The translations under genes and the position numbers were made by a program. The notes under the pieces were generated by a model. That model was not told the DNA's origin. It saw nothing but the letters and a program-made list of their open reading frames with translations, and did not search any database. From a virus, in the IMG/VR virus record IMGVR_UViG_3300028581_000051, positions 1 to 54,150 of that record: a stretch of 54,150 bases of DNA; one strand, written 5' to 3'. This document shows, in pieces, positions 1 through 54,150 of this stretch; position 1 is the first letter of the stretch; each line of letters opens with the position of its first letter.

Positions 1-1
1 C

Positions 2-3000
2 AGACTTCCAGGCTTGTTTGATAATATCAGTCTTAAGATGAATGGCAAACAAGGGGCTGGTAAGGTTGCAGCTTCTACCGGGATAGGTGCCTTCTTTGGT
101 GAATTGCTCGGCTCAATGGTTGGTGGAAAACTCTTTAAAGGCTTGTTTAAGAAAGCTCCGACAGGTGCTGCTTCTGGACTGGCGGGTAAGGCTACTCGGT
201 GGTCACCTGCGATGTCTAAGTATCTGGTGGACGGTCCTTCAAAGGCTGGTGCTAAACTTTTTACAAATCTGAATGGACCTTTGGTTAAGCTTGCCGCAAA
301 AGGTGGTAGAGTCGGTCTTGTTGTTGGAGGTCTCGCTGCAGGTCTTGCGACACTTGGTGGAGTCTTCACGCTACTTGCGGGTAAGGGCGAAACTTTTAAA
401 GAGAAGCTTGGTCAGATTTTTGATACTATTAAAGGCTACTTAGGGCTTGCACCTACTAGTCAAGGCGGTCGGGAGGCTGCTCTTGAGAAGCTGTTAGCCC
501 CTGGGAGATCAAATACTCAAGCTTATAGCTTCGATAGTACTCTTGAGTCCATGAACCTTAAAGATCTTTCAGCTTACGCTATGGAAGATCTTACAAGTCT
601 TGCTCAGACCTATTCAGACATTAACAGACAGGCCTTAAAGGAGAGAACGCTCAATGGTCAAATTTCAGGCGAGACTAGCAAGCAACTAGACATGGCTGCT
701 AAGGCTTTCAATGACGCTGCCATACGTAATGGTGCTAAAGCCTCAGGTGGCATAGGAACCAACAACTATCAAGACTACCTAAACTCCCAACTTGATCCTT
801 TAATGACTACGTTTAGTTTTATTTCTCAGAGTCTTGAGAGTATGGACAAGTTAAACCTTATTAAATTTGTTCAAGGTATTTTTGAAAAGAAGACCAAAGA
901 ACTCACTGGTGCTGCGGTTGCACTTGCAGGCGGTGTGGTAGTAGGGATAAAAAGCACTATTAAAGATGTAGTCTCTAAGTTTAAAGAGGGTCTTACAAAA
1001 GTTAGCGATGCTGCTAAAAGAGGTTTTATTCTTGCTGGCTTGCGAGCTGGGCCCACAAATTTAGATAAAGGTGTGAGTAGTAAAGTAAGCAGCCTTATAA
1101 AAGAGTTTGGCAAAGATTCTACACTCAAGCTTGATGAAGCTACTCAAAAAGACCTTACTTCAAAGAAACAAGATTATGAGACTAAAGGTTCCGCACGAGC
1201 TGCTTTTGTAAATCGTTACGGCATTAATAACGCTATAACAAAAGGTTTTAATGACGCAATAAGCGGAGCAACTGGTGGTAGAATATCTCCCTTCCAAAAG
1301 GATTTGTTAGCGTATCAGACAGAGCTTGCAAAGCTTACTAGAGAAGCTGATACGGCTGCTAAGGCCTACGACAAAACTTTAGATGTAATTTACGGTAAAC
1401 TCTATAGAGTGAAACTCAGCGAAACGTTATTTGAAAAAGTTAAAAAGCAAGTTTCAGAAATTAATGCTTCTCTTGAGCTGGGCTTAGATGAGACTGGTAA
1501 AGGCGTATCTTCTGCAATTCTTGCGAAGATGCAAACGCTTGCCACTCTGAATACTGGAGCAGAAAAGGCTTACCTAGCGTCTGCTTCAGAAGCGGAACGT
1601 GATTTTTATTCGGGACTCTCTGTAGTTGCTAAGAGACGTGCTGAAGCCCTGAAGGCATTTTCGGAAAAATCTAACACAATTACTGGTCAAGGCGAGCTTC
1701 TTGGTGCTAGCTCAGGTGGAGCCTATGGTGTGAGCGACGCTCTCACATTAGACCGTTTCAAGCAAGTTGGAATTAAGGAGAGTGGTCAAACAATCCTTGA
1801 ATACACAGCTATTGGAAAGCAATACAAAGAAGTTTTAGAGGATATCGCTAAGTACCAGGCTGACTTAGATAACCCTCAATTTGGCGGTAACCACCAGGCT
1901 GCATTAAAAGGTTTAGTTCAAAAGTATAGAGAGCTTAATCAAGTTATGAGAGGTTCTACACCTTCAATTAAAGGTGTCTCTGAGGCTCTTGCAGCTGCTG
2001 GTTTTGAAGGTGCTAATATTGACCTTATAGCTGGGTTAGATGAGGGTAGAATTAAAAGTCTACAAAGTGGAATTGCTGCGGTAGCTCAAGAAGCAGAACT
2101 ATTCGAGCGTGCCAGTAAGAACGCAGGCCTTGACATTAAAGCCCAGATAGACTTTGTCAGACAGCTTAAAGCTGAGATGGCAGGTCTTCGTCAAGGCTAC
2201 GCTGAGGCTAAAAACTTTAGACGCTTTTTAATAATGTCTGACCCGAAACTTAGCAAGGTCGACAAAGCGGCCCAACTGGGTTCAGAAGGTCTGTTAGCGC
2301 CACAAGTAGACTTTGGTAAGTTTGTCGGACTTGGTGAAAAATCTAGGCAGCGAGCCCTCGACTATAGTGCTAATTACAATGCTGCTACTGAGGCTATTGC
2401 AAATTTTAAACCGGGTGATAACGAAGATAGTCTAAAGAAAGCTGTAGAAGCGCAGCGTGTTAACGGCAAAGCACTCGAAAAGATGTTTGCTGAGCCTTCT
2501 TCTAGTAGTGGTTCTAGCGATCCTTTCAAATTCTCTGAGATGCTTTCAATCCTTCAAGAGACAGGCTTTGCTATTGATGCTCTGGGCTTTAGTAAGTTAG
2601 GCGCGACCGCAAGAAAAGAGCTTGCAAGCATTGCCACTGAGATGAGCATTATCGATGATAGAATCGAGAAAGCTACTCCGGGCGCTGATCTTATGGAATC
2701 TCTCGAAAAGAGAGCTGCTCTACTCAAGAAAGCTCTTGACAAAGTCTTTGACAGCTTTAAAACTTCAGGTGCAATGCTGAAGAGTGGCTTGGATGAAATG
2801 GGAATCTCTGATGCTTCAGCAATGAACTTAGAAGTGTCGAGTCTTTCTGATTTGTTCGAACTCTACAAGAAGTCTAAGAAGGCTAAGTTTGAGTTTAACA
2901 CTGCTGGCAGCTACGAGACCCAACTGGCAGCTCTAAGAGAGATGGTTAAGAGTGAGCGGGCTGTAGCTAAAGCAGCTATGCTCGTCAATGATTCCTTCCA

Positions 3001-5107
3001 GGATCGTCTCAGCCTTGTTAATGAGATGTTTAACACAGACTTTGCCCTGGAAGACTTCGCCACTGTGTTTGCTGATACCAGGGAAGAGTGGTATAAGCTT
3101 GCTGTATTCCTTAAGACTGAGCTTGACAGTATTGAAGCTATCGGTAAGAGCCAAACAGGTTACACTGTTGAACAGCTCAGCAATATGCAAAGAATGGTGG
3201 CTCAAGCCGCTTCTCTTGAAGGTATTATGGCGAAAGCCGGTACTGCTCTCAAGACTTCTTTGAATCTCTCAACAGATGAGATGTTTGAGACTATCAAAAG
3301 TAACTTTGCCGAACTAGAGCTCAGTGATAACGATATGTTCCGTATCCCGGCCTCTCAACGTCGTCAGATGGTTGAAGATGCCACTAGGATGGGTGCACTT
3401 GTTGAACTTAGCAAACTTCAAGTAAGTTCAGGAATGGCAAAAATCTTAGACGACTTTGCTAAAGCTAATGATCGTTCTTCTTCTGCTATTAAAGCTGCCT
3501 TTGATAAGATGCGTATTGAGGCTTCTAAGCTTACGGGTGAAACAGCTGAGAAGTTCAAGAATCTCTTAGATCCTGCTGGTCAGAGAACTCCTGAGCTCAA
3601 TGCAGCTGAGGGTACTGAGAGAAACACAGCAGACATAGTCAAGATCCTTAGCGGTATGAAGCCTGGTGATCTTGCTTCAGGTGTTGGATCTGGCATTGGC
3701 AGAGGCACTTCAGTTCTTAAAAGATTTATCAAGGCTGATACTTCAGTAGAGCCCCTCACAGTAACTGCCGCGAAATCTCTAGACACTCCTAACAGCCCTA
3801 GTTTGATGTCAGTCGATGACGCCACTCAGCAGTTCCTCAGAAAGCAGTCAGACCTTAAAGAACTATACAAGCTGTTTAACAGAAGTTCTTTCGATTCGGC
3901 CACTAGACCTGGGGTTGGCTTAGACGACACTACAGCAGGACTGGCTACAGAAGCTCAACTTCAGAACTATATAGCTGTGAGAGAAAAGTTCTTAGCACTC
4001 ACCGAGCAGCTTGAGCTTCTCAGAATTGGTGGCTTTAACAACGATGCTTTGGCTAAACAAGTTGATGATTTCAGGTATGCTTTAGAGCGGCTTCCTGATG
4101 TTATTACGAAGAACATCAACGCAGCCAGAGAAGCTGGTAAGTCACTTGCTGATGGGATGAATAGCACTTTCAAGGATACTCTAAAGGGAGTTTTCAAAGG
4201 TGAGAAAGGTCCTGGAGAAATCCTCCCGGCACTCCTCAACGAGTTTACCAGCAAGATGGTGGACACCTTTGTTGACAACTTGACAGAACAATTTTTAGGT
4301 GAAGGTTCTGGACTTTATGCCCTATTTGAACAGATAGGCTCTGGCGTTGCTAAAGGCTCTCAGACAATTGGTGGTGGTATTGCTAAGCGTACTGATGGTC
4401 CTGGCTTTGGTATAGCCGACATGCTCTCCAAGTTCATGTCAGGTGGATCACCCTCCGGTGGGCACGCCGGTGGGATTAAGCCTAGCCAGAATCTTTTAAG
4501 CAACGCGCTTAACACTAACTTTGCCGCTCCTGCTGAAGATCTTGCAAACATTACCAGCTCTGCTATGCCTGCGCTTAGCTCACACATTGGCGAGTCTTTC
4601 CCAAAACTTACTTCTTCAGTGACAGACTTAAGTAAGAACCTAGGAGGCGCTGCCGGTACAGCTGCTGGCGGTGCAGGAGGTCTTGGTGTCGGTATGTGGG
4701 GAGCCCTTGGTGGCATCTTCGGCACACTCATTGCCGGTATGTTTGCTGGAGGCGGTAAGATCGTCGGCCCTGGAACCGGTACTTCTGATTCAATCCTTGC
4801 AGGTGTTTCTAATGGTGAGTTTATTGTTAATGCGGCTTCAACTAAGAAGTACGGCAGAGTTCTAGAAGCTATTAACTCTAATTCCTTAAAGGCTTATGCT
4901 GAAGGTGGCTATGTTGGAAACCTTATGATGGGTTCCACACCGCTAAGTGAGAAAGCTGTCACTCAGGCTTCTAGAGATAGGGCTACAGTAGTGAACCTTC
5001 AGATAACTGGGGACATCTCCAGGCAGACCAGGAGTGAAGTCTTCAAAATGCTTCCCGCAATTGCGAATGGCGTTAATGGCCATAACAGAGAGCAAGGTGT
5101 GAAATAA
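2..5107 (+). CDS. Tape measure protein, 5' end cut by window edge
   Basis: About 1,700 residues are visible. The frame is open to the left edge, so the true start lies upstream; the TTG at base 14 is only the first possible start codon inside the window. The length, the Ala/Gly/Lys-rich helical content with many coiled-coil stretches, and hydrophobic glycine-rich patches near residues 95-125 and just before the C-terminal motif fit a siphovirus tape measure, which sets tail length and is threaded inside the tail tube. The C-terminal part carries a typical tape-measure signature: a GPGTGTSDS motif followed by VSNGEFIVNA and later YAEGGYVG. Three tail genes follow directly, the first overlapping the stop (TAATG). 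The role is secure; the N-terminus is unknown. Confidence 0.93.
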   Translation, partial: RLPGLFDNISLKMNGKQGAGKVAASTGIGAFFGELLGSMVGGKLFKGLFKKAPTGAASGLAGKATRWSPAMSKYLVDGPSKAGAKLFTNLNGPLVKLAAKGGRVGLVVGGLAAGLATLGGVFTLLAGKGETFKEKLGQIFDTIKGYLGLAPTSQGGREAALEKLLAPGRSNTQAYSFDSTLESMNLKDLSAYAMEDLTSLAQTYSDINRQALKERTLNGQISGETSKQLDMAAKAFNDAAIRNGAKASGGIGTNNYQDYLNSQLDPLMTTFSFISQSLESMDKLNLIKFVQGIFEKKTKELTGAAVALAGGVVVGIKSTIKDVVSKFKEGLTKVSDAAKRGFILAGLRAGPTNLDKGVSSKVSSLIKEFGKDSTLKLDEATQKDLTSKKQDYETKGSARAAFVNRYGINNAITKGFNDAISGATGGRISPFQKDLLAYQTELAKLTREADTAAKAYDKTLDVIYGKLYRVKLSETLFEKVKKQVSEINASLELGLDETGKGVSSAILAKMQTLATLNTGAEKAYLASASEAERDFYSGLSVVAKRRAEALKAFSEKSNTITGQGELLGASSGGAYGVSDALTLDRFKQVGIKESGQTILEYTAIGKQYKEVLEDIAKYQADLDNPQFGGNHQAALKGLVQKYRELNQVMRGSTPSIKGVSEALAAAGFEGANIDLIAGLDEGRIKSLQSGIAAVAQEAELFERASKNAGLDIKAQIDFVRQLKAEMAGLRQGYAEAKNFRRFLIMSDPKLSKVDKAAQLGSEGLLAPQVDFGKFVGLGEKSRQRALDYSANYNAATEAIANFKPGDNEDSLKKAVEAQRVNGKALEKMFAEPSSSSGSSDPFKFSEMLSILQETGFAIDALGFSKLGATARKELASIATEMSIIDDRIEKATPGADLMESLEKRAALLKKALDKVFDSFKTSGAMLKSGLDEMGISDASAMNLEVSSLSDLFELYKKSKKAKFEFNTAGSYETQLAALREMVKSERAVAKAAMLVNDSFQDRLSLVNEMFNTDFALEDFATVFADTREEWYKLAVFLKTELDSIEAIGKSQTGYTVEQLSNMQRMVAQAASLEGIMAKAGTALKTSLNLSTDEMFETIKSNFAELELSDNDMFRIPASQRRQMVEDATRMGALVELSKLQVSSGMAKILDDFAKANDRSSSAIKAAFDKMRIEASKLTGETAEKFKNLLDPAGQRTPELNAAEGTERNTADIVKILSGMKPGDLASGVGSGIGRGTSVLKRFIKADTSVEPLTVTAAKSLDTPNSPSLMSVDDATQQFLRKQSDLKELYKLFNRSSFDSATRPGVGLDDTTAGLATEAQLQNYIAVREKFLALTEQLELLRIGGFNNDALAKQVDDFRYALERLPDVITKNINAAREAGKSLADGMNSTFKDTLKGVFKGEKGPGEILPALLNEFTSKMVDTFVDNLTEQFLGEGSGLYALFEQIGSGVAKGSQTIGGGIAKRTDGPGFGIADMLSKFMSGGSPSGGHAGGIKPSQNLLSNALNTNFAAPAEDLANITSSAMPALSSHIGESFPKLTSSVTDLSKNLGGAAGTAAGGAGGLGVGMWGALGGIFGTLIAGMFAGGGKIVGPGTGTSDSILAGVSNGEFIVNAASTKKYGRVLEAINSNSLKAYAEGGYVGNLMMGSTPLSEKAVTQASRDRATVVNLQITGDISRQTRSEVFKMLPAIANGVNGHNREQGVK

Positions 5108-5697
5108 TGACCTACGGTATCTATGAGGACGGTGCGGTTATCGCTAAGTTTGTTGCCCCACTTCAAGTGACCAGCAATAAGCCCGTCTTTACATCAGATG
5201 CCCTAGATCTCAGCCGAAATGCGGTAGCCTCGAGCGCTCAACGTTGGGAAATTCAAACTAACGTTGAGCCTCTTGTCAGAAATGCGCAGGACATATTTGT
5301 CCACTTGATTGAGCATGGGCATACTACAGCATTCAATATAATTTGTCCTCAAAACTACGGTGCAGTCTTAGCCAGAACATCCAATAGCACACCCACAGCA
5401 GTTGGTGCTAAGGGTTCTGGCACTGTCACTGTTACAAACAATGAAGGGATGATCCCTAGAGGTACATTTATAAAGTTTGCAAATCATTCAAAGATCTATA
5501 TGACTATGAGACCGAGGGCCGATAATGGCCAACTCAGTATTTATCCACCGTTAAGAGTAGCGGTTAATACAACGTTCACTCACAGAGATGACGTCATAAT
5601 GCCTGTTAAGTATGATACTGATGTAATTATCGGCATGGTGTTCACGGACGGCATCGTTCAAGATCCTGGAACGTTGAAACTAATTGAGGCAATCTGA
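5107..5697 (+). CDS. Minor tail protein
   Basis: A 196-residue protein whose ATG overlaps the tape measure stop (TAATG). It sits in the slot after the tape measure where siphoviruses encode distal tail or baseplate proteins that link tube and tip. The sequence is rich in beta-forming residues and has no membrane segment. I recognise no family by eye, so the call rests on gene order. Its stop overlaps the next start (TGATG), so the two are translationally coupled. Confidence 0.7.
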   Translation: MTYGIYEDGAVIAKFVAPLQVTSNKPVFTSDALDLSRNAVASSAQRWEIQTNVEPLVRNAQDIFVHLIEHGHTTAFNIICPQNYGAVLARTSNSTPTAVGAKGSGTVTVTNNEGMIPRGTFIKFANHSKIYMTMRPRADNGQLSIYPPLRVAVNTTFTHRDDVIMPVKYDTDVIIGMVFTDGIVQDPGTLKLIEAI

Positions 5698-6284
5698 TGA
5701 GAGCATTGTCAGGTAATTTATCAAGAATTATGGATACAGATGCTCCTGAGCTTCTATTGCTCGTACGAATTGAAGACGCTGCTGGGAGTCTTATTTTAGG
5801 CTCTACTTCACACTATGATACTATAACTCTTTCAAACGGCTGGAGTTACGCTTCAAATGGGATCTTGCTAAGTCTTGACCCTCCTCAACAAACTACAGTG
5901 GTCACTAGAGAGCAGTATAAGATATCTTTGGTAGACTCGGATGGGGGTTTGAGAAGCTACGGAGAGAGTTCTCTTTTCGGTAAGAAACTAGATGTCAGGT
6001 TGAGTGCGATGGATCCACTTACTGGCTTACCTTTAACGACTCTCTCAGACCTGTTTGTAATTTATAGAGGTCGTATCAACAGTGTGAACAGTCGAATTGT
6101 GTCTACAGAGATTGGGGAATCAACTCTCAATATCTCTGGTTCAAGTCCCGTAATGAGCCTTGAAATGAAGAATGGTATCTTCTTCAGTAAAGAAGAAATG
6201 CGTCAACGTAGCGGTAACGATTCTTGTGCAGATGATCTGTATGAAGGTTCTGGAGCCACAGTCCTTAAATGGGGTAAAGCGTAA
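5697..6284 (+). CDS. Minor tail protein, DUF2163-like tail assembly protein
   Basis: A 195-residue protein coupled to the genes on both sides by start/stop overlaps. The C-terminal end has the pattern MRQRSGNDSCADDLYEGS followed by LKWGK, close to the conserved end of phage and gene-transfer-agent tail proteins of the DUF2163 type that lie just before the host-specificity protein. A role in assembling or closing the tail tip is inferred from that resemblance and from position. No catalytic motif is evident. Confidence 0.65.
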   Translation: MRALSGNLSRIMDTDAPELLLLVRIEDAAGSLILGSTSHYDTITLSNGWSYASNGILLSLDPPQQTTVVTREQYKISLVDSDGGLRSYGESSLFGKKLDVRLSAMDPLTGLPLTTLSDLFVIYRGRINSVNSRIVSTEIGESTLNISGSSPVMSLEMKNGIFFSKEEMRQRSGNDSCADDLYEGSGATVLKWGKA

Positions 6285-9200
6285 TGGCAGCTGTAAGTAC
6301 CATACTTGCGGTAGCAGCGTTCACTATTTCTGCTGTGTCAGCTGCTTACCAAGTAATTCAAGCTAAGAAACTGAAAGAGAAGGCTGATGCTGCGGCAGAG
6401 GCCAGGAAAGGTTTTGAAGTAACTTCGGAAGGGACTGCAGAGAAGCTTCCGATTGTATACGGTAGGGCATTGATTGGTGGTGTCAGGGCTTGGGCTAAGA
6501 CTGGTCATAACTTCACGTATCCAGGCACTAGTAACTCTAATAAGAGCTTTTTAACAGGCTCAGCTTCACAATCAGGTTACACTCAAGACTTCAGCACCTG
6601 GGATACAATAGAGAACTTTAGAGGTGTCTCAGTAGCGCGTAGCCAGAACTTAGTACCTGCCATGGAATCGGGTCACCTTAACAAGTCGCTGAGTGGTAAG
6701 AAAAATGAGTTTCTTTTCTTCCAACAAGCTCTTTGTATTGGACCTATCCATGCTGTTCATGACATCACGATTGATGGTAGTCGGTATATCAACGATCCTA
6801 CAGTAGGTGCATTTACAACCACTGAAGATGACTCTACAGCTCGTATTAGAGCTGCTATGAGAGTGGATTGTCACTACGCAGGTGGTGTTGCTAGTAACAT
6901 AATTGCAGCAAACTTCTCAGAACGTGCTGATTCAATCTTTAAAGATGTGGCTTACCTCTCAGGTGTTGTAAGGCTTGACAGAGATGAACCTCAATTCTCA
7001 GGGATGGTTAGTATTCAGGCCCTGATGGAAGGTCGCTTAGTTAAGACAGTTACAAACGGTGTTCTTGCTTCTACCAGGACTTACTCAAATAACAGTGCAC
7101 TTTGCTTGTTAGACTACTTGACAGACCCGCTCGGTAAAGACATTCCATTAGACGAAATTGATTTAGCAAGCTTTGAAGCAGGTGCAATAATCTCTGCTCG
7201 ACTTGCTAGGTCTTCAGTCCCAGTTGGTGGCAAGATCTTCCAGCCTACTGATGGTTCTAGAGATATCTCGGCTAGGAACTTACCGCTCTATGAGTGCAAC
7301 CTAGTCGTAGACACCAGGAAGTCTGTTAGAGAAAACATCGAAGCCATCCTAGCTACAATGGGTGATGCTCGACTTGTGTGGTCTGGTGGCGTTTATAAAC
7401 TTAATATGCAAGTTCCTGAGACGAATGAAGATATTGTCTTAGCTGAAGTAATTGATGATACAAAGCTCTCTTTAGATCAGACTATTGAAATCAACTGGCC
7501 TAGTGGTGATGACAAACTAAACCATGTTAAAGTCAGGTTCAGCAACGAACATGAAAACTTCAAAGAAGACGTAGTCTCTTGGCCTCCTAAATATAATAGT
7601 TCTTACTACAAAGGTGTTGGCGGACATAAGCTTGCTACAAGTGTAGGTAGCTGGGATGACAGCAAGACTGGTGGTAACCTCCTAAATAACCATGGGGTTT
7701 GGGATAGTACTACAACAACCCACACGTCGGTACACCGCTTTAGAGTTCCTAAGAGTAAAGCTGGAACTTACACTTTAAACTTTACAGCAGACTCTTCAAT
7801 CACGATTGCTGTCAAAGACTTCCAAACAAACGTCTCACTCTACTCAGGTACTCATAACAATCAAAACACCGTAGGTAGCGCTTCTTTAAGTCTTGGTAGT
7901 GCCAGTGTTGAGAAGCTCTATGAGATAAGTATCACTGCAACTAAGTCAGGCAATAGCTCTACAAGAGGGGCTGCTGCCAAGCTTACCAACAGCGGTTCTG
8001 TTCTGTGGAGCACTAGAGACGCTACTTACACAGCCTTTGACTTAGTTGAGCAAACTAACAGTATCTATACAAACATGCTCGCTGAAGATGGCATTGAGTT
8101 AGAAGCTGAAGTGTTCTTAAGCGGTTGTACTGATCCGTATCACGCTACAGCTAAAGCTGAAGAAATGGTGAGGACCAGCCGAACAGCTGCTAAAGTTAAG
8201 TTCAACTATAGGATTTCAGATCGCTATCTAGAACCTGGTGATATTATCAGACTTGAGAGTGAGATCCTTAATATTGGCATTGAAGAGGATTTGTATGTAA
8301 GACTTGATGAAGTAAAGGTCCAGGTTGATAGGACCTGTGATCTTTCTGGCTCCAGATTTGATTACAGCCAGTTAGCCTTTAATGTGGCTGATGACTTCTA
8401 TGCTAACCCTGCACCTATTTTCTCAACACGTATTACACCTCCGAGTGATATTGTATACTCTAATGCATTTAATGAGGCCATCCAAAACTCAGGTAGGCTT
8501 ACCTGGGGTGTCTCAAGTGAACCTTCAATACTGCAGTATATTGTCTATGTGCATATTCCGAGCAGCGATGCTAATAGTACAGCGTACGATGCCTCTGGAG
8601 CACCTATCTACACTGAGCTTTGTAGGTCAGAAACCAACACAGTAGTCTTACCACCTATTAGTGCTTCTAGTGCTTACTTCTGTGTTAAAGTCCTGACTGT
8701 AGGCGGACTCTCGCTTGGGGTTTATACAGACCGTGTCACTGCTGTCGAGCTGTCTCATAATTGGCTTAGACGGATTGAGTTGTCAGCGAGTGCAAACGCC
8801 TTTATCGCCAACGCTGGAGGAAGTGTATCTCCAGCCAATTCAGTAATCACGGCCACTGTCTTCAATTATGATTCACCTGTTTACAAGTGGTTTATCGATG
8901 GTGTAGAACAAGTTGGTCAAACCTCTAGTAGTTTAACCCTGGCAAGCTTTAATACGACTGCTTCTAAGACTGTTAAAGTCTGGGTTAGCGAAGCTGGCTC
9001 ATTAGATACTCAGGTCTCTTCCTTACCTATTTTCTATTTAGAAGCGGGTGCAGACGGCGCTAATGGTATCAATACAGCAACAATTCAACTGTATCAACGC
9101 GCTGCTAGTGCTCCAACAAAACCTGCATCTACTCTAACTTACACCTTTGCAACCAGGACTCTCTCAGGAAATCTTGAGAGTTGGTCTACTACAGTTCCAG

Positions 9201-12200
9201 CCGGGACAAATCCTGTCTATGTGACAGCTGCTGTTGCTAGTAGCGATGCCACAGCAGACACCATTGTATCCGCCGATTGGGCAACACCTGTCGTACTCGT
9301 GCAGAATGGTGCCAATGGTGATCCAGGAGCTCCTGGACTAAATAGTGCTACGATAACGCTTTATAAGCGCACTACAGGCACTACTCCTGCTGGACCTACT
9401 GGTGATGCTGTTTATACCTTTGCTACTGGTGCACTGTCGACAGCAAACCTTAACGGTTGGACTCAGACGATTCCATCAGGTACTGCAGCTTTGTGGGCTA
9501 TCACCCGGTCAGTGAGTACTTCTGCTACAACAAGTACAATCACGTCAGGCCAGTGGTCCACTGCTCAAATCATGGCTCTTAATTCAGCCATTGTGTATAT
9601 CTACAAAAGAGCCACTTCAGTTCCGGCAACTCCTACTGTTAGTGCAACATACAACTGGTCTACAGGAGCTATTACAGGTCTGGATGGTGGTTGGACTGTA
9701 ACAATCCCTTCGGGAACTGATCCATTATATGTCTCCGCTGCTACTGTCTTAAACAGTCAAGTTAGTATTGCTTCAAATGCTTGGTCAACTGCTACTATTC
9801 TTTCACAGAATGGTGCAGCTGGCGCAACCGGATCTAATAGTGCAATTGTCACACTCTATAGACGAAGTGCCACATCACCTGCAGTTCCTACGGCTACTCT
9901 AACTTATACCTTTGCAACAGGTGTGCTTAGTGGAACACTTAGTGGCTGGACTCAGAGTATCCCTTCAGGTGCTGATCCGCTATACGCAATTCTGGCAACT
10001 GCGACATCGACAGGTGCTACGGACACTATTGCAACAGCTGAGTGGTCAACTCCTGGGATCCTTGCGCAGAATGGCTCTGAGGGTGCCCCTGGGCTAAACA
10101 ACGCCACTGTGATCCTTTATAGACGAGACACAGTCGTCCCTCCGGCTCCGGCAGCTACGCTAACTTATACCTTTGCAACAGGTGTGCTTAGCGGAACACT
10201 TAGTGGCTGGACTCAGAGTATACCTTCCGGGACAGACCCAATTTACTCAATATCCGCTTTAGCTTCTGCCACTGGAGCTACAGACTCTATTGCTACAGGT
10301 GAGTGGACTATCCCGAGAGTTGTTGCTCAGAACGGTGCTGATGGTGCAGATGGTTTAAATAGTGCTACAGTAACGCTCTATAAAAGAGCTACATCAGCTC
10401 CTGCTGTTCCAGTGTCATCTCTGACTTATACTTTTTCAACAAGCTTAATAAGTGGAGCTCTTGACGGTTGGACTCAGAACATTCCTACCGGTGTTGACCC
10501 TCTTTATGCAACCTTAGCTACAGCTACTTCCACAAGCGGGACTGATATAATCCTAACAGCTGAATGGTCCACTCCGAGAGTTGTTGCTCAGAATGGTGTG
10601 GATGGTCTTAACTCTATTACAGTTATGTTGTTCCAACGAACTGCAACTGACACAGCCCCTGCTGTCCCCTCTGGTAGTTTAACTTATACTTTCGGGACAG
10701 GAACTTTAACAGGGACTTTAGGTAGTTGGACGAGAAGCGTTCCAGCTTCCGGTGGAGCTTACTGCTGGGTTACTTCAGCAGTAGCGTCTAGTAACACTGC
10801 TTCAGACACAATAGCTAGTGTTGACTGGACCTCACCTACTGTCATGTCCAGAGATGGGACAAACGGGACTAATGGAGTAGCAGCAATAAGTGCTGTACTC
10901 TCTAAGCCTGCTGTAACAATTAGGACTGACATCAACGGTGATAATGGTGACTTTTCAGCGTCAGGAACCACTCTCTACGTGTATGAGGGTAGTACCCCTC
11001 TAACGTACGATGGAGTTGGCACAGCTGCTGGAACTTGGAGAGTCACTGTTACAGGCTCTTTAATCACACCAGGCGCTGTAACTGATAGCGGGGCTTTTGC
11101 TACTGTTGCAAACATCACAGCTATCTCGTCTAATAATGGTAAGATCACTTTTGATGTAGCCGGTAAACGTGCAGACGGATCAACGTTCACTATCACTTCT
11201 GAGCAGACTTTCACTAAGGTTTTAGGTGCAATCTTAGATACGACACCTCCGGCTGCTCCCACGAACCTTGCTGTTGCTTGGACAGTTGAGACTCTGAACG
11301 ATGGTTATGTTCAAGTTAAAGGTCTCTTGACTTGGACAGCTTCAGCTAGTGCTGACATTGGTTCCTATGAGCTAGGGATTAGAGAGACTGGAGCACCTGC
11401 GTATGTTACCTTCCCAGCAAGTGGCACTTCATTTGAGCGTATCTTCAAGTTAAACCAAGCTTATGATTTCAGTCTAGTAGCTGTTGATAAGTCAGGAAAC
11501 CGTAGTACAGTACCTCTTACGCTGCTTAATCAGACTTCCTCAAGGGATACAACTGCACCGGCAGCTCCTACACCTGATGCTGCTAATACTAAGTCCTCAC
11601 TAAGAAGTGCATTCTTACGGTGGACCAACGTAGCAACTTCAGATCTAGCGAGAGTTCTAATCTATGAAGCAGTAGTTAACAATGGAGCATCAGCTCCTAC
11701 TTCAGCTTCAGCATTACTCATAAGTGTTGTTAATGCTTCACCATCACAAGTTGGTGGCTACACAAGGGCGGGTCTAGATGCAACTAAGGATTATTACTAC
11801 TGGTTCAAGTCTGAAGACACCTCCGGTAATATATCTGCTGCGTTTTCTACGGTACTAGGGCCTATAGCGTCTTCCAAGTTAGCTAATGATGATATAACAG
11901 CTGACTCTATAAACGCTAACAAACTTGCCTCTAATACAAGCTTACCTGCTTCACTTTTGATTGGACAGACTGGTTTTAGACTTGACGTGAACCCTGCATC
12001 GATAATCAACGATCCGGACATAGCTCATGGACAGTCTGTCGTGGCAATTGAACCCGGAAGAATTCTTGTTTCAGGCTCAACCTACCTCAGCGATTGGCGT
12101 AGCGGGGCTGACGAGACAAAGATCAACGGTGGTGTTGTTGCTGCTAACTCAATTCTTGCTAGTAGTATTACAGTCGGAGCTCGTGGTCTTGAAATCTCAG

Positions 12201-14191
12201 GTTTAAACTTTTCAATAACTTCTAACACTCAGGTCAGCTGGACTGCTGGTACAATTACTTATATCAGTGACTCGGGGACAAAACAGACTGTCAATATCGC
12301 TGCAGGCTCTTATACCAAAGCTAACAGTGCTGCCACTGGGTACCTTTACTGGAGTAAAGACAGCACAACTTTGACAGGCCTGGCTAGTACAGCTGGGGTT
12401 GATACAACAACGACTGTCTTGTTGGCGACTTATGCTGCAGGGACACCAGGTCTTTTAGTTGCCACTTATGGTAGAAGCTTTATTGACGGTGATCGTATTA
12501 CAACTGACTCTATCACAGCGGCTCAACTTAAAGCAGGTTCTGTGGTTGCAGGCAAGATTGCTGCAGGTACCATCGGCGGTACAGAACTCTCTGCTACGCT
12601 ATCATTAAGTGTCGGCACAGACGATGATGCATTCTTTGTAAGTGGTGTAAATCCTGATTGGCGCATTTGGGCAGGTAGTACAAATCCTGAGTCAGCCCCC
12701 TTCAGAGTTTCTAAAGCCGGTAAACTAGTCACAACAAGTCTTGAGACCAGAACTAGTGATAATATCCTTCACTGGTCATCTGAGGGTGGTCACACCCAAG
12801 AAGGCCTCAATCAAATGTTAGCCTTGAGCAGCTCTCAGCTCCCTGTGACAACTTCAAAAACCGGTTCAGTTGCAAGCAGAGGTCTTACTACGCCTTCTGG
12901 AACGCTTACCGACAGCTACATATTAAAGCTCAGGCTTGCGGGGTCTAGTGATCTTTCTCAAAAGGTCTACGTGTCTTTAAACGGGTATCATCCAAATCCA
13001 AGCAATTTCACAGCTGGGTTTGTTGTCAAACTCTACAGACGCTACAGACAAGCTGTCACAGATACCTTTGGAGCTTGGTCTGAAATTGCGTCACAGTATC
13101 TATCAAAGTTAACTCCAGATCCGTTAGCTAGTCCCACAGACGATATCACGTACGGTCTTTATTCTTACGAGAGTGGTTACTGGCAGTTTAATATTGGTGA
13201 TGGGACGTACGACTGGGTAGTTAGTACCAACTATAGCCCAGTTACGCGCAGCGGTAATGATCTATTTTTCTCAGTAACTTCAACTAACCTTGCTGAGGGC
13301 TTCTATGAGTATGCTATCGGGACTGGTTTGGATTTTAGTTCAACACTAGTAACCTCTTATAGGATTGAGACTTCTGATGTCGATAGTGTACCCAGTATTC
13401 TGTTAGGTAGCACAGGTAGCCTTAACTCTGTAAACTTTACTCACCCCCTAGGTTTCATATCTAAACTAGTCGTCCAAGGTCTTGGAACCACTATTAATGC
13501 AAGCTTTGAGACTTGTGTGCTGTATACAAACACTGGTGCTGCTAGGACTGTCAGAAATTTCAGTGGGGTCTGTGATGCAACACGCACTGGCTCGACGCCC
13601 ACCACGCCTGGACCAGGTGGCATCTCCGAAGACTTTAGAAGTGGGTTTGATAGTTACAAGCAAGCAGGTCTTTGGCTTATTTCGAATGGTCTTGAGGACC
13701 ATCTTATTATAGCCAAGCTAACGAACCCGACGCTCCCTGAAGGCTATAGCTACAAGAAACTTCTAAGTATCCTTTTTACACCGTCTAACACTCCTGGGGT
13801 ATTCTTACAGCACATGGGAAAGGTTAGATTAGGTGATGGTTTAATGTGGTCTTCAGGCAATAAGGGTAACTATCGGAGTGGAAATGACTTGCTTACAACT
13901 GATTGGCAAAGCACCCCAATTCGTGGTGGTGAACTTGTTGTAGGCCCTGTAGTCCCTCTTCAAGCACACACAGTTACACTACGCGTCAGACCATACGGTG
14001 GTTGGATGTATATTGCAGACGCTAACACTTACGAGAGTTATGGGCATCCTACTCTGCCACCTCCTATTGTAGAGTACGACCACTCAATTTCAACCCATGA
14101 AGTCCCTCTATATTCTGACAATCTATTTGTTATTGCAAATGGCGGAACTAACGCTTCTATCAAAATTGCAGGCTTTGAATTTGACGTATAA
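6284..14191 (+). CDS. Giant J-like tail tip / central fibre protein (host specificity)
   Basis: A 2,635-residue protein starting at an ATG that overlaps the previous stop. The N-terminus has a hydrophobic Ala-rich segment (residues 3-25), then the pattern EKLPIVYGRALIGGVRAW typical of J-like tail-tip proteins. Residues about 929-1529 hold seven copies of a roughly 85-residue repeat, most ending in a short collagen-like run such as QNGADGADG. Two fibronectin-type-III-like domains follow, starting near residues 1651 and 1754 (each opens with DTT[PA]PAAP). The pattern ITADSINANKL near the end of the second is common in the C-terminal half of J proteins. The last 700 or so residues are probably the receptor-contacting part. 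It should form the tail tip and recognise the cell surface. It is the last gene of the tail module. Confidence 0.9.
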   Translation: MAAVSTILAVAAFTISAVSAAYQVIQAKKLKEKADAAAEARKGFEVTSEGTAEKLPIVYGRALIGGVRAWAKTGHNFTYPGTSNSNKSFLTGSASQSGYTQDFSTWDTIENFRGVSVARSQNLVPAMESGHLNKSLSGKKNEFLFFQQALCIGPIHAVHDITIDGSRYINDPTVGAFTTTEDDSTARIRAAMRVDCHYAGGVASNIIAANFSERADSIFKDVAYLSGVVRLDRDEPQFSGMVSIQALMEGRLVKTVTNGVLASTRTYSNNSALCLLDYLTDPLGKDIPLDEIDLASFEAGAIISARLARSSVPVGGKIFQPTDGSRDISARNLPLYECNLVVDTRKSVRENIEAILATMGDARLVWSGGVYKLNMQVPETNEDIVLAEVIDDTKLSLDQTIEINWPSGDDKLNHVKVRFSNEHENFKEDVVSWPPKYNSSYYKGVGGHKLATSVGSWDDSKTGGNLLNNHGVWDSTTTTHTSVHRFRVPKSKAGTYTLNFTADSSITIAVKDFQTNVSLYSGTHNNQNTVGSASLSLGSASVEKLYEISITATKSGNSSTRGAAAKLTNSGSVLWSTRDATYTAFDLVEQTNSIYTNMLAEDGIELEAEVFLSGCTDPYHATAKAEEMVRTSRTAAKVKFNYRISDRYLEPGDIIRLESEILNIGIEEDLYVRLDEVKVQVDRTCDLSGSRFDYSQLAFNVADDFYANPAPIFSTRITPPSDIVYSNAFNEAIQNSGRLTWGVSSEPSILQYIVYVHIPSSDANSTAYDASGAPIYTELCRSETNTVVLPPISASSAYFCVKVLTVGGLSLGVYTDRVTAVELSHNWLRRIELSASANAFIANAGGSVSPANSVITATVFNYDSPVYKWFIDGVEQVGQTSSSLTLASFNTTASKTVKVWVSEAGSLDTQVSSLPIFYLEAGADGANGINTATIQLYQRAASAPTKPASTLTYTFATRTLSGNLESWSTTVPAGTNPVYVTAAVASSDATADTIVSADWATPVVLVQNGANGDPGAPGLNSATITLYKRTTGTTPAGPTGDAVYTFATGALSTANLNGWTQTIPSGTAALWAITRSVSTSATTSTITSGQWSTAQIMALNSAIVYIYKRATSVPATPTVSATYNWSTGAITGLDGGWTVTIPSGTDPLYVSAATVLNSQVSIASNAWSTATILSQNGAAGATGSNSAIVTLYRRSATSPAVPTATLTYTFATGVLSGTLSGWTQSIPSGADPLYAILATATSTGATDTIATAEWSTPGILAQNGSEGAPGLNNATVILYRRDTVVPPAPAATLTYTFATGVLSGTLSGWTQSIPSGTDPIYSISALASATGATDSIATGEWTIPRVVAQNGADGADGLNSATVTLYKRATSAPAVPVSSLTYTFSTSLISGALDGWTQNIPTGVDPLYATLATATSTSGTDIILTAEWSTPRVVAQNGVDGLNSITVMLFQRTATDTAPAVPSGSLTYTFGTGTLTGTLGSWTRSVPASGGAYCWVTSAVASSNTASDTIASVDWTSPTVMSRDGTNGTNGVAAISAVLSKPAVTIRTDINGDNGDFSASGTTLYVYEGSTPLTYDGVGTAAGTWRVTVTGSLITPGAVTDSGAFATVANITAISSNNGKITFDVAGKRADGSTFTITSEQTFTKVLGAILDTTPPAAPTNLAVAWTVETLNDGYVQVKGLLTWTASASADIGSYELGIRETGAPAYVTFPASGTSFERIFKLNQAYDFSLVAVDKSGNRSTVPLTLLNQTSSRDTTAPAAPTPDAANTKSSLRSAFLRWTNVATSDLARVLIYEAVVNNGASAPTSASALLISVVNASPSQVGGYTRAGLDATKDYYYWFKSEDTSGNISAAFSTVLGPIASSKLANDDITADSINANKLASNTSLPASLLIGQTGFRLDVNPASIINDPDIAHGQSVVAIEPGRILVSGSTYLSDWRSGADETKINGGVVAANSILASSITVGARGLEISGLNFSITSNTQVSWTAGTITYISDSGTKQTVNIAAGSYTKANSAATGYLYWSKDSTTLTGLASTAGVDTTTTVLLATYAAGTPGLLVATYGRSFIDGDRITTDSITAAQLKAGSVVAGKIAAGTIGGTELSATLSLSVGTDDDAFFVSGVNPDWRIWAGSTNPESAPFRVSKAGKLVTTSLETRTSDNILHWSSEGGHTQEGLNQMLALSSSQLPVTTSKTGSVASRGLTTPSGTLTDSYILKLRLAGSSDLSQKVYVSLNGYHPNPSNFTAGFVVKLYRRYRQAVTDTFGAWSEIASQYLSKLTPDPLASPTDDITYGLYSYESGYWQFNIGDGTYDWVVSTNYSPVTRSGNDLFFSVTSTNLAEGFYEYAIGTGLDFSSTLVTSYRIETSDVDSVPSILLGSTGSLNSVNFTHPLGFISKLVVQGLGTTINASFETCVLYTNTGAARTVRNFSGVCDATRTGSTPTTPGPGGISEDFRSGFDSYKQAGLWLISNGLEDHLIIAKLTNPTLPEGYSYKKLLSILFTPSNTPGVFLQHMGKVRLGDGLMWSSGNKGNYRSGNDLLTTDWQSTPIRGGELVVGPVVPLQAHTVTLRVRPYGGWMYIADANTYESYGHPTLPPPIVEYDHSISTHEVPLYSDNLFVIANGGTNASIKIAGFEFDV
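9067..10870 (+). repeat. Seven tandem ~85-residue coding repeats in the J-like protein
   Basis: Seven diverged in-frame units of about 240-280 bases. Most open with LNSATVTLYKR-like sequence, pass through LTYTFATG, SGW and SIPSGTDPLY, and close with WSTP and QNG followed by Gly-X-Y-like triplets. Units 4 and 5 share a block of about 65 bases (near 9897-9962 and 10158-10223) with apparently a single mismatch, a sign of recent duplication or gene conversion. Such repeats likely set fibre length or expose binding surfaces. Confidence 0.85.
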
Positions 14192-14230
14192 CCTTAGAAA
14201 TTTTCTTGTAACCTTATAACTCTTGTCCAG

Positions 14231-14380
14231 GTCGAGAGGAAGGGGCCGGTCCCACGCGGGCCGGGGCCACCTGCTACCCAGAGGCGGTGCAGGGCGGGCG
14301 GGTCGGAGCCGCCCATGGCCACCCTACTCCGGCGGCGGCGCGGCCACCCAGAGGCCACTCTCGGGGCCAGGCGGGCCTCC
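14231..14380. other. GC-rich intergenic island (about 79% G+C)
   Basis: Of 150 bases, 119 are G or C by direct count, while the flanking genes are near 45%. The stretch is full of GGCC/CCGG-type inverted repeats and contains the 10-mer ACCCAGAGGC twice. No credible gene lies in it. It follows the last tail gene and precedes a promoter-like motif at 14441. A similar island occurs at 37611-37740 in the same arrangement, so it may serve as a transcription boundary or another fixed signal. The rest of this 324-base gap holds only the promoter-like motif and a short leader. Confidence 0.75.
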
Positions 14381-14440
14381 CAATTCCTGACAAACTTGCA
14401 CAATACTCTTAGAAACGAGGGACTAACAATCTGGTCGGTC

Positions 14441-14458
14441 AACCCGTTAAATTAGCCC
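14441..14458 (+). promoter_or_regulatory. Candidate phage RNA polymerase promoter, copy 1
   Basis: The sequence AACCCGTTAAATTAGCCC matches the motif shared with 24167, 37747 and 47438 (core CCCGTTAnnTTAnCCC). It is followed by AGGGTCCCTC and later AAGATAATA, which closely match the bases after the 47438 copy, so this pair is similar over about 40 bases. It lies 57 bases upstream of the holin gene. That it is a promoter for the phage's own polymerase is inferred from repetition, orientation and placement. Confidence 0.65.
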
Positions 14459-14515
14459 AGGGTCCCTCCCCTAAGATAATAGTAGTCAGTAGTAACCCAT
14501 TACTAAGAGAATCTC

Positions 14516-15052
14516 ATGTTACCTGCCCTAGTAAGTGGTCTTCTTTCTCAAGGTCTGAACTTAGTTGCTAATGCAGCTCTGGCCAAGGGTAAAGATTGGA
14601 TCAAGGACAAGACGGGAGTTGATCTTGACACTCCTCAGCTATCAGAAGAGTCTCTGCTCAAGCTTAAACAGTTTGAGATGGAGCACGAGGAAGAGCTTAT
14701 GGCTCTCCAACTTGAAGAGAATAAAGTCTCTGTAGAACTTGAGAAGGCTCGGTTAGCTGATGTCTCAAGTGCCAGGGATATGCAGAAAGTTGCATTAACC
14801 CAAAATGACTGGCTTGCTAAACACTTTGTATACTTGCTTGCCTCTGTCTGGTCACTCTTTGCTGCGTTGTATATTGGATTTATCACCTTTGGTAATATCC
14901 CTGAAACCAACGTGAGGTTTGCTGATACGATCCTCGGGTTTATCCTGGGTACCGTTATCGCAACCATCCTGCAGTTCTTCTTCGGGTCTAGCAGAAGCTC
15001 TCAAGTTAAGGACGAGACTATTAAGTCTGCTGTCCGCAGTATGGGAGAATAG
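14516..15052 (+). CDS. Holin, 3-TM gene-transfer-release type
   Basis: A 178-residue protein. The N-terminal half is a soluble helical part (residues 1-95, acidic and Glu-rich around 45-80). The C-terminal half holds hydrophobic segments at about 105-125 and 135-160, then FFFGSSRSSQVKDETIK. The ending QFFFGSS plus Ser and Lys residues is characteristic of the Holin_3TM (GTA holin) family. It would form holes in the inner membrane to let the endolysin out at the end of infection. It is directly followed by the endolysin gene and preceded by a promoter-like motif, forming a lysis cassette. Confidence 0.82.
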   Translation: MLPALVSGLLSQGLNLVANAALAKGKDWIKDKTGVDLDTPQLSEESLLKLKQFEMEHEEELMALQLEENKVSVELEKARLADVSSARDMQKVALTQNDWLAKHFVYLLASVWSLFAALYIGFITFGNIPETNVRFADTILGFILGTVIATILQFFFGSSRSSQVKDETIKSAVRSMGE

Positions 15053-15055
15053 CCA

Positions 15056-15382
15056 ATGTCGCTCGGTCAAGAACAAGAAGCCTTTACCAGAGACCTGGTC
15101 AAGTTACTTGCTGAAGCTCACCGTAGAGGTTACGAAGCCCGACTCGGTGAAGTATTCAGACCGCCTGAAATGCAAGAGATCTACGTCAAGACAGGCAGGT
15201 CAAAGACCATGAATAGCATGCACCTTAAGAAGTGCGCTGCTGATATTCACTTTACACAAAATGGTCAAGTAGTGTACCCTAAAGAACTGGGTGACTACTG
15301 GGAAAGTCTCAGCCTTAAGAACCAATGGGGCGGCAACTGGCGTTCCTTCAAAGATAAACCACACTTCCAAAGGACTGTCTAA
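15056..15382 (+). CDS. Endolysin, M15 peptidase (L-alanyl-D-glutamate type)
   Basis: A 108-residue protein with the zinc site of M15 (VanY/T5 endolysin-like) peptidases: H56 in SMHLKKCAADIHF, D63 six residues after the next position, and H103 in DKPHFQ near the C-terminus. It should cut the peptide stems of peptidoglycan. It is a little shorter than T5 endolysin (137 residues) but keeps all the ligands, and has no signal peptide, so it depends on the holin three bases upstream. Its stop overlaps the next start (TAATG). Confidence 0.9.
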   Translation: MSLGQEQEAFTRDLVKLLAEAHRRGYEARLGEVFRPPEMQEIYVKTGRSKTMNSMHLKKCAADIHFTQNGQVVYPKELGDYWESLSLKNQWGGNWRSFKDKPHFQRTV

Positions 15383-15603
15383 TGACTTCCACTATTATTG
15401 TTGAATCCCATAATAACCCGGTTCTCGTTGAGACCATTGATAATGACAAGGTGACAGCTGAAGTTGTCCTTTGGCCTGTTGATGGCCCTGTCAAGTTCTA
15501 TACCACGACTACCCGTGAGATTCGTTGTAAGGATCTCAACTACGATCACCCTACTGCCCTCAGGAATCCCGCTAAGGAACCTGAACCCACTATCTTCGAA
15601 TAA
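15382..15603 (+). CDS. Small hypothetical protein after endolysin
   Basis: A 73-residue protein coupled to the endolysin by a TAATG overlap. It is a mostly beta-type soluble sequence with an acidic C-terminal end (KEPEPTIFE). It has no membrane segment or lipobox, so it does not look like a spanin despite its place in the lysis cassette. I do not recognise a family. Confidence 0.7.
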   Translation: MTSTIIVESHNNPVLVETIDNDKVTAEVVLWPVDGPVKFYTTTTREIRCKDLNYDHPTALRNPAKEPEPTIFE

Positions 15604-15614
15604 AGCTAAAGACC

Positions 15615-15637
15615 TGAGCATGTCTATAAACTGCTCC
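15615..15637 (+). promoter_or_regulatory. Conserved intergenic hairpin, copy A
   Basis: After ACCT, the stem GAGCA/TGCTC (15616-15620 with 15632-15636) closes an 11-base loop TGTCTATAAAC. It is one of six related elements in which loop bases are kept while stem pairs change together. Here the third pair of the stem is G-C where copies D and E have A-T. It lies 11 bases after a stop codon and just upstream of the CCATCTTATATGA motif. There is no U-tract, so a plain intrinsic terminator is unlikely for this copy. Confidence 0.65.
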
Positions 15638-15646
15638 ACAAAACGC

Positions 15647-15669
15647 GGAAATCTATCCATCTTATATGA
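15647..15669 (+). promoter_or_regulatory. CCATCTTATATGA motif, copy 1
   Basis: GGAAATCT, then the 13-mer CCATCTTATATGA at 15657-15669. The 13-mer recurs exactly at 19958-19970 and 39901-39913, each time after a GGAAnTCT block and shortly before a gene start. A TATAT-rich core suggests a promoter, but no TTGACA-like -35 box sits at the right distance. It could be a second promoter class or a regulator site. It is 62 bases upstream of the start at 15732. Confidence 0.5.
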
Positions 15670-15731
15670 AAGGCTCTCTAAGAGTCTCTAACCGTACCTT
15701 GGATGAGGTACTCAACAGGAGGAATCCTAAA

Positions 15732-16046
15732 ATGTTTGCTGCTATCAAAGACCGCGTTGGCGACGCTCTTCACGCCCTGTTCTGTCGTCAAGAAGCTGCT
15801 GATGTCGTGATCGTCTATCTGGCGAAACCGAATACGCACGTCATGGCGGTCTACCAATGTGATTATCTGGTGGCCACTTACACCATCGGCAACGTGGAAC
15901 TTCTGCAAAAGGAGTTCCGCAAGCGTAACGGTGAAATGCGCCACTTCCTGTGGAAGCTGACAGCCAAGCATCCGATCATGATTGTCGAGGCGGAGACTCC
16001 TCGGAATCTGTCGGACCTGCTGGTTGACGGCGTTCCTGCCCTTTAA
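15732..16046 (+). CDS. Hypothetical protein
   Basis: A 104-residue protein starting at MFAAIKDRVGDALHALF. I chose the ATG at 15732 because a strong AGGAGG box lies 7-8 bases upstream, although the frame is open back to 15666. It is a soluble mixed alpha/beta sequence. Codon choice is GC-rich (CTG, ATC, CGC, CCG), unlike the AGA/CTT-rich tail genes, which suggests strong expression. The family is unknown. Confidence 0.72.
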   Translation: MFAAIKDRVGDALHALFCRQEAADVVIVYLAKPNTHVMAVYQCDYLVATYTIGNVELLQKEFRKRNGEMRHFLWKLTAKHPIMIVEAETPRNLSDLLVDGVPAL

Positions 16047-16065
16047 TCCTGGAGAGGGTACTGCT

Positions 16066-16224
16066 ATGGTCTGGAAAGATCTGATCACTTACATCGTGAC
16101 CATTCGCTGGCTTAACCACCACGAAGTCTTCACGATCGACGCTACGGACTACGAAGAGCTTTTCAAGAAGCTCGTTGACAAGGGTCTCATCGGGGCTCAA
16201 GGTATCGACATCGAGTTCTACTAA
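16066..16224 (+). CDS. Small hypothetical protein
   Basis: A 52-residue protein beginning MVWKDLITYIVTIRW. The start at 16066 follows a GGAGAG box by 8-9 bases; the longer open frame from 15982 merely runs through the preceding gene. The sequence is a short beta-alpha unit with an acidic end (GIDIEFY). It shares the GC-rich codon style of the preceding gene and is probably cotranscribed with it. Function unknown. Confidence 0.68.
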   Translation: MVWKDLITYIVTIRWLNHHEVFTIDATDYEELFKKLVDKGLIGAQGIDIEFY

Positions 16225-16237
16225 CTACAATCAGCCC

Positions 16238-16260
16238 TGGACATGGCTTTAAACTGTCTA
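16238..16260 (+). promoter_or_regulatory. Conserved intergenic hairpin, copy B
   Basis: After AGCCC, a six-pair stem (TGGACA with TGTCTA, one G-T wobble) closes the loop TGGCTTTAAAC. The stem differs from copies D and E at two positions, and pairing is kept on both sides. It is followed by the pyrimidine-rich run CTTCTTTTCTTTTAATTTTT, so this copy could also act as a weak terminator. Confidence 0.65.
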
Positions 16261-16294
16261 CTTCTTTTCTTTTAATTTTTGATTGGAGACTAAC

Positions 16295-16380
16295 ATGAAA
16301 TAGACACCTCAGGTAGAGTAGAATGTGCCACCACGTTTCAACTTCTCGGTTGGGCTATCTGGACTGACCTTTCACCCTTT
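16295..16380 (+). other. Likely frameshifted 5' end of the following gene
   Basis: A good ribosome site (GGAG, 6 bases) precedes ATGAAATAG, which reads as Met-Lys-stop. In the neighbouring frame the reading is open from here straight into the gene at 16381 and looks coding (IDTSGRVECATT, then LLGWAIW). One extra A in the AAA run would give ATGAAAATAGAC and join the two. Either one base was lost (a real mutation or a sequencing slip) or there is a frameshift at codon 2. Confidence 0.55.
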
Positions 16381-16668
16381 GTGCAGGGCTACATCGAGGC
16401 TCTGCTTGAAAGCCTTTGCCCTGAAGAGGACGGCTCACGAGCTATGAGGCTTCCTGCTTTTACAGATCTTGCACCTGAGACTTTTAAGCGGATCCTTGAA
16501 GACTGCGAGGCGTGGCGTAAGACTTACCCAAACGTTAGTCACTGTAAACGGGGCGGTGCAAGCTTCTGGCGTCTTCGCTCCGAGCAGCTAGTCAAACGGT
16601 CAGCCTTCCCACCACTTGCCAGCTATTTGGGCAATGACGCCCTTATATACTTTGGAGAAAGTAGATGA
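16381..16668 (+). CDS. Hypothetical protein, probably truncated by an upstream frameshift
   Basis: A 95-residue reading frame from a GTG that has no ribosome site before it (CTTTCACCCTTT). The natural start is more likely the ATG at 16295, out of frame by one base, which would give about 124 residues. The sequence is soluble, with Pro-Glu-Thr and Trp residues around the middle (LAPETFKRILEDCEAWRKTY). The stop overlaps the next ATG (ATGA). Family unknown. Confidence 0.6.
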   Translation: MQGYIEALLESLCPEEDGSRAMRLPAFTDLAPETFKRILEDCEAWRKTYPNVSHCKRGGASFWRLRSEQLVKRSAFPPLASYLGNDALIYFGESR

Positions 16669-16847
16669 AAAAGCGTTTTAAGATCGTTATAGAGTTCGAA
16701 GGTGATATCGACATGGTTCCTGGCTGGGGTGACAACACCGCAGACTGGGTCAGGATGATCGCTCGAGACTTCGAACGGCAAACCCACTACAACACCAGTG
16801 CAAAGGTGATCTCGGAGGAGATTACCAGCGTAGAAATAAAGGATTGA
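16665..16847 (+). CDS. Small hypothetical protein
   Basis: A 60-residue protein with an ATG overlapping the previous stop and a GGAGAAAG ribosome site upstream. The basic start MKKRFKIVIEFEGD suggests a first beta strand, and the rest is helical. No motif is recognised. The tight spacing on both sides supports it as part of the small-gene operon. Confidence 0.68.
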   Translation: MKKRFKIVIEFEGDIDMVPGWGDNTADWVRMIARDFERQTHYNTSAKVISEEITSVEIKD

Positions 16848-16849
16848 TT

Positions 16850-16951
16850 ATGGAAAAGTTTAACCCAGCTATTGAGCGATTTATTTCTTGGCTAATGTCT
16901 GCCGGGATGACTCGCCAAGCTGCAATCAACCGTATGCGTCAAGGATCTTAA
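16850..16951 (+). CDS. Tiny hypothetical protein (33 aa)
   Basis: ATG at 16850, seven bases after an AAAGGA box and two bases after the previous stop. The product MEKFNPAIERFISWLMSAGM plus 13 more residues looks like an amphipathic helix with a basic end (NRMRQGS). The ribosome site and spacing match real neighbours, so it is likely translated. Function unknown. Confidence 0.5.
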   Translation: MEKFNPAIERFISWLMSAGMTRQAAINRMRQGS

Positions 16952-16982
16952 TCACGGCCGACCAAATCCTAAGGTAGGTCTT

Positions 16983-17015
16983 ATGAAAGCTTTCAAGAAC
17001 TTACACAACCTTTAA
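16983..17015 (+). CDS. Possible 10-residue leader peptide
   Basis: ATG with an AAGGTAGG box upstream encodes MKAFKNLHNL and stops 15 bases before the next gene. It could be a leader that couples translation, or the remnant of a lost gene. Only the ribosome site supports it. Confidence 0.2.
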   Translation: MKAFKNLHNL

Positions 17016-17030
17016 CTTGGAGATCTGATA

Positions 17031-17360
17031 ATGTATCTCGATACCACCCAAGTCGCCAAAGCCGCTCTCAAAGCTTATAAAGAGGGTAGACTCTCAGCTC
17101 AAGGCCCTACGCCTGAGTGCGCATACCGGGATAGTAGTGGCCGCCCTTGCGCAATCGGAGCCGCAATTCCTGATAAACTCGCCGAGGTTCTAACAGGTTC
17201 TATCTTCGCCATCATCTCCACCAGGGGCTGGAGGACCAACAACATTCAAGGACTTTCCATGCTGCAAGCAGCCCATGATGATTGGGTTTGCGGCCCTAAG
17301 TCTCGCTACCGCGAAGAAGATTTTGTGAAAGTCGCTGTGATGCTGGCAGGAGGAGTTTAA
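17031..17360 (+). CDS. Cysteine-motif paralog 1 (CAYR...GRPCAIGAAIPD family)
   Basis: A 109-residue protein with a GGAG box before its ATG. It has the pattern ECAYRDSSGRPCAIGAAIPD in the middle and LQAAHDDW near the end. The same layout (C-x-YR, G-x-x-CA-x-G, IPD/IPN, then LQ-x-x-HD) recurs in the products at 18321 and 18704, and a looser version in the one at 17363. The paired cysteines could bind metal or form a structural core. The family is common in phages but its function is not known to me. Confidence 0.75.
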   Translation: MYLDTTQVAKAALKAYKEGRLSAQGPTPECAYRDSSGRPCAIGAAIPDKLAEVLTGSIFAIISTRGWRTNNIQGLSMLQAAHDDWVCGPKSRYREEDFVKVAVMLAGGV

Positions 17361-17362
17361 CT

Positions 17363-17695
17363 ATGACTGACCAAATCAAACACGCTACGCTTCAAGAGTG
17401 GATCGAGGCTCTTGAGAGTGGAAAGTACCAACAGCATCGCAAGGAACTTACACCAAATAGCATTCCCATTGAAAGCACAGATACTTTGTGCTGCTTGGGA
17501 GTTTATTGTAAGATTTCTGGATACACAGGTAACTCAGCCGATCTCCCCTATTTTGCTATTGTGGACGAGAATGTAGAAGTACGGGTAGCCGATTGCATTA
17601 TTTGGAACGATTACGATGATCTAACCTTCCCTGAAATCGCCCAAAAGCTTCGGGAACGTTATCTCAACAGGGGTACCCAAAATGCCACGCTTTAA
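17363..17695 (+). CDS. Cysteine-motif protein, distant paralog
   Basis: A 110-residue protein starting at an ATG after AGGAG, two bases past the previous stop. The pattern TLCCLGVYCKISGY resembles the cysteine-rich centre of the neighbouring family, and the C-terminal half includes DLTFPEIAQKLRERY. It probably arose with the other three from an old duplication. Function unknown. Confidence 0.72.
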   Translation: MTDQIKHATLQEWIEALESGKYQQHRKELTPNSIPIESTDTLCCLGVYCKISGYTGNSADLPYFAIVDENVEVRVADCIIWNDYDDLTFPEIAQKLRERYLNRGTQNATL

Positions 17696-17852
17696 ATTTG
17701 AGAGCGCTTCCCAGCAAGGTTACGTTCTCAACACTCTCACTAGACTTCTGCAAGATATTAATGAACGAAGTCATTCTACTGCTGAAACCCAGAACCTTCG
17801 CCTGGCTATCAAGTGTGTCCTGGATGCGGAAGTTGAAGGAGAGTTCTCATGA
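17682..17852 (+). CDS. Small hypothetical protein (56 aa)
   Basis: The ATG at 17682 overlaps the end of the previous gene by 14 bases, and the stop overlaps the next start (ATGA). The product begins MPRFKFESASQQGYVLNTL and is one or two soluble helices. The coupled spacing on both sides and natural codon usage make this frame far more likely than the competing one from 17698. Function unknown. Confidence 0.6.
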   Translation: MPRFKFESASQQGYVLNTLTRLLQDINERSHSTAETQNLRLAIKCVLDAEVEGEFS

Positions 17853-18040
17853 AGAAGTTCTGGCTGGTATACTGTCCAAGGTACTCAGTTATGTATCGGA
17901 TGCCCAATAGAATAGAAGCCGCCTGTGAAGCAGACCGGCTCGCCAGAAAAGAGCCTGGGAAAACTTTCGTAGTTCTTGAGGCGGTAGCCTCTTATCAAGT
18001 CACGCCCTCAGAAGTTGTTGTTAAACTGCTGGATTCCTGA
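17849..18040 (+). CDS. Small hypothetical protein
   Basis: A 63-residue protein, coupled to the previous gene (ATGA) with a GAAGGAGAG ribosome site. It begins MKKFWLVYCPRYSVMY and has a charged helix in the middle (EAACEADRLARKEPGK). The pattern of a beta strand followed by a helix starting with Ala and Glu is common in small phage proteins that pair with larger partners. No specific role can be assigned. Confidence 0.68.
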   Translation: MKKFWLVYCPRYSVMYRMPNRIEAACEADRLARKEPGKTFVVLEAVASYQVTPSEVVVKLLDS

Positions 18041-18042
18041 CT

Positions 18043-18324
18043 ATGGAGATCTCAAGTTGTTCTAACTGTAGTGAGTATCACTACTCTGCCTGCACCCTCT
18101 ACGCTTTTTACCCAAAAGTCCTTCATTACTGCAGTTCTCACACGCCAGCCTACGGTACTACCACACTGCCTGAGGCTTTCTTGCTGGGAGCTTTTGCTAA
18201 TGAGCGTTGGTTGCTTACAAGCAAACAAATCTCAGAATGGGAGACTGTGGGAGAAGTGGTAGAGATTCTTAACTTTCTGGAAATCTTTGATTCCTGGGCG
18301 TCTATCCTAACAGGAGACCTATGA
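18043..18324 (+). CDS. Small cysteine-rich hypothetical protein
   Basis: A 93-residue protein with cysteines clustered in the N-terminal third: CSNC, then single cysteines at YSAC and HYC. The CxxC could bind zinc with the later cysteines. The C-terminal half is a soluble helix pair. The ribosome site is weak. The stop overlaps the next ATG. Confidence 0.66.
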   Translation: MEISSCSNCSEYHYSACTLYAFYPKVLHYCSSHTPAYGTTTLPEAFLLGAFANERWLLTSKQISEWETVGEVVEILNFLEIFDSWASILTGDL

Positions 18325-18707
18325 TGACACCCCAAGAAATCTTTGACACCGTTGCCACTCACCTGTTTACACAAGGTGAGCGTGCTACTGACAATTATAC
18401 TTGCGTGTATCGTACACCTGAGGGTCTCAAGTGTGCGGTTGGCTGTCTTATCCCTAACAAGCTCTATCGAGTGTCTATGGAAGGAACTGTGCTCGATGGT
18501 CTCCTGCGGGATACAACATGCCAGCTTCCCAAGTATTTTAGAGAGAACAGAGAGCTTCTAAGAAAGCTACAGACTGCTCATGACAATCAGGACAACTGGA
18601 GCAGTTCCCGGCACATGCGTAAGCGCCTGGAAGAGATTGCTAAGGAGCACTACCTCAACTACGATATACTTAAAACTCTTAGTTTCTCATGGGATATAGC
18701 TCAATGA
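18321..18707 (+). CDS. Cysteine-motif paralog 2
   Basis: A 128-residue protein. Two ATGs in a row (18321, 18324) follow AGGAGA; the second has the better spacing. The N-terminal TPQEIFDTVATHLFTQG is nearly the same as in the product at 18704. The centre reads CVYRTPEGLKCAVGCLIPN and the later part LQTAHDNQDNW, matching the family in the product at 17031. A tandem duplicate follows directly. Function unknown. Confidence 0.76.
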   Translation: MMTPQEIFDTVATHLFTQGERATDNYTCVYRTPEGLKCAVGCLIPNKLYRVSMEGTVLDGLLRDTTCQLPKYFRENRELLRKLQTAHDNQDNWSSSRHMRKRLEEIAKEHYLNYDILKTLSFSWDIAQ

Positions 18708-19066
18708 CACCTCAACAAATTTTCGATACCGTCGCCACCCACCTGTTTACTCAAGGACACCCAGCCAAAAACCCGGATGGGTTCTGCGTATACCGCGCAT
18801 ACAGCGGGGATAAGTGCGCAGTTGGGTGTCTGATTCCTGACAGTGAGTATGAACCCCAGATGGAGAGTCAAAGCGTTAAAGAGTTAGTAATTCGATTTAA
18901 GACTCCTCTGTATTTTGCAGAGAACTTGGAGTTCCTTACTGAGTTGCAGAAGGTTCATGATTTCGTCGAATCTTGGACCTCTGAACAAACTCTGAAGCTT
19001 GCGTTATACAGAGTCGCTAGTGATTATAAGCTAAACCCTCACGTCTTGATCGGTTTAACTCTCTAA
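18704..19066 (+). CDS. Cysteine-motif paralog 3
   Basis: A 120-residue protein. I chose the ATG at 18704, which overlaps the previous stop, because the product then begins MTPQQIFDTVATHLFTQG, aligning with its upstream paralog; a start at 18689 would add five residues. It carries CVYRAYSGDKCAVGCLIPD and LQKVHDF. The two tandem copies have diverged strongly outside the N-terminus and the cysteine core, so the duplication is not recent. Function unknown. Confidence 0.74.
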   Translation: MTPQQIFDTVATHLFTQGHPAKNPDGFCVYRAYSGDKCAVGCLIPDSEYEPQMESQSVKELVIRFKTPLYFAENLEFLTELQKVHDFVESWTSEQTLKLALYRVASDYKLNPHVLIGLTL

Positions 19067-19084
19067 AGAATAGGAAGTAAGCTA

Positions 19085-19423
19085 ATGTTGACTCGTAAAC
19101 TTTTCTCGTCTGGTTATCTCAGGGCAAATCCTGGCATCAAAATTCTTGTAGAGGTAACTATCTCTAAATACCAACCTGATCTCAGAAGCTCGAATCTTGG
19201 AGTAGACGCCAATGGTGAGTATCTTGGCGTTATTCCAGTGAGTTCCGTAGTTGACTTGCTTGCAGAACCTTTCAAACCAGGTGACCTAGTGAAGTACGAT
19301 GAGATTAGCCGCGGGAAAGTCGTCTATGTTGCTCCCGACGGTATGGTCGCTGTTATCTGGGGTGATAACAGTAAAGGTTGGTGGGAACCTGATAAGCTTG
19401 AAAGGGACTTTGATGTCATTTAA
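19085..19423 (+). CDS. Hypothetical protein
   Basis: A 112-residue protein with an AGGAAG box before its ATG. The C-terminal half has a pattern like a small beta-barrel: FKPGDLVKYDEISRGKVVYV, then VAVIWGDNSKGWW. Sequences of the form GD-V-Y-G-V-V followed by V-W-DN occur in SH3-like barrels of small phage proteins. That comparison is only suggestive. Confidence 0.7.
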   Translation: MLTRKLFSSGYLRANPGIKILVEVTISKYQPDLRSSNLGVDANGEYLGVIPVSSVVDLLAEPFKPGDLVKYDEISRGKVVYVAPDGMVAVIWGDNSKGWWEPDKLERDFDVI

Positions 19424-19811
19424 CCTGTTCAAACGCGACTACAAAGCTCTTCGGCAGATCAATGGAGCAGTCTCAGGACCACTCGCGCGATTGTTCTACC
19501 TTAGAGGCATGTATGTAATGTATGCCGAGTCTAACGAGGTCTCTCTTAGAAACTTCGTTCCCATCTTTCGTGCCGCCAATGCCCTTGAGATTTGTGTTCT
19601 ATACTTTGAGTATACTGAGTCCCACATCAAGGGGCTTGAGATGCTTACCAACGAGGAATTCAGTAAGTTGCCTCGCCGGTATCAACTAGAAGCTGTAAAG
19701 CTAGAGAGTCTCTTCAACAACATCAATCTCTGGAGTCGCAACCTGTGCCCTGGTCGAAACGCCACAAGCTCCTCAAACTTGTCGCCTCTAACGCGAATGT
19801 CCTTACACTAG
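19413..19811 (+). CDS. Hypothetical protein
   Basis: A 132-residue protein starting MSFNLFKRDYKALRQ. The ATG at 19413 follows AAAGGG and overlaps the previous gene by 11 bases; the open frame extends to 19299 but runs inside that gene. The product is soluble and helical (FVPIFRAANALEICVLYFEY), with a Ser/Asn-rich tail. The last 22 codons overlap a different gene in another frame. Function unknown. Confidence 0.66.
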   Translation: MSFNLFKRDYKALRQINGAVSGPLARLFYLRGMYVMYAESNEVSLRNFVPIFRAANALEICVLYFEYTESHIKGLEMLTNEEFSKLPRRYQLEAVKLESLFNNINLWSRNLCPGRNATSSSNLSPLTRMSLH

Positions 19812-19903
19812 CTGGAGTCGTGCTAGGTCTTATTGTTGTGCTTGGCCTTGTTGTTGAAATCGTTTGTTCTGTGGTGAGGTGGACACGTGCAAGTAGCTCT
19901 TAA
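19745..19903 (+). CDS. Tiny membrane protein (52 aa)
   Basis: GTG start with GGAG about 10 bases upstream. After a basic head (WSKRHKLLKLV) comes one long hydrophobic segment (VLTLAGVVLGLIVVLGLVV) and a short basic end. It overlaps the previous gene by 67 bases and the next by 17. The first of seven consecutive tiny membrane proteins leading to the RNA polymerase. The GTG start and heavy overlap leave some doubt. Confidence 0.5.
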   Translation: MPWSKRHKLLKLVASNANVLTLAGVVLGLIVVLGLVVEIVCSVVRWTRASSS

Positions 19904-19970
19904 CTTATTCCTGGCGTTCCTCCTAATTCTTGGAGGTGTATGTTTGCGGGAAATCTTCCATCTTATATGA
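19887..19970 (+). CDS. Tiny membrane peptide (27 aa)
   Basis: GTG start after GAGGTGG with 6-base spacing. The product is almost all hydrophobic (MQVALNLFLAFLLILGGVC and a short tail). Its stop is the TGA of the CCATCTTATATGA motif, so the gene ends inside that element. It could be a real membrane peptide or chance. Confidence 0.35.
   Translation: MQVALNLFLAFLLILGGVCLREIFHLI
19949..19970 (+). promoter_or_regulatory. CCATCTTATATGA motif, copy 2
   Basis: GGAAATCTT then CCATCTTATATGA (19958-19970), matching copies at 15657 and 39901. Here it sits 21 bases before the ATG at 19991 and ahead of the small membrane genes and the RNA polymerase. The gap between the GGAAATCT block and the 13-mer is one base shorter than in copy 1. 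Confidence 0.5.
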
Positions 19971-19990
19971 AAGTCCTAGAAAGGTCTAAT

Positions 19991-20122
19991 ATGAGGTTTC
20001 TAACCTTGATCTTTGTAATCATCTTCAACGTGTTGATGATCGTCATCAGCACTGTCCTTGCCGATAAGCTCATGGGGTCTGCTTGGTTCAAGAAGCATAT
20101 CCACAAGTTCTCGGTCCTTTAA
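19991..20122 (+). CDS. Tiny membrane protein (43 aa)
   Basis: ATG at 19991, six bases after AAAGG; the longer frame from 19940 would run through the repeated motif. One hydrophobic segment (FLTLIFVIIFNVLMIVISTV) is followed by a basic end (FKKHIHKF), so it should be a single-pass inner-membrane protein. Role unknown. Confidence 0.6.
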   Translation: MRFLTLIFVIIFNVLMIVISTVLADKLMGSAWFKKHIHKFSVL

Positions 20123-20136
20123 AGAAAGGTCTTACT

Positions 20137-20286
20137 ATGTTCGCCCAAACCGTCGCCCGTACTGCTGGCTTCATCTCCGGTGTTGCCCTCATCGTAGGCT
20201 TCGCCAAGATCGTCGGTTGGTTCATGACCATGGCTCTCCGTGGTCTCACGTTTCTCTTCCAGAAAGGCTTCATCAGGTTCCGCTAA
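20137..20286 (+). CDS. Tiny membrane protein (49 aa)
   Basis: ATG at 20137 after AAAGGTC. The product starts MFAQTVARTAGFISGVALIV and continues hydrophobic to near its basic end (QKGFIRFR), with one long or two short membrane passes. Codons are GC-rich and look selected for expression (GTC, ATC, CGT). The stop overlaps the next ATG (TAATG). Confidence 0.62.
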   Translation: MFAQTVARTAGFISGVALIVGFAKIVGWFMTMALRGLTFLFQKGFIRFR

Positions 20287-20489
20287 TGAAAATTCTCCTC
20301 TTTGTGATCAGCATTCCGTTCCGTGTGATCCAGGCTATTCTCTGGAACATTGCGGGTCTCATCAGTCTCGTCCTGCTTCTGGCTATGACGATTCTGGGCT
20401 CGGTCGCCGCGATCCTCAGTTCTTTGATGGTTCTGGGTATCAACGCGATCGTGAAACAGCTCCAAAAGAAAGCTGTAAGGGCTCTGTAA
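20286..20489 (+). CDS. Small membrane protein (67 aa)
   Basis: The ATG overlaps the previous stop. Two hydrophobic segments, about residues 3-20 and 22-52, end in a basic helix (VKQLQKKAVRAL). A larger open frame (from 20058) contains it but starts inside two other genes. It could be a second holin, an antiholin or a superinfection-exclusion protein; nothing in the sequence decides. Confidence 0.62.
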   Translation: MKILLFVISIPFRVIQAILWNIAGLISLVLLLAMTILGSVAAILSSLMVLGINAIVKQLQKKAVRAL

Positions 20490-20699
20490 ATGCCTGCAAA
20501 GACTTTTATACGAAGTCTCGCTGAAGGCTTTGTAGTATCCATCATACTGGTAGCCCTAGCATTTACGCTAGCCGTTGGCTTTCTAATGCCAGCGTTTGGG
20601 CCTCTTAAAATCCCAAGGCGAATTATCTACAACTTCCAGCTCTTATTTTTGAGCTTGTGGGTGATATTCACCACCTACTTTTCTAACAAGAAGCCCTAG
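20490..20699 (+). CDS. Small membrane protein (69 aa)
   Basis: The ATG follows the previous stop with no gap. It has two clear hydrophobic segments (VVSIILVALAFTLAVGFL and FQLLFLSLWVIFTTYF) separated by a basic loop (KIPRR) and a Lys-rich end, a hairpin topology with both ends likely inside the cell. The stop codon lies within the first of three tandem hairpin elements. Confidence 0.66.
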   Translation: MPAKTFIRSLAEGFVVSIILVALAFTLAVGFLMPAFGPLKIPRRIIYNFQLLFLSLWVIFTTYFSNKKP

Positions 20700-20719
20700 A
20701 CATGGCTAAAATCTGTCTA
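20697..20719 (+). promoter_or_regulatory. Conserved intergenic hairpin, copy C
   Basis: After AGCCC, a perfect six-pair stem TAGACA/TGTCTA closes an 11-base loop TGGCTAAAATC. Two stem pairs differ from copy D (A-T for G-C, then G-C for A-T), both compensated. Its 5' arm overlaps the stop of the preceding gene. It is the first of three copies within about 110 bases upstream of the RNA polymerase unit. Confidence 0.7.
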
Positions 20720-20728
20720 CCACAGCCC

Positions 20729-20751
20729 TGAACATGGCTCTAAACTGTTCA
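20729..20751 (+). promoter_or_regulatory. Conserved intergenic hairpin, copy D
   Basis: After AGCCC, a perfect six-pair stem TGAACA/TGTTCA closes the loop TGGCTCTAAAC. It is followed by ATCTTTTCTCTTATTTTT. It is nearly identical to copy E 58 bases downstream (AGCCCTGAACATGGCTC and the rest of the element). Confidence 0.7.
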
Positions 20752-20786
20752 TCTTTTCTCTTATTTTTATCATTTTAAATAGCCCT

Positions 20787-20807
20787 GAACATGGCTCTAA
20801 ACTGTTC
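20787..20807 (+). promoter_or_regulatory. Conserved intergenic hairpin, copy E
   Basis: Stem GAACA/TGTTC closes the loop TGGCTCTAAAC; the outer sixth pair of copy D is lost (T opposite T). It lies 50 bases before the small gene that is coupled to the RNA polymerase. Confidence 0.7.
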
Positions 20808-20813
20808 TGAGTT

Positions 20814-20831
20814 CCCAAATAAATTTTTGGG
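20814..20831 (+). terminator. Weak hairpin CCCAAA/TTTGGG
   Basis: A six-pair stem CCCAAA with TTTGGG around a six-base loop, right after hairpin copy E. No U-tract follows, so termination is uncertain; it may simply structure the leader of the RNA polymerase unit. Confidence 0.3.
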
Positions 20832-20856
20832 CGATTGAGAATTGTAAAGAAAAGAA

Positions 20857-20991
20857 ATGATAGTACTTGCAGGAATACTCGTGATGGGAGCCTTGGTGCT
20901 CTGCTATAGACTTCTGAACGGTATTCTTGCAAGCGTGTTTGTGAGCCTGGTAATCTCTATCGGGCTAGGTTTTATTCTGAGAGATAGATAA
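20857..20991 (+). CDS. Tiny membrane protein coupled to RNA polymerase (44 aa)
   Basis: An ATG at 20857, in a purine-rich leader (AAAGAAAAGAA), encodes MIVLAGILVMGALVLCYRLL and a second hydrophobic stretch (GILASVFVSLVISIGLGFIL) ending in RDR. Two membrane passes are likely. The stop overlaps the start of the RNA polymerase (TAATG), so it may set polymerase translation. Role unknown. Confidence 0.6.
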   Translation: MIVLAGILVMGALVLCYRLLNGILASVFVSLVISIGLGFILRDR

Positions 20992-23222
20992 TGCGTCAGG
21001 CATTGATAGCGTTATTGGATAAAAGACGTAAAGTAGAAATAGATCCTCGAAGTCCTCTTAAGTTCCTCATAACGGCCCCTGTAGAGTCTTATATAGACAT
21101 GGCAATCTCCATCGTCTATTTATACACACGTCCAAAGAAAGGTTTTAAAAAGCAAGCTACATACCTGACAGAAGTGATCTCTGCTTTGGGCCATGGAGTG
21201 CGCAATAAGCTTAAACTCAAACGCGACTCTTCAGCTGCAGCAAAGACAGGTGCATTCATCCTGTACTCGTTTGAGCAGTTAGGTCTTCTTGAAGTCACTC
21301 TGGGTCAGGGCTCTAAAGGTCACAACGCTTACATAATTCAAGTTACTAACGATGATTTGATTTGTGCTCTTTGGAATGCTTTGACAATCACTCAAGCTGA
21401 AAAGCTTCCAAGTCTTACTCCGTTTGCTCCCTGGGTTAGTACCAAGCATGAGACAGGTGCTACACTTGTCAAAACTGGTAATAAACGAGTCCTGGAGAGT
21501 CTCCAACCTGATACTCATCCAATTGTATTTTCTTGTGTAAACAAAGCTCAGACCCAAGGTTGGCGTGTTAATAAAGACATCTACGATATTTATAGATGGG
21601 CCCTCGATAACAAAACAGAAGCTTTCTCAGACATTTGGGACCAACACAATCCTGAAGCTAGGACCACCAAACTTAGAGAAGCTAAAGCGATCATTACTAT
21701 TGCTGACAAGTTTGTTGACAAAACTTTCTATCATCTTTACTACTACGATTTTAGAGGTCGTAAGTACCCAACAACGGCTTACCTCCATGAACAAGGCTCA
21801 GATGCCGCAAGAGGTCTACTTTTAAGAGCTGATCAAAAGGCTTTAGGCAAAGATGGTGCTAAATGGTTATACATCTATCTTGCCAATCTTTGGGCAGGCG
21901 ATGCAGATAGAGCTGATGGTCTAAAAACTGACAAACTCCCACTCAGGGACAGAGTTCATTGGACTATGAGCAATGCTGCTGTATTGTTAAGCTATGCTAC
22001 AGATCCTAAAACTAATCAGGGCTGGATGCAAGCTGACAAGCCTTGGCAATTCTTAGCAGCTTGTTTTGAATTCAACCGTCTTGTAGAATATTGCAGCACA
22101 GGTCGTATGACTAATGGTTTTGAATCTTCTTTAGAATGCTATTTAGACGGTAGCAATAATGGATCTCAGCATCTTTCAGCCCTTACGCTTGATGAAGAAA
22201 CTGCGCCTCACGTAAACCTTGTCCCGCTCGCTTTTCCTGGTGATCTTTATAACTACGTCGCTAAACATGTTTGGGAAAGAATTGATGAGTACTGTGAAGA
22301 TTTTTCTTTAGAAGAAAAAGACCAGATAGACGTCTTTATCAGCGAACTCCTTAAATATAAGACCTCAATCCATGCTCTTCCTCAAAACTCAGATGTGCGT
22401 AAATCTTTGATTGAAGACTTAAAAGTCTTTAGGAACTCAAATAAAGAGCTTTTAACACTTGCCGCACCGGTGTTCTGGAAGAAGCTTAGCAGCCCTAAGG
22501 ATCGTAGGAAGGTAGTCAAACGTAATGTTATGACTCTCCCTTACGGTGGTACTCCTTACGGTCTCGGTGAGCAACAGATATCGGATGCACCCAAGCATGG
22601 TATTGAACTTCTCAATGGTCTTGAACAACGTTGGGGTGCTTACATGGGAAGAGAAGTCTACGAGAGTTGTCGAGTGTCGCTTAAACGCCCAATGCAGCTT
22701 CTTACTGTGTTTGAAAAAGCAGGTAAAGCAGCAGAGGACCGAGGCGAGTTCTTATCCTGGACAGTTCCTGTAACAAACTTTCCGGTTGTCCAAAACTATA
22801 CTCAGGGTAAAGTTAAAAAGATTTGGGTACAATATGGACCTCCTGAAGGAGAGCGCCTGGGTACAGGGTACTACACAAACACTCTTCAACTTGCTGTGTG
22901 TTTTATTGAAGATGTAGTTCCTTCAAAGAACAAGCAAGGTCAATCTGCTAGCCCAAATGCTATCCACAGTCTGGATGCAGCCCATCTTGCTATCACAGTC
23001 CATGAAGCTGAATTCTCTATAACAACTATTCATGACTCTTATGGAGCCCTGCTAGGTGATGTGGAGGGCTTATTTATACTTGTGAGAGAAACCTTTGTTG
23101 AGCTTTATGAGACCAATCCTTTAGAACAGCTCATGAAAGATATTCAGGGTGATGCTAGTCAAATCATGATTGGTAGCTTGGATATCAGAGCTGTACTTGA
23201 ATCTGACTATTGCTTTGTGTGA
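20991..23222 (+). CDS. Single-subunit (T7-like) DNA-dependent RNA polymerase
   Basis: A 743-residue protein with all the core motifs of phage RNA polymerases. YDFRGRKYP is at residues 252-260 (T7 has DWRGR). The motif A equivalent is LDGSNNGSQHLSAL with catalytic D386 (T7 D537). Motif B is VVKRNVMTLPYGG with K510 and Y518 (T7 K631, Y639). Motif C is TIHDSYG with D682 (T7 D812). NAIHSLDAAHL precedes motif C as in T7. It should transcribe the phage's own promoters; a candidate promoter motif occurs four times in this window. It is about 140 residues shorter than T7 RNA polymerase, and the shortfall is mostly before motif A, the part that in T7 binds promoter DNA and nascent RNA. The start overlaps the stop of the preceding gene. 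Confidence 0.96.
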   Translation: MRQALIALLDKRRKVEIDPRSPLKFLITAPVESYIDMAISIVYLYTRPKKGFKKQATYLTEVISALGHGVRNKLKLKRDSSAAAKTGAFILYSFEQLGLLEVTLGQGSKGHNAYIIQVTNDDLICALWNALTITQAEKLPSLTPFAPWVSTKHETGATLVKTGNKRVLESLQPDTHPIVFSCVNKAQTQGWRVNKDIYDIYRWALDNKTEAFSDIWDQHNPEARTTKLREAKAIITIADKFVDKTFYHLYYYDFRGRKYPTTAYLHEQGSDAARGLLLRADQKALGKDGAKWLYIYLANLWAGDADRADGLKTDKLPLRDRVHWTMSNAAVLLSYATDPKTNQGWMQADKPWQFLAACFEFNRLVEYCSTGRMTNGFESSLECYLDGSNNGSQHLSALTLDEETAPHVNLVPLAFPGDLYNYVAKHVWERIDEYCEDFSLEEKDQIDVFISELLKYKTSIHALPQNSDVRKSLIEDLKVFRNSNKELLTLAAPVFWKKLSSPKDRRKVVKRNVMTLPYGGTPYGLGEQQISDAPKHGIELLNGLEQRWGAYMGREVYESCRVSLKRPMQLLTVFEKAGKAAEDRGEFLSWTVPVTNFPVVQNYTQGKVKKIWVQYGPPEGERLGTGYYTNTLQLAVCFIEDVVPSKNKQGQSASPNAIHSLDAAHLAITVHEAEFSITTIHDSYGALLGDVEGLFILVRETFVELYETNPLEQLMKDIQGDASQIMIGSLDIRAVLESDYCFV

Positions 23223-23228
23223 GGCGAA

Positions 23229-23681
23229 ATGATTGTAATTAGAAGTGTCTATGACATTCAAAAGGCTCCATTGCCTGTCCGGATAGAACTTCAGAAAATG
23301 GTTGGCAATGCCATCAAAGAGGCTTCCGAAGATCTTTTTAGAATTTTTGAAGACTTTGATTTCACTTACGGTGGTGCTTTCTATATAGTAGAAACTCCCC
23401 AAGAACTCCAAAATATTCCTACTGACGAACACTCTGAAGATGGGACTAGACATTTAACTCTAGGAGAGACTGCAAGCACTTATGAGCTCGCTTATTATCT
23501 TCCAGACAAATCTTTTGCTTGTCTTGTTATGATCACGTCCAACTCCGGTGGAGACACTTGGTATATCCCACAACATCTTTATATGCAGTCTGAAAATCTT
23601 ATCCAGTCTATCAAGATGACTTCACCAGATAACGATATATGGTCAATTCCTTTTAATCCAGGTATCCATGCAGATTTCTAG
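23229..23681 (+). CDS. Hypothetical protein
   Basis: A 150-residue soluble protein six bases after the RNA polymerase stop. A central beta region reads FACLVMITSNSGGDTWYIP, a pattern I associate with an uncharacterised phage family that keeps a T-x-N-x-GG-x-x-YxIP motif. It overlaps the next gene by 14 bases and is likely cotranscribed with the polymerase. Function unknown. Confidence 0.76.
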   Translation: MIVIRSVYDIQKAPLPVRIELQKMVGNAIKEASEDLFRIFEDFDFTYGGAFYIVETPQELQNIPTDEHSEDGTRHLTLGETASTYELAYYLPDKSFACLVMITSNSGGDTWYIPQHLYMQSENLIQSIKMTSPDNDIWSIPFNPGIHADF

Positions 23682-23865
23682 AAAGTCCCTTTTCTCAGGG
23701 ATCACCAGAACAAAAGAACTAGACATCACGCCTGCTGAGTGGAAAGATTATGAATCGGGAACTCTTATTCAAAACGCTTTCCCTAGGCTCAGTGCTGATG
23801 ATCGAGAGTTTATTATGACAGGCGCAGTTCCCGAAGAATGGGATGCTGCTTTTAAAGAGGATTGA
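23668..23865 (+). CDS. Small conserved phage protein
   Basis: A 65-residue protein with the pattern GITRTKELDITPAEW, then W and G spaced to IQNAFPRLSADDREFIMTG. This IQ-x-AFP...REF-x-x-TG layout is shared by many small phage proteins next to replication genes. Its function is not established. It overlaps the previous gene by 14 bases. Confidence 0.78.
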   Translation: MQISRKSLFSGITRTKELDITPAEWKDYESGTLIQNAFPRLSADDREFIMTGAVPEEWDAAFKED

Positions 23866-23868
23866 CTT

Positions 23869-24156
23869 ATGAAGATTAATATCCTAATCCCTCAAGCTTA
23901 CGACGAGCTGCTGCTCCAAGTAGAGCCTTCAGACTTGGTCCTAGTATTGGAAATCTTAGCTAAGGCTCACACTATTAGGCACGACTACGCACTTCAAAAG
24001 TATGTATTTGATGAATTCAAACCACTACAAGTAAGGATTGTCCCAGACGGCCTTATTGAACCGGCTACCACCATTGCAGTCGAAGAATATAAAGCTATTA
24101 CAGCTTCTACACCTATTACTCGAGCTTCTAGCATTGACGAAGAAATTCCATTCTAA
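23869..24156 (+). CDS. Hypothetical protein
   Basis: A 95-residue soluble protein, mainly beta and helical, ending in an acidic DEEIPF. The last gene before the promoter-like motif at 24167, so probably the end of the RNA polymerase transcription unit. No family recognised. Confidence 0.74.
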   Translation: MKINILIPQAYDELLLQVEPSDLVLVLEILAKAHTIRHDYALQKYVFDEFKPLQVRIVPDGLIEPATTIAVEEYKAITASTPITRASSIDEEIPF

Positions 24157-24166
24157 CTGGCCCGAG

Positions 24167-24184
24167 AACCCGTTATATTAACCC
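24167..24184 (+). promoter_or_regulatory. Candidate phage RNA polymerase promoter, copy 2
   Basis: AACCCGTTATATTAACCC, the cleanest copy of the motif, 35 bases before the ssDNA-binding protein gene. A small inverted repeat CCCTCTTTGAGGG follows at its 3' end. The gene behind it has expression-type codon usage, as expected after a strong promoter. Confidence 0.65.
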
Positions 24185-24218
24185 TCTTTGAGGGCATCCA
24201 TTTAAATCCGAGGATCAT

Positions 24219-24731
24219 ATGCCTATTTTGAATAATGTTGAACTGCATCACGCCTATCTTGACCCGAAGCGTCCGAATAACCGCTTTGACAAGGTGAAGC
24301 CTACCTGGGAAGTTCAAGTTAGAACTACCGATAAAGCCGTCAAGAAGATTTGGGAAGAACTTGGAATTCCGGTTAAGGCGATTGTGCCTGATGAAGGTGA
24401 AACTTTCTTCCGAGCCAATCTCCGTAAGAAGTCTGTCAAGGCTGATGGCACTGCTGGTGAAGCTCCTGAGCTTGTTGATGGTAAGGGGAATCCTGTCGAT
24501 CCGAAGACTGTTGGAAACGGTTCTATTGGTAACGTCCGGATCTTCCAATACCAGGGTACAAAGCCTGATGGGTCTGCTACAACTGTAAGTGTGCTTATGG
24601 GTGTTCAGCTTGTTAAACACATTGTGTACAAGCCTAAGGCTCGTGATGACGGCTTCAGCGAAATTGAAACAGAAGTTATTGAGTACGACGAAGATGAGGG
24701 CAGCTCCTCGGGTGCCAATATCAGCGTTTAA
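24219..24731 (+). CDS. ssDNA-binding protein (Enc34/DUF2815-like)
   Basis: A 170-residue protein with an AGGATCAT leader before its ATG. The start ELHHAYLDPKRPNNRFDK, the central VDPKTVGNGSIGNVRIFQY and VSVLMGVQLVKHIVY, and the acidic tail EYDEDEG followed by serines fit phage ssDNA-binding proteins of the Enc34 type. Acidic tails in T7 gp2.5 and similar proteins recruit polymerase and helicase. It should coat single-stranded DNA during replication. It is flanked by a promoter-like motif and a strong terminator, so it may have its own abundant transcript. Codons are GC-rich compared with neighbours. Confidence 0.78.
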   Translation: MPILNNVELHHAYLDPKRPNNRFDKVKPTWEVQVRTTDKAVKKIWEELGIPVKAIVPDEGETFFRANLRKKSVKADGTAGEAPELVDGKGNPVDPKTVGNGSIGNVRIFQYQGTKPDGSATTVSVLMGVQLVKHIVYKPKARDDGFSEIETEVIEYDEDEGSSSGANISV

Positions 24732-24741
24732 TTAAACTAGT

Positions 24742-24768
24742 GGGGTAGGTGAGAGCCTACCCCTTTTT
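24742..24768 (+). terminator. Intrinsic terminator
   Basis: An eight-pair perfect stem GGGGTAGG/CCTACCCC with a six-base loop is followed directly by TTTTT, 11 bases after the ssDNA-binding protein stop. Read-through into the DNA polymerase gene is likely partial, because no new promoter is seen. Confidence 0.88.
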
Positions 24769-24780
24769 AATGGAGTTATA

Positions 24781-25068
24781 ATGTCTAACCCTGTTTCGCC
24801 CAGCCACTATAAAGACTACTGCGACGGAATGCAGTGGCTTGAGACTATGCAGTACCTTCCGGACTTCAAAGATCCTGAGAAGTTTAAAGCAGCTATCAAG
24901 CTTCAAATTCGTAAGTATCTCGACCGTGACGGTCAAAAAGATGATACCCGTCAAGAGCTCCGTAAAGCTCTTTGGTATCTTAAGTTTCTAGTGGCCTACC
25001 TTCATAACGATGGCAAGCCTCTAATGATTGTAGACGTAGACACAGTATTGGCTGAGCTTGAAAAGTAA
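24781..25068 (+). CDS. DUF3310-like protein (possible nucleotide kinase)
   Basis: A 95-residue protein beginning MSNPVSPSHYKDYCDGMQWL. NPVSPSHYKD and the later KYLDRDGQKDDTRQELRKALWYLKFLV follow the DUF3310 pattern (NP-x-HY near the start, K-Y-x-x-R, then D-L-x-KA-x-WYL), a family that includes T7 gp1.7, reported as a nucleotide kinase. It would supply dNTP precursors; assignment of activity is by family only. It is followed without a gap by the DNA polymerase. Confidence 0.8.
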   Translation: MSNPVSPSHYKDYCDGMQWLETMQYLPDFKDPEKFKAAIKLQIRKYLDRDGQKDDTRQELRKALWYLKFLVAYLHNDGKPLMIVDVDTVLAELEK

Positions 25069-27084
25069 ATGACACGTTGGGTATATGACGTTGAAACAGA
25101 TGACCTGTTGGTCGGTTGTACCCGCATGTGGATCCTTTGTGCATACAACCTTGATACAGAGAAACTTCATTACTGGCTAGAGGGTGACCTCAGCTGGCAG
25201 GAGGAATTTAGTAAAGCAACACTTGTTGCAGGCTTTAACAGTCTAAAATTCGATAACCTAGTTCTTGAAAAGCTTTTTAATTTTAAGTTTCCTGAAACCT
25301 GCCAAATGCGCGATCTTCAGATTATTTCTCTGGTTCTTGACTTCAATCGCTTTGGTAAAGATGTTCCGCATAGTCTTAAGAACTGGGGTAAGCATCTTGG
25401 GTTCGACAAGTTAGACTTTGATGCATTCCATGAGTACTCGGAAGAGATGTTGGATTATGCTAAGCGTGACGTCATGCTGACTGTCATGGTTAACAACGTG
25501 CTCCTTAAAGAACTCACGGAAGCTATGAAGAAGGCTCCTCTTCTCCAAACCTATATTAAAGCTGAATACGCAGTAGCTGAGTGGGTTGGTCGTGCTGAAT
25601 GGCATGGTTGGCCTTTCGATAAAGAGGCTGCAATAGAGCTCTCTGGGAAGCTTGATGTAGAGATGAAGAAAGCTGAAGATGCCTTAACAAGCATCCTTGG
25701 TATGAAAGCTGTAGCCGTAGACAAGGTTGGCGATGTCGTAGAAGTCAAGGAGCCTAAGTATACTCTTCAAGGCTTCTACCATGCCCACACAGCTAGCTGG
25801 TTTGGTGTTGAACCTGTAGAGGGACTGCTGGAGCCTTGGGAGCGACCTGTCAGTGGACCTTACTGTAGGGTAACATTTGAGCATCTTTCTCTAAGTTCAC
25901 CTGCTGATGTGAAGATCTTCTTGTTTAGACACGGTTGGATTCCAACAGAGTGGAACTACAAGAAAGATCCTAATACCGGTCGTAGGACTAAAGAGAAAAG
26001 TACTCCTAAGATCACAGAAGATAGTCTTGAGCTTCTCGGTGAGAACGGTAAACTGTATCCTGCGTACCTAACAGCTAGGTCACGTTCAGGTATCCTCAGA
26101 ACTTGGATTGAAGTTGTTGATGAGAACGGCAGGCTGCACGGTGACTCGTTCACGATTGGTACCCCTAGTATGCGTACGAGGCATAACATTATTGCCAACG
26201 TACCTACCGGGGATAGCCCTTGGGGGCGTGAAATGCGTTCGTTATTCACCGCGTTACCCGGATATAAACTCATCGGGTGTGATTCGGAGGGTAATCAAGC
26301 ACGTGGCCTTGCGCACTACCTTGGTGACCCTACTTTCACCCACACGCTTCTGAATAAAGATATTCACACCTTTAATGCTACGCTACTTGATAAGGTTCTT
26401 AGTGAGATTGGTTTTAACTGGTCAGCTTACCTTATTAAAGAAGGTAAAGCTCAGCTCCCTAAAAGAGTTCAAAAGTTCCTTGAAAGTAAAAGTCTCACAA
26501 AAGAGGACTACTTTAAGAGTAACCGTAAACGTAGGTACCACGATAAGGCAATTGCAACAGCTAAACGGGCTGTAGCTAAACGAATCCTGTATGCATTCTT
26601 GTTTGGTGCTGCAGGATTAAAACTTTGGAGCTACGTTACGGATGTTGGAGACTCGGTTCGTGGTAATAAACTCAAGCTTGGGTTTACAAAAGCTGTTCCA
26701 GGCTTCCAAGGTCTCATCGACAGACTAGGTAACATCTATGGCTCAACTAAGAAATTCGGCGACGGGTACATTTACTCTATCGCTGGAAATAAGATCTACG
26801 TCGACTCTTTCCATAAACTTCTTGTTTATCTACTCCAGTCATTGGAAAAGATTACTTGCAGTGCGGCATTGATGCTCACTATGAAAGGTCTTAAGGAGGC
26901 TGGTATCCCTTATATCCCTTGTATTATGTACCACGACGAAATTGATTTCATGGTTCCTGAACAATACGCCACGCAAGCTGCAGCCATTGGTAAGCAAGCA
27001 TTTGTTGATGGTCCTAAACTCTTTGGAGTGATGATCATGGGCGGCTCAGGTAAAATAGGAAACAACTGGTATGACGTCCACTGA
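25069..27084 (+). CDS. T7-like family A DNA polymerase
   Basis: A 671-residue replicative polymerase (T7 gp5 has 704). The exonuclease domain shows YDVETDD (D7, E9), GFNSLKFDN and YAKRDVMLT. In the polymerase domain, motif A is IGCDSEGNQARGLAHY with D405; the O-helix is KRILYAFLFGAAG with K504 and Y508 (T7 K522, Y526); and motif C is YHDEIDF with D623. All catalytic residues are present, so proofreading and synthesis should both work. The ATG directly follows the previous stop. It overlaps the next gene by 14 bases. Confidence 0.96.
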   Translation: MTRWVYDVETDDLLVGCTRMWILCAYNLDTEKLHYWLEGDLSWQEEFSKATLVAGFNSLKFDNLVLEKLFNFKFPETCQMRDLQIISLVLDFNRFGKDVPHSLKNWGKHLGFDKLDFDAFHEYSEEMLDYAKRDVMLTVMVNNVLLKELTEAMKKAPLLQTYIKAEYAVAEWVGRAEWHGWPFDKEAAIELSGKLDVEMKKAEDALTSILGMKAVAVDKVGDVVEVKEPKYTLQGFYHAHTASWFGVEPVEGLLEPWERPVSGPYCRVTFEHLSLSSPADVKIFLFRHGWIPTEWNYKKDPNTGRRTKEKSTPKITEDSLELLGENGKLYPAYLTARSRSGILRTWIEVVDENGRLHGDSFTIGTPSMRTRHNIIANVPTGDSPWGREMRSLFTALPGYKLIGCDSEGNQARGLAHYLGDPTFTHTLLNKDIHTFNATLLDKVLSEIGFNWSAYLIKEGKAQLPKRVQKFLESKSLTKEDYFKSNRKRRYHDKAIATAKRAVAKRILYAFLFGAAGLKLWSYVTDVGDSVRGNKLKLGFTKAVPGFQGLIDRLGNIYGSTKKFGDGYIYSIAGNKIYVDSFHKLLVYLLQSLEKITCSAALMLTMKGLKEAGIPYIPCIMYHDEIDFMVPEQYATQAAAIGKQAFVDGPKLFGVMIMGGSGKIGNNWYDVH

Positions 27085-27316
27085 TGAACCTGCGTACTTT
27101 GAGTTTAGAACTAGCGTGAAGTTTAGGGATAATAGAACTGCCAAGTGGTCTAAGACATATGACTACAAGACAACTGAGCAAGTTCCTCCCGATACTTGGA
27201 TTCTTGTGAATGTTGGAGGTTTTCCGGCAACTGCAAGAGTTACTCAGTCGTATAAGACCAATCCCGAAGCTTTGGTGTCTCTGAAACCTGTCTTGCAACT
27301 TTTAGGAAAGCTCTGA
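27071..27316 (+). CDS. Small hypothetical protein
   Basis: An 81-residue soluble beta-rich protein starting inside the last codons of the DNA polymerase after AGGAAAC. No motif is recognised. Immediately followed by the oxygenase-like gene. Confidence 0.7.
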   Translation: MTSTDEPAYFEFRTSVKFRDNRTAKWSKTYDYKTTEQVPPDTWILVNVGGFPATARVTQSYKTNPEALVSLKPVLQLLGKL

Positions 27317-27317
27317 C

Positions 27318-27893
27318 ATGGATGCTTTCAGTACTTCACGAGATGGAGGCGGTGTCCAGTTATACAACATCCTAGACGCCACAGACCTAGCAGCCCTCAG
27401 GCATCGAGCTAATCTAGTAAGTTTTAGAAAGATTCCCGTAGGGCTCAACCAAAGCATAATGCTAGCGGCTATGCCAAATGATATCTCTATCACATTGAGA
27501 AATGCTGCTGAATTTGGAGTACACCACCCGCTGCAATTGTTGAGCTCTATGCTGAGGCTTAATACTACAGTGTGTGATGCAGAGCCTAGAATTCACACTG
27601 ATAACGATATAGGTGGTGTACGACCTGTCTACGGTTCAGTCTCTTATCTTGAAGATGGTCCGCCTGGACTTCACGGTACTGCTTTATACGAGCATCCTGA
27701 GTACGGGCGTGGCTCCGATGATGTCTCTGTCTTTACAGACAATACTGGTTGGGAGCCTTGGTACATCAATCAAGCAAAGGCAAACTCTATGTTTTTGTTC
27801 AAGTCAAATCTCTACCACGGAAGATACCCTTGGACAACTTATGGAGTTAGCCAGCTTACTGGTAGGAAGGTCGTAGTTCAATTTTATAGGTGA
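27318..27893 (+). CDS. 2OG-Fe(II) oxygenase-like protein
   Basis: A 191-residue protein with the facial-triad pattern of 2-oxoglutarate/Fe(II) dioxygenases: H93 and D95 in RIHTDNDI, and H167 in NLYHGRYPW, with R169 two residues later as a possible 2-oxoglutarate contact. Between them lies VSYLEDGPPGLHGTALYEH, typical of the double-stranded beta-helix core in which small residues and a Y/H/P-rich loop follow the HxD site. The substrate is unknown; DNA bases, a phage protein or a host target are all possible. Its place beside the DNA polymerase hints at nucleic-acid work but does not prove it. Confidence 0.7.
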   Translation: MDAFSTSRDGGGVQLYNILDATDLAALRHRANLVSFRKIPVGLNQSIMLAAMPNDISITLRNAAEFGVHHPLQLLSSMLRLNTTVCDAEPRIHTDNDIGGVRPVYGSVSYLEDGPPGLHGTALYEHPEYGRGSDDVSVFTDNTGWEPWYINQAKANSMFLFKSNLYHGRYPWTTYGVSQLTGRKVVVQFYR

Positions 27894-27896
27894 GAG

Positions 27897-28184
27897 ATGC
27901 GATCTGTCTTCAAGTTATCTCTTTTAGTGCTTCTAGTTACAGCTGCCCTTTACTCGGGTATGTATTTCATGAGACCCGGTAGTAAAGTGTTTGCTAGTAG
28001 CTATGAGTTCAACAAACAAATCTCAGGACTCTGCGAGAGTATGCGTCTTGTAGATGGAAAGCTCAGGCTTGCCTTTGCAATAAAGCTACGAGAAGATCTA
28101 AACGCTGCTAATCGTTCTCAAGACCTTACTGACAAAAACAGGGCTTGTGCTTTCGAGGCTCAGCGTGTGACTGGGATTCAATAA
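27897..28184 (+). CDS. Small single-pass membrane or exported protein
   Basis: A 95-residue protein with a basic start MRSVFK, one hydrophobic segment (LSLLVLLVTAALYSGMYF) and a soluble helical C-terminal part with two cysteines. It may be a signal anchor or a cleaved signal peptide. It has no lipobox. Function unknown. Confidence 0.66.
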   Translation: MRSVFKLSLLVLLVTAALYSGMYFMRPGSKVFASSYEFNKQISGLCESMRLVDGKLRLAFAIKLREDLNAANRSQDLTDKNRACAFEAQRVTGIQ

Positions 28185-28203
28185 TTCATGCTAAGGAGTC
28201 CTA

Positions 28204-28539
28204 ATGAGTACTATCTTTATTTTCTCAAACACTTTGGACGGTCTTGCTGGGTATTGCTATGCTCTGACTGACAACGGAGTGATTCTAAACAGCAGATACT
28301 GTTCTAATCAGAAGTTTGCTCTTGCTGATTTGAACGACCATAAAGCCAATAGTCACTACCGTCTGTACTTCAGGGAGATTCGTTATAAAGTTGAGTTCGT
28401 CCGTGCAGATCGGCTAGAAGCTCATGAAGAGTTTCAAAAAGCACTTGCAAAGTTCCTATCAAGGCTAGACTCTCCGGAGTACCTATCTAACTGGCACATT
28501 CCGCACGTCATTAAGAAGAGCGACAAAGTTAATGCCTGA
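28204..28539 (+). CDS. Hypothetical protein
   Basis: A 111-residue soluble protein with a clear AAGGAG box before its ATG. The sequence alternates strands and helices (DGLAGYCYALTDNG, LYFREIRYKVEFV). No motif is recognised. Overlaps the next gene by eight bases. Confidence 0.7.
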   Translation: MSTIFIFSNTLDGLAGYCYALTDNGVILNSRYCSNQKFALADLNDHKANSHYRLYFREIRYKVEFVRADRLEAHEEFQKALAKFLSRLDSPEYLSNWHIPHVIKKSDKVNA

Positions 28540-28759
28540 AGTAACATTCCCGCTACGAGTAGTCGGAGTTGAGTATAATTGTGACACCTGCGGTCTACCA
28601 GTCAAAGTGATAGGACAAGTTCCTGGGCTGCTGGCCAACGCACCTCCTAAATTTAGAGCTTCCTGTCAGAAAGGCCACCTACACCTGTTGGACAAACAAT
28701 ATCCGGGGATTGGGTATGAACGAGACACACCGACTGTTTCTGAAATCATTGATTTGTAA
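28532..28759 (+). CDS. Small putative zinc-ribbon protein
   Basis: A 75-residue protein with CDTCGLPV and, about 30 residues later, CQKGHLHLL. Two cysteines in a knuckle plus C and H in CxxGH could hold one zinc ion. Such small proteins often bind nucleic acids or partner proteins, but nothing specific can be said. It overlaps the next gene by 44 bases. Confidence 0.68.
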   Translation: MPEVTFPLRVVGVEYNCDTCGLPVKVIGQVPGLLANAPPKFRASCQKGHLHLLDKQYPGIGYERDTPTVSEIIDL

Positions 28760-28997
28760 TGCTGTAGCCGCAGCTATAGCAACAATCTTCATGCTAGCGA
28801 TACAAGCAGACTTTGGCCTCATTCTTAACCTTGGGATTTTGGTTCTTGTCACTCAGGTCCTAACTATCATCTTCATGGCTATTGAGTATAGAAAAACCTT
28901 CTGCACTTTTTGCCACAAACGCTCTCATCAAGAAATTTATCAAGCTGATAATTCATACAGGATTTGTTCAAAATGCAAAACAATAGAACCTCTCTAG
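28716..28997 (+). CDS. Membrane protein with C-terminal zinc ribbon
   Basis: A 93-residue protein from the ATG at 28716, seven bases after GGGG; a TTG at 28710 in the same frame is also possible. Two hydrophobic segments (ICNAVAAAIATIFMLAI and LILNLGILVLVTQVLTIIF) are followed by a cytoplasmic FCTFCHKR ... CSKC pair that probably binds zinc. The combination of a two-pass anchor and a zinc knuckle suggests a membrane-tethered binding protein. Function unknown. Confidence 0.66.
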   Translation: MNETHRLFLKSLICNAVAAAIATIFMLAIQADFGLILNLGILVLVTQVLTIIFMAIEYRKTFCTFCHKRSHQEIYQADNSYRICSKCKTIEPL

Positions 28998-29365
28998 TTA
29001 CAATCTTCTGGGTTGCCATCACTATGATCTTGCTGTTCTTTATCATTACAGCATGCAACGGAATACCTTCTAAGCCTGCTTGGCAACGTGATATGGATAA
29101 ACTTCAAGGCGAACTTATAGTAGCTTCGGCTTGTAATGGTTACTGGGACAGCCCTGCAGTTGAAGCTAGCAACTCAGAAGTCTTTATTGTAAAGGCAGAA
29201 GCCATCAGGAACCGCTGGGGTGTCTCAGTTGAAGAGATGCTAGAATACCTCCCGCAAGCAGAAGCTGAAACTATTGCCAAAGCCGCTAATCAGACAGTTG
29301 ATGGTCAGCGTAAAGGTAAGACTCCAGCGCAGTGTATGACTTTCTTAGCCAATTGGGGTAACTGA
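28973..29365 (+). CDS. Putative lipoprotein
   Basis: A 130-residue protein from the ATG at 28973. A polar start (MQNNRTSL) and a hydrophobic run (VTIFWVAITMILLFFI) end in the lipobox-like ITACNG, so the cysteine could be lipid-modified and the rest face the periplasm. The mature part is soluble, with a pair of further cysteines. It could act in superinfection exclusion or lysis (an outer-membrane spanin subunit), but it is larger than usual Rz1 proteins and not proline-rich. Confidence 0.66.
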   Translation: MQNNRTSLVTIFWVAITMILLFFIITACNGIPSKPAWQRDMDKLQGELIVASACNGYWDSPAVEASNSEVFIVKAEAIRNRWGVSVEEMLEYLPQAEAETIAKAANQTVDGQRKGKTPAQCMTFLANWGN

Positions 29366-29373
29366 GGGAGCAA

Positions 29374-30213
29374 ATGACAATAGCACTGATCGACGGCGAT
29401 GTGATGGCTTACCAAGCCTGCTATACTCGCTACGAGAGAACTGCAAATAACGTCGATGGTGTACAGCGTATACAACTAGACGCAGATGGAAAGCGAGTAC
29501 CGCTGGAATTTACTACTGAGGAAGATTCAAGGTACCTCAGAACTTGCTGGGAAAACTTTAAAAAGAATGTAGGACGAGTTTGTGACCGCTTCTACTGCTC
29601 TGAAGTGTTGATTGCAATCAAAGGCCGGGACAACTATCGAGACCTGTTGTATCCAGAGTATAAGCTTCCTCGGGTGAATAGTGATAACTCGGGGAAGCTT
29701 GCACCCTTTGTAAAAAATATCAGGAACCTGGCTGAATTTGAACTAGAAGCTGTACCAGCCCATGGACGTGAAGCGGATGACTTGCTAAGGATCTGGTCAA
29801 ATGAGGCCAGAGCTGCAGGTCAAGACTTTATTGTGTTCTCTAACGATAAAGACCTACGTTGTATTCCTGGTAAACACTTTATAGTTAACTTTGATAAGAC
29901 TAAAGAGGCACTGATCGAAGTCTCTGAACATGATGCGCGTGTCAATTATTACACCCAGCTCTTAAAAGGCGACATGACTGATAATATCCCAGGGCTTCCA
30001 GGGATCGGTCCGGCTAAGGCTTCTTCAAGAGTTGCTGATTGTATCACTGACGCAGACTTCCAAGAGGTCGTGGTAGGTTCCTATATTGAATTCTATGACG
30101 ACCAGTGGTATGATTACTTTCTTAGTAATGGTAAGCTGATCCACATCCAAAACCATCTAGATGACTACTTTGATTGTTCTGATTGGCCTATTGTGCAGGA
30201 GCTACGACCTTGA
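29374..30213 (+). CDS. 5'-3' exonuclease (T7 gp6 / FEN-like)
   Basis: A 279-residue protein with the FEN-family acidic motifs: LIDGDVMAY at the start (D7, D9), AHGREADDLL, and FSNDKDLRC. A helix-hairpin-helix region follows, GDMTDNIPGLPGIGPAKA. The size and order match T7 gp6-like exonucleases, which remove RNA primers and degrade host DNA. A GGAG box precedes the ATG. The stop overlaps the TTG start of the next gene. Confidence 0.92.
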   Translation: MTIALIDGDVMAYQACYTRYERTANNVDGVQRIQLDADGKRVPLEFTTEEDSRYLRTCWENFKKNVGRVCDRFYCSEVLIAIKGRDNYRDLLYPEYKLPRVNSDNSGKLAPFVKNIRNLAEFELEAVPAHGREADDLLRIWSNEARAAGQDFIVFSNDKDLRCIPGKHFIVNFDKTKEALIEVSEHDARVNYYTQLLKGDMTDNIPGLPGIGPAKASSRVADCITDADFQEVVVGSYIEFYDDQWYDYFLSNGKLIHIQNHLDDYFDCSDWPIVQELRP

Positions 30214-30695
30214 AGTTCACAGGCACAATACCTAAAGGTCAACCTACCCTGAAACCTGTGTCAGCTTTTAAAAACGGACACTGGGAATTCCCTGAACAGA
30301 TGGCAGGACAGGGTTGGGTAGGTTTTGTATATGTAATCTATGACAAAGAACTCAGTCGTGGCTATATCGGTAAAAAGCAGTACTATGGTACAGGTAAACT
30401 GAACAACGGCAAAGAGTCAAACTGGCGGACTTATAAGACCTCTTCACCACTCCTTAAAGAGCACTTTGCTGTAAGACCTTTGTCAGAGTTTGAATTTATC
30501 TGCCTAGAACAGTACAGGACAAAAGGTACGCTCTCTTATTCTGAGACTTGGTCTCTTTGCTTTGTTGAAGCTCCTACCACTAAGCTGTACTATAACACGC
30601 TGATTGAGAAGGTGTCTTGGCGGGTTAGTGAACCTATCAGTGCCAGGCACCGTGAACGTCTAATTCAATTTATGGAAAGGGTTAAAGGTGTTTAA
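30210..30695 (+). CDS. GIY-YIG-like endonuclease
   Basis: A 161-residue protein. I chose the TTG at 30210, nine bases after AGGAG and overlapping the exonuclease stop. FVYVIYD followed by RGYIGKKQY fits the GIY-YIG core, and SNWRTYKTSSPLL supplies the conserved Ser/Tyr region seen in Seg-like phage nucleases. Lying between exonuclease and primase-helicase, it may process DNA junctions or replace the T7 gp3 endonuclease; a homing role is also possible. The catalytic Glu is not certain by eye (candidate in SYSETWSL). Confidence 0.66.
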   Translation: MKFTGTIPKGQPTLKPVSAFKNGHWEFPEQMAGQGWVGFVYVIYDKELSRGYIGKKQYYGTGKLNNGKESNWRTYKTSSPLLKEHFAVRPLSEFEFICLEQYRTKGTLSYSETWSLCFVEAPTTKLYYNTLIEKVSWRVSEPISARHRERLIQFMERVKGV

Positions 30696-30897
30696 CTTTA
30701 TTAAACTTACTGTAGCTGCTCTATTGATAATTATGTGTTTTGTAGTGCTTGTTGCGGCAGGATTCCTCTTCGAGATGTCTGCTCAAGCAATCCTCGATAC
30801 CGGTCAACTGGACCTTTTATCTGGACTCTGTTTGGTCACTTCTGGAGGCATCCTTATTGGTGGCCTTAAATCTGCACTTGAAGCAATGGGAGACTAA
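30688..30897 (+). CDS. Small membrane protein (69 aa)
   Basis: GTG start, overlapping the previous stop by eight bases. Two hydrophobic segments (LTVAALLIIMCFVVLVAAGFL and LLSGLCLVTSGGILIGG, each taken in part) make a two-pass membrane protein. It is wedged between replication genes and coupled to the helicase by TAATG. Role unknown. Confidence 0.65.
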   Translation: MFNFIKLTVAALLIIMCFVVLVAAGFLFEMSAQAILDTGQLDLLSGLCLVTSGGILIGGLKSALEAMGD

Positions 30898-32543
30898 TGT
30901 CTAAGATAGTTGCTCACAATCTCAAGTGCCTATCTCCAACTTGTCAGTCCAGCGATGGTAGGCAGCTATACGATACAGGAACCTCTTTTTGTTTTTCTTG
31001 TACAACTTGGTTTAGCGCAGCAGATAGCAAAGCAGAAGAAATCGTGGAATCCACTCCTAAATCTCCTAGCCTAATACGAGTAACCACAGATCCTCTTGAA
31101 ATTAAAGAAAATTTTCAGGTTAGAAGCTTTCCAGAACGTAAAATCTCTAAAGAAGTCTGTGAGTTCTATGGCGTGAAAGTAGGCTTCAAAGGTAATGGTG
31201 AAATTGGCTACCATTACTATCCGTATAAAGATGGTGAAAGCTACCAACGCCGAGAACTTCCTAAAACGTTCACCTGGATCAATAAAGTAGACGATCTGTT
31301 TGGTATTGAAAGATTCCAAATGGGCGGCAAGCGTGTGATCATTTGCGAAGGTGCAATGGACACTCTTTCGATGGCTGAAGCAAGCTATCGTAGATATAAG
31401 AAGTTTTACCCAATCATTGGTCTCCCTAGTGCAGCTTATACTAAGTCTCTGATTGCAGCCAGGGATCAACTTAGGAACTTTGATGAAATCATTGTTTGCT
31501 TTGATGAAGATGAGGCAGGACATAAAGCTCAACAAGAAGCTGTAAAAATTCTAGGTCTTGATAAAGTAAAGCTCACCAAGCTCCCTAAGAAAGACGCCGG
31601 CGATGTTCTTACAGAACTCGGTCCTGAAGAGCTGCTTCGTTGCACCTTCGACGCTGTAAAGTATATTCCGTCTGGGATTATTACCAAAGAAGCTCTTTGG
31701 GAACAGATGGCAAACTACGACCAAACGCCCTCAACGTCATATCCACCCTGCCTAGAGGGTCTTAACACTAAACTCAAGGGGATGAGACTTAATGAAATCA
31801 CACTGTTTACTTCCGGTACTGGTAGTGGGAAGTCTACTATGCTTAGGGAGATTATTCTGCATATCCTATCAACTGAACCGGACGCTAAAATCGGTGTTGT
31901 AAGTCTGGAAGAATCTCCTGCAGAGACTGGTAAGAAAATCTCAGCCATGTATCTCTCCAGAAATCCTTCTCAAGAAGAGATTCCTCTGGATGAGCTGCGA
32001 CATGGTTTTGATGCAACTTTTGGTACAGATAGAATTATCCTTTTGGACCATCAAGGTTCTATGAGTGATACATCTATTATGGATAAGCTAGAATATATGT
32101 GCTTGATGGGCTGTCAATACTTGCTCCTTGACCACATTACGATTCTAGTTTCAGAAGGTGTTGAAGGTAGAGAAGGTAACGAAGCTCAAGACAAAATTAT
32201 GAGTGACCTTCTTAAGCTTGTGAAGCGTCACCCTGTATGGCTTGGTCTAGTGTCACACTTGAGAAAGACTAGTAATAGCTCAGGTAAGTCTTTTGAGGAA
32301 GGTAGACTTCCTTCAATGGATGACATTAAAGGCTCAGGCTCGATTAAGCAGATCGCGTTTGATATTGTTGGATTTGCTCGTAATATGAACGCAGAATCAG
32401 AAATGGAACGAAACACTATTGACATGTGTGTTCTGAAATGCCGTTTCTCAGGCCTCACGGGTGCTGTACCTGGTGCTCGATATATTTATTCGACAGGTAG
32501 ACTAGAAGCCATATCGCACTGTGAAGAGTTTGTTACTATTTAG
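30897..32543 (+). CDS. Bifunctional primase-helicase (T7 gp4-like)
   Basis: A 548-residue protein close in size to T7 gp4 (566). The N-terminus has a zinc ribbon (CLSPTC and, 17 residues later, CFSC), which reads the primer site. The Toprim domain shows ICEGAMD (E151) and CFDEDEAG (D203, D205). The DnaB-like helicase domain shows Walker A GTGSGKST with K312, and YLLLDHI as Walker B. It should unwind DNA ahead of the polymerase and make RNA primers. The start overlaps the preceding small membrane gene. Confidence 0.95.
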   Translation: MSKIVAHNLKCLSPTCQSSDGRQLYDTGTSFCFSCTTWFSAADSKAEEIVESTPKSPSLIRVTTDPLEIKENFQVRSFPERKISKEVCEFYGVKVGFKGNGEIGYHYYPYKDGESYQRRELPKTFTWINKVDDLFGIERFQMGGKRVIICEGAMDTLSMAEASYRRYKKFYPIIGLPSAAYTKSLIAARDQLRNFDEIIVCFDEDEAGHKAQQEAVKILGLDKVKLTKLPKKDAGDVLTELGPEELLRCTFDAVKYIPSGIITKEALWEQMANYDQTPSTSYPPCLEGLNTKLKGMRLNEITLFTSGTGSGKSTMLREIILHILSTEPDAKIGVVSLEESPAETGKKISAMYLSRNPSQEEIPLDELRHGFDATFGTDRIILLDHQGSMSDTSIMDKLEYMCLMGCQYLLLDHITILVSEGVEGREGNEAQDKIMSDLLKLVKRHPVWLGLVSHLRKTSNSSGKSFEEGRLPSMDDIKGSGSIKQIAFDIVGFARNMNAESEMERNTIDMCVLKCRFSGLTGAVPGARYIYSTGRLEAISHCEEFVTI

Positions 32544-32551
32544 GAAGTAAG

Positions 32552-34444
32552 ATGGACACACCTTGGAGTTCTATTGGGTACGTTACGTATAAGCGTACTT
32601 ACTCGCGTAAACTAGAGAACGGTAATTCTGAAGAATTCGAAGACACTGTTGATCGAGTTATTTCTGCTTGTGATACTCAGCTTGAAGTTGGGTTCACTGA
32701 TAAAGAAGAAGAGCAACTTAAGCGCTACATGATGGAGCTTAAGTGCAGTGTCGCAGGGCGATTCTTGTGGCAACTTGGCACACCTACGGTTGAACGCCTT
32801 GGTCTGGCGTCTCTCCAAAACTGCGCATTTGTGGTTGTAGATGAGCCTATCAGACCTTTCTGCTGGACTATGGACATGTTAGCGCTCGGTGCTGGTGTGG
32901 GCTATAACATCCAGCGGCATCACGTCGACAAGCTCCCAAAAGTTAAAACTTGGTTTAAAGCTCCTACGCGCACTAATGATGGCGGTGCTGACTTTATTAT
33001 TCCCGACTCACGTGAGGGTTGGGTCAAGTTCTTAGGTAAAACTCTCAAAGCTGCCTTCCTTTCAGACACTGAACAAAAAGGCACTTTCACTTACTCGCCT
33101 CAAGTGATTCGTGGTAAGGGTACGCCTATCGCAGGTTTCGGCGGTGTTGCTTCCGGTCCTGAAGAGCTGTGCTGGGGTATTAACGAGATCTCCAAGGTTC
33201 TCATGAAACGCTCCGGTAAGCAGCTTCGACCGATTGACTGTCTGGATATTATGAATATCATTGGCTATATTATTGTGGCTGGTAATGTTCGTAGGTCTGC
33301 TCAACTCGCCATTGGAGATCCTGATGATGTTGAGTTTCTCCTTGCCAAGCGATTTGACCTCGGGTCTGTCCCCAAGTGGCGAGCGATGTCTAACAATTCG
33401 GTCGCGTGTGACGACATCTCGGAGTTGCACGACTACTTCTGGGACGGCTATACTGGTCGCGGTGAACCATATGGGCTCATTAATCTCAGACTTAGTAGAC
33501 TTATTGGTAGACTTGGGGAAACCCAATACCCAGATCCAGGGGTCGAAGGCTATAATCCCTGTGCTGAACAATCCTTAGAGACTTACGAAACTTGCTGTCT
33601 TGCTGAAGTCTTTCTTCCTAACGTGACTTCCGAAGATGAATTCATCGATATTCTTGAAAAACTTTATCGTATTAATAAACATTCATTGATGCTTGACTCT
33701 CATCACCCTGAAACCGGAGCGGTCATCGCTAAGAATATGCGAATGGGTATTGGTATTACAGGCATCCTTCAAGCTACTCCCGAACAAATGTCTTGGTTAG
33801 ACAGTGGCTATGGCTTTTTGAGACTGTTTGATGTACAGTACTCAAAGGATATGGGTGTTGAACCCAGCATCAAGTTGACAACTGTTAAGCCTTCTGGTAC
33901 CCTCAGTCTTCTGCCGGGAGTGCTCCCTGGTATTCACCCTGGCTACGCTCGCTTTATGATAAGGAGAATTAGAATTGACTCTTCGCACCCGCTTGTTGAC
34001 GTCTGTAAGTCTCATGGTTATCCAGTGGAATATGCTCGTGAATTCGATGGCACGTTAGATTATAAAACCATCGTAGTCTCGTTCCCGTTTGCGTACCCTG
34101 AGAATGCTATTCTTGCTAAGGACATGACTGCTCTCAAGCAACTTGAGTGGATTAGGACTGTTCAAGAGCTCTGGTCTGATAATAGTGTGTCCTGCACTAT
34201 TTATTATAAGGCTGAAGAGCTTGATGAAATTAAAGAATACCTCACAAAGTATTACAAGAACAACCATAAGAGTCTTTCTTTCCTGTTGCACTCTGAGCAT
34301 GGCTTTGATCAAGCTCCTTACGAGGAGATCACCGAAGAGCAATATAACGAACTAGTCGCTAAAACAACTCAAATCACCTTCTCAGGCACTGTGGAGTTTG
34401 ATGGCGTTGAAGACTGCGAAAAGGGCGCTTGTCCTGTTCGGTAA
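32552..34444 (+). CDS. Class II (adenosylcobalamin-type) ribonucleotide reductase
   Basis: A 630-residue protein. The active-site motif NPCAEQSLETYETCC gives C337, E339 and C348, with exactly the spacing of C408/E410/C419 in Lactobacillus RTPR. LQNC near residue 90 supplies the other redox cysteine. GNVRRSA and the C-terminal CEKGACPVR (reducing cysteine pair) also fit. It makes deoxynucleotides and needs no small subunit gene; none is seen. It is about 100 residues shorter than the Lactobacillus enzyme (739), the difference lying largely before the active site. A glutaredoxin-like gene at 46915 could supply electrons. Confidence 0.9.
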   Translation: MDTPWSSIGYVTYKRTYSRKLENGNSEEFEDTVDRVISACDTQLEVGFTDKEEEQLKRYMMELKCSVAGRFLWQLGTPTVERLGLASLQNCAFVVVDEPIRPFCWTMDMLALGAGVGYNIQRHHVDKLPKVKTWFKAPTRTNDGGADFIIPDSREGWVKFLGKTLKAAFLSDTEQKGTFTYSPQVIRGKGTPIAGFGGVASGPEELCWGINEISKVLMKRSGKQLRPIDCLDIMNIIGYIIVAGNVRRSAQLAIGDPDDVEFLLAKRFDLGSVPKWRAMSNNSVACDDISELHDYFWDGYTGRGEPYGLINLRLSRLIGRLGETQYPDPGVEGYNPCAEQSLETYETCCLAEVFLPNVTSEDEFIDILEKLYRINKHSLMLDSHHPETGAVIAKNMRMGIGITGILQATPEQMSWLDSGYGFLRLFDVQYSKDMGVEPSIKLTTVKPSGTLSLLPGVLPGIHPGYARFMIRRIRIDSSHPLVDVCKSHGYPVEYAREFDGTLDYKTIVVSFPFAYPENAILAKDMTALKQLEWIRTVQELWSDNSVSCTIYYKAEELDEIKEYLTKYYKNNHKSLSFLLHSEHGFDQAPYEEITEEQYNELVAKTTQITFSGTVEFDGVEDCEKGACPVR

Positions 34445-34452
34445 CACTAACT

Positions 34453-34472
34453 GGGAGGGCTTCGGCTCTCCC
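34453..34472 (+). terminator. UUCG-capped hairpin after ribonucleotide reductase
   Basis: An eight-pair stem GGGAGGGC/GCTCTCCC (one G-T wobble) with a TTCG tetraloop, followed by AAAATTTT. It stands nine bases after the reductase stop and before the ligase gene. It may terminate weakly or protect mRNA ends. Confidence 0.7.
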
Positions 34473-34489
34473 AAAATTTTGGAGCTATA

Positions 34490-35389
34490 ATGTTCAAGCC
34501 TATGCTCGCTCCTGGGGAAGATCCTCAGAAGTATCCTAACTACTTTAAAGAGCTTCGGTATCCTTTGATGGTATCTCCTAAGTATGATGGTATTAGGTGT
34601 CTTACTATCAGTAAGATGGCACTGTCACGTTCAGGAAAGCTGCTTCCATCATGGCAAGTCCAAGAAGACTTTACAAGAGTTCCAGGTCTTGACGGGGAAC
34701 TTATTGAAGGCAATCCAACTGATCCTGAAGTTTACAATCGAACTCAAAGCCATGTAATGTCGACAGACAAACCCGGCAATCTCAAGTTTTTTGTGTTTGA
34801 TTGTATTGATGATGCTGTAATTGATAAGCCTTTCTACAGGCGTCTTGAAGAAGCTGCTAAGATGGTCATCGGTGTGGACGCTCACGAGGCTGTTGACCAT
34901 ACTACTGTAGAGCGCTACGAAGAACTTGTGGCCTACGAGAATCAATGTCTCTCAGAAGGCTATGAAGGTATCATGATGAGAGACCCCTTAGGCCGTTACA
35001 AGAATGGTCGAGGTACTTTTAAAGAAGGACTTATTTATAAACTTAAACGGTTCACTCAAACCGAAGGTCATATTGTTGACATCCATCCCAGAATGCATAA
35101 CACTAACCCTCAAACGACCGACGAGCTTGGCTATGCATCGCGTTCCCAATCAAAGGATGGGTTGGTGGCTATGGCGATGGCTGGTAAGTTTATCTTAGAT
35201 ACGGCCCTTTGGGGTGAAGTTGAAGTAGCGCCTGGAGCATTCACTCACCAAGAGCTTGAATGGATCTGGGAGAACAAATTAGACGTACTTGGCAAGACAC
35301 TTACCTTTAAATTCTTCAGTCACGGTATTAAAGACAAACCGCGTTTTCCGAGGGCCGTAGGCTTTCGTCACCCCATTGATATGAGTTAA
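34490..35389 (+). CDS. ATP-dependent DNA ligase
   Basis: A 299-residue ligase. The nucleotidyl-lysine is K31 in SPKYDGIR. Further motifs are LDGELIEG, EGIMMRDPLGRYKNGRG and IYKLKRF (motif V, containing the second Lys). The size and motif set match T7-like and other short phage ligases. It seals nicks in newly copied DNA. A GGAG box precedes the ATG. The next gene begins two bases after its stop. Confidence 0.92.
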   Translation: MFKPMLAPGEDPQKYPNYFKELRYPLMVSPKYDGIRCLTISKMALSRSGKLLPSWQVQEDFTRVPGLDGELIEGNPTDPEVYNRTQSHVMSTDKPGNLKFFVFDCIDDAVIDKPFYRRLEEAAKMVIGVDAHEAVDHTTVERYEELVAYENQCLSEGYEGIMMRDPLGRYKNGRGTFKEGLIYKLKRFTQTEGHIVDIHPRMHNTNPQTTDELGYASRSQSKDGLVAMAMAGKFILDTALWGEVEVAPGAFTHQELEWIWENKLDVLGKTLTFKFFSHGIKDKPRFPRAVGFRHPIDMS

Positions 35390-35390
35390 C

Positions 35391-36425
35391 ATGACTGGTC
35401 TTAGAACTCCTACAATTAAACTTGTAATTCGTAAAAAGATTAATGCTTGGCTGGCTACTATCAAAGAACCTGAGCTTGTTGAGCTTCTCAAGCGAGATAC
35501 CATTGTTACAGGTGGTTGTGTCACTTCAATGCTTATGGGCGAGCGTATCAATGATTTTGACGTCTACTTCAAGACTTTTGAAACTGCCAAAGCTGTAGCT
35601 ACCTATTATGTTCAGGAGTTCAACACCACCAAGGGCACGCTGAGTGCTAAAGCCCTTGCCGGTGTCAACCCTACGATTAAAGAAGAATCGGTTGTAAATA
35701 TTAAAGGCGAGACTGAGCAGCGCATTAAGATTTACATGAAGTCTTCAGGTGTTGCAGGTGAGGAGCAAGGAGTTTACTCCTACTTTGAACATGGGCAAGA
35801 CTCAGCTACTGCAGAGTTCCTCACATCAACCCAAGATGAAGGTGCTGAAGATCCACTGTTTACTGCTGAACAAGCTTATGGAGCAGTTGCAGAAGACCCT
35901 CTCGGTACCGCTGAAGAGGTCAAAACTGAGCTTAAAGACCCTAAAAAGCCTCCCTACCGTCCAGTCTTTATGACTGACAATGCTATCACGCTCTCCGATA
36001 AGATGCAGTTGATTATCAGATTCTACGGAACTCCTCAAGAAATCCACAAGAACTTTGATTTCATTCACTGCACCGGCGTGTACGACTATCGAGCTGACAG
36101 CCTTGTGGTCAGTGAGGCTATGATGCGCAGTCTCCTGAGTAAGAGTCTTGTGTACTCAGGTAGCTTGTACCCGATCGCTTCTCTACTTCGTATTCGTAAG
36201 TTTATGAAGCGTGGCTGGCGTATCTCTGCTGGCCAGATGCTGAAGATCATCTTCCAGCTTGACGGCCAACCCCTCACAGATCCTAAATTCCTCAAGGATC
36301 AGCTGATGGGTGTTGATGTGGCTTATATGCATGAGCTCATCAGGGCTATTAATAACGAGCCTGGCAGAATTGATGCCACTTACTTGGCTACACTAGTCGA
36401 TCAGGTATTTGGTGATGGCGGGTAA
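35391..36425 (+). CDS. Nucleotidyltransferase-like protein
   Basis: A 344-residue protein. VTGGCVTSMLMGERINDFDVYF near residues 39-60 matches, in part, the polymerase-beta-type nucleotidyltransferase signature: GG at 41-42 and the metal-binding D55-x-D57. An acidic, low-complexity stretch (about residues 140-185, with ...DEGAEDPLFTAEQ...) looks like an insertion. Later FDFIHCTGVYDYR and LLRIRKFMKRGW resemble the C-terminal part of phage proteins annotated as nucleotidyltransferases. It could act on tRNA ends, proteins or small molecules; the five tRNAs here already encode CCA. Substrate unknown. Confidence 0.7.
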   Translation: MTGLRTPTIKLVIRKKINAWLATIKEPELVELLKRDTIVTGGCVTSMLMGERINDFDVYFKTFETAKAVATYYVQEFNTTKGTLSAKALAGVNPTIKEESVVNIKGETEQRIKIYMKSSGVAGEEQGVYSYFEHGQDSATAEFLTSTQDEGAEDPLFTAEQAYGAVAEDPLGTAEEVKTELKDPKKPPYRPVFMTDNAITLSDKMQLIIRFYGTPQEIHKNFDFIHCTGVYDYRADSLVVSEAMMRSLLSKSLVYSGSLYPIASLLRIRKFMKRGWRISAGQMLKIIFQLDGQPLTDPKFLKDQLMGVDVAYMHELIRAINNEPGRIDATYLATLVDQVFGDGG

Positions 36426-36645
36426 TGCAAACTCCGGAAGAAAGTCTATTGTCTTCAAACCAGGCTACACTTACGGTGACGCAGCGGGGAATCGTTACAG
36501 GTTGATTAAAGATCGTCAACAAGGTGACTTTCCGCTGTTATTTGAAAACTTAGACACAGGCGGGTTTAGAGCCTTTACACGCCAAGGTCGATCTATAACT
36601 GCATTTGGGAATGATCCTCAGGCCCTCACAAAGAAGCTTAAATGA
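36415..36645 (+). CDS. Small hypothetical protein
   Basis: A 76-residue protein from the ATG at 36415, overlapping the previous gene by 11 bases; TTG and GTG codons at 36409 and 36412 are alternatives. Sequence: AGNANSGRK start, then GYTYGDAAGNRYRLIKDRQQ, a beta-type soluble protein. Its stop overlaps the next ATG (ATGA). Function unknown. Confidence 0.68.
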   Translation: MAGNANSGRKSIVFKPGYTYGDAAGNRYRLIKDRQQGDFPLLFENLDTGGFRAFTRQGRSITAFGNDPQALTKKLK

Positions 36646-36887
36646 CCCATACCAGAGAAACGAACGAAGAATTTATTCTAGACTTGATCAACTTTGGACC
36701 ATACGGAGGTCTTCAACAAGTGTTTCTCATTGAAGCTATTCGAAGCTACAGTGAGCGAATCTCTAAACTAGATCCAGCAAGCTTTGAAGGAGGCCTTATT
36801 GCTCCTGAAGCTTGGGTAGGCACAGCTAAGTATATCTTCCAGAAAGTCGAGGCCCGCTATGGCGACAGTAAGGACTCTACTACGTAA
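36642..36887 (+). CDS. Small hypothetical protein
   Basis: An 81-residue helical soluble protein coupled to the preceding gene. NFGPYGGLQQVFLIEAIRSY is followed by WVGTAKYIFQKVEARYG, a pattern of small phage proteins seen near replication modules. It overlaps the acetyltransferase gene by 29 bases. Function unknown. Confidence 0.7.
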   Translation: MTHTRETNEEFILDLINFGPYGGLQQVFLIEAIRSYSERISKLDPASFEGGLIAPEAWVGTAKYIFQKVEARYGDSKDSTT

Positions 36888-37311
36888 AGACATCCCAGGC
36901 CTTCTCAAGATGGCTGAGCCTTTCTTTGAACAGTCAGGCTTTCCTGGTAAGTTTTCGTTACATCGGGCTCATGAAACACTATTAACTTGCATTGCCTCAG
37001 CGAGTCGTGGGTGCCTTGTGCTAGTCGACGATAATGAAAAACCCCTAGGAGCTTTAGGGTTCGAGATCTCAAGACTCTGGTTTAGTTCTTCAGTAGTTGC
37101 CCGAGAGCTATTCTTTTGGATTGACCCGGATTCAAGAGGTGGGCATGGCAGTGCTATGCTGGAAGCATTTGAAGCTGCAGCTAAGGCTAGAGGTGCTGAG
37201 TTCACGGTAATGGTAGCTCTTGCTGCGTCTAACTATGATCGTGTTACTGACTTCTATCGATATAAATCTTATCGCGCCATGGAAAGCGCATTTATCAAGG
37301 AACTTAGTTAA
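36859..37311 (+). CDS. GNAT-family N-acetyltransferase
   Basis: A 150-residue protein with GNAT fold features: an N-terminal TVRTLLRKDIPGLLKM, a central strand pair, and motif A ELFFWIDPDSRGGHGSAML, in which the R-GG-x-G loop binds the acetyl-CoA pyrophosphate. The later VALAASNYDRVTDFYRY resembles motif B. The target is unknown; phage GNATs may modify host or phage proteins or small molecules. It ends next to a small coiled-coil gene without a gap. Confidence 0.85.
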   Translation: MATVRTLLRKDIPGLLKMAEPFFEQSGFPGKFSLHRAHETLLTCIASASRGCLVLVDDNEKPLGALGFEISRLWFSSSVVARELFFWIDPDSRGGHGSAMLEAFEAAAKARGAEFTVMVALAASNYDRVTDFYRYKSYRAMESAFIKELS

Positions 37312-37563
37312 ATGGCTAAAACTTACGCTCAGATTAAGCAAGAAGACAGTAATCGCGAGATTGAGGCTGTCTACAGCAATCTCGCAATCATCGAACGTGA
37401 GATGAACGAGCTGCAATACTCATTTGAGAGGTCAATGGAAGAGTTTACAAAGCTCCACCTCCAATATCTCGCGCAGCCTACCCACGAGGGCCTTCAGGTC
37501 TTTCGAGCAAGGGTCACTAAGCTTAGGCAAGCTTTTCCTAAGTATGATGAGATTCCGTTCTAA
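37312..37563 (+). CDS. Small coiled-coil protein
   Basis: An 83-residue protein that starts right after the acetyltransferase stop. Long helices rich in Glu, Lys and Leu (REIEAVYSNLAIIEREMNEL and onward) suggest a coiled coil, ending in YDEIPF. It is the last gene of the replication module. Function unknown. Confidence 0.7.
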   Translation: MAKTYAQIKQEDSNREIEAVYSNLAIIEREMNELQYSFERSMEEFTKLHLQYLAQPTHEGLQVFRARVTKLRQAFPKYDEIPF

Positions 37564-37610
37564 GTTTTAAACCTAAGGTTTCTGCAAAGTAATGCCTTAC
37601 AAAATTTGGC

Positions 37611-37740
37611 CGCCTGCAGCCGCGAGGCCCCCGCCTTGCCTGCCCCCTCGACCGGGCCGCCGCGCCCGCCCTGGACCAACCTCGCGTGCGCACGGTACCA
37701 ACCTGCAGCGACCCGCCCCTGAACCGGCGTCGTCGCTGAC
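37611..37740. other. GC-rich intergenic island 2 (about 78% G+C)
   Basis: 101 of 130 bases are G or C by direct count. It begins shortly after the last replication gene and ends seven bases before the promoter-like motif at 37747, mirroring the layout at 14231. No gene in it is credible. The two islands are similar in composition and place but I see no long shared sequence. The remainder of the 282-base gap holds an AAACC-TAA-GGTTT inverted repeat near 37570, the promoter motif and a leader with an AATAGT/ACTATT hairpin (37804-37823). Confidence 0.75.
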
Positions 37741-37746
37741 CACCTC

Positions 37747-37764
37747 AACCCGTTAAGTTAACCC
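37747..37764 (+). promoter_or_regulatory. Candidate phage RNA polymerase promoter, copy 3
   Basis: AACCCGTTAAGTTAACCC, matching the core at 14441, 24167 and 47438. It leads an 81-base leader to the gene at 37846, whose codon usage suggests very high expression. Confidence 0.65.
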
Positions 37765-37845
37765 TTTATCTTGAAACTCATAACAGATATCTGGGTTTTT
37801 GTAAATAGTAGTGTGTCACTATTATTTGAATCAGCAGGACATAAA

Positions 37846-38415
37846 ATGACCGAGATCAAGAACGTCTTCACGACTCCCGATGGCAAGCAGTTTGATACTA
37901 AGGCCGAGGCTGTCAACCATCTGCGTCTTCCGAAGATTCGTGAAGCGTTTGCTAAGCTGACCGACAACAATACCGAACTTGCTGAGTGGCTTATTGCCAA
38001 TCAAGAGCAGGTCGAAATGGCTTTCGAAACGGGCACGATTCGTCGTGTCTCGAAGGCCGAGAAGAAGAAGCTCCAAGCTTCTCTGGATGCCATCAAGGAA
38101 GCTGGCAATCCGAAGTTTGCTTTCGTTGTTGACAATCTGGAAGCCATCTATACGAGCTTCCGTTGGCCGTCTGTCACTCGTCTGAAGCCGGAAGAGAAGA
38201 CTGCCGCCGCTCAAGAAGCTCTGATGAAGCTTTCTGACGATAACGCTGAACTGGTTGGCTACGTTCTGGCTAACCAAGAAGGTATCATGGCTTGCTATGA
38301 AGCTGGTATCGAAAAGCGTCCGATGAACCCGAAGGCTGCAGAAGCCCTTGTTGAGTGGCGTGCTAAGGAAGCTGCCAAGAAGGCTGCTAAGGCCACTGAA
38401 GAGGTCGCCGGCTAA
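37846..38415 (+). CDS. Probably abundant protein with an internal repeat
   Basis: A 189-residue protein from MTEIKNVFTTPDGKQF. The ATG at 37846 follows AGGA by seven bases; a TTG at 37771 in frame has no ribosome site. Two related stretches, KLTDNNTELAEWLIANQEQV and KLSDDNAELVGYVLANQEGI, about 90 residues apart, show an internal duplication. The end is Ala/Lys-rich (WRAKEAAKKAAKA). Codons are strongly biased to ATC, CGT, CTG and AAG, unlike its neighbours. It has its own promoter-like motif and terminator. It may bind DNA or act as an abundant structural or regulatory protein; the family is not known to me. Confidence 0.78.
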   Translation: MTEIKNVFTTPDGKQFDTKAEAVNHLRLPKIREAFAKLTDNNTELAEWLIANQEQVEMAFETGTIRRVSKAEKKKLQASLDAIKEAGNPKFAFVVDNLEAIYTSFRWPSVTRLKPEEKTAAAQEALMKLSDDNAELVGYVLANQEGIMACYEAGIEKRPMNPKAAEALVEWRAKEAAKKAAKATEEVAG

Positions 38416-38431
38416 TCTAGATAGTCGGTAG

Positions 38432-38501
38432 GATGTCGGAGGGACAATGTTAGCTACTTGTCTTGAATAACGGCTCTATTGTATTAGTTGCCTCCGACGT
38501 C
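38432..38501 (+). ncRNA. Structured intergenic RNA element
   Basis: An 11-pair stem GATGTCGGAGG/CCTCCGACGTC (one G-T wobble) closes a 48-base interior, inside which ACAAT (38444-38448) can pair with ATTGT (38478-38482). A terminator follows 24 bases later, so the 3' end of this transcript would carry the structure. It could be a small RNA, a processing site or a 3'-protecting element. No known RNA family is recognised. Confidence 0.5.
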
Positions 38502-38524
38502 GCACCTTAGAAACATACTTTAAA

Positions 38525-38554
38525 AGACCCACCCTAACCGGTGGGTTTTATTTT
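38525..38554 (+). terminator. Intrinsic terminator
   Basis: Stem CCCACC/GGTGGG, extendable outward by A-T pairs, with loop CTAACC, followed by TTTTATTTT. It ends the transcript of the gene at 37846. Confidence 0.87.
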
Positions 38555-38563
38555 GAGGTTTAG

Positions 38564-38809
38564 ATGAGTATTGAACAGTTCAGTTGGCCATGTGATCACC
38601 TTGATCATGATGTCCAGGTACCAGGTTGTGAATTCCATGCCTTCTTTGGGTATTCATTCTGTGAAGTGCACCGTAACGAACTGGCGATTAAGTTCGTTGA
38701 GAAGCGGGGTAAACGACTACCGAAGCCTGATGCTCCTGTTGAAGAGAGTTTCGAAGAGTTCGCCTTCATCCCAGCCAAGCAAAAGAGGCGCTATGACAGA
38801 CGCTATTAA
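38564..38809 (+). CDS. Small hypothetical protein, possible zinc binder
   Basis: An 81-residue protein with PCDHLDHD, VPGCEFHAFFGY and FCEVHRNE: three cysteines each close to a histidine in the first 45 residues, a layout that could bind one or two zinc ions. The C-terminal part is basic (KQKRRYDRRY). It overlaps the MazG-like gene by 17 bases. Function unknown. Confidence 0.72.
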   Translation: MSIEQFSWPCDHLDHDVQVPGCEFHAFFGYSFCEVHRNELAIKFVEKRGKRLPKPDAPVEESFEEFAFIPAKQKRRYDRRY

Positions 38810-39164
38810 ATACGACCCTTATCCGTATGCTATTGGCTCTGAAGAATTCCCTGGGTTCTCTAAACTTATCGAAGAGCTGGGTGAACTTAATCAAGTAATT
38901 GGTCAAATTCTTGCACGTGGCAGTCAGCTAGGTGATTTTCATAATCACAAACTTGCAACCAGACTCGTGGAAGAGATGGCTGATACCTCAGCTGCTATCC
39001 TGCTTGTATTAGACGAAAACAAGCTGAACAATAAAGGCTTTATCGCTCGTCGTAACTACAAGTATAATACATACCGGCGTTGGCAGGCTCAAGGTATTGA
39101 TGCTTGGAAAGGTTACGAAGACGAGTTCTTGTCTACACCTGAGGGTTTTCCTCTTGGTGAATAA
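38793..39164 (+). CDS. MazG-like NTP pyrophosphohydrolase
   Basis: A 123-residue protein from the ATG at 38793 (AGAGG box); the longer frame from 38571 runs inside the preceding gene. KLIEELGELNQVIGQIL and, about 35 residues later, LVEEMADTSAAILLVL give the EExxE...ExxD metal site of MazG/all-alpha NTP pyrophosphatases. It would hydrolyse NTPs or ppGpp-related signals, or clean the nucleotide pool. The tRNA-Thr gene starts three bases after its stop. Confidence 0.8.
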   Translation: MTDAIKYDPYPYAIGSEEFPGFSKLIEELGELNQVIGQILARGSQLGDFHNHKLATRLVEEMADTSAAILLVLDENKLNNKGFIARRNYKYNTYRRWQAQGIDAWKGYEDEFLSTPEGFPLGE

Positions 39165-39167
39165 TAC

Positions 39168-39243
39168 GCCGCTTTAGCTCAGCTGGTAGAGCAACGGTTT
39201 TGTAAACCGTGGGTCGCAGGTTCGAATCCTGTAGGCGGCACCA
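39168..39243 (+). tRNA. tRNA-Thr (TGT)
   Basis: A 76-base cloverleaf. Acceptor GCCGCTT pairs with AGGCGGC; D-arm AGCTCAGCTGGTAGAGC; anticodon loop TTTGTAA with anticodon TGT; T-arm with GGTTCGAATCC; encoded CCA at 39241-39243. It reads ACA codons, which are common in this phage. Confidence 0.96.
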
Positions 39244-39261
39244 TTTTTAGAAAGACTTAAA

Positions 39262-39612
39262 ATGAACCTTAAGACTGCTAATAGGCGTAGACGTAAAACT
39301 AGTAGCGACTACAGATACTCTCAATGGCTCAAGCAGTTTAAACTTGGAGCTATTGTAGAGAGTTGCTCCTTACACCCGATTCGTATTACTCGGTTTAACA
39401 CTAAGCCCTACGGAGGCTTTGTTGATGGTGAGTCGCTCCTAGATGGCAGTCATCAAAGTTGCTCTATCCGACACTGCGGCGTAGATTTCTTAGCACCTTG
39501 GGAAGTCAAGAAAAAGCTTAAGCTTTGGAACAGTGGAGGTGAAAAGGCTCTTATTGCTGATTACTATGGAAGTAAAGAGGCTGCAGACGCCTTTATCAAA
39601 ACCTGGAGATGA
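39262..39612 (+). CDS. Basic hypothetical protein
   Basis: A 116-residue protein placed between two tRNA genes. The N-terminus is very basic (NRRRRKTSS) and the rest mixes aromatic and basic residues (SIRHCGVDFLAPWEVKKKLK), so nucleic-acid binding is possible. No family recognised. The ribosome site is weak (AGAAAGACTTAAA). Confidence 0.7.
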   Translation: MNLKTANRRRRKTSSDYRYSQWLKQFKLGAIVESCSLHPIRITRFNTKPYGGFVDGESLLDGSHQSCSIRHCGVDFLAPWEVKKKLKLWNSGGEKALIADYYGSKEAADAFIKTWR

Positions 39613-39614
39613 TT

Positions 39615-39702
<88 letters not shown>

Positions 39703-39727
39703 ATTAACATAAGAGAAAGTTGACTGA

Positions 39728-39886
39728 ATGAACTTGCTATTCATCGCTAAGGGTCCTAACCGCACACCCGTCGTAGTTGTCGGAGCTAATAACGACCGGG
39801 TTGTATATCACTACGATCATGAGAAGCGTAGACACTATGGTTGCGTGTCTCGTAAGTTCTTTGAAGAGAATTACGTCAAGGTTTAA
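39728..39886 (+). CDS. Small hypothetical protein (52 aa)
   Basis: ATG at 39728 behind AGAAAG. The product begins MNLLFIAKGPNRTPVVVVGA and continues basic and aromatic (HYDHEKRRHYGCVSRKFFEE). A small beta-sheet protein is likely. Position between a tRNA and the CCATCTTATATGA motif leaves no competing gene. Function unknown. Confidence 0.55.
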   Translation: MNLLFIAKGPNRTPVVVVGANNDRVVYHYDHEKRRHYGCVSRKFFEENYVKV

Positions 39887-39891
39887 AGGCC

Positions 39892-39913
39892 GGAATTCTC
39901 CCATCTTATATGA
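39892..39913 (+). promoter_or_regulatory. CCATCTTATATGA motif, copy 3
   Basis: GGAATTCTC followed by CCATCTTATATGA (39901-39913), 19 bases before the GTG start at 39933. The exact 13-mer is shared with 15657 and 19958. Confidence 0.5.
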
Positions 39914-39932
39914 TAACCATGGAGGTTGATCA

Positions 39933-40433
39933 GTGTTTAACCAAAAGCCTACCAAACAAATTCCTACTACATTTGCTCTAGGCCAGGAGCTAATAGATGA
40001 CCTTACAGGTTTCTGTGGGTATGCCTATCAGCTACTCTATCAAGATAACGGCAATCTAAGGATCTCCCTTCAACCTAAGAGCAACAGCCCGAGCAAGCTT
40101 GAAGAAGCAATCAGTTTTGATATTCACACGCTGAGTATCGTCAGTGGTGGCTACTCTGACAGGATCCCTCCTGTTACCCCGTTCAAGTACATGTTCGGAG
40201 ACCGCGTGAAAGATAGGCTCACGGGTTTCAATGGGATCATCGTTTGTAGAGCTTACTTTATAAATGGGTGTGCCTTTTACGAAGTTGTCAGTGAGAAGCT
40301 TGATAAAGATCAGCGCCCGGTGTGCTCTTGGATCCCTGAGCGGTACATTGAGCTGGTTAAAATCAGAGCAATATCTCCTCCTGAAAAGACAAAGACAGGT
40401 GGACCTCCCACTAAAGTTTCGTTCCGAGGCTAG
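39933..40433 (+). CDS. Hypothetical protein
   Basis: A 166-residue protein starting at a GTG with GGAGG eight bases upstream. The C-terminal half has FGDRVKDRLTGFNGIIVCR followed by YFINGCAFYEVVSEK, a GD-x-V-x-D-x-x-TG-x-x-G-x-V/I pattern common to a family of uncharacterised phage proteins that fold like small barrels. An earlier DDLTGFCGYAYQ may be a degenerate repeat of the same unit. Function unknown. Confidence 0.73.
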   Translation: MFNQKPTKQIPTTFALGQELIDDLTGFCGYAYQLLYQDNGNLRISLQPKSNSPSKLEEAISFDIHTLSIVSGGYSDRIPPVTPFKYMFGDRVKDRLTGFNGIIVCRAYFINGCAFYEVVSEKLDKDQRPVCSWIPERYIELVKIRAISPPEKTKTGGPPTKVSFRG

Positions 40434-40440
40434 ATTAACC

Positions 40441-40517
40441 GCGCCCATAGCTCAACTGGTTAGAGCCGTCAGCTCATAACTGACTGGTTACAGGTTCAAG
40501 TCCTGTTGGGCGCACCA
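40441..40517 (+). tRNA. tRNA-Met (CAT)
   Basis: A 77-base cloverleaf. Acceptor GCGCCCA/TGGGCGC, anticodon loop CTCATAA with CAT, T-loop GTTCAAGTC, encoded CCA. The first pair is G-C, so it is not an initiator. A tRNA-Ile2 with modified C34 cannot be excluded. Confidence 0.94.
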
Positions 40518-40536
40518 ACTCTGTGGAGACAGAAAA

Positions 40537-40836
40537 ATGACTATCGAAGTACCTCTCAGCAAAGCTCCTAGTAAAATTGCTGAAAAAGCTGCAATGGACC
40601 TCACGTTACTGGTAACTAACTTTACTAAAGACCCTCTTGAATCTGTCGATATTCTTTTGTTGTCAGCTGTAGGTTACAGTGTGGCAGGTTCAGTGTACGA
40701 TAGTCAGTCGACTGGAGAGTCTCGTTTGGACTATATACGTGAGCGACTTGAGTATCTTCATGAATTTCTTATAGGACGTATGGAGAGTGACCCTAAAGCA
40801 CTAGAGCTCGCTGAACTTATAAGGGGATCCCGATGA
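40537..40836 (+). CDS. Hypothetical protein, paralog of the product at 41233
   Basis: A 99-residue helical protein. DILLLSAVGYSVAG and RLDYIRERLEYLHEFLIGR match the layout of the downstream 78-residue protein (DALLLGLASFLRAQ, RLDEFLEYI). It is the first part of a duplicated two-gene block in 40537-42424. Its stop overlaps the next start. Function unknown. Confidence 0.7.
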   Translation: MTIEVPLSKAPSKIAEKAAMDLTLLVTNFTKDPLESVDILLLSAVGYSVAGSVYDSQSTGESRLDYIRERLEYLHEFLIGRMESDPKALELAELIRGSR

Positions 40837-41240
40837 ACGAAATTCTTAAGTATCAAGGTGAATTATACCTAAAGGCTAAGCCTGATGAGTCACTTGCCAA
40901 GACACATTACTTTTCGGTGATGTTGGATGCTGGTTGGATTCTTGCTACGCGGCTGTCTGATGGTAAACTCACTTTTATTGATCCACCAGTTGCAAAACCT
41001 GATGAGTTATACTGTATTGTATGGGTTCGTAAAAACAAGGTCGAGCTTACAGGTGTGTTCGAGAACGACATTGACATCCTTTACGACATCTGGATAGATC
41101 TCGCACCATACGAAAAAGCAAATTTGCTTTTCTATAATATAACTAAAGGTAAGACAAAGGTTGAAACTTTCGTGCGTTCACCCCCAATCCCTTGGGCCTC
41201 CACTAAAACTTACATTGAAGGACTTTACAAGAATGTCTGA
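40833..41240 (+). CDS. Hypothetical protein, GE-x-K paralog family member 1
   Basis: A 135-residue protein related to those at 41606 and 42017. Shared landmarks are GELYLKAK near the start, WIL followed by DGKL, LTGVF-x-ND with ILY in the middle, and a C-terminal helix ending GLYKNV. The three copies differ at most positions, so the duplications are old. It overlaps the preceding gene by four bases and the next by eight. Function unknown. Confidence 0.72.
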   Translation: MNEILKYQGELYLKAKPDESLAKTHYFSVMLDAGWILATRLSDGKLTFIDPPVAKPDELYCIVWVRKNKVELTGVFENDIDILYDIWIDLAPYEKANLLFYNITKGKTKVETFVRSPPIPWASTKTYIEGLYKNV

Positions 41241-41469
41241 ACCTATGACACCCCGCGCAGAAGAAGCCTCAGCAGGCTTTATCAAAGTACTACAGAACCT
41301 TGGAACTGACGAAAGAGAGTCTACGGACGCACTCCTGCTGGGATTAGCTAGTTTTCTAAGAGCTCAAGAACGGCATTTTGGGTCTGAGTTGGGTGAACTC
41401 GCACGGGAAGCACTCATCGACCGTCTTGATGAGTTCCTTGAATATATCAGAGAGCAAGAACGCGTATGA
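41233..41469 (+). CDS. Hypothetical protein, paralog of the product at 40537
   Basis: A 78-residue helical protein from the ATG at 41233, which overlaps the previous gene; the frame extends to 41161 inside that gene. ESTDALLLGLASFLRAQ and LIDRLDEFLEYIREQERV align with the product at 40537. The C-terminal motif is found again in the tiny chimeric gene that follows. Function unknown. Confidence 0.68.
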   Translation: MSEPMTPRAEEASAGFIKVLQNLGTDERESTDALLLGLASFLRAQERHFGSELGELAREALIDRLDEFLEYIREQERV

Positions 41470-41606
41470 GTCGCTACATCACGCACAATGGGGATGTTCG
41501 GGTTAAGACCTACATCGGGTCTGACTTGGCTGAAATTTCGCGCACTGTGATCATCAAGCGTCTTGACGAATTCGTCGAATTTATTAAAGGAAGGGAGCTC
41601 GTATAA
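41466..41606 (+). CDS. Tiny chimeric gene (46 aa)
   Basis: ATG overlapping the previous stop (ATGA), stop overlapping the next start (TAATG). The product joins pieces of two neighbouring families: the start YITHNGDVRVKTYI resembles the start of the product at 42017 (HLIDNGEVWIKTTY), and the end RLDEFVEFIKGRELV resembles the end of the product at 41233 (RLDEFLEYIREQERV). It looks like the fused remains of one duplicated gene pair. Clean coupling on both sides suggests it is still translated. Confidence 0.6.
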   Translation: MSRYITHNGDVRVKTYIGSDLAEISRTVIIKRLDEFVEFIKGRELV

Positions 41607-42016
41607 TGGATAAGTATCATATCGAAGGCGATGAAGTTTTTATTAAGACTAGCTACCGTCCAATTCACCCGCTGAGTCGTAGTAAGGTTCTGGCCGAGCA
41701 TGCACACAATCTCTACTGTAATATCAAGACCGGTGAGCTCAAAGTTCTTCCAACTAAACCGATGGCCTTCAAAGTTTATGGGAAGTACGGCAGAGCTTCG
41801 CAAAATCTGTCCGGTATTTATACTACGGACCAGAATGCAATCTATAAGTTCTACGAGTTACTCACGAACGACTATGCCGAATTCACTCTAGAAGCTTATG
41901 GGTACCGTGACGGATTTTGGGCCAAGAAGGTTTTGGTAATAGATCCCACTCGTCGTTGGAGCCTGATCAAGGAAGATTTGCTCAAGTTTTACGAAGAATA
42001 CGGAAGGGTTAGCTAG
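41606..42016 (+). CDS. Hypothetical protein, GE-x-K paralog family member 2
   Basis: A 136-residue protein with EGDEVFIKTSYRPIHPL at the start, NIKTGELKVLPTKP, LSGIYTTDQNAIYKFY, and a helical end DLLKFYEEYGRVS. These match landmark for landmark the product that starts directly after its stop. Function unknown. Confidence 0.72.
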   Translation: MDKYHIEGDEVFIKTSYRPIHPLSRSKVLAEHAHNLYCNIKTGELKVLPTKPMAFKVYGKYGRASQNLSGIYTTDQNAIYKFYELLTNDYAEFTLEAYGYRDGFWAKKVLVIDPTRRWSLIKEDLLKFYEEYGRVS

Positions 42017-42424
42017 ATGGCGAAGCACCTTATTGATAATGGGGAAGTCTGGATCAAGACCACCTATGACCTAACCGGTCCACTCGGGAAGAGTTCGCTT
42101 CTGGCAACTTACGGAAATGGTGACTGGATTCTTTGTTGCAATATCGCAACCGGAGAACTCAAGTACCTCAAGAACCCGGAAGCGCCTGTAAAGCCAAGTT
42201 ACGCTTTCAGGCTGGCATTCCCTGACTCCAACTTTTTCAATCTAACTGGTGTGTATGGGAATGATCAGTCAGTTCTCTACAAACATCGCCAAGAAGGTTG
42301 TAAGCTGTATGTAATGAAGAGGGCTGAAGTCTTTGCCAGTTTTGTACTCCCGAGAAACGCCACCTGGCTGAATGACCTCAAACCCAAGCTGATTGACCTT
42401 TACAAAACATATGGAAGCGTGTAA
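42017..42424 (+). CDS. Hypothetical protein, GE-x-K paralog family member 3
   Basis: A 135-residue protein with NGEVWIKTTYDLTGPLGKS, GDWILCCNIATGELKYLKN, LTGVYGNDQSVLYKHR and a terminal helix KLIDLYKTYGSV. It begins immediately after the stop of its paralog. A strong hairpin follows at 42445. Function unknown. Confidence 0.72.
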   Translation: MAKHLIDNGEVWIKTTYDLTGPLGKSSLLATYGNGDWILCCNIATGELKYLKNPEAPVKPSYAFRLAFPDSNFFNLTGVYGNDQSVLYKHRQEGCKLYVMKRAEVFASFVLPRNATWLNDLKPKLIDLYKTYGSV

Positions 42425-42444
42425 CAATGAAAAAGATCTCGAGT

Positions 42445-42474
42445 AGTACCCTAGGTAGTTTCACCTAGGGTACT
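42445..42474 (+). terminator. Strong 11-pair hairpin, terminator-like
   Basis: AGTACCCTAGG pairs perfectly with CCTAGGGTACT around the eight-base loop TAGTTTCA. No U-run follows; instead a second small inverted repeat (CTCAC/GTGAG) and GGGACCCTCC come next, and AGGGT of the first hairpin could alternatively pair with ACCCT downstream. It separates the duplicated block from the zinc-finger gene. Confidence 0.5.
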
Positions 42475-42517
42475 CTCACTATACCGGTGAGGGACCCTCC
42501 TTTAATACGAGGTTTAA

Positions 42518-42673
42518 ATGTCTCTCGCGAACAAGCGGAAAAAGGACCAGGAGATGGCCCAGCAGATGAAGCGGCTGGGGATCGAGCGCAATCACACCAA
42601 TTGCCCGATCTGTCATCACACGACGTCTCTGAGCAATCTTCGGTTCCACCTGACGACCTGTCAGGGCCGCTAA
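42518..42673 (+). CDS. Small zinc-finger protein (51 aa)
   Basis: ATG at 42518 behind GAGG. After a highly charged helix (MSLANKRKKDQEMAQQMKRL) comes CPICHHTTSLSNLRFHLTTC: a CxxC pair, then H and C, which fits one zinc ion. Codon use is GC-rich and differs from its neighbours. The overlapping 67-residue frame from 42487 is a shadow. It probably binds DNA or RNA; target unknown. Confidence 0.65.
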   Translation: MSLANKRKKDQEMAQQMKRLGIERNHTNCPICHHTTSLSNLRFHLTTCQGR

Positions 42674-42687
42674 TAACACTACAGTCC

Positions 42688-42710
42688 TGAGCATGACTTT
42701 AAAAGGCTCG
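42688..42710 (+). promoter_or_regulatory. Conserved intergenic hairpin, copy F
   Basis: After AGTCC, the stem TGAGC/GCTCG (first pair wobble) with an inner A-G mismatch closes the loop TGACTTTAAAA. It has the same length and loop style as the five other copies, with the A-T to G-C change in the fourth stem pair also seen in copy A. It sits nine bases before the tRNA-Leu gene. Confidence 0.55.
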
Positions 42711-42719
42711 CTTAATTTT

Positions 42720-42805
42720 GGGGATGTGGCGGAATTGGTAGACGCACCGGACTTAAAATCCGTTGGCTGTAAGTCGTAAGGGTTCGAGTCCCTTCATCCC
42801 TACCA
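42720..42805 (+). tRNA. tRNA-Leu (TAA)
   Basis: An 86-base class II tRNA. Acceptor GGGGATG pairs with CATCCCT (G-T first pair), D-arm GGCGGAATTGGTAGACGC, anticodon loop CTTAAAA with TAA, a variable arm TGGCTGTAAGTCGTA, T-loop GTTCGAGTC, encoded CCA. It reads TTA codons. Confidence 0.94.
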
Positions 42806-42824
42806 ACCTTTAAAGGAAAATACT

Positions 42825-43040
42825 ATGAGTAATACTCGTACTATGATGCGCAAGCTTCGCTCTTTCCGTAACAAGCTGAGTGATCCTGAGAATCAACGCA
42901 TTAAGCCAGGTACGCCTGACCGTCGAGTCAGGAAGCTCGATGTTGATCCCAGGACAGGTCTGGATGTCCCCGCCGGTGTACAGCTGACACTGCATGCCAC
43001 CAAGGGCTATCGTAGCGAGCGTATCACTCACAAGGTTTAA
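42825..43040 (+). CDS. Small basic protein
   Basis: A 71-residue protein with AAAGGAAAA before its ATG. It is strongly basic (RMMRKLRSFRNK-like start after MSNT, then PDRRVRKLD) and likely binds nucleic acid. No family recognised. Confidence 0.68.
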   Translation: MSNTRTMMRKLRSFRNKLSDPENQRIKPGTPDRRVRKLDVDPRTGLDVPAGVQLTLHATKGYRSERITHKV

Positions 43041-43058
43041 ATAAAGGAAATTGTCTAA

Positions 43059-43430
43059 ATGAAAAAGATTGAAATCACCGTTCCTAACGACGTTGTTGCC
43101 ACGATTGTCTCGCTTGTCATGGACTACGTGACTGAACTTCATGTGACTGAAGTCGAAGCTGGTGAGCCCACCCCTAGTCCGGTCAAAGTTGTTAGAGCCA
43201 AGAGGGAAAAGCGAGTGTCCCCAACATCCGCGACGAGACTTGGTAAAATCTATCTAGAGAGCCTCCCTGAAAACGGTGTGCCCATCCCACGCTCAACGGT
43301 TGCTTTTAATATGGAGGCTAAGGGTTACAAACCTAGCGGTGAAAGCTCAACTGCTTCTGGCTTGGTAAAAGAAGGTCTTATTGAAGTTCTAGGAACGGGT
43401 GTTCGTAAGGTTGTTGAAGGAAATACCTGA
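43059..43430 (+). CDS. Tandem-duplicated hypothetical protein, copy 1
   Basis: A 123-residue protein. The first 31 residues (MKKIEITVPNDVVATIVSLV and so on to LHVTE) are almost identical in the next gene. A charged linker (KVVRAKREKRV) leads to a C-terminal unit of about 60 residues with the shape of a winged helix: LGKIYLESLPENGVPIPRST, then SSTASGLVKEGLIEVLG. It may be a DNA-binding regulator that dimerises through the N-terminal part. AAAGGAAA precedes the ATG. Confidence 0.72.
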   Translation: MKKIEITVPNDVVATIVSLVMDYVTELHVTEVEAGEPTPSPVKVVRAKREKRVSPTSATRLGKIYLESLPENGVPIPRSTVAFNMEAKGYKPSGESSTASGLVKEGLIEVLGTGVRKVVEGNT

Positions 43431-43802
43431 ATGAAAAAGATTGAAATCACTGTTCCGAATGAAGTTGTTGCCACGATTGTCTCGCTTGTTATGGACTATG
43501 TCACAGAGCTTCATGTAACTGAAGCCAATCCTGGTAAGCTCAAGCCTAGTGCGTCAACTTTTGAGACCAGCGTTGCTAAGAGAAGAAACAATTCTCCAGT
43601 TTCTCTAACCAGACTCGGTCTTAAAGTACTTTCGTGGTTGCCTGAAGACGGCACGCCTATGGAACGCAGAGAACTACTCAAACTCGTTCTTGGAGAAGGT
43701 TACAGGCTTAGTAGCGAGAGCGCAGTCTTAAGCGGTTTGAAGACTGAAGGCTGTGTTGGCGTCACCAGAACAACTGCTTGGAAAGTAATCAAAACGACCT
43801 AA
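43431..43802 (+). CDS. Tandem-duplicated hypothetical protein, copy 2
   Basis: A 123-residue protein beginning right after the stop of its twin. Only one of the first 31 residues differs (NE for ND), while the linker and winged-helix-like part (LGLKVLSWLPEDGTPMERRE, SSESAVLSGLKTEG) are only distantly similar. The two may share a partner through the N-terminus but recognise different targets. Both start with AATGAAAAAGATTGAAAT. Confidence 0.72.
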   Translation: MKKIEITVPNEVVATIVSLVMDYVTELHVTEANPGKLKPSASTFETSVAKRRNNSPVSLTRLGLKVLSWLPEDGTPMERRELLKLVLGEGYRLSSESAVLSGLKTEGCVGVTRTTAWKVIKTT

Positions 43803-43813
43803 CTTTCTAACCA

Positions 43814-43890
43814 GACTCCATAGCTCAATTGGATAGAGCAACAGCCTTCTAAGCTGTGGGTTGTAGGTTCAAGTCCTACTGGAGTCGCCA
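43814..43890 (+). tRNA. tRNA-Arg (TCT)
   Basis: A 77-base cloverleaf. Acceptor GACTCCA/TGGAGTC, D-arm AGCTCAATTGGATAGAGC, anticodon loop CTTCTAA with TCT, T-loop GTTCAAGTC, discriminator G, encoded CCA. It reads AGA codons, frequent in the tail genes. Confidence 0.95.
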
Positions 43891-43908
43891 ACCTTAAAGG
43901 AAATTCTT

Positions 43909-44103
43909 ATGGATAATATCGTTAAAGGTCTCAAGGCAGTGGCCTTGTTCATTACTGAATTTAAACAAGAAGCCGGAAATGAACTCTACAAAGAAGTTAT
44001 AGAGTTCATCGCGTTCTATGCACGGCGTAATGGCCTCGATCGGCTCACTACAGAGATGGTCCTGGAGGCCTTCTATAAGCGAATTACTTATGGGGAAACC
44101 TGA
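43909..44103 (+). CDS. Small helical protein
   Basis: A 64-residue all-helical soluble protein (VKGLKAVALFITEFKQEAG, LYKEVIEFIAFYARRNG) with AAAGGAAA before its ATG. It overlaps the next gene by 14 bases. Function unknown. Confidence 0.68.
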   Translation: MDNIVKGLKAVALFITEFKQEAGNELYKEVIEFIAFYARRNGLDRLTTEMVLEAFYKRITYGET

Positions 44104-44251
44104 CTTAATAGTAGTGGAATTCTACTTAGTGACTTACAAGCTAGATGGAAAGTCCTGCTGTAAGTCCTTCGATACGTTCATCGAAGCAAACCGTTTCGGA
44201 TCTAAGCTTGGTGCAGGGTTCAAAATACACCCAATCAAGCTTAGGTTCTAA
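44090..44251 (+). CDS. Small hypothetical protein (53 aa)
   Basis: I place the start at the ATG at 44090 (MGKPDLIVVEFYLVTYKLDG); the frame is open to 44018 but only inside the preceding gene. A strand-helix-strand protein: KSFDTFIEANRFGSKLGAGF, then a basic end. Function unknown. Confidence 0.58.
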   Translation: MGKPDLIVVEFYLVTYKLDGKSCCKSFDTFIEANRFGSKLGAGFKIHPIKLRF

Positions 44252-44266
44252 ACACTGGAGAGTGGC

Positions 44267-44506
44267 TTGAGACAATTTAAAGACGTTACTAGCGACCTTG
44301 ATAGGCAGCAACGAACTAGGGCCTATGAGTTAGAGTCTGGCCAGCGTGTTAAGATCCTAGAGCGTATGGTCGTGATTATAGGCGCTGCTAAGGTTTTGCA
44401 TCAGATGGGACTGATCGAAGATCCTGCCACGGCTGAACGGTATCCCGTATACCAGTGGGGTTCTCAGATTGGGACCCTTCCTGGGGATTTGACCCTCATA
44501 ACATAA
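44267..44506 (+). CDS. Small hypothetical protein
   Basis: A 79-residue protein from a TTG with GGAG six bases upstream. Sequence: a charged helix (TSDLDRQQRTRAYELESGQR), then a hydrophobic one (MVVIIGAAKVLHQMG). It overlaps the next frame by 52 bases. Function unknown. Confidence 0.58.
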   Translation: MRQFKDVTSDLDRQQRTRAYELESGQRVKILERMVVIIGAAKVLHQMGLIEDPATAERYPVYQWGSQIGTLPGDLTLIT

Positions 44507-44640
44507 AGTCTACTTCGCCCTTCTATAGCCCAAGGGCTGGAGACTTTGTCGTAACACATGACAAGGTTCTTGCAGCCCCTAACTTGGGTTCAGGAGATCT
44601 AGAAGCAGTTCCAGGATTTATTCGTGATGAAACAATTTAA
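44455..44640 (+). CDS. Small hypothetical protein, uncertain
   Basis: A 61-residue frame from a GTG inside the previous gene. The part beyond 44506 reads like coding sequence (SPFYSPRAGDFVVTHDKVLA), and no other gene covers 44507-44626. The start is uncertain because no ribosome site is clear. Function unknown. Confidence 0.48.
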   Translation: MGFSDWDPSWGFDPHNIKSTSPFYSPRAGDFVVTHDKVLAAPNLGSGDLEAVPGFIRDETI

Positions 44641-44998
44641 AGTATTTGCAGTACACCAAGGGGCTGGGGCAATTACTGTCAAACCTCACAGTCGTTACGA
44701 GGTCCCTATTCTGGAAAACTTTCTTAACAGGTTGGCTAGCGACGGCTATGAGGTAGTTGCAATAACGTCCGACAATAGCTGGTGGCATGTCACAGCTGTT
44801 CAGAACTTCACACCCCAGTACCGTCACCGTACACGAGAAACTGAGTACCAAGTCCTTGGAGTAGGCACCCTTCAAATTAGTACTAAGCCTCTCCAAGATA
44901 ACGACAGGGTTGTAGTCTACCGAGATGAAGAAGGGAACCTTTGGGTGAGAGAGCTCATGGAGTTCCACGATGGCAGATTTGAGGTTGTCAAGGCATGA
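44627..44998 (+). CDS. DUF1653-like protein
   Basis: A 123-residue protein starting at the ATG at 44627 (a GTG at 44624 is in frame). The C-terminal half, YRHRTRETEYQVLGVGTLQ ... DRVVVYRDEEGNLWVRELM ... FHDGRFEVV, follows the DUF1653 pattern (YRH near the start, Y-x-V-L, VVY, W-V-R, F at the end), a small fold common in bacteria and phages. The N-terminal half (ENFLNRLASDGYEVVAI) resembles short DUF4177-like units. Function unknown. Confidence 0.7.
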   Translation: MKQFKVFAVHQGAGAITVKPHSRYEVPILENFLNRLASDGYEVVAITSDNSWWHVTAVQNFTPQYRHRTRETEYQVLGVGTLQISTKPLQDNDRVVVYRDEEGNLWVRELMEFHDGRFEVVKA

Positions 44999-45183
44999 AT
45001 CCTCCAGATGATTTTGTAATTGAACAACTGCGAGCTATCTTTAAAGAGTACGAGACAGTTCTCTCAGCTCTTCTGGAATCCTACGTACAACTTGGGAACT
45101 CTGGTGATTGTGGTTTTTGGGATCCAGAGGAGTTACCCGAAGTAATCGCAGCTCGTAAACTTCTAGTAAGACTGAGGACTTAA
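44995..45183 (+). CDS. Small hypothetical protein
   Basis: A 62-residue helical acidic protein (FVIEQLRAIFKEYETVLSAL) with ATGA overlap upstream and TAATG overlap downstream. Function unknown. Confidence 0.65.
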   Translation: MNPPDDFVIEQLRAIFKEYETVLSALLESYVQLGNSGDCGFWDPEELPEVIAARKLLVRLRT

Positions 45184-45374
45184 TGAGTAACGAACATTGG
45201 GTGGGGATCTCTAAAATTGGAGATAACTATCAAGTACAGCTTAATCTAAACGCTACAAGTGAGCGAGACCGTGTGAAGCATAGGCATAGAGTTTGTAGTC
45301 TACGTAGTAATCGTCAACCAACAACCACGCCTTGGGTTCCAGGGCTTCCTAAGAATTGGAAAGGTAAAGTCTAA
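45183..45374 (+). CDS. Small hypothetical protein
   Basis: A 63-residue soluble, basic protein rich in Arg and Asn (SERDRVKHRHRV), ending in PGLPKNWKGKV. It is coupled on both sides (TAATG). Function unknown. Confidence 0.6.
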   Translation: MSNEHWVGISKIGDNYQVQLNLNATSERDRVKHRHRVCSLRSNRQPTTTPWVPGLPKNWKGKV

Positions 45375-45652
45375 TGGACTACTTTTATGTTCTAGTGTTT
45401 GTGATCCTTGCAGTTATTATCTTACTCATGACGGATCAGCTCCGAAAGGCTGACAAGCAGCTTGTTGCTTTAAAAACTAAGCTTGGCGACACTGAGGCTA
45501 TGCTCAGCTCTGCACGGTACACTCGTGAGAAAGATCAGAAGTCTCTTTCAGCTCACCAAGAGCACATCGAGAGATTGGAAACTGAGATTAGGAAGCTTAA
45601 TGGCTATCTCAAGGCCATGAAGGTCCCCTCTAAGAAGAAAGTCACAAAGTGA
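45374..45652 (+). CDS. Single-pass membrane coiled-coil protein 1
   Basis: A 92-residue protein with an N-terminal hydrophobic segment (FYVLVFVILAVIILLM) and a long charged coiled coil to the end (SAHQEHIERLETEIRKLNG). This is the shape of an inner-membrane spanin, but the cytoplasm-facing orientation cannot be judged and it lies far from the lysis genes. A second protein with the same design follows, coupled by ATGA. Confidence 0.66.
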   Translation: MDYFYVLVFVILAVIILLMTDQLRKADKQLVALKTKLGDTEAMLSSARYTREKDQKSLSAHQEHIERLETEIRKLNGYLKAMKVPSKKKVTK

Positions 45653-46056
45653 TGGAAGGTCTTGCTCACAGTTTTTCAGTCGTCGTTTTCGCACTCCTAG
45701 TCCTCTGGATTATCAGGCTCAGGGCTGACAAGCGGAGGCTTAAGGAAGACATTTCCGCCCAAGGATACACCAATCGGGGTCTTCTCGAAGAAATCTCTCA
45801 GGTTCGCAGCTACGCTGATATGTTTAAGAAGAAGTTTCAGGATTCAGAAGAACGTATCTCGAGGCTTCTTCAAGAAAACGAAAATTTGATTTCTCGGTGG
45901 AATCGAGCTACTAGTAAGCTTGATAAGGCGAAGGCTGAAATTAAAGTTTTAAAGGCTGAAGCCGAGATTGTTGACCACCGGGGTCGCAAGCTTTTAACTC
46001 TGGAAGAGGTCGGAGTCAGCACGAAGCGTTCTAAAAAGAAGGTACCTGGTTCCTAG
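45652..46056 (+). CDS. Single-pass membrane coiled-coil protein 2
   Basis: A 134-residue protein from the ATG overlapping the previous stop. The hydrophobic segment is FSVVVFALLVLWIIRL, followed by a coiled coil over most of the length (SEERISRLLQENENLI, KLDKAKAEIKVLKAEAEI) and a basic end. The pairing with the preceding similar gene suggests the two act together, possibly as a membrane-anchored hetero-coil. Function unknown. Confidence 0.66.
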   Translation: MEGLAHSFSVVVFALLVLWIIRLRADKRRLKEDISAQGYTNRGLLEEISQVRSYADMFKKKFQDSEERISRLLQENENLISRWNRATSKLDKAKAEIKVLKAEAEIVDHRGRKLLTLEEVGVSTKRSKKKVPGS

Positions 46057-46115
46057 ACGGCTGTTATGGGCCAATGACTGTAAACAATTTCACGAGCTAG
46101 TAATAAGGAGCTCCT

Positions 46116-46394
46116 ATGCAAGGTTCTATTTATAGAGAACAAAAACCTGGTCACGCTACCGTAGTTGTGCTCAGGTGTACTAAAGGCAAGTACGTCCGGA
46201 ACTCCAGGGTCATCTATCGAGGCTTTGACCTCAATACAGCCCTGGACCTGGCCAACTTCTTCTGTGATTCAGTATTCATCAAGTTGACGTCTAAGATGTC
46301 AGCAACTCCTGGCTACTTTAAGAAGGAGAAGATGAAACTAGAAGATGTCTTCATCAAGGTTTATAAAGGGAAGCCTACGGTAACCGATGCCTAA
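46116..46394 (+). CDS. Hypothetical protein
   Basis: A 92-residue basic protein with a strong AAGGAG box. Beta-type start (HATVVVLRCTKGKYVRNSR) and a basic helix at the end (KKEKMKLEDVFIKVYKGK). Function unknown. Confidence 0.68.
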   Translation: MQGSIYREQKPGHATVVVLRCTKGKYVRNSRVIYRGFDLNTALDLANFFCDSVFIKLTSKMSATPGYFKKEKMKLEDVFIKVYKGKPTVTDA

Positions 46395-46644
46395 GCTTAT
46401 TGAGCTAATCGAAGATAAAGGTCTTCGAGAATGTCTTGCTCAAGACCTCGATCGGGCGGCTTGTCACTGTGAGAATCTCAACGATACCATCATTAGTATC
46501 AGAGATTCTCAACCGCCCAGCACTAAACGGATCTATCGTAAATTTGGAAAGACCCTTGAAAAGTTCCTTGTGGAGCTTGGGGAACTTGAAGACGCTCTGG
46601 AGAGAGAACATGTCGTTGAAAAACCCAGAAAGTATCGAAACTAA
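46387..46644 (+). CDS. Hypothetical helical protein
   Basis: An 85-residue helical protein (RECLAQDLDRAACHCENLND, KTLEKFLVELGELEDALE). It overlaps the genes on both sides by 8 and 35 bases. Function unknown. Confidence 0.65.
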   Translation: MPKLIELIEDKGLRECLAQDLDRAACHCENLNDTIISIRDSQPPSTKRIYRKFGKTLEKFLVELGELEDALEREHVVEKPRKYRN

Positions 46645-46915
46645 ACTTGCAAGGGCTGTAGTCACTGGAGCCCTCGGAGCGGGTTACTGGATCACGGTCC
46701 ATGATGAAGAAGGCCCTACAGCTACTCAAGAGTGTACTGACCAGGATCAGATCTTCGAAGAGCTCGCGGAAACTGATTTCAACGAAATACAATTGGGCGG
46801 AATGAGTGGTCATAAATTTATCACTTTCATCTGGGGTCTTGGAGATGAAGTGGTCAGTGATCACTCAGTGGGTCTTGAAGACGAGCTCGCAATTTGGACG
46901 GCAGGGGTTTATTAA
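46610..46915 (+). CDS. Hypothetical protein
   Basis: A 101-residue acidic protein from the ATG at 46610, eight bases after GGAG; the longer frame from 46436 lies inside the previous gene. Sequence: SIETKLARAVVTGALGAGYW, then VHDEEGPTATQECTDQDQ and later a Gly-rich beta part. Its stop overlaps the glutaredoxin start (TAATG). Function unknown. Confidence 0.66.
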   Translation: MSLKNPESIETKLARAVVTGALGAGYWITVHDEEGPTATQECTDQDQIFEELAETDFNEIQLGGMSGHKFITFIWGLGDEVVSDHSVGLEDELAIWTAGVY

Positions 46916-47175
46916 TGTATACTGCACGTACCTTGACTTTGACTGTAATTGCCCAGGATGATTGCATCTGGTGTGACAAAGTCAAGGATTTCCTCAGTAG
47001 TGTTGAGATCCCTTACAAGGAGTTGTACCTTGAGGATCAACCGATTCTCAAAGCGGTGATGAAGTATGCTAAGATGACAGTTCCTTGTGTCATTACAAAC
47101 GAGACCTATAGGTTAATCGGCGGTTATAACGAAACAGTGGAGTGGTTTCATGGCGGCTTTGCTACTAAAGGTTGA
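46915..47175 (+). CDS. Glutaredoxin-like protein
   Basis: An 86-residue thioredoxin-fold protein from the ATG at 46915. The redox site is CIWC, the cis-proline loop is TVPCV and the glutathione-site glycines are in LIGGY. It would reduce disulfides, most plausibly those of the phage ribonucleotide reductase at 32552, although the two genes are far apart. It overlaps the next gene by 26 bases. Confidence 0.86.
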   Translation: MYTARTLTLTVIAQDDCIWCDKVKDFLSSVEIPYKELYLEDQPILKAVMKYAKMTVPCVITNETYRLIGGYNETVEWFHGGFATKG

Positions 47176-47338
47176 AGATCACCCTAAGTTGGGTTGGATT
47201 CCTTTCCAGCCTGCTACAACATGGCTCAAGAGTCTTCAAGATGGACGTTGGTCAGACTCCGAGAGGATGTGTAGACGACTAGCACATCCAGATTACCTTG
47301 AAGATCCCGAAGATTATTCGGACAAGACTATACGCTAA
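47150..47338 (+). CDS. Small hypothetical protein
   Basis: A 62-residue protein starting inside the glutaredoxin gene. It is Trp- and Asp-rich (FQPATTWLKSLQDGRWSDSE). It is the last gene before the strong terminator. Function unknown. Confidence 0.62.
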   Translation: MAALLLKVEDHPKLGWIPFQPATTWLKSLQDGRWSDSERMCRRLAHPDYLEDPEDYSDKTIR

Positions 47339-47344
47339 ACTCAA

Positions 47345-47398
47345 CCCTCCCGGTGGTCCTTTTTGGATCATTGGGAGGGCTTTCCCTTTATTTTTTTC
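47345..47398 (+). terminator. Intrinsic terminator
   Basis: Stem CCCTCCC/GGGAGGG with an inner TCC/GGA pairing in the loop, then CTTTCCCTTTATTTTTTT. It ends the long small-gene operon. The following 47399-47643 holds a promoter-like motif and AT-rich repeats but no gene. Confidence 0.88.
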
Positions 47399-47437
47399 TT
47401 TTTGTTAGAATTGGTAAGGTAAAGTTTCTACACGATG

Positions 47438-47455
47438 ACCCCGTTATATTAACCC
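47438..47455 (+). promoter_or_regulatory. Candidate phage RNA polymerase promoter, copy 4
   Basis: ACCCCGTTATATTAACCC, followed by AGGGTCTCTCTCCGAGGATA, which closely matches the bases after copy 1. It heads the packaging and virion module. The leader to the first gene is about 190 bases long and AT-rich. Confidence 0.65.
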
Positions 47456-47520
47456 AGGGTCTCTCTCCGAGGATAATAATCAGAGTACTTAGTTTAAGTA
47501 GTTAGTTTATTAATAATTAC

Positions 47521-47606
47521 TTAATAAATATATTACTAAAGATTAGATAGTTGTAAGTTATTATTAATAAACATATTACTTAAGGTTAGATAGTTGTAAG
47601 TTATCA
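47521..47606 (+). repeat. AT-rich 43-base tandem repeat
   Basis: Two adjacent 43-base units (47521-47563 and 47564-47606) share TTAGATAGTTGTAAGTTA and nearly all other bases, with about four differences. The surrounding 47501-47600 is only 17% G+C by count. It lies in the leader ahead of the packaging genes. It could be an origin, a packaging-linked site or a regulatory leader. Confidence 0.75.
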
Positions 47607-47643
47607 TTAATTACTTAAAGTAGCTGATCTGCTGGAAAATGGA

Positions 47644-47832
47644 ATGGAAACGATCGAAGGTGCGTCGCGGAAGTCCTTGCAGGATAACGCTTTCTTCAGG
47701 GGTAGGGAAGACAACATTAGAGGGCACCAAACGAATCCCTATAATATTACCTCGCCTGAATATAAACAGTGGGAGTACGGATGGCTAAGCACAAACGCAG
47801 AAAAGCGACCACTACAACCACTACTCCTGTAA
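47644..47832 (+). CDS. Rmf/CrpP-like small protein
   Basis: A 62-residue protein with the layout GASRKSLQDNAFFRGRED, then NPYN, and W-E-x-GW near residue 47. The combination of small residues at the start, NPY and W-x-x-GW is typical of the Rmf-CrpP fold, which includes ribosome modulation factor. Whether it binds ribosomes is unknown. It overlaps the next gene by 52 bases. Confidence 0.65.
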   Translation: METIEGASRKSLQDNAFFRGREDNIRGHQTNPYNITSPEYKQWEYGWLSTNAEKRPLQPLLL

Positions 47833-48053
47833 TGGCACTATCTAATAATTGGGCAGTCTTTGAGGCTACCTACCCGGACACTTCAGAAGCTCATCTAATA
47901 CCTATCGAAGACATGTATCCTCATGTAATAGATCTTGAGGGCACGTGTTCCTGTAGACCTGTTATAGATCCTGAATGTGAATCCATGTACTGGTTACATA
48001 ATGCCTGGGATCTGAGAGACCTCTACGAAGCCAATCAATTAAAGCTGAATTAA
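47781..48053 (+). CDS. Small conserved phage protein
   Basis: A 90-residue protein from the ATG at 47781 (GGGAG box). The basic Thr-rich start is followed by LIPIEDMYPHVIDLEGTCSC and RPVIDPE, a D-x-x-PH-x-x-x-x-x-x-C-x-C-x-P pattern shared by many uncharacterised phage proteins encoded near the terminase or replication genes. The cysteines and histidines may bind metal. Function unknown. Confidence 0.72.
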   Translation: MAKHKRRKATTTTTTPVMALSNNWAVFEATYPDTSEAHLIPIEDMYPHVIDLEGTCSCRPVIDPECESMYWLHNAWDLRDLYEANQLKLN

Positions 48054-48476
48054 ATGACAGAACAACCTCCTAATCGCCCTCTTACACGTTCTGACAGACG
48101 TCCTGAAGAACGTAGAATTAAGAGTGCAGAGAAATTAGCTGAACTCAGCTTTGATCCGATTGAGAATTTAGTTGATCAGTATCATGCTATTAAAGCTGAG
48201 ATTACCTACCAAGAAAAGCGTAGAGATGGTATAATTGTAGAGATACTCGGTAATGGAAAGCCTAGGGCTTACAATGCTGAACTCCATTTAAACCTCTACG
48301 ACAAACTAACTAATATTTCTACTCAACTGTTGCGCTACGGATACGGAAGAGTTCCTGAAGCTGATACACCTCAACAAGCTGAGACACCTATGCTTGTAAT
48401 CAACTTAGGCGATTCCGGCACTAAGGTGTTTGGCATGCAACCTACACTTGTACCCTTAGATGGTGGTGATGACTAA
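48054..48476 (+). CDS. Putative terminase small subunit
   Basis: A 140-residue protein directly before and overlapping (TAATG) the large terminase gene. Helical N-terminal half (RRIKSAEKLAELSFDPIEN, DQYHAIKAEITYQEKRRD) and a short beta C-terminal part. The call rests on position and size; I see no clear helix-turn-helix. It would recognise phage DNA for packaging. Confidence 0.62.
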   Translation: MTEQPPNRPLTRSDRRPEERRIKSAEKLAELSFDPIENLVDQYHAIKAEITYQEKRRDGIIVEILGNGKPRAYNAELHLNLYDKLTNISTQLLRYGYGRVPEADTPQQAETPMLVINLGDSGTKVFGMQPTLVPLDGGDD

Positions 48477-49822
48477 TGTCTATAACCCTCCATCCAGGCC
48501 AGGTAGAAGCCTACAAAGACCTGTTCATTGATAAGGTCAACCAGTATGGTGTAGTCTGTTGCTCTCGCGGTTGGGGTAAGTCCTTTGTAGCCTCTGTTGC
48601 AGCAACTACAGCAGCCTATGAGCTTATGGAACTGCCTGCTACAGTCCCTAATAAGCTTGTCTATATCATTGCTCCTACCTATGAGCAGGTTACTGATATT
48701 TATTTCCCATTACTCAATTATGACCTTGGTCTTGAGAATGTCTGTATTAAGACCTCAAAAGACCAGGGTCGATTTTTATTTCCCAATCGTGTAGAACTCA
48801 GGCTTCTGTCTTATGAAGCTATTGAGCGAATGCGTGGTAAAGGTCCTTACTTTGTTGTATGGGATGAAGTCTCATCTTGCACTAAAGGTATTGACCCTCA
48901 AGAAGCTTGGGAATCTATCATTCAGCCTGCTATCTCAACACGCTGGTCTCCTAAAAACGCTGAGCGGGTGGGTGCAAAGAGTCCTGGCAGGGCTTTTATG
49001 CTAAGTACTCCTAAGGGTTATAACTTCTTCCATACTCTATATACGAGGCGGGAGACCAACTCTACTTGGAAGTCCTACCATTACACCTATAGAGACTCAC
49101 CCTTCCTAGACCCTGACGAGATTGAACGTATTAAGCAGGACATTGATCCTATTAAGTTCGCTTCAGAGTATGAAGCCTCGTTTGAAGAATCAGGCTATAG
49201 TGTCTTTTACTGCTTTAATAGAGATACTCATGTCTCTAATGAGATTCAAGATTTCTATAAGGAAGAGGGTGACACTCCTGGTGAACCTGTACACTTAGCT
49301 ATCGACTTCAACGTTGGCTTGCAGTGTACTACAGCTTTCGCCCTTAGAGGTAGTGTTCTGGAGTGCATTGAAGAATTCAAAGGTCATCCTGACACAGAAA
49401 CCCTTGCAATTGCGTTATCCACGCGGTTCAAGGGTCATAAAATACTTGCTTACCCAGATCCGTCGGGTAAAGCTAACAAGACTTCAGCTCCTGTTGGTAG
49501 GACTGACTTTTCTATCCTTGAGAGTTATGGTATTACAGTCTTATCTAGATCTAAGGCTCCACCTATTGTGGACTCTGTTCAAGCTGTCAATCGTAAACTC
49601 AAGAACGCATCTAACCAGGTTGGAATGTTGTTTCATCCTAGGTGTAAAGGTGCTATCGCTTCTATGGAAAGAACTAAGTGGGTTGATCGTAACCCTGATA
49701 CAGCCACTATTGATAAGTCCGAGGGTATCGAGCACTTCTCAGATGGTATCCGCTATATAACAGAGTACTTGTTCCCGATCAAGTCTCACAAAGCTGTAAC
49801 CAAGCGTGGATTTGGATTCTAG
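48476..49822 (+). CDS. Terminase large subunit
   Basis: A 448-residue packaging motor. ATPase: Walker A CSRGWGKS with K35, Walker B YFVVWDEVS with D130-E131, and the coupling motif LSTPKG. Nuclease: AIDFNVG with D277, YPDPSG with D328 and HFSDGIRY with D423, the three-acid RNase H-like site. It moves DNA into the head and cuts it. The packaging strategy cannot be told by eye. Confidence 0.95.
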   Translation: MSITLHPGQVEAYKDLFIDKVNQYGVVCCSRGWGKSFVASVAATTAAYELMELPATVPNKLVYIIAPTYEQVTDIYFPLLNYDLGLENVCIKTSKDQGRFLFPNRVELRLLSYEAIERMRGKGPYFVVWDEVSSCTKGIDPQEAWESIIQPAISTRWSPKNAERVGAKSPGRAFMLSTPKGYNFFHTLYTRRETNSTWKSYHYTYRDSPFLDPDEIERIKQDIDPIKFASEYEASFEESGYSVFYCFNRDTHVSNEIQDFYKEEGDTPGEPVHLAIDFNVGLQCTTAFALRGSVLECIEEFKGHPDTETLAIALSTRFKGHKILAYPDPSGKANKTSAPVGRTDFSILESYGITVLSRSKAPPIVDSVQAVNRKLKNASNQVGMLFHPRCKGAIASMERTKWVDRNPDTATIDKSEGIEHFSDGIRYITEYLFPIKSHKAVTKRGFGF

Positions 49823-49836
49823 TAAGGTAAAGTTGT

Positions 49837-50271
49837 ATGGAATCTTCATTCCAGATACTGTTTAATGCTGCTTTCAGTATCGTAAGTATAGGGCTTGGCT
49901 GGTTCTTAAAAAGCATCGGCGATGAGCTAAAGCAGCTGAGGCTACAAGATGATACTATCAGACTTCATCTTGAGGCTAAACTAGACGAGAACGCAACTAA
50001 AGCCGACGATGTTGCTCGGGAGCTTTTAGATAAAGTCAACCGAGTGGAGCTTCTTGTGGCAGGTCAGTATGTACGTAAAGATGACTATCAAGTAAATACC
50101 AACCGTATTATTGAAAAGCTGGAAGTAATTCAGGCTAACCAGACAGATATCCTTCAGAGTGTTAGCAGTAACTTTGTATTGCGTAAAGACTTTGAACGAT
50201 TTGAAACTGCTATTGTTGCAAGACTCGATGCAGTAGTAACTCCGAAAGGGGCTAGAAGTGGCACGCGCTAA
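49837..50271 (+). CDS. Membrane-anchored coiled-coil protein
   Basis: A 144-residue protein with one N-terminal hydrophobic segment (FQILFNAAFSIVSIGLGWFL), then coiled coil (LKQLRLQDDTIRLHLEAKLD). The pattern YVRKDDYQVNTNRIIEKL followed by VLRKDFERF repeats a short R-K-D-[YF] unit. Such proteins near terminase or fibre genes can be spanin-like or virion-associated; neither is proven. It overlaps the next gene by 14 bases. Confidence 0.68.
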   Translation: MESSFQILFNAAFSIVSIGLGWFLKSIGDELKQLRLQDDTIRLHLEAKLDENATKADDVARELLDKVNRVELLVAGQYVRKDDYQVNTNRIIEKLEVIQANQTDILQSVSSNFVLRKDFERFETAIVARLDAVVTPKGARSGTR

Positions 50272-50851
50272 ATTAACAGATAGCCCAGATGATCTTGTTA
50301 GTGATTCCGGAGCAGTTCTAATCTCTATGATAATTGGGGAACAATTAGAGTTTCCTATCACACTCAACTTCGTAAGTGACGTCACTGTTGCTGGCTTTGA
50401 GTTTGAGGCTGCCCTCATAGAAGCTGCGAATGTTGTCAACCAGACAGCTAGACCTACAGCTGTTGATGGGTCTAGTCCGGTAAAGACAAGCCTGACTGTT
50501 CGTCTTCCTGACCTACAGGGTGCCTGGTCAGCGCCTACTGCTTATAACTATAACGAAGTAGTGCTGTACAATGGTGTCTACTACAGTTTAACCACAGGTG
50601 CTGGCTACATTTCAGCCACCACTCCTAATTTAGACCCTCGCTGGGCAGTCACTTCGCTTAGCACAATTGTTGTAGAGCTTCCTAGTACTCTAGGCTCAAC
50701 CTACAGTGTGCTTCCTGACGTAAGTTTTAACACTTACGGCTTCTTAGAAGTTAGAGTGACTGAACCAGCTAACTCTGTGTTCAGACGTACTTGGAAACCG
50801 GTACGTGGGATGATTGAATTCTTGTTTAGCCCTACAGCTGAAGTGCCATAA
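50258..50851 (+). CDS. Tail fibre-associated protein with carbohydrate-binding-like module
   Basis: A 197-residue protein from a GTG after GGGG. Around residues 88-130, GAWSAPTAYNYNEVVLYNGV and YYS...RWAV match the aromatic layout of CBM5/12-like chitin-binding modules (W, AY, V, Y-N-G-x-YY, W). Beta-rich elsewhere. Together with the following fibre genes this suggests a role in adsorption; binding to sugars is inferred only. Confidence 0.68.
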   Translation: MARAKLTDSPDDLVSDSGAVLISMIIGEQLEFPITLNFVSDVTVAGFEFEAALIEAANVVNQTARPTAVDGSSPVKTSLTVRLPDLQGAWSAPTAYNYNEVVLYNGVYYSLTTGAGYISATTPNLDPRWAVTSLSTIVVELPSTLGSTYSVLPDVSFNTYGFLEVRVTEPANSVFRRTWKPVRGMIEFLFSPTAEVP

Positions 50852-50853
50852 CA

Positions 50854-51180
50854 ATGAGTACCACAAACATTCAGATCACGTCTCCTGGTATTAGTGCTGA
50901 CGCTTCAAACCCTTCTAAGGTCAGTACTGAAGTTGAAGCCACCCTGGTTACCATTGATGTTCTGCAGGGTGGTGTTCAACTGAACACGCGCGGTGGTCTC
51001 GTCAAGAAGATCTCGGATGTTGTTACAATATTAGAAGTCAGCGATTCATACCTAGATAGTATGTTTGACTTAACTGATGATAGCCTAGGTTTCCTTGAGA
51101 GTCTTTCAGCTTCTATTCAAAGCTACTTTGCAGAGGACTACGTAGAGCCTACTTACGCGGGCGAAATCCGTACACTATAG
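50854..51180 (+). CDS. Virion-associated hypothetical protein
   Basis: A 108-residue acidic, Ser/Thr-rich beta protein (ITSPGISADASNPSKVSTEV), lying between two fibre-related genes with short gaps. No family recognised. A tail or fibre connector role is likely from context. Confidence 0.62.
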   Translation: MSTTNIQITSPGISADASNPSKVSTEVEATLVTIDVLQGGVQLNTRGGLVKKISDVVTILEVSDSYLDSMFDLTDDSLGFLESLSASIQSYFAEDYVEPTYAGEIRTL

Positions 51181-51187
51181 GTGAGAA

Positions 51188-51643
51188 ATGGAATTACAAA
51201 CTTTTAAGGTAAGCGGTACTCTAGAGCTTGTACTCACCGATAAGAACGGCGTAGTTCAAACTCAGAGAAAGCATAACATAGTAACTAATGTTGGGTTGGC
51301 TTATATTGCTAGCCGAATTAAAGATGCCTCAGCCACTGCGATGACCCATATGGCCATTGGTAGTAACAATACTGCGGCCGCTGCAGGGAATACTGCGTTA
51401 GGTAATGAACTCGGTAGGGTCACCTTGGACTCTACTACGCTTGTTACTACAACACTGACAAATGACACTGTTCAATACGTCGCTGTATTTCCCGCAGGCA
51501 CTAGTACTGGTACTATTACAGAGGCCGGGCTTTTTAATGCGAGTAGCGCAGGATCTCTCTTATGTAGATCTGTATTTGCTGCTATAGCTAAATCTGCCGA
51601 AATTAGCCTCACAATCACTTGGAAACTTCAGGTAACGAGGTAG
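51188..51643 (+). CDS. Tail fibre-related structural protein
   Basis: A 151-residue protein. MAIGSNNTAAAAGNTALGNEL and the later GTITEAGLFNAS follow a common pattern of phage tail-collar or fibre-associated proteins, in which a repeat of Ala/Gly/Thr turns is followed by ITE-x-GLF. It is likely part of the fibre attachment. Directly followed by the large fibre gene. Confidence 0.7.
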   Translation: MELQTFKVSGTLELVLTDKNGVVQTQRKHNIVTNVGLAYIASRIKDASATAMTHMAIGSNNTAAAAGNTALGNELGRVTLDSTTLVTTTLTNDTVQYVAVFPAGTSTGTITEAGLFNASSAGSLLCRSVFAAIAKSAEISLTITWKLQVTR

Positions 51644-51645
51644 CT

Positions 51646-54150
51646 ATGGTAGCTCTCACACTTAGGTCTGTTAAAGGATCTCCTCTAACAAACACAGAAA
51701 TCGATACTAACTTTTCAAATCTTAACACTGTAGCTGAAGCTGCCCTGCCGAAGACTGGTGGGACTATGGCCGGAGTGCTTGCCTTCCTGGCTGGCACTGT
51801 ATCTGCTCCAGGACTAGCTGTCGCCGGCGATCTGAACACCGGCATCGACGGCGTTTCCGCAGACGTGCTGGGCGTGATAGCAGGCGGAACTATTGTTCAA
51901 ACCTGGGGCGTTGGTACTTCCACTCTCACAGGTGCAGTAGCTATCTCACGAAGTGCAACTAATTCAACAGGTGGACTTACTCTAGTAAATCAAAACACTT
52001 CCGGCTGGGGTACCTCTCTTAGTTTCCAAGGAACTCTGAGCGGGACAATAGACACTGCCCGCATTCTCAGTCAGCATCCCACAGCCGGGCAGGGGGAGCT
52101 TCAGTTCCAGACCGCACTTAGCAGTGCGCTTGGGACGCGAATGACCATAGCGCCGACCGGTGCAACGACGATCACAGTCGCCGATGCTACCTCAGGCGTA
52201 CCGCTGACACTAAGCACTCCAAGCAGTTCCGCTTACAGTCTGCGGCTTTTAAACCGGACATACAGCACGTCGCTCCCGGTCTTCTCTTACTTTCCACAAA
52301 ATGACGGTGTGTTCCTTCAAGGTACAGACCAAGCTACTGCTTTTAGGATTTACACAAACGGATTTGCTAACCCTCGTCTCAGTATTACTGCCACTGGAGA
52401 CGTCGGCATAGGTACTACAAGCCCTAGTACGTTGTTCCATGTAAATGGTGTTACCACTTTAGGTGGTAATCTACTCACTAGCGCTGATGCTACTCATGAT
52501 TTAGGCACTTCCGGCTCAGGTCGCTTTAGAGATGCTTATTTTTCAAGGAATCTTGTAGCTGGCGCAGGTGTTAGCGGCGGAAGCTATTTACGGGTGAATG
52601 GTACAAATTCGGGTTATATTGCTTTAGGCACTGCTGATGACGTGCTACTCTATAGAGATGTCGCCAACGTTCTTGCTCTGCGCAATAGTACGAACGGTCA
52701 GACCTTCCGCGTTTATGGTACATATACGGATGCCTCCAATTGGGAGCGGATGAGTTACGGCAGTAACGGCGTCATCTCCATGCAGGCGGCTGGCACAGGG
52801 TCGATGCGTGATCTTAACCTTCAGGGTGCGCAGGTTGTTCTCTCGACCGGATCCTCACCTGTTGGCCGTTGGTTGTTACTTGCCGCAGGTCACTTTGTCC
52901 CTCAAGCCGACAATACCTACGATCTTGGGTCCACCGGTAATCGCATCCGCTCCGGTTACTTCGGCACGTCAGTCGTTTTAGGCACTGGTGTCACAGCAGC
53001 CTCATTGTTACACTTAAGCGGTGCTACTGGCGCTACCCTGAATACAATCTATGAACCCAGTGGTTGGTCAGGTCTTAAGAGTCGTGTCGGGAATCAATAC
53101 CGGGGTGATGGCTTAGTATCTTCTGTAAACGTACGTCTTACTTCTGCTACTGCCGGTACTCTCGATGACGCCACTCAACCAGGCTCAGGTTTAATACTTC
53201 TCTCTGATGGTTCTCTTTCACTGGTAAATGCTACAGCTGGAGCAGGTTCCAGAACCTTTGCTCAAATCTTCGGAGTTTCATCAGCTGGTGTAGTGACCCT
53301 GTACAACAACGTGCTGCGTAGCGCCGACAACACCTATGACTTCGGCGCCAGCGCGTCGGGCCGTGCCCGCAACGTCTACGTCGGGACCAAGATCGCGATC
53401 TCAAACGCGTCGCTCGGGTCTCAGGCCCTAGACGTCTGGGCCGGCGCGGCGGGGGCCATCGCGGCATTCCAGAGTAACTCTGTTGCAGCTAATGGACAGC
53501 TCGTCACTATCCAGTCGGGCAACGCCGTTACCGGCAGCGTGATAGCCCTGTATATGCAGGGCGCCGCAACTGGGAACTATATCTCTCAGCTTCAAAACAG
53601 CGACGCCAACGGGGGCGCTAAGTTCTATTCGTTCGTCACTGGCGCCGGCGACCCCTTCATGTCGTTCGAGGTTAACGGGGGCACGACGTGGTCCCACGGC
53701 CTCGATAACAGCGATTCCGACTCCTACAAGATCAGCCAAGCGTCGAGCCTCGGCACGAACGACCGGCTGACGATCCTGACGACCGGCAACGTCGGCCTCG
53801 GCAACCCTACCGCCATCACATACCGGCTAGATGTAAAGGGCGGCTACCAGACCATCGTAAGTCGCTTCCTTCGGTCCGCTGACTTCGGTGAGGTGATAAG
53901 AATTGGGCGCGATGGCGTTCCGGGTGATGCGGGTATTGGCTACCCCCAAGACAACACCATGAGTTTTCTTACCATAGGCACCGAGCGCCTGCGTATCTCC
54001 GGCGATGGCCACTTACTCGCCGGAGCCGACAACACCTACGACATCGGTGCCTCAGGGGCCACGCGGGCGCGCTCGATCTACGCTGGGACCTCATTCGTTG
54101 CGCCAGACGGAACGGACACCGCCCCCAGCTTCGCGTTCGGCAACTCACAG
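51646..54150 (+). CDS. Tail fibre protein, 3' end beyond window
   Basis: The frame is open for 835 codons from the ATG at 51646 to the right edge, read codon by codon with no stop. The start MVALTLRSVKGSPLTNTEID followed by NFSNLN is typical of phage fibre N-termini. Four diverged units of the type ADNTYDLGSTGNRIRSGYFG begin near residues 278, 419, 558 and 791, a repeat known from many long tail fibres. G+C rises from about 42% (52441-52500) to about 73% (53341-53460) inside the same gene, which suggests recombination with another source. It probably binds the host receptor. Confidence 0.85.
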   Translation, partial: MVALTLRSVKGSPLTNTEIDTNFSNLNTVAEAALPKTGGTMAGVLAFLAGTVSAPGLAVAGDLNTGIDGVSADVLGVIAGGTIVQTWGVGTSTLTGAVAISRSATNSTGGLTLVNQNTSGWGTSLSFQGTLSGTIDTARILSQHPTAGQGELQFQTALSSALGTRMTIAPTGATTITVADATSGVPLTLSTPSSSAYSLRLLNRTYSTSLPVFSYFPQNDGVFLQGTDQATAFRIYTNGFANPRLSITATGDVGIGTTSPSTLFHVNGVTTLGGNLLTSADATHDLGTSGSGRFRDAYFSRNLVAGAGVSGGSYLRVNGTNSGYIALGTADDVLLYRDVANVLALRNSTNGQTFRVYGTYTDASNWERMSYGSNGVISMQAAGTGSMRDLNLQGAQVVLSTGSSPVGRWLLLAAGHFVPQADNTYDLGSTGNRIRSGYFGTSVVLGTGVTAASLLHLSGATGATLNTIYEPSGWSGLKSRVGNQYRGDGLVSSVNVRLTSATAGTLDDATQPGSGLILLSDGSLSLVNATAGAGSRTFAQIFGVSSAGVVTLYNNVLRSADNTYDFGASASGRARNVYVGTKIAISNASLGSQALDVWAGAAGAIAAFQSNSVAANGQLVTIQSGNAVTGSVIALYMQGAATGNYISQLQNSDANGGAKFYSFVTGAGDPFMSFEVNGGTTWSHGLDNSDSDSYKISQASSLGTNDRLTILTTGNVGLGNPTAITYRLDVKGGYQTIVSRFLRSADFGEVIRIGRDGVPGDAGIGYPQDNTMSFLTIGTERLRISGDGHLLAGADNTYDIGASGATRARSIYAGTSFVAPDGTDTAPSFAFGNSQ

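What the first reader, a model, noticed from the sequence alone, without database searches (positions are those of the whole stretch)
15615..42710. Six intergenic hairpins with a conserved 11-base loop and covarying stems
Elements at 15615, 16238, 20697, 20729, 20787 and 42688 share AGYCC, then a 5-6 pair stem around an 11-base loop of the form TGGCTnTAAAC. Three stem positions change in a compensated way: G-C, G-T or A-T at pair 2; A-T or G-C at pair 3; A-T or G-C at pair 4. The loop stays nearly fixed. All six are in gaps between genes on the coding strand. Compensating changes with a kept loop argue for a selected RNA (or single-stranded DNA) structure, not a DNA operator. Only some copies have a U-run, so simple termination does not explain them. 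Possible roles are a binding site for a phage regulator, an RNA processing site, or a hairpin promoter as in phage N4. I know of no described element with this consensus.
Basis: partly seen in the sequence, partly recalled or inferred. Interest (0 to 1): 0.85.

Follow-up and report, generated by a model that had tools for sequence, protein, structure and literature searches.

The report
Widespread phage RNA pseudoknot between genes
Six short stretches between genes of this phage each fold, as RNA, into the same compact knot that recurs in phages of many bacterial phyla, probably as a roadblock that protects the ends of viral messages; the searches made here found no described family that matches it.

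Summary
The six elements are real but are not hairpins. The window holds 6 copies, all on the coding strand, against 0.27 per shuffle.

The fold recurs in many unrelated phage contigs. In loci fetched with stem 1 left free, 86 of 108 hits have all four pairs, in 30 combinations (shuffle mean 12, maximum 23). In copies fetched through a neighbouring protein, plus the window's six, 96.8% of pairs hold and the covariation score is 0.537 against 0.207 shuffled.

It most often starts 5-6 nt after a stop codon; others lie just before a Shine-Dalgarno sequence or tRNA. Named carriers infect Synechococcus, Nostoc, roseobacters, Staphylococcus, Lactobacillus, Streptococcus, Mycobacterium, Arthrobacter; a Vibrio phage and crAss-like phages also carry it. 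Rfam and ten literature searches gave no match.

Mechanism is inferred: an intercistronic exonuclease roadblock that sets stable mRNA ends, chiefly the 3' end of the upstream gene (0.42). N4-type promoter, stop-codon readthrough and an RNase-J-only block fit poorly.

The parts
15610..15637 (+). Pseudoknot copy 1: S1 AGAC/GTCT, L1 C(T), S2 GAGCA/TGCTC, L3 ATAAAC; starts 6 nt after the stop codon of ORF 15382-15603
16233..16260 (+). Pseudoknot copy 2: S1 AGCC/GGCT, S2 GGACA/TGTCT (plus outer T-A); starts 8 nt after the stop of ORF 16066-16224; followed by a pyrimidine/U-rich stretch
20692..20719 (+). Pseudoknot copy 3: S1 AGCC/GGCT, S2 AGACA/TGTCT; L3 AAAATC is aberrant; contains the TAG stop (20697-20699) of ORF 20490-20699
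20724..20751 (+). Pseudoknot copy 4: S1 AGCC/GGCT, S2 GAACA/TGTTC; followed by a U-rich stretch
20781..20808 (+). Pseudoknot copy 5: same as copy 4 except the last base
42683..42710 (+). Pseudoknot copy 6: S1 AGTC/GACT, S2 GAGC/GCTC with an A.G at the innermost pair (AAAAGG subtype); 9 nt upstream of tRNA-Leu
   Evidence: subtype also in 13 of 117 distinct hits
42720..42805 (+). tRNA-Leu (anticodon taa) directly downstream of copy 6
   Evidence: ARAGORN; Rfam tRNA at 42720-42802
15382..15603 (+). ORF (73 aa) ending just before copy 1
16066..16224 (+). ORF (52 aa) ending just before copy 2
20490..20699 (+). ORF (69 aa) whose stop codon lies inside copy 3
20991..23222 (+). Single-subunit (T7-like) RNA polymerase gene downstream of copies 3-5
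   Evidence: (phrog_414, E 1.8e-117)

Best explanation
Shown: each element is a 28-nt H-type pseudoknot in the RNA of the coding strand (S1 4 bp, L1 C-U, S2 5 bp with an unenforced sixth U-A, L2 usually one U, L3 usually 6 nt of the form nUAAAC), under selection in many phages and placed in intercistronic gaps. Inferred: it works as an exonuclease roadblock. A processed or terminated phage transcript is trimmed until the nuclease meets the knot, so the message on the ribosome side of the knot is kept. Copies just upstream of a Shine-Dalgarno sequence, as before scaffold-capsid genes, may shield a 5' end instead. In the window the copies would separate message segments before the RNA polymerase gene, before the tRNA-Leu and after two small genes.
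For: Structure: 86 of 108 hits in loci fetched with S1 left free have 4/4 S1 pairs in 30 combinations (shuffle mean 11.9, maximum 23 of 2000); 53 of 87 hits in loci fetched with S2 left free have 5/5 S2 pairs (shuffle mean 20.5, maximum 29) (larger mixed sets). 70 sequences (64 fetched through a neighbouring protein, plus the window's 6): 96.8% of cells paired, covariation 0.537 against 0.207 shuffled and at most 0.133 when slid. RNA: in S2, G-U 43 against A-C 16. Position: of 207 copies with an upstream stop within 150 nt, 58 start 5-6 nt and 102 start 4-10 nt after it; in gaps of 130 nt or more, 42 of 91 lie within 15 nt of the stop and 16 of 91 within 40 nt of the start. Loci fetched by protein: copy after the gene in 75 of 80 DUF932, 34 of 40 Hsp20 and 18 of 78 ribonucleotide reductase loci; copy within 330 nt before it in 46 of 79, 0 of 40 and 0 of 77. 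In the DUF932 and Hsp20 loci printed, promoter-like sequences (TTGACA-N17-TATGAT in L432, TATAAT in the Hsp20 loci) lie between the copy and the next gene, so a transcript starting there would not contain the copy. tRNAs start 2-10 nt after copies in NMeng1, Molivia, cr124_1, six ARAGORN cases and the window. Small folded RNAs can block exonucleases: passages of PMC5760640 report a flaviviral RNA halting bacterial RNase J1.
Against: No nuclease or RNA-end data were available. The downstream gene is conserved too in the DUF932, Hsp20 and RNR sets (2, 1 and 1 single-linkage classes), and those query proteins were chosen because a copy follows them. In 14 of 14 loci fetched by a Staphylococcus-phage capsid protein the copy lies upstream of the capsid region with differing upstream sequence, which points to the downstream side or to a neutral boundary. 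Gene orientation shows no asymmetry between the two sides. About a quarter of copies have a terminator-like U-run (69 of 286 against 12 of 286). A 28-nt knot with a 4-bp stem may be too weak to stop RNase R or PNPase. Eight records related by RNA polymerase lack it.
Confidence: 0.42

Rival explanations
1. 5'-end shield: the knot blocks 5'-3' exonucleases (RNase J) and stabilises the downstream message, like a viral Xrn1-resistant RNA.
For: Copies sit upstream of scaffold and capsid genes in D6E, phig1e, Javan271, StB12 and KC5a and in 14 of 14 capsid-fetched loci. Flaviviral xrRNA halts RNase J1 (passages of PMC5760640). The published plant-virus coremin motif (PMC10520033) also has a small hairpin whose loop starts with C and a spacer containing UUAAAC.
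Against: RNase J (TIGR00649) passes its cut-off in 0 of 25 genomes of the class of a Saprospirales bin although that bin carries a copy, and crAss-like phages (hosts Bacteroidota, recalled) and a Vibrio phage carry it (lack of RNase J in Vibrio is recalled). Copies next to tRNAs and copies upstream of a promoter are not explained.
Confidence: 0.17
2. Pseudoknot-type transcription terminator or pause signal: the knot replaces the hairpin of an intrinsic terminator.
For: U-runs (at least 5 T in a 6-nt window near the 3' edge) follow 69 of 286 copies against 12 of 286 upstream control windows; several DUF932 copies are followed by A or C and then U6 or more; G is rare just after the knot (2-6% at positions 29-36).
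Against: About three quarters of copies lack such a U-run; most copies lie between co-directional neighbours (202 of 320 co/co), often inside what look like operons, and many are directly before a start codon or tRNA.
Confidence: 0.14
3. Ribosome element: the knot, close after the stop codon, blocks scanning or re-initiation by post-termination ribosomes, or stimulates recoding.
For: Spacing of 5-8 nt from the A-site codon is that of recoding pseudoknots (recalled). PMC10520033 (abstract and first two of six parts) reports that coremin motifs impede scanning ribosomes in a eukaryotic lysate.
Against: Readthrough is not supported: extensions of 30 codons or more occur in 24 of 126 in frame 0, 14 of 126 and 23 of 126 in the other two. 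Copies before tRNAs, and copies in non-coding gaps 129-288 nt upstream of DUF932, do not need a ribosome role.
Confidence: 0.1
4. Protein-binding site for a phage or host regulator, as the T4 gene 32 pseudoknot is for gp32.
For: A phage pseudoknot of about 28 nt with UUAAA elements is the gp32 operator (passages of PMC535899). Several unpaired bases are nearly invariant.
Against: Single-strand-binding genes are rare neighbours (phrog_112 in 3 of 121 upstream and 3 of 126 downstream proteins), and hosts and neighbouring genes are too varied for one phage regulator; a universal host factor remains possible.
Confidence: 0.1
5. DNA element: N4-type hairpin promoter, replication or packaging signal, or a linker for recombination between phage modules.
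For: Staphylococcus-phage loci look mosaic around the copy: L624 joins the upstream sequence of one type to the downstream sequence of the other. The window phage encodes a single-subunit RNA polymerase.
Against: Both stems change in compensated fashion; G-U exceeds A-C in S2; the fold occurs in phages with no annotated relation to this polymerase and is absent from eight polymerase relatives.
Confidence: 0.04

Closest known systems
T4/RB69 gene 32 operator pseudoknot
   Same: Phage mRNA pseudoknot of about 28 nt in an intercistronic region, with UUAAA-type sequence near it (passages of PMC535899)
   Different: One site per phage, upstream of gene 32 and bound by gp32; here 1-8 copies per contig beside unrelated genes, usually just after a stop codon, in phages of many phyla; no sequence family link was tested
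Coremin-type Xrn1-resistant RNA (xrRNA-C) of plant and fungal RNA viruses
   Same: Tiny motif: short hairpin whose loop begins with C, followed by a spacer that contains UUAAAC; found in intergenic and 3' untranslated regions (PMC10520033)
   Different: Coremin has a 4-nt loop in its original form and needs a second hairpin; no loop-to-downstream stem is described in the parts I read; RNA viruses of eukaryotes, not DNA phages
STAXI RNA motif (RF01728)
   Same: Repeated small pseudoknots near phage-type genes (passages of PMC2864571)
   Different: Tandem arrays with UUCG tetraloops in Enterobacteriales; no Rfam match here
REP-type intercistronic stabilisers of enterobacteria (recalled)
   Same: Structured intercistronic elements that protect upstream mRNA from 3'-5' exonucleases (recalled)
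   Different: Long imperfect hairpins of bacterial chromosomes, not a pseudoknot of phages
Type III antitoxin pseudoknot RNAs (ToxI, CptI, TenpI; recalled)
   Same: Compact H-type pseudoknots in mobile elements
   Different: Tandem arrays directly upstream of a toxin gene; here scattered copies, with no toxin gene recognised next to them

Membership tests
H-type RNA pseudoknot (structural class) | Two stems that interleave, both supported by compensatory change | tested here: met
   S1 86 of 108, S2 53 of 87, shuffle maxima 23 and 29; score 0.537 against 0.207; but two of its five measures do not exceed the shuffles (pairs with double change 7 against 5.8, 90/500; further pair types 15 against 16.4, 476/500)
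H-type RNA pseudoknot (structural class) | Folded in solution (probing or 3D structure) | not testable with these tools
   The folding tools used here predict nested structures only
Any Rfam 15 family | Covariance-model match at or above the gathering score | tested here: not met
   only tRNAs. (permissive): only sub-threshold snoRNA models. Rfam models cannot score pseudoknots well, so a miss is weaker than usual
Coremin xrRNA | Conserved hp1, loop rule and spacer followed by a second hairpin | tested here: not met
   By reading: loop-to-downstream stem S2 instead of a second hairpin; no alignment was made
Coremin xrRNA | Blocks a 5'-3' exonuclease | not testable with these tools
   Needs an in vitro degradation assay
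Intrinsic terminator | Stable stem directly followed by a U-tract | tested here: not met
   Met by a minority only: 69 of 286 copies with at least 5 T in a 6-nt window; TTTT within 10 nt in 89 of 320
Stop-codon readthrough pseudoknot | In-frame extension after the stop codon | tested here: not met
   No in-frame excess: 24, 14 and 23 of 126 extensions of 30 codons or more in the three frames
N4-type hairpin promoter | Restricted to phages with the matching polymerase, recognised as single-stranded DNA | tested here: not met
   Found in many phages unlike this one; absent in 8 of 8 polymerase relatives; G-U excess in S2
T4 gene 32 operator | Next to a single-strand-binding protein gene | tested here: not met
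   phrog_112 in 3 of 121 upstream and 3 of 126 downstream proteins scanned
Type III toxin-antitoxin RNA | Adjacent ToxN/CptN/TenpN toxin gene | tested here: inconclusive
   No toxin among the 25 commonest PHROG families on either side; no dedicated toxin search was made

The most novel reading that the evidence does not exclude
Phages of many bacterial phyla share a previously unlisted 28-nt RNA pseudoknot family that acts as a compact, host-independent exonuclease-resistant boundary in both directions, cutting long phage transcripts into separately stable messages; its loop and spacer resemble coremin Xrn1-resistant RNAs of eukaryotic viruses, which would make it a convergent solution in DNA phages.
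Probability: 0.25. Interest if true: 0.9.

Novelty: new variant of a known kind. Interest (0 to 1): 0.75.

Why it matters
Exonuclease-resistant RNAs are known from RNA viruses of eukaryotes; a genome-wide, intercistronic counterpart in DNA phages would explain how phages with few promoters set different message levels within one transcript, and would give a 28-nt portable part for tuning bacterial mRNA. Even without a mechanism, the RNA family itself is strongly supported, widespread, annotated as nothing in the GenBank records examined, and short enough to test directly.

Tried and rejected
Nested hairpin as the full structure: single-sequence folding and RNAalifold recover mainly S2, which leaves the S1 changes unexplained. 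Sixth S2 pair (U6-A28): not enforced (69% paired, equal to chance). A fifth S1 pair: not enforced (27% against 35% expected). S2-length control with L3 free from 5 to 9: 104 of 117 distinct hits pair, tail-swapped mean 86.6 and maximum 94, so only a weak excess in that set, because S2 varies little there. G-U against A-C in S1: 9 against 7, no excess.

RNase J as sole target: weakened by Bacteroidota and Vibrio carriers. Host counts from BLAST were not used as a statistic: hits are dominated by clonal records (27-29 Vibrio records of one group), and below about 35 bits many are partial. E. coli genomes gave no match at E 10, a stricter test than in the smaller phage set. Whole bacterial genomes: 5 of 388 and 2 of 360, one of each being the seed genome, the other gamma hit not pairing by eye. 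Gene orientation on the two sides: no asymmetry. Promoter motif TATAAT within 60 nt: 20 of 303 downstream, 26 of 303 upstream, no enrichment overall. Readthrough: rejected. ssDNA or N4 promoter: rejected as above.

One search's larger S1-free and S2-free sets (113 of 137; 78 of 118) mix loci fetched by other patterns; the clean subsets are quoted instead. From the anchor-only set (65 unique windows) one overlapping window in L619 was left out of the alignment.
Full report
What was claimed and what is there. Reading the DNA shows that the AGNC just before the stem is complementary to the GNCT inside the loop, and that both change together: AGAC/GTCT at 15610, AGCC/GGCT at 16233, 20692, 20724 and 20781, AGTC/GACT at 42683. 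The unit is therefore S1(4)-C-U-S2(5)-N-S1'(4)-L3(6)-S2'(5), an H-type pseudoknot. A scan for that geometry picks out these six among 109 looser + strand candidates; with the consensus bases added only the six remain, none on the - strand, against 0.27 per shuffle (maximum 2 of 200). These rules were fitted to the copies.

Independent tests of the fold. Counting only loci that each scan itself brought in: S1 free, 86 of 108 with 4/4 pairs in 30 combinations, shuffle mean 11.9 and maximum 23 of 2000; S2 free, 53 of 87 with 5/5 pairs, shuffle mean 20.5 and maximum 29. A geometry scan of all loci then held (3.42 Mb, both strands) gave 287 hits against 2 in the reversed and complemented sequences together; the loci were mostly selected by the motif, so 287 is not a prevalence. 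Copies fetched through a neighbouring protein and located by anchor bases only, plus the window's six, gave 96.8% of cells paired, 110 cells with both sides changed (30.9 shuffled) and a covariation score of 0.537 (0.207 shuffled, 0 of 500; at most 0.133 slid). Two of the five measures of that test do not exceed the shuffles: pairs with a double change (7 against 5.8) and further pair types (15 against 16.4). G-U pairs outnumber A-C mismatches in S2 (43 against 16) but not in S1 (9 against 7), which favours coding-strand RNA.

Consensus and variants. C5 and AAA19-21 were required by the scan; free in that scan, and nearly invariant, are U6 (98%), A11 (99%), U12 (100%), C22 (98%), U23 (100%) and C4-G13 (96%). 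In some families L2 is A or C rather than U. A subtype ending AAAAGG occurs in 13 of 117 distinct hits, and the window copy at 42683 belongs to it; an L3 of 9 nt is the second commonest length (16 of 104 pairing hits) and is seen in Molivia.

Who carries it. Short-probe BLAST against GenBank phages, checked by sequence in 20 fetched records: 16 have all four S1 pairs, in 10 different combinations (SIO1, S-EIVl, NMeng1, Molivia, Labelle, Javan271, phig1e, D6E, S-H35, Vibrio phage D456 g1, StB12, KC5a, S-RIM4, ICBM1, P12053L, cr8_1); four have three (cr7_1, cr124_1, and the enterobacterial phages GJ1 and PM1, where S1 has a G.A mismatch). DSS3_VP1, a polymerase relative, has none in the 49 kb read. 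In D456 g1 the copy overlaps a small annotated ORF on the other strand, and in GJ1 and cr8_1 it lies inside or overlaps a small annotated ORF. Copies per contig range from 1 to 8: L082's 62-kb contig has 8, all on one strand, and 27 of 30 chosen carrier records have a match to a strict pattern, with zero matches to the reversed pattern. Eight records related to the window phage by RNA polymerase have none, so the element comes and goes. Bacterial genomes seldom hold it: 5 of 388 and 2 of 360, including one seed genome each; E. coli genomes gave no match.

Where it sits. Of 249 distinct copies with enough flank, 207 have an ORF stop within 150 nt upstream; 58 copies start 5-6 nt and 102 start 4-10 nt after it; 117 have a Shine-Dalgarno-preceded start within 150 nt downstream, with a peak at 18-19 nt. 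In gaps of 130 nt or more, 42 of 91 hug the stop and 16 of 91 the start. Of 320 copies, 202 lie between two co-directional ORFs and 22 inside an ORF by my simple gene calls. tRNAs follow at 2-4 nt in Molivia, NMeng1 and cr124_1, at 3-10 nt in 6 of 249 loci by ARAGORN and at 9 nt in the window. Neighbouring genes: upstream DUF932 (phrog_1221, 20 of 121 proteins scanned, of 197 collected), Hsp20 (13) and ribonucleotide reductase; downstream more diverse (126 scanned, of 196 collected).

Which side does it serve? Loci fetched by protein, not by motif: a copy follows DUF932 in 75 of 80, Hsp20 in 34 of 40 and ribonucleotide reductase in 18 of 78; it precedes them in 46 of 79, 0 of 40 and 0 of 77. 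The copies upstream of DUF932 are 129-288 nt away, and in the example read in full (L432) a TTGACA-N17-TATGAT promoter-like sequence lies between; the Hsp20 copies shown are followed by TATAAT before the next gene. These favour the upstream gene's 3' end. Against this, the downstream neighbours are conserved as well, the query proteins were picked because a copy follows them, and in 14 of 14 loci fetched by a Staphylococcus-phage capsid protein the copy precedes the capsid region while the sequence on both sides differs between types. A boundary element acting on either side is therefore the most economical reading.

Mechanism. I infer an exonuclease roadblock. The lower bound of about 5 nt from the stop codon matches a knot that a terminating ribosome need not open (recalled ribosome geometry). 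A tRNA a few nucleotides downstream supplies an RNase P cut that would leave the knot at the 3' end. U-runs after about a quarter of copies (69 of 286 against 12 of 286) suggest that some double as terminators. RNase J alone is not enough: 0 of 25 genomes of the class of a carrier bin pass the RNase J cut-off. None of this has been shown by experiment.

Known or new. Rfam: only tRNAs at gathering thresholds and nothing relevant below them. Literature: ten full-text searches of an open-licence library listed no paper describing it; subscription papers are mostly missing. From papers I saw passages of PMC2864571, PMC12191101, PMC5869530, PMC5760640 and PMC535899, and the abstract, parts 1-2 of 6 and passages of PMC10520033; the rest were listings. 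The nearest relatives in kind are the T4 gene 32 pseudoknot and the coremin Xrn1-resistant RNAs; the element fails or cannot be shown to meet their defining features.

Noticed in passing
L621-L634 (Staphylococcus-type prophage contigs), around position 1200: Two upstream and at least three downstream sequence types meet at the pseudoknot; L624 combines the upstream type of one group with the downstream type of another, as if recombination had happened at the element.
   Followed up: partly
L432 and L438, upstream of the DUF932 gene; DUF932 in L014, L065, L220, L256: DUF932 genes are often bracketed by two pseudoknots; in L432 a sigma70-like promoter lies between the upstream copy and DUF932.
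   Followed up: partly
L082 11272, 11506, 12593, 13133: The same 17-nt tail follows several pseudoknots of the eight-copy contig, so copy plus tail may spread there as a module.
   Followed up: no
L387 3001-3028 and L388 3001-3028 (enterobacterial phages GJ1 and PM1): A variant with stem 2 and all loop bases kept but a G.A mismatch in stem 1.
   Followed up: partly
L377 2959-2986 and 3001-3028; L416 1457-1484 and 1499-1526: The crAss-like phages cr7_1 and cr124_1 carry a second copy-like sequence directly upstream of the first, each with 3 of 4 stem-1 pairs.
   Followed up: no
window 42518-42673: A 51-codon frame, read by eye, ending 9 nt before copy 6, with a CPICHH...H...C arrangement that looks like a small zinc finger.
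   Followed up: no
window 6284-14191: A 2635-aa open frame next to tail genes, not compared with any library.
   Followed up: no
plasmids NZ_CP139209 2942-2968 and NZ_CP094551 2515-2542: Two small Acinetobacter plasmids match the probe at 93% and 89%; not checked for the fold.
   Followed up: no
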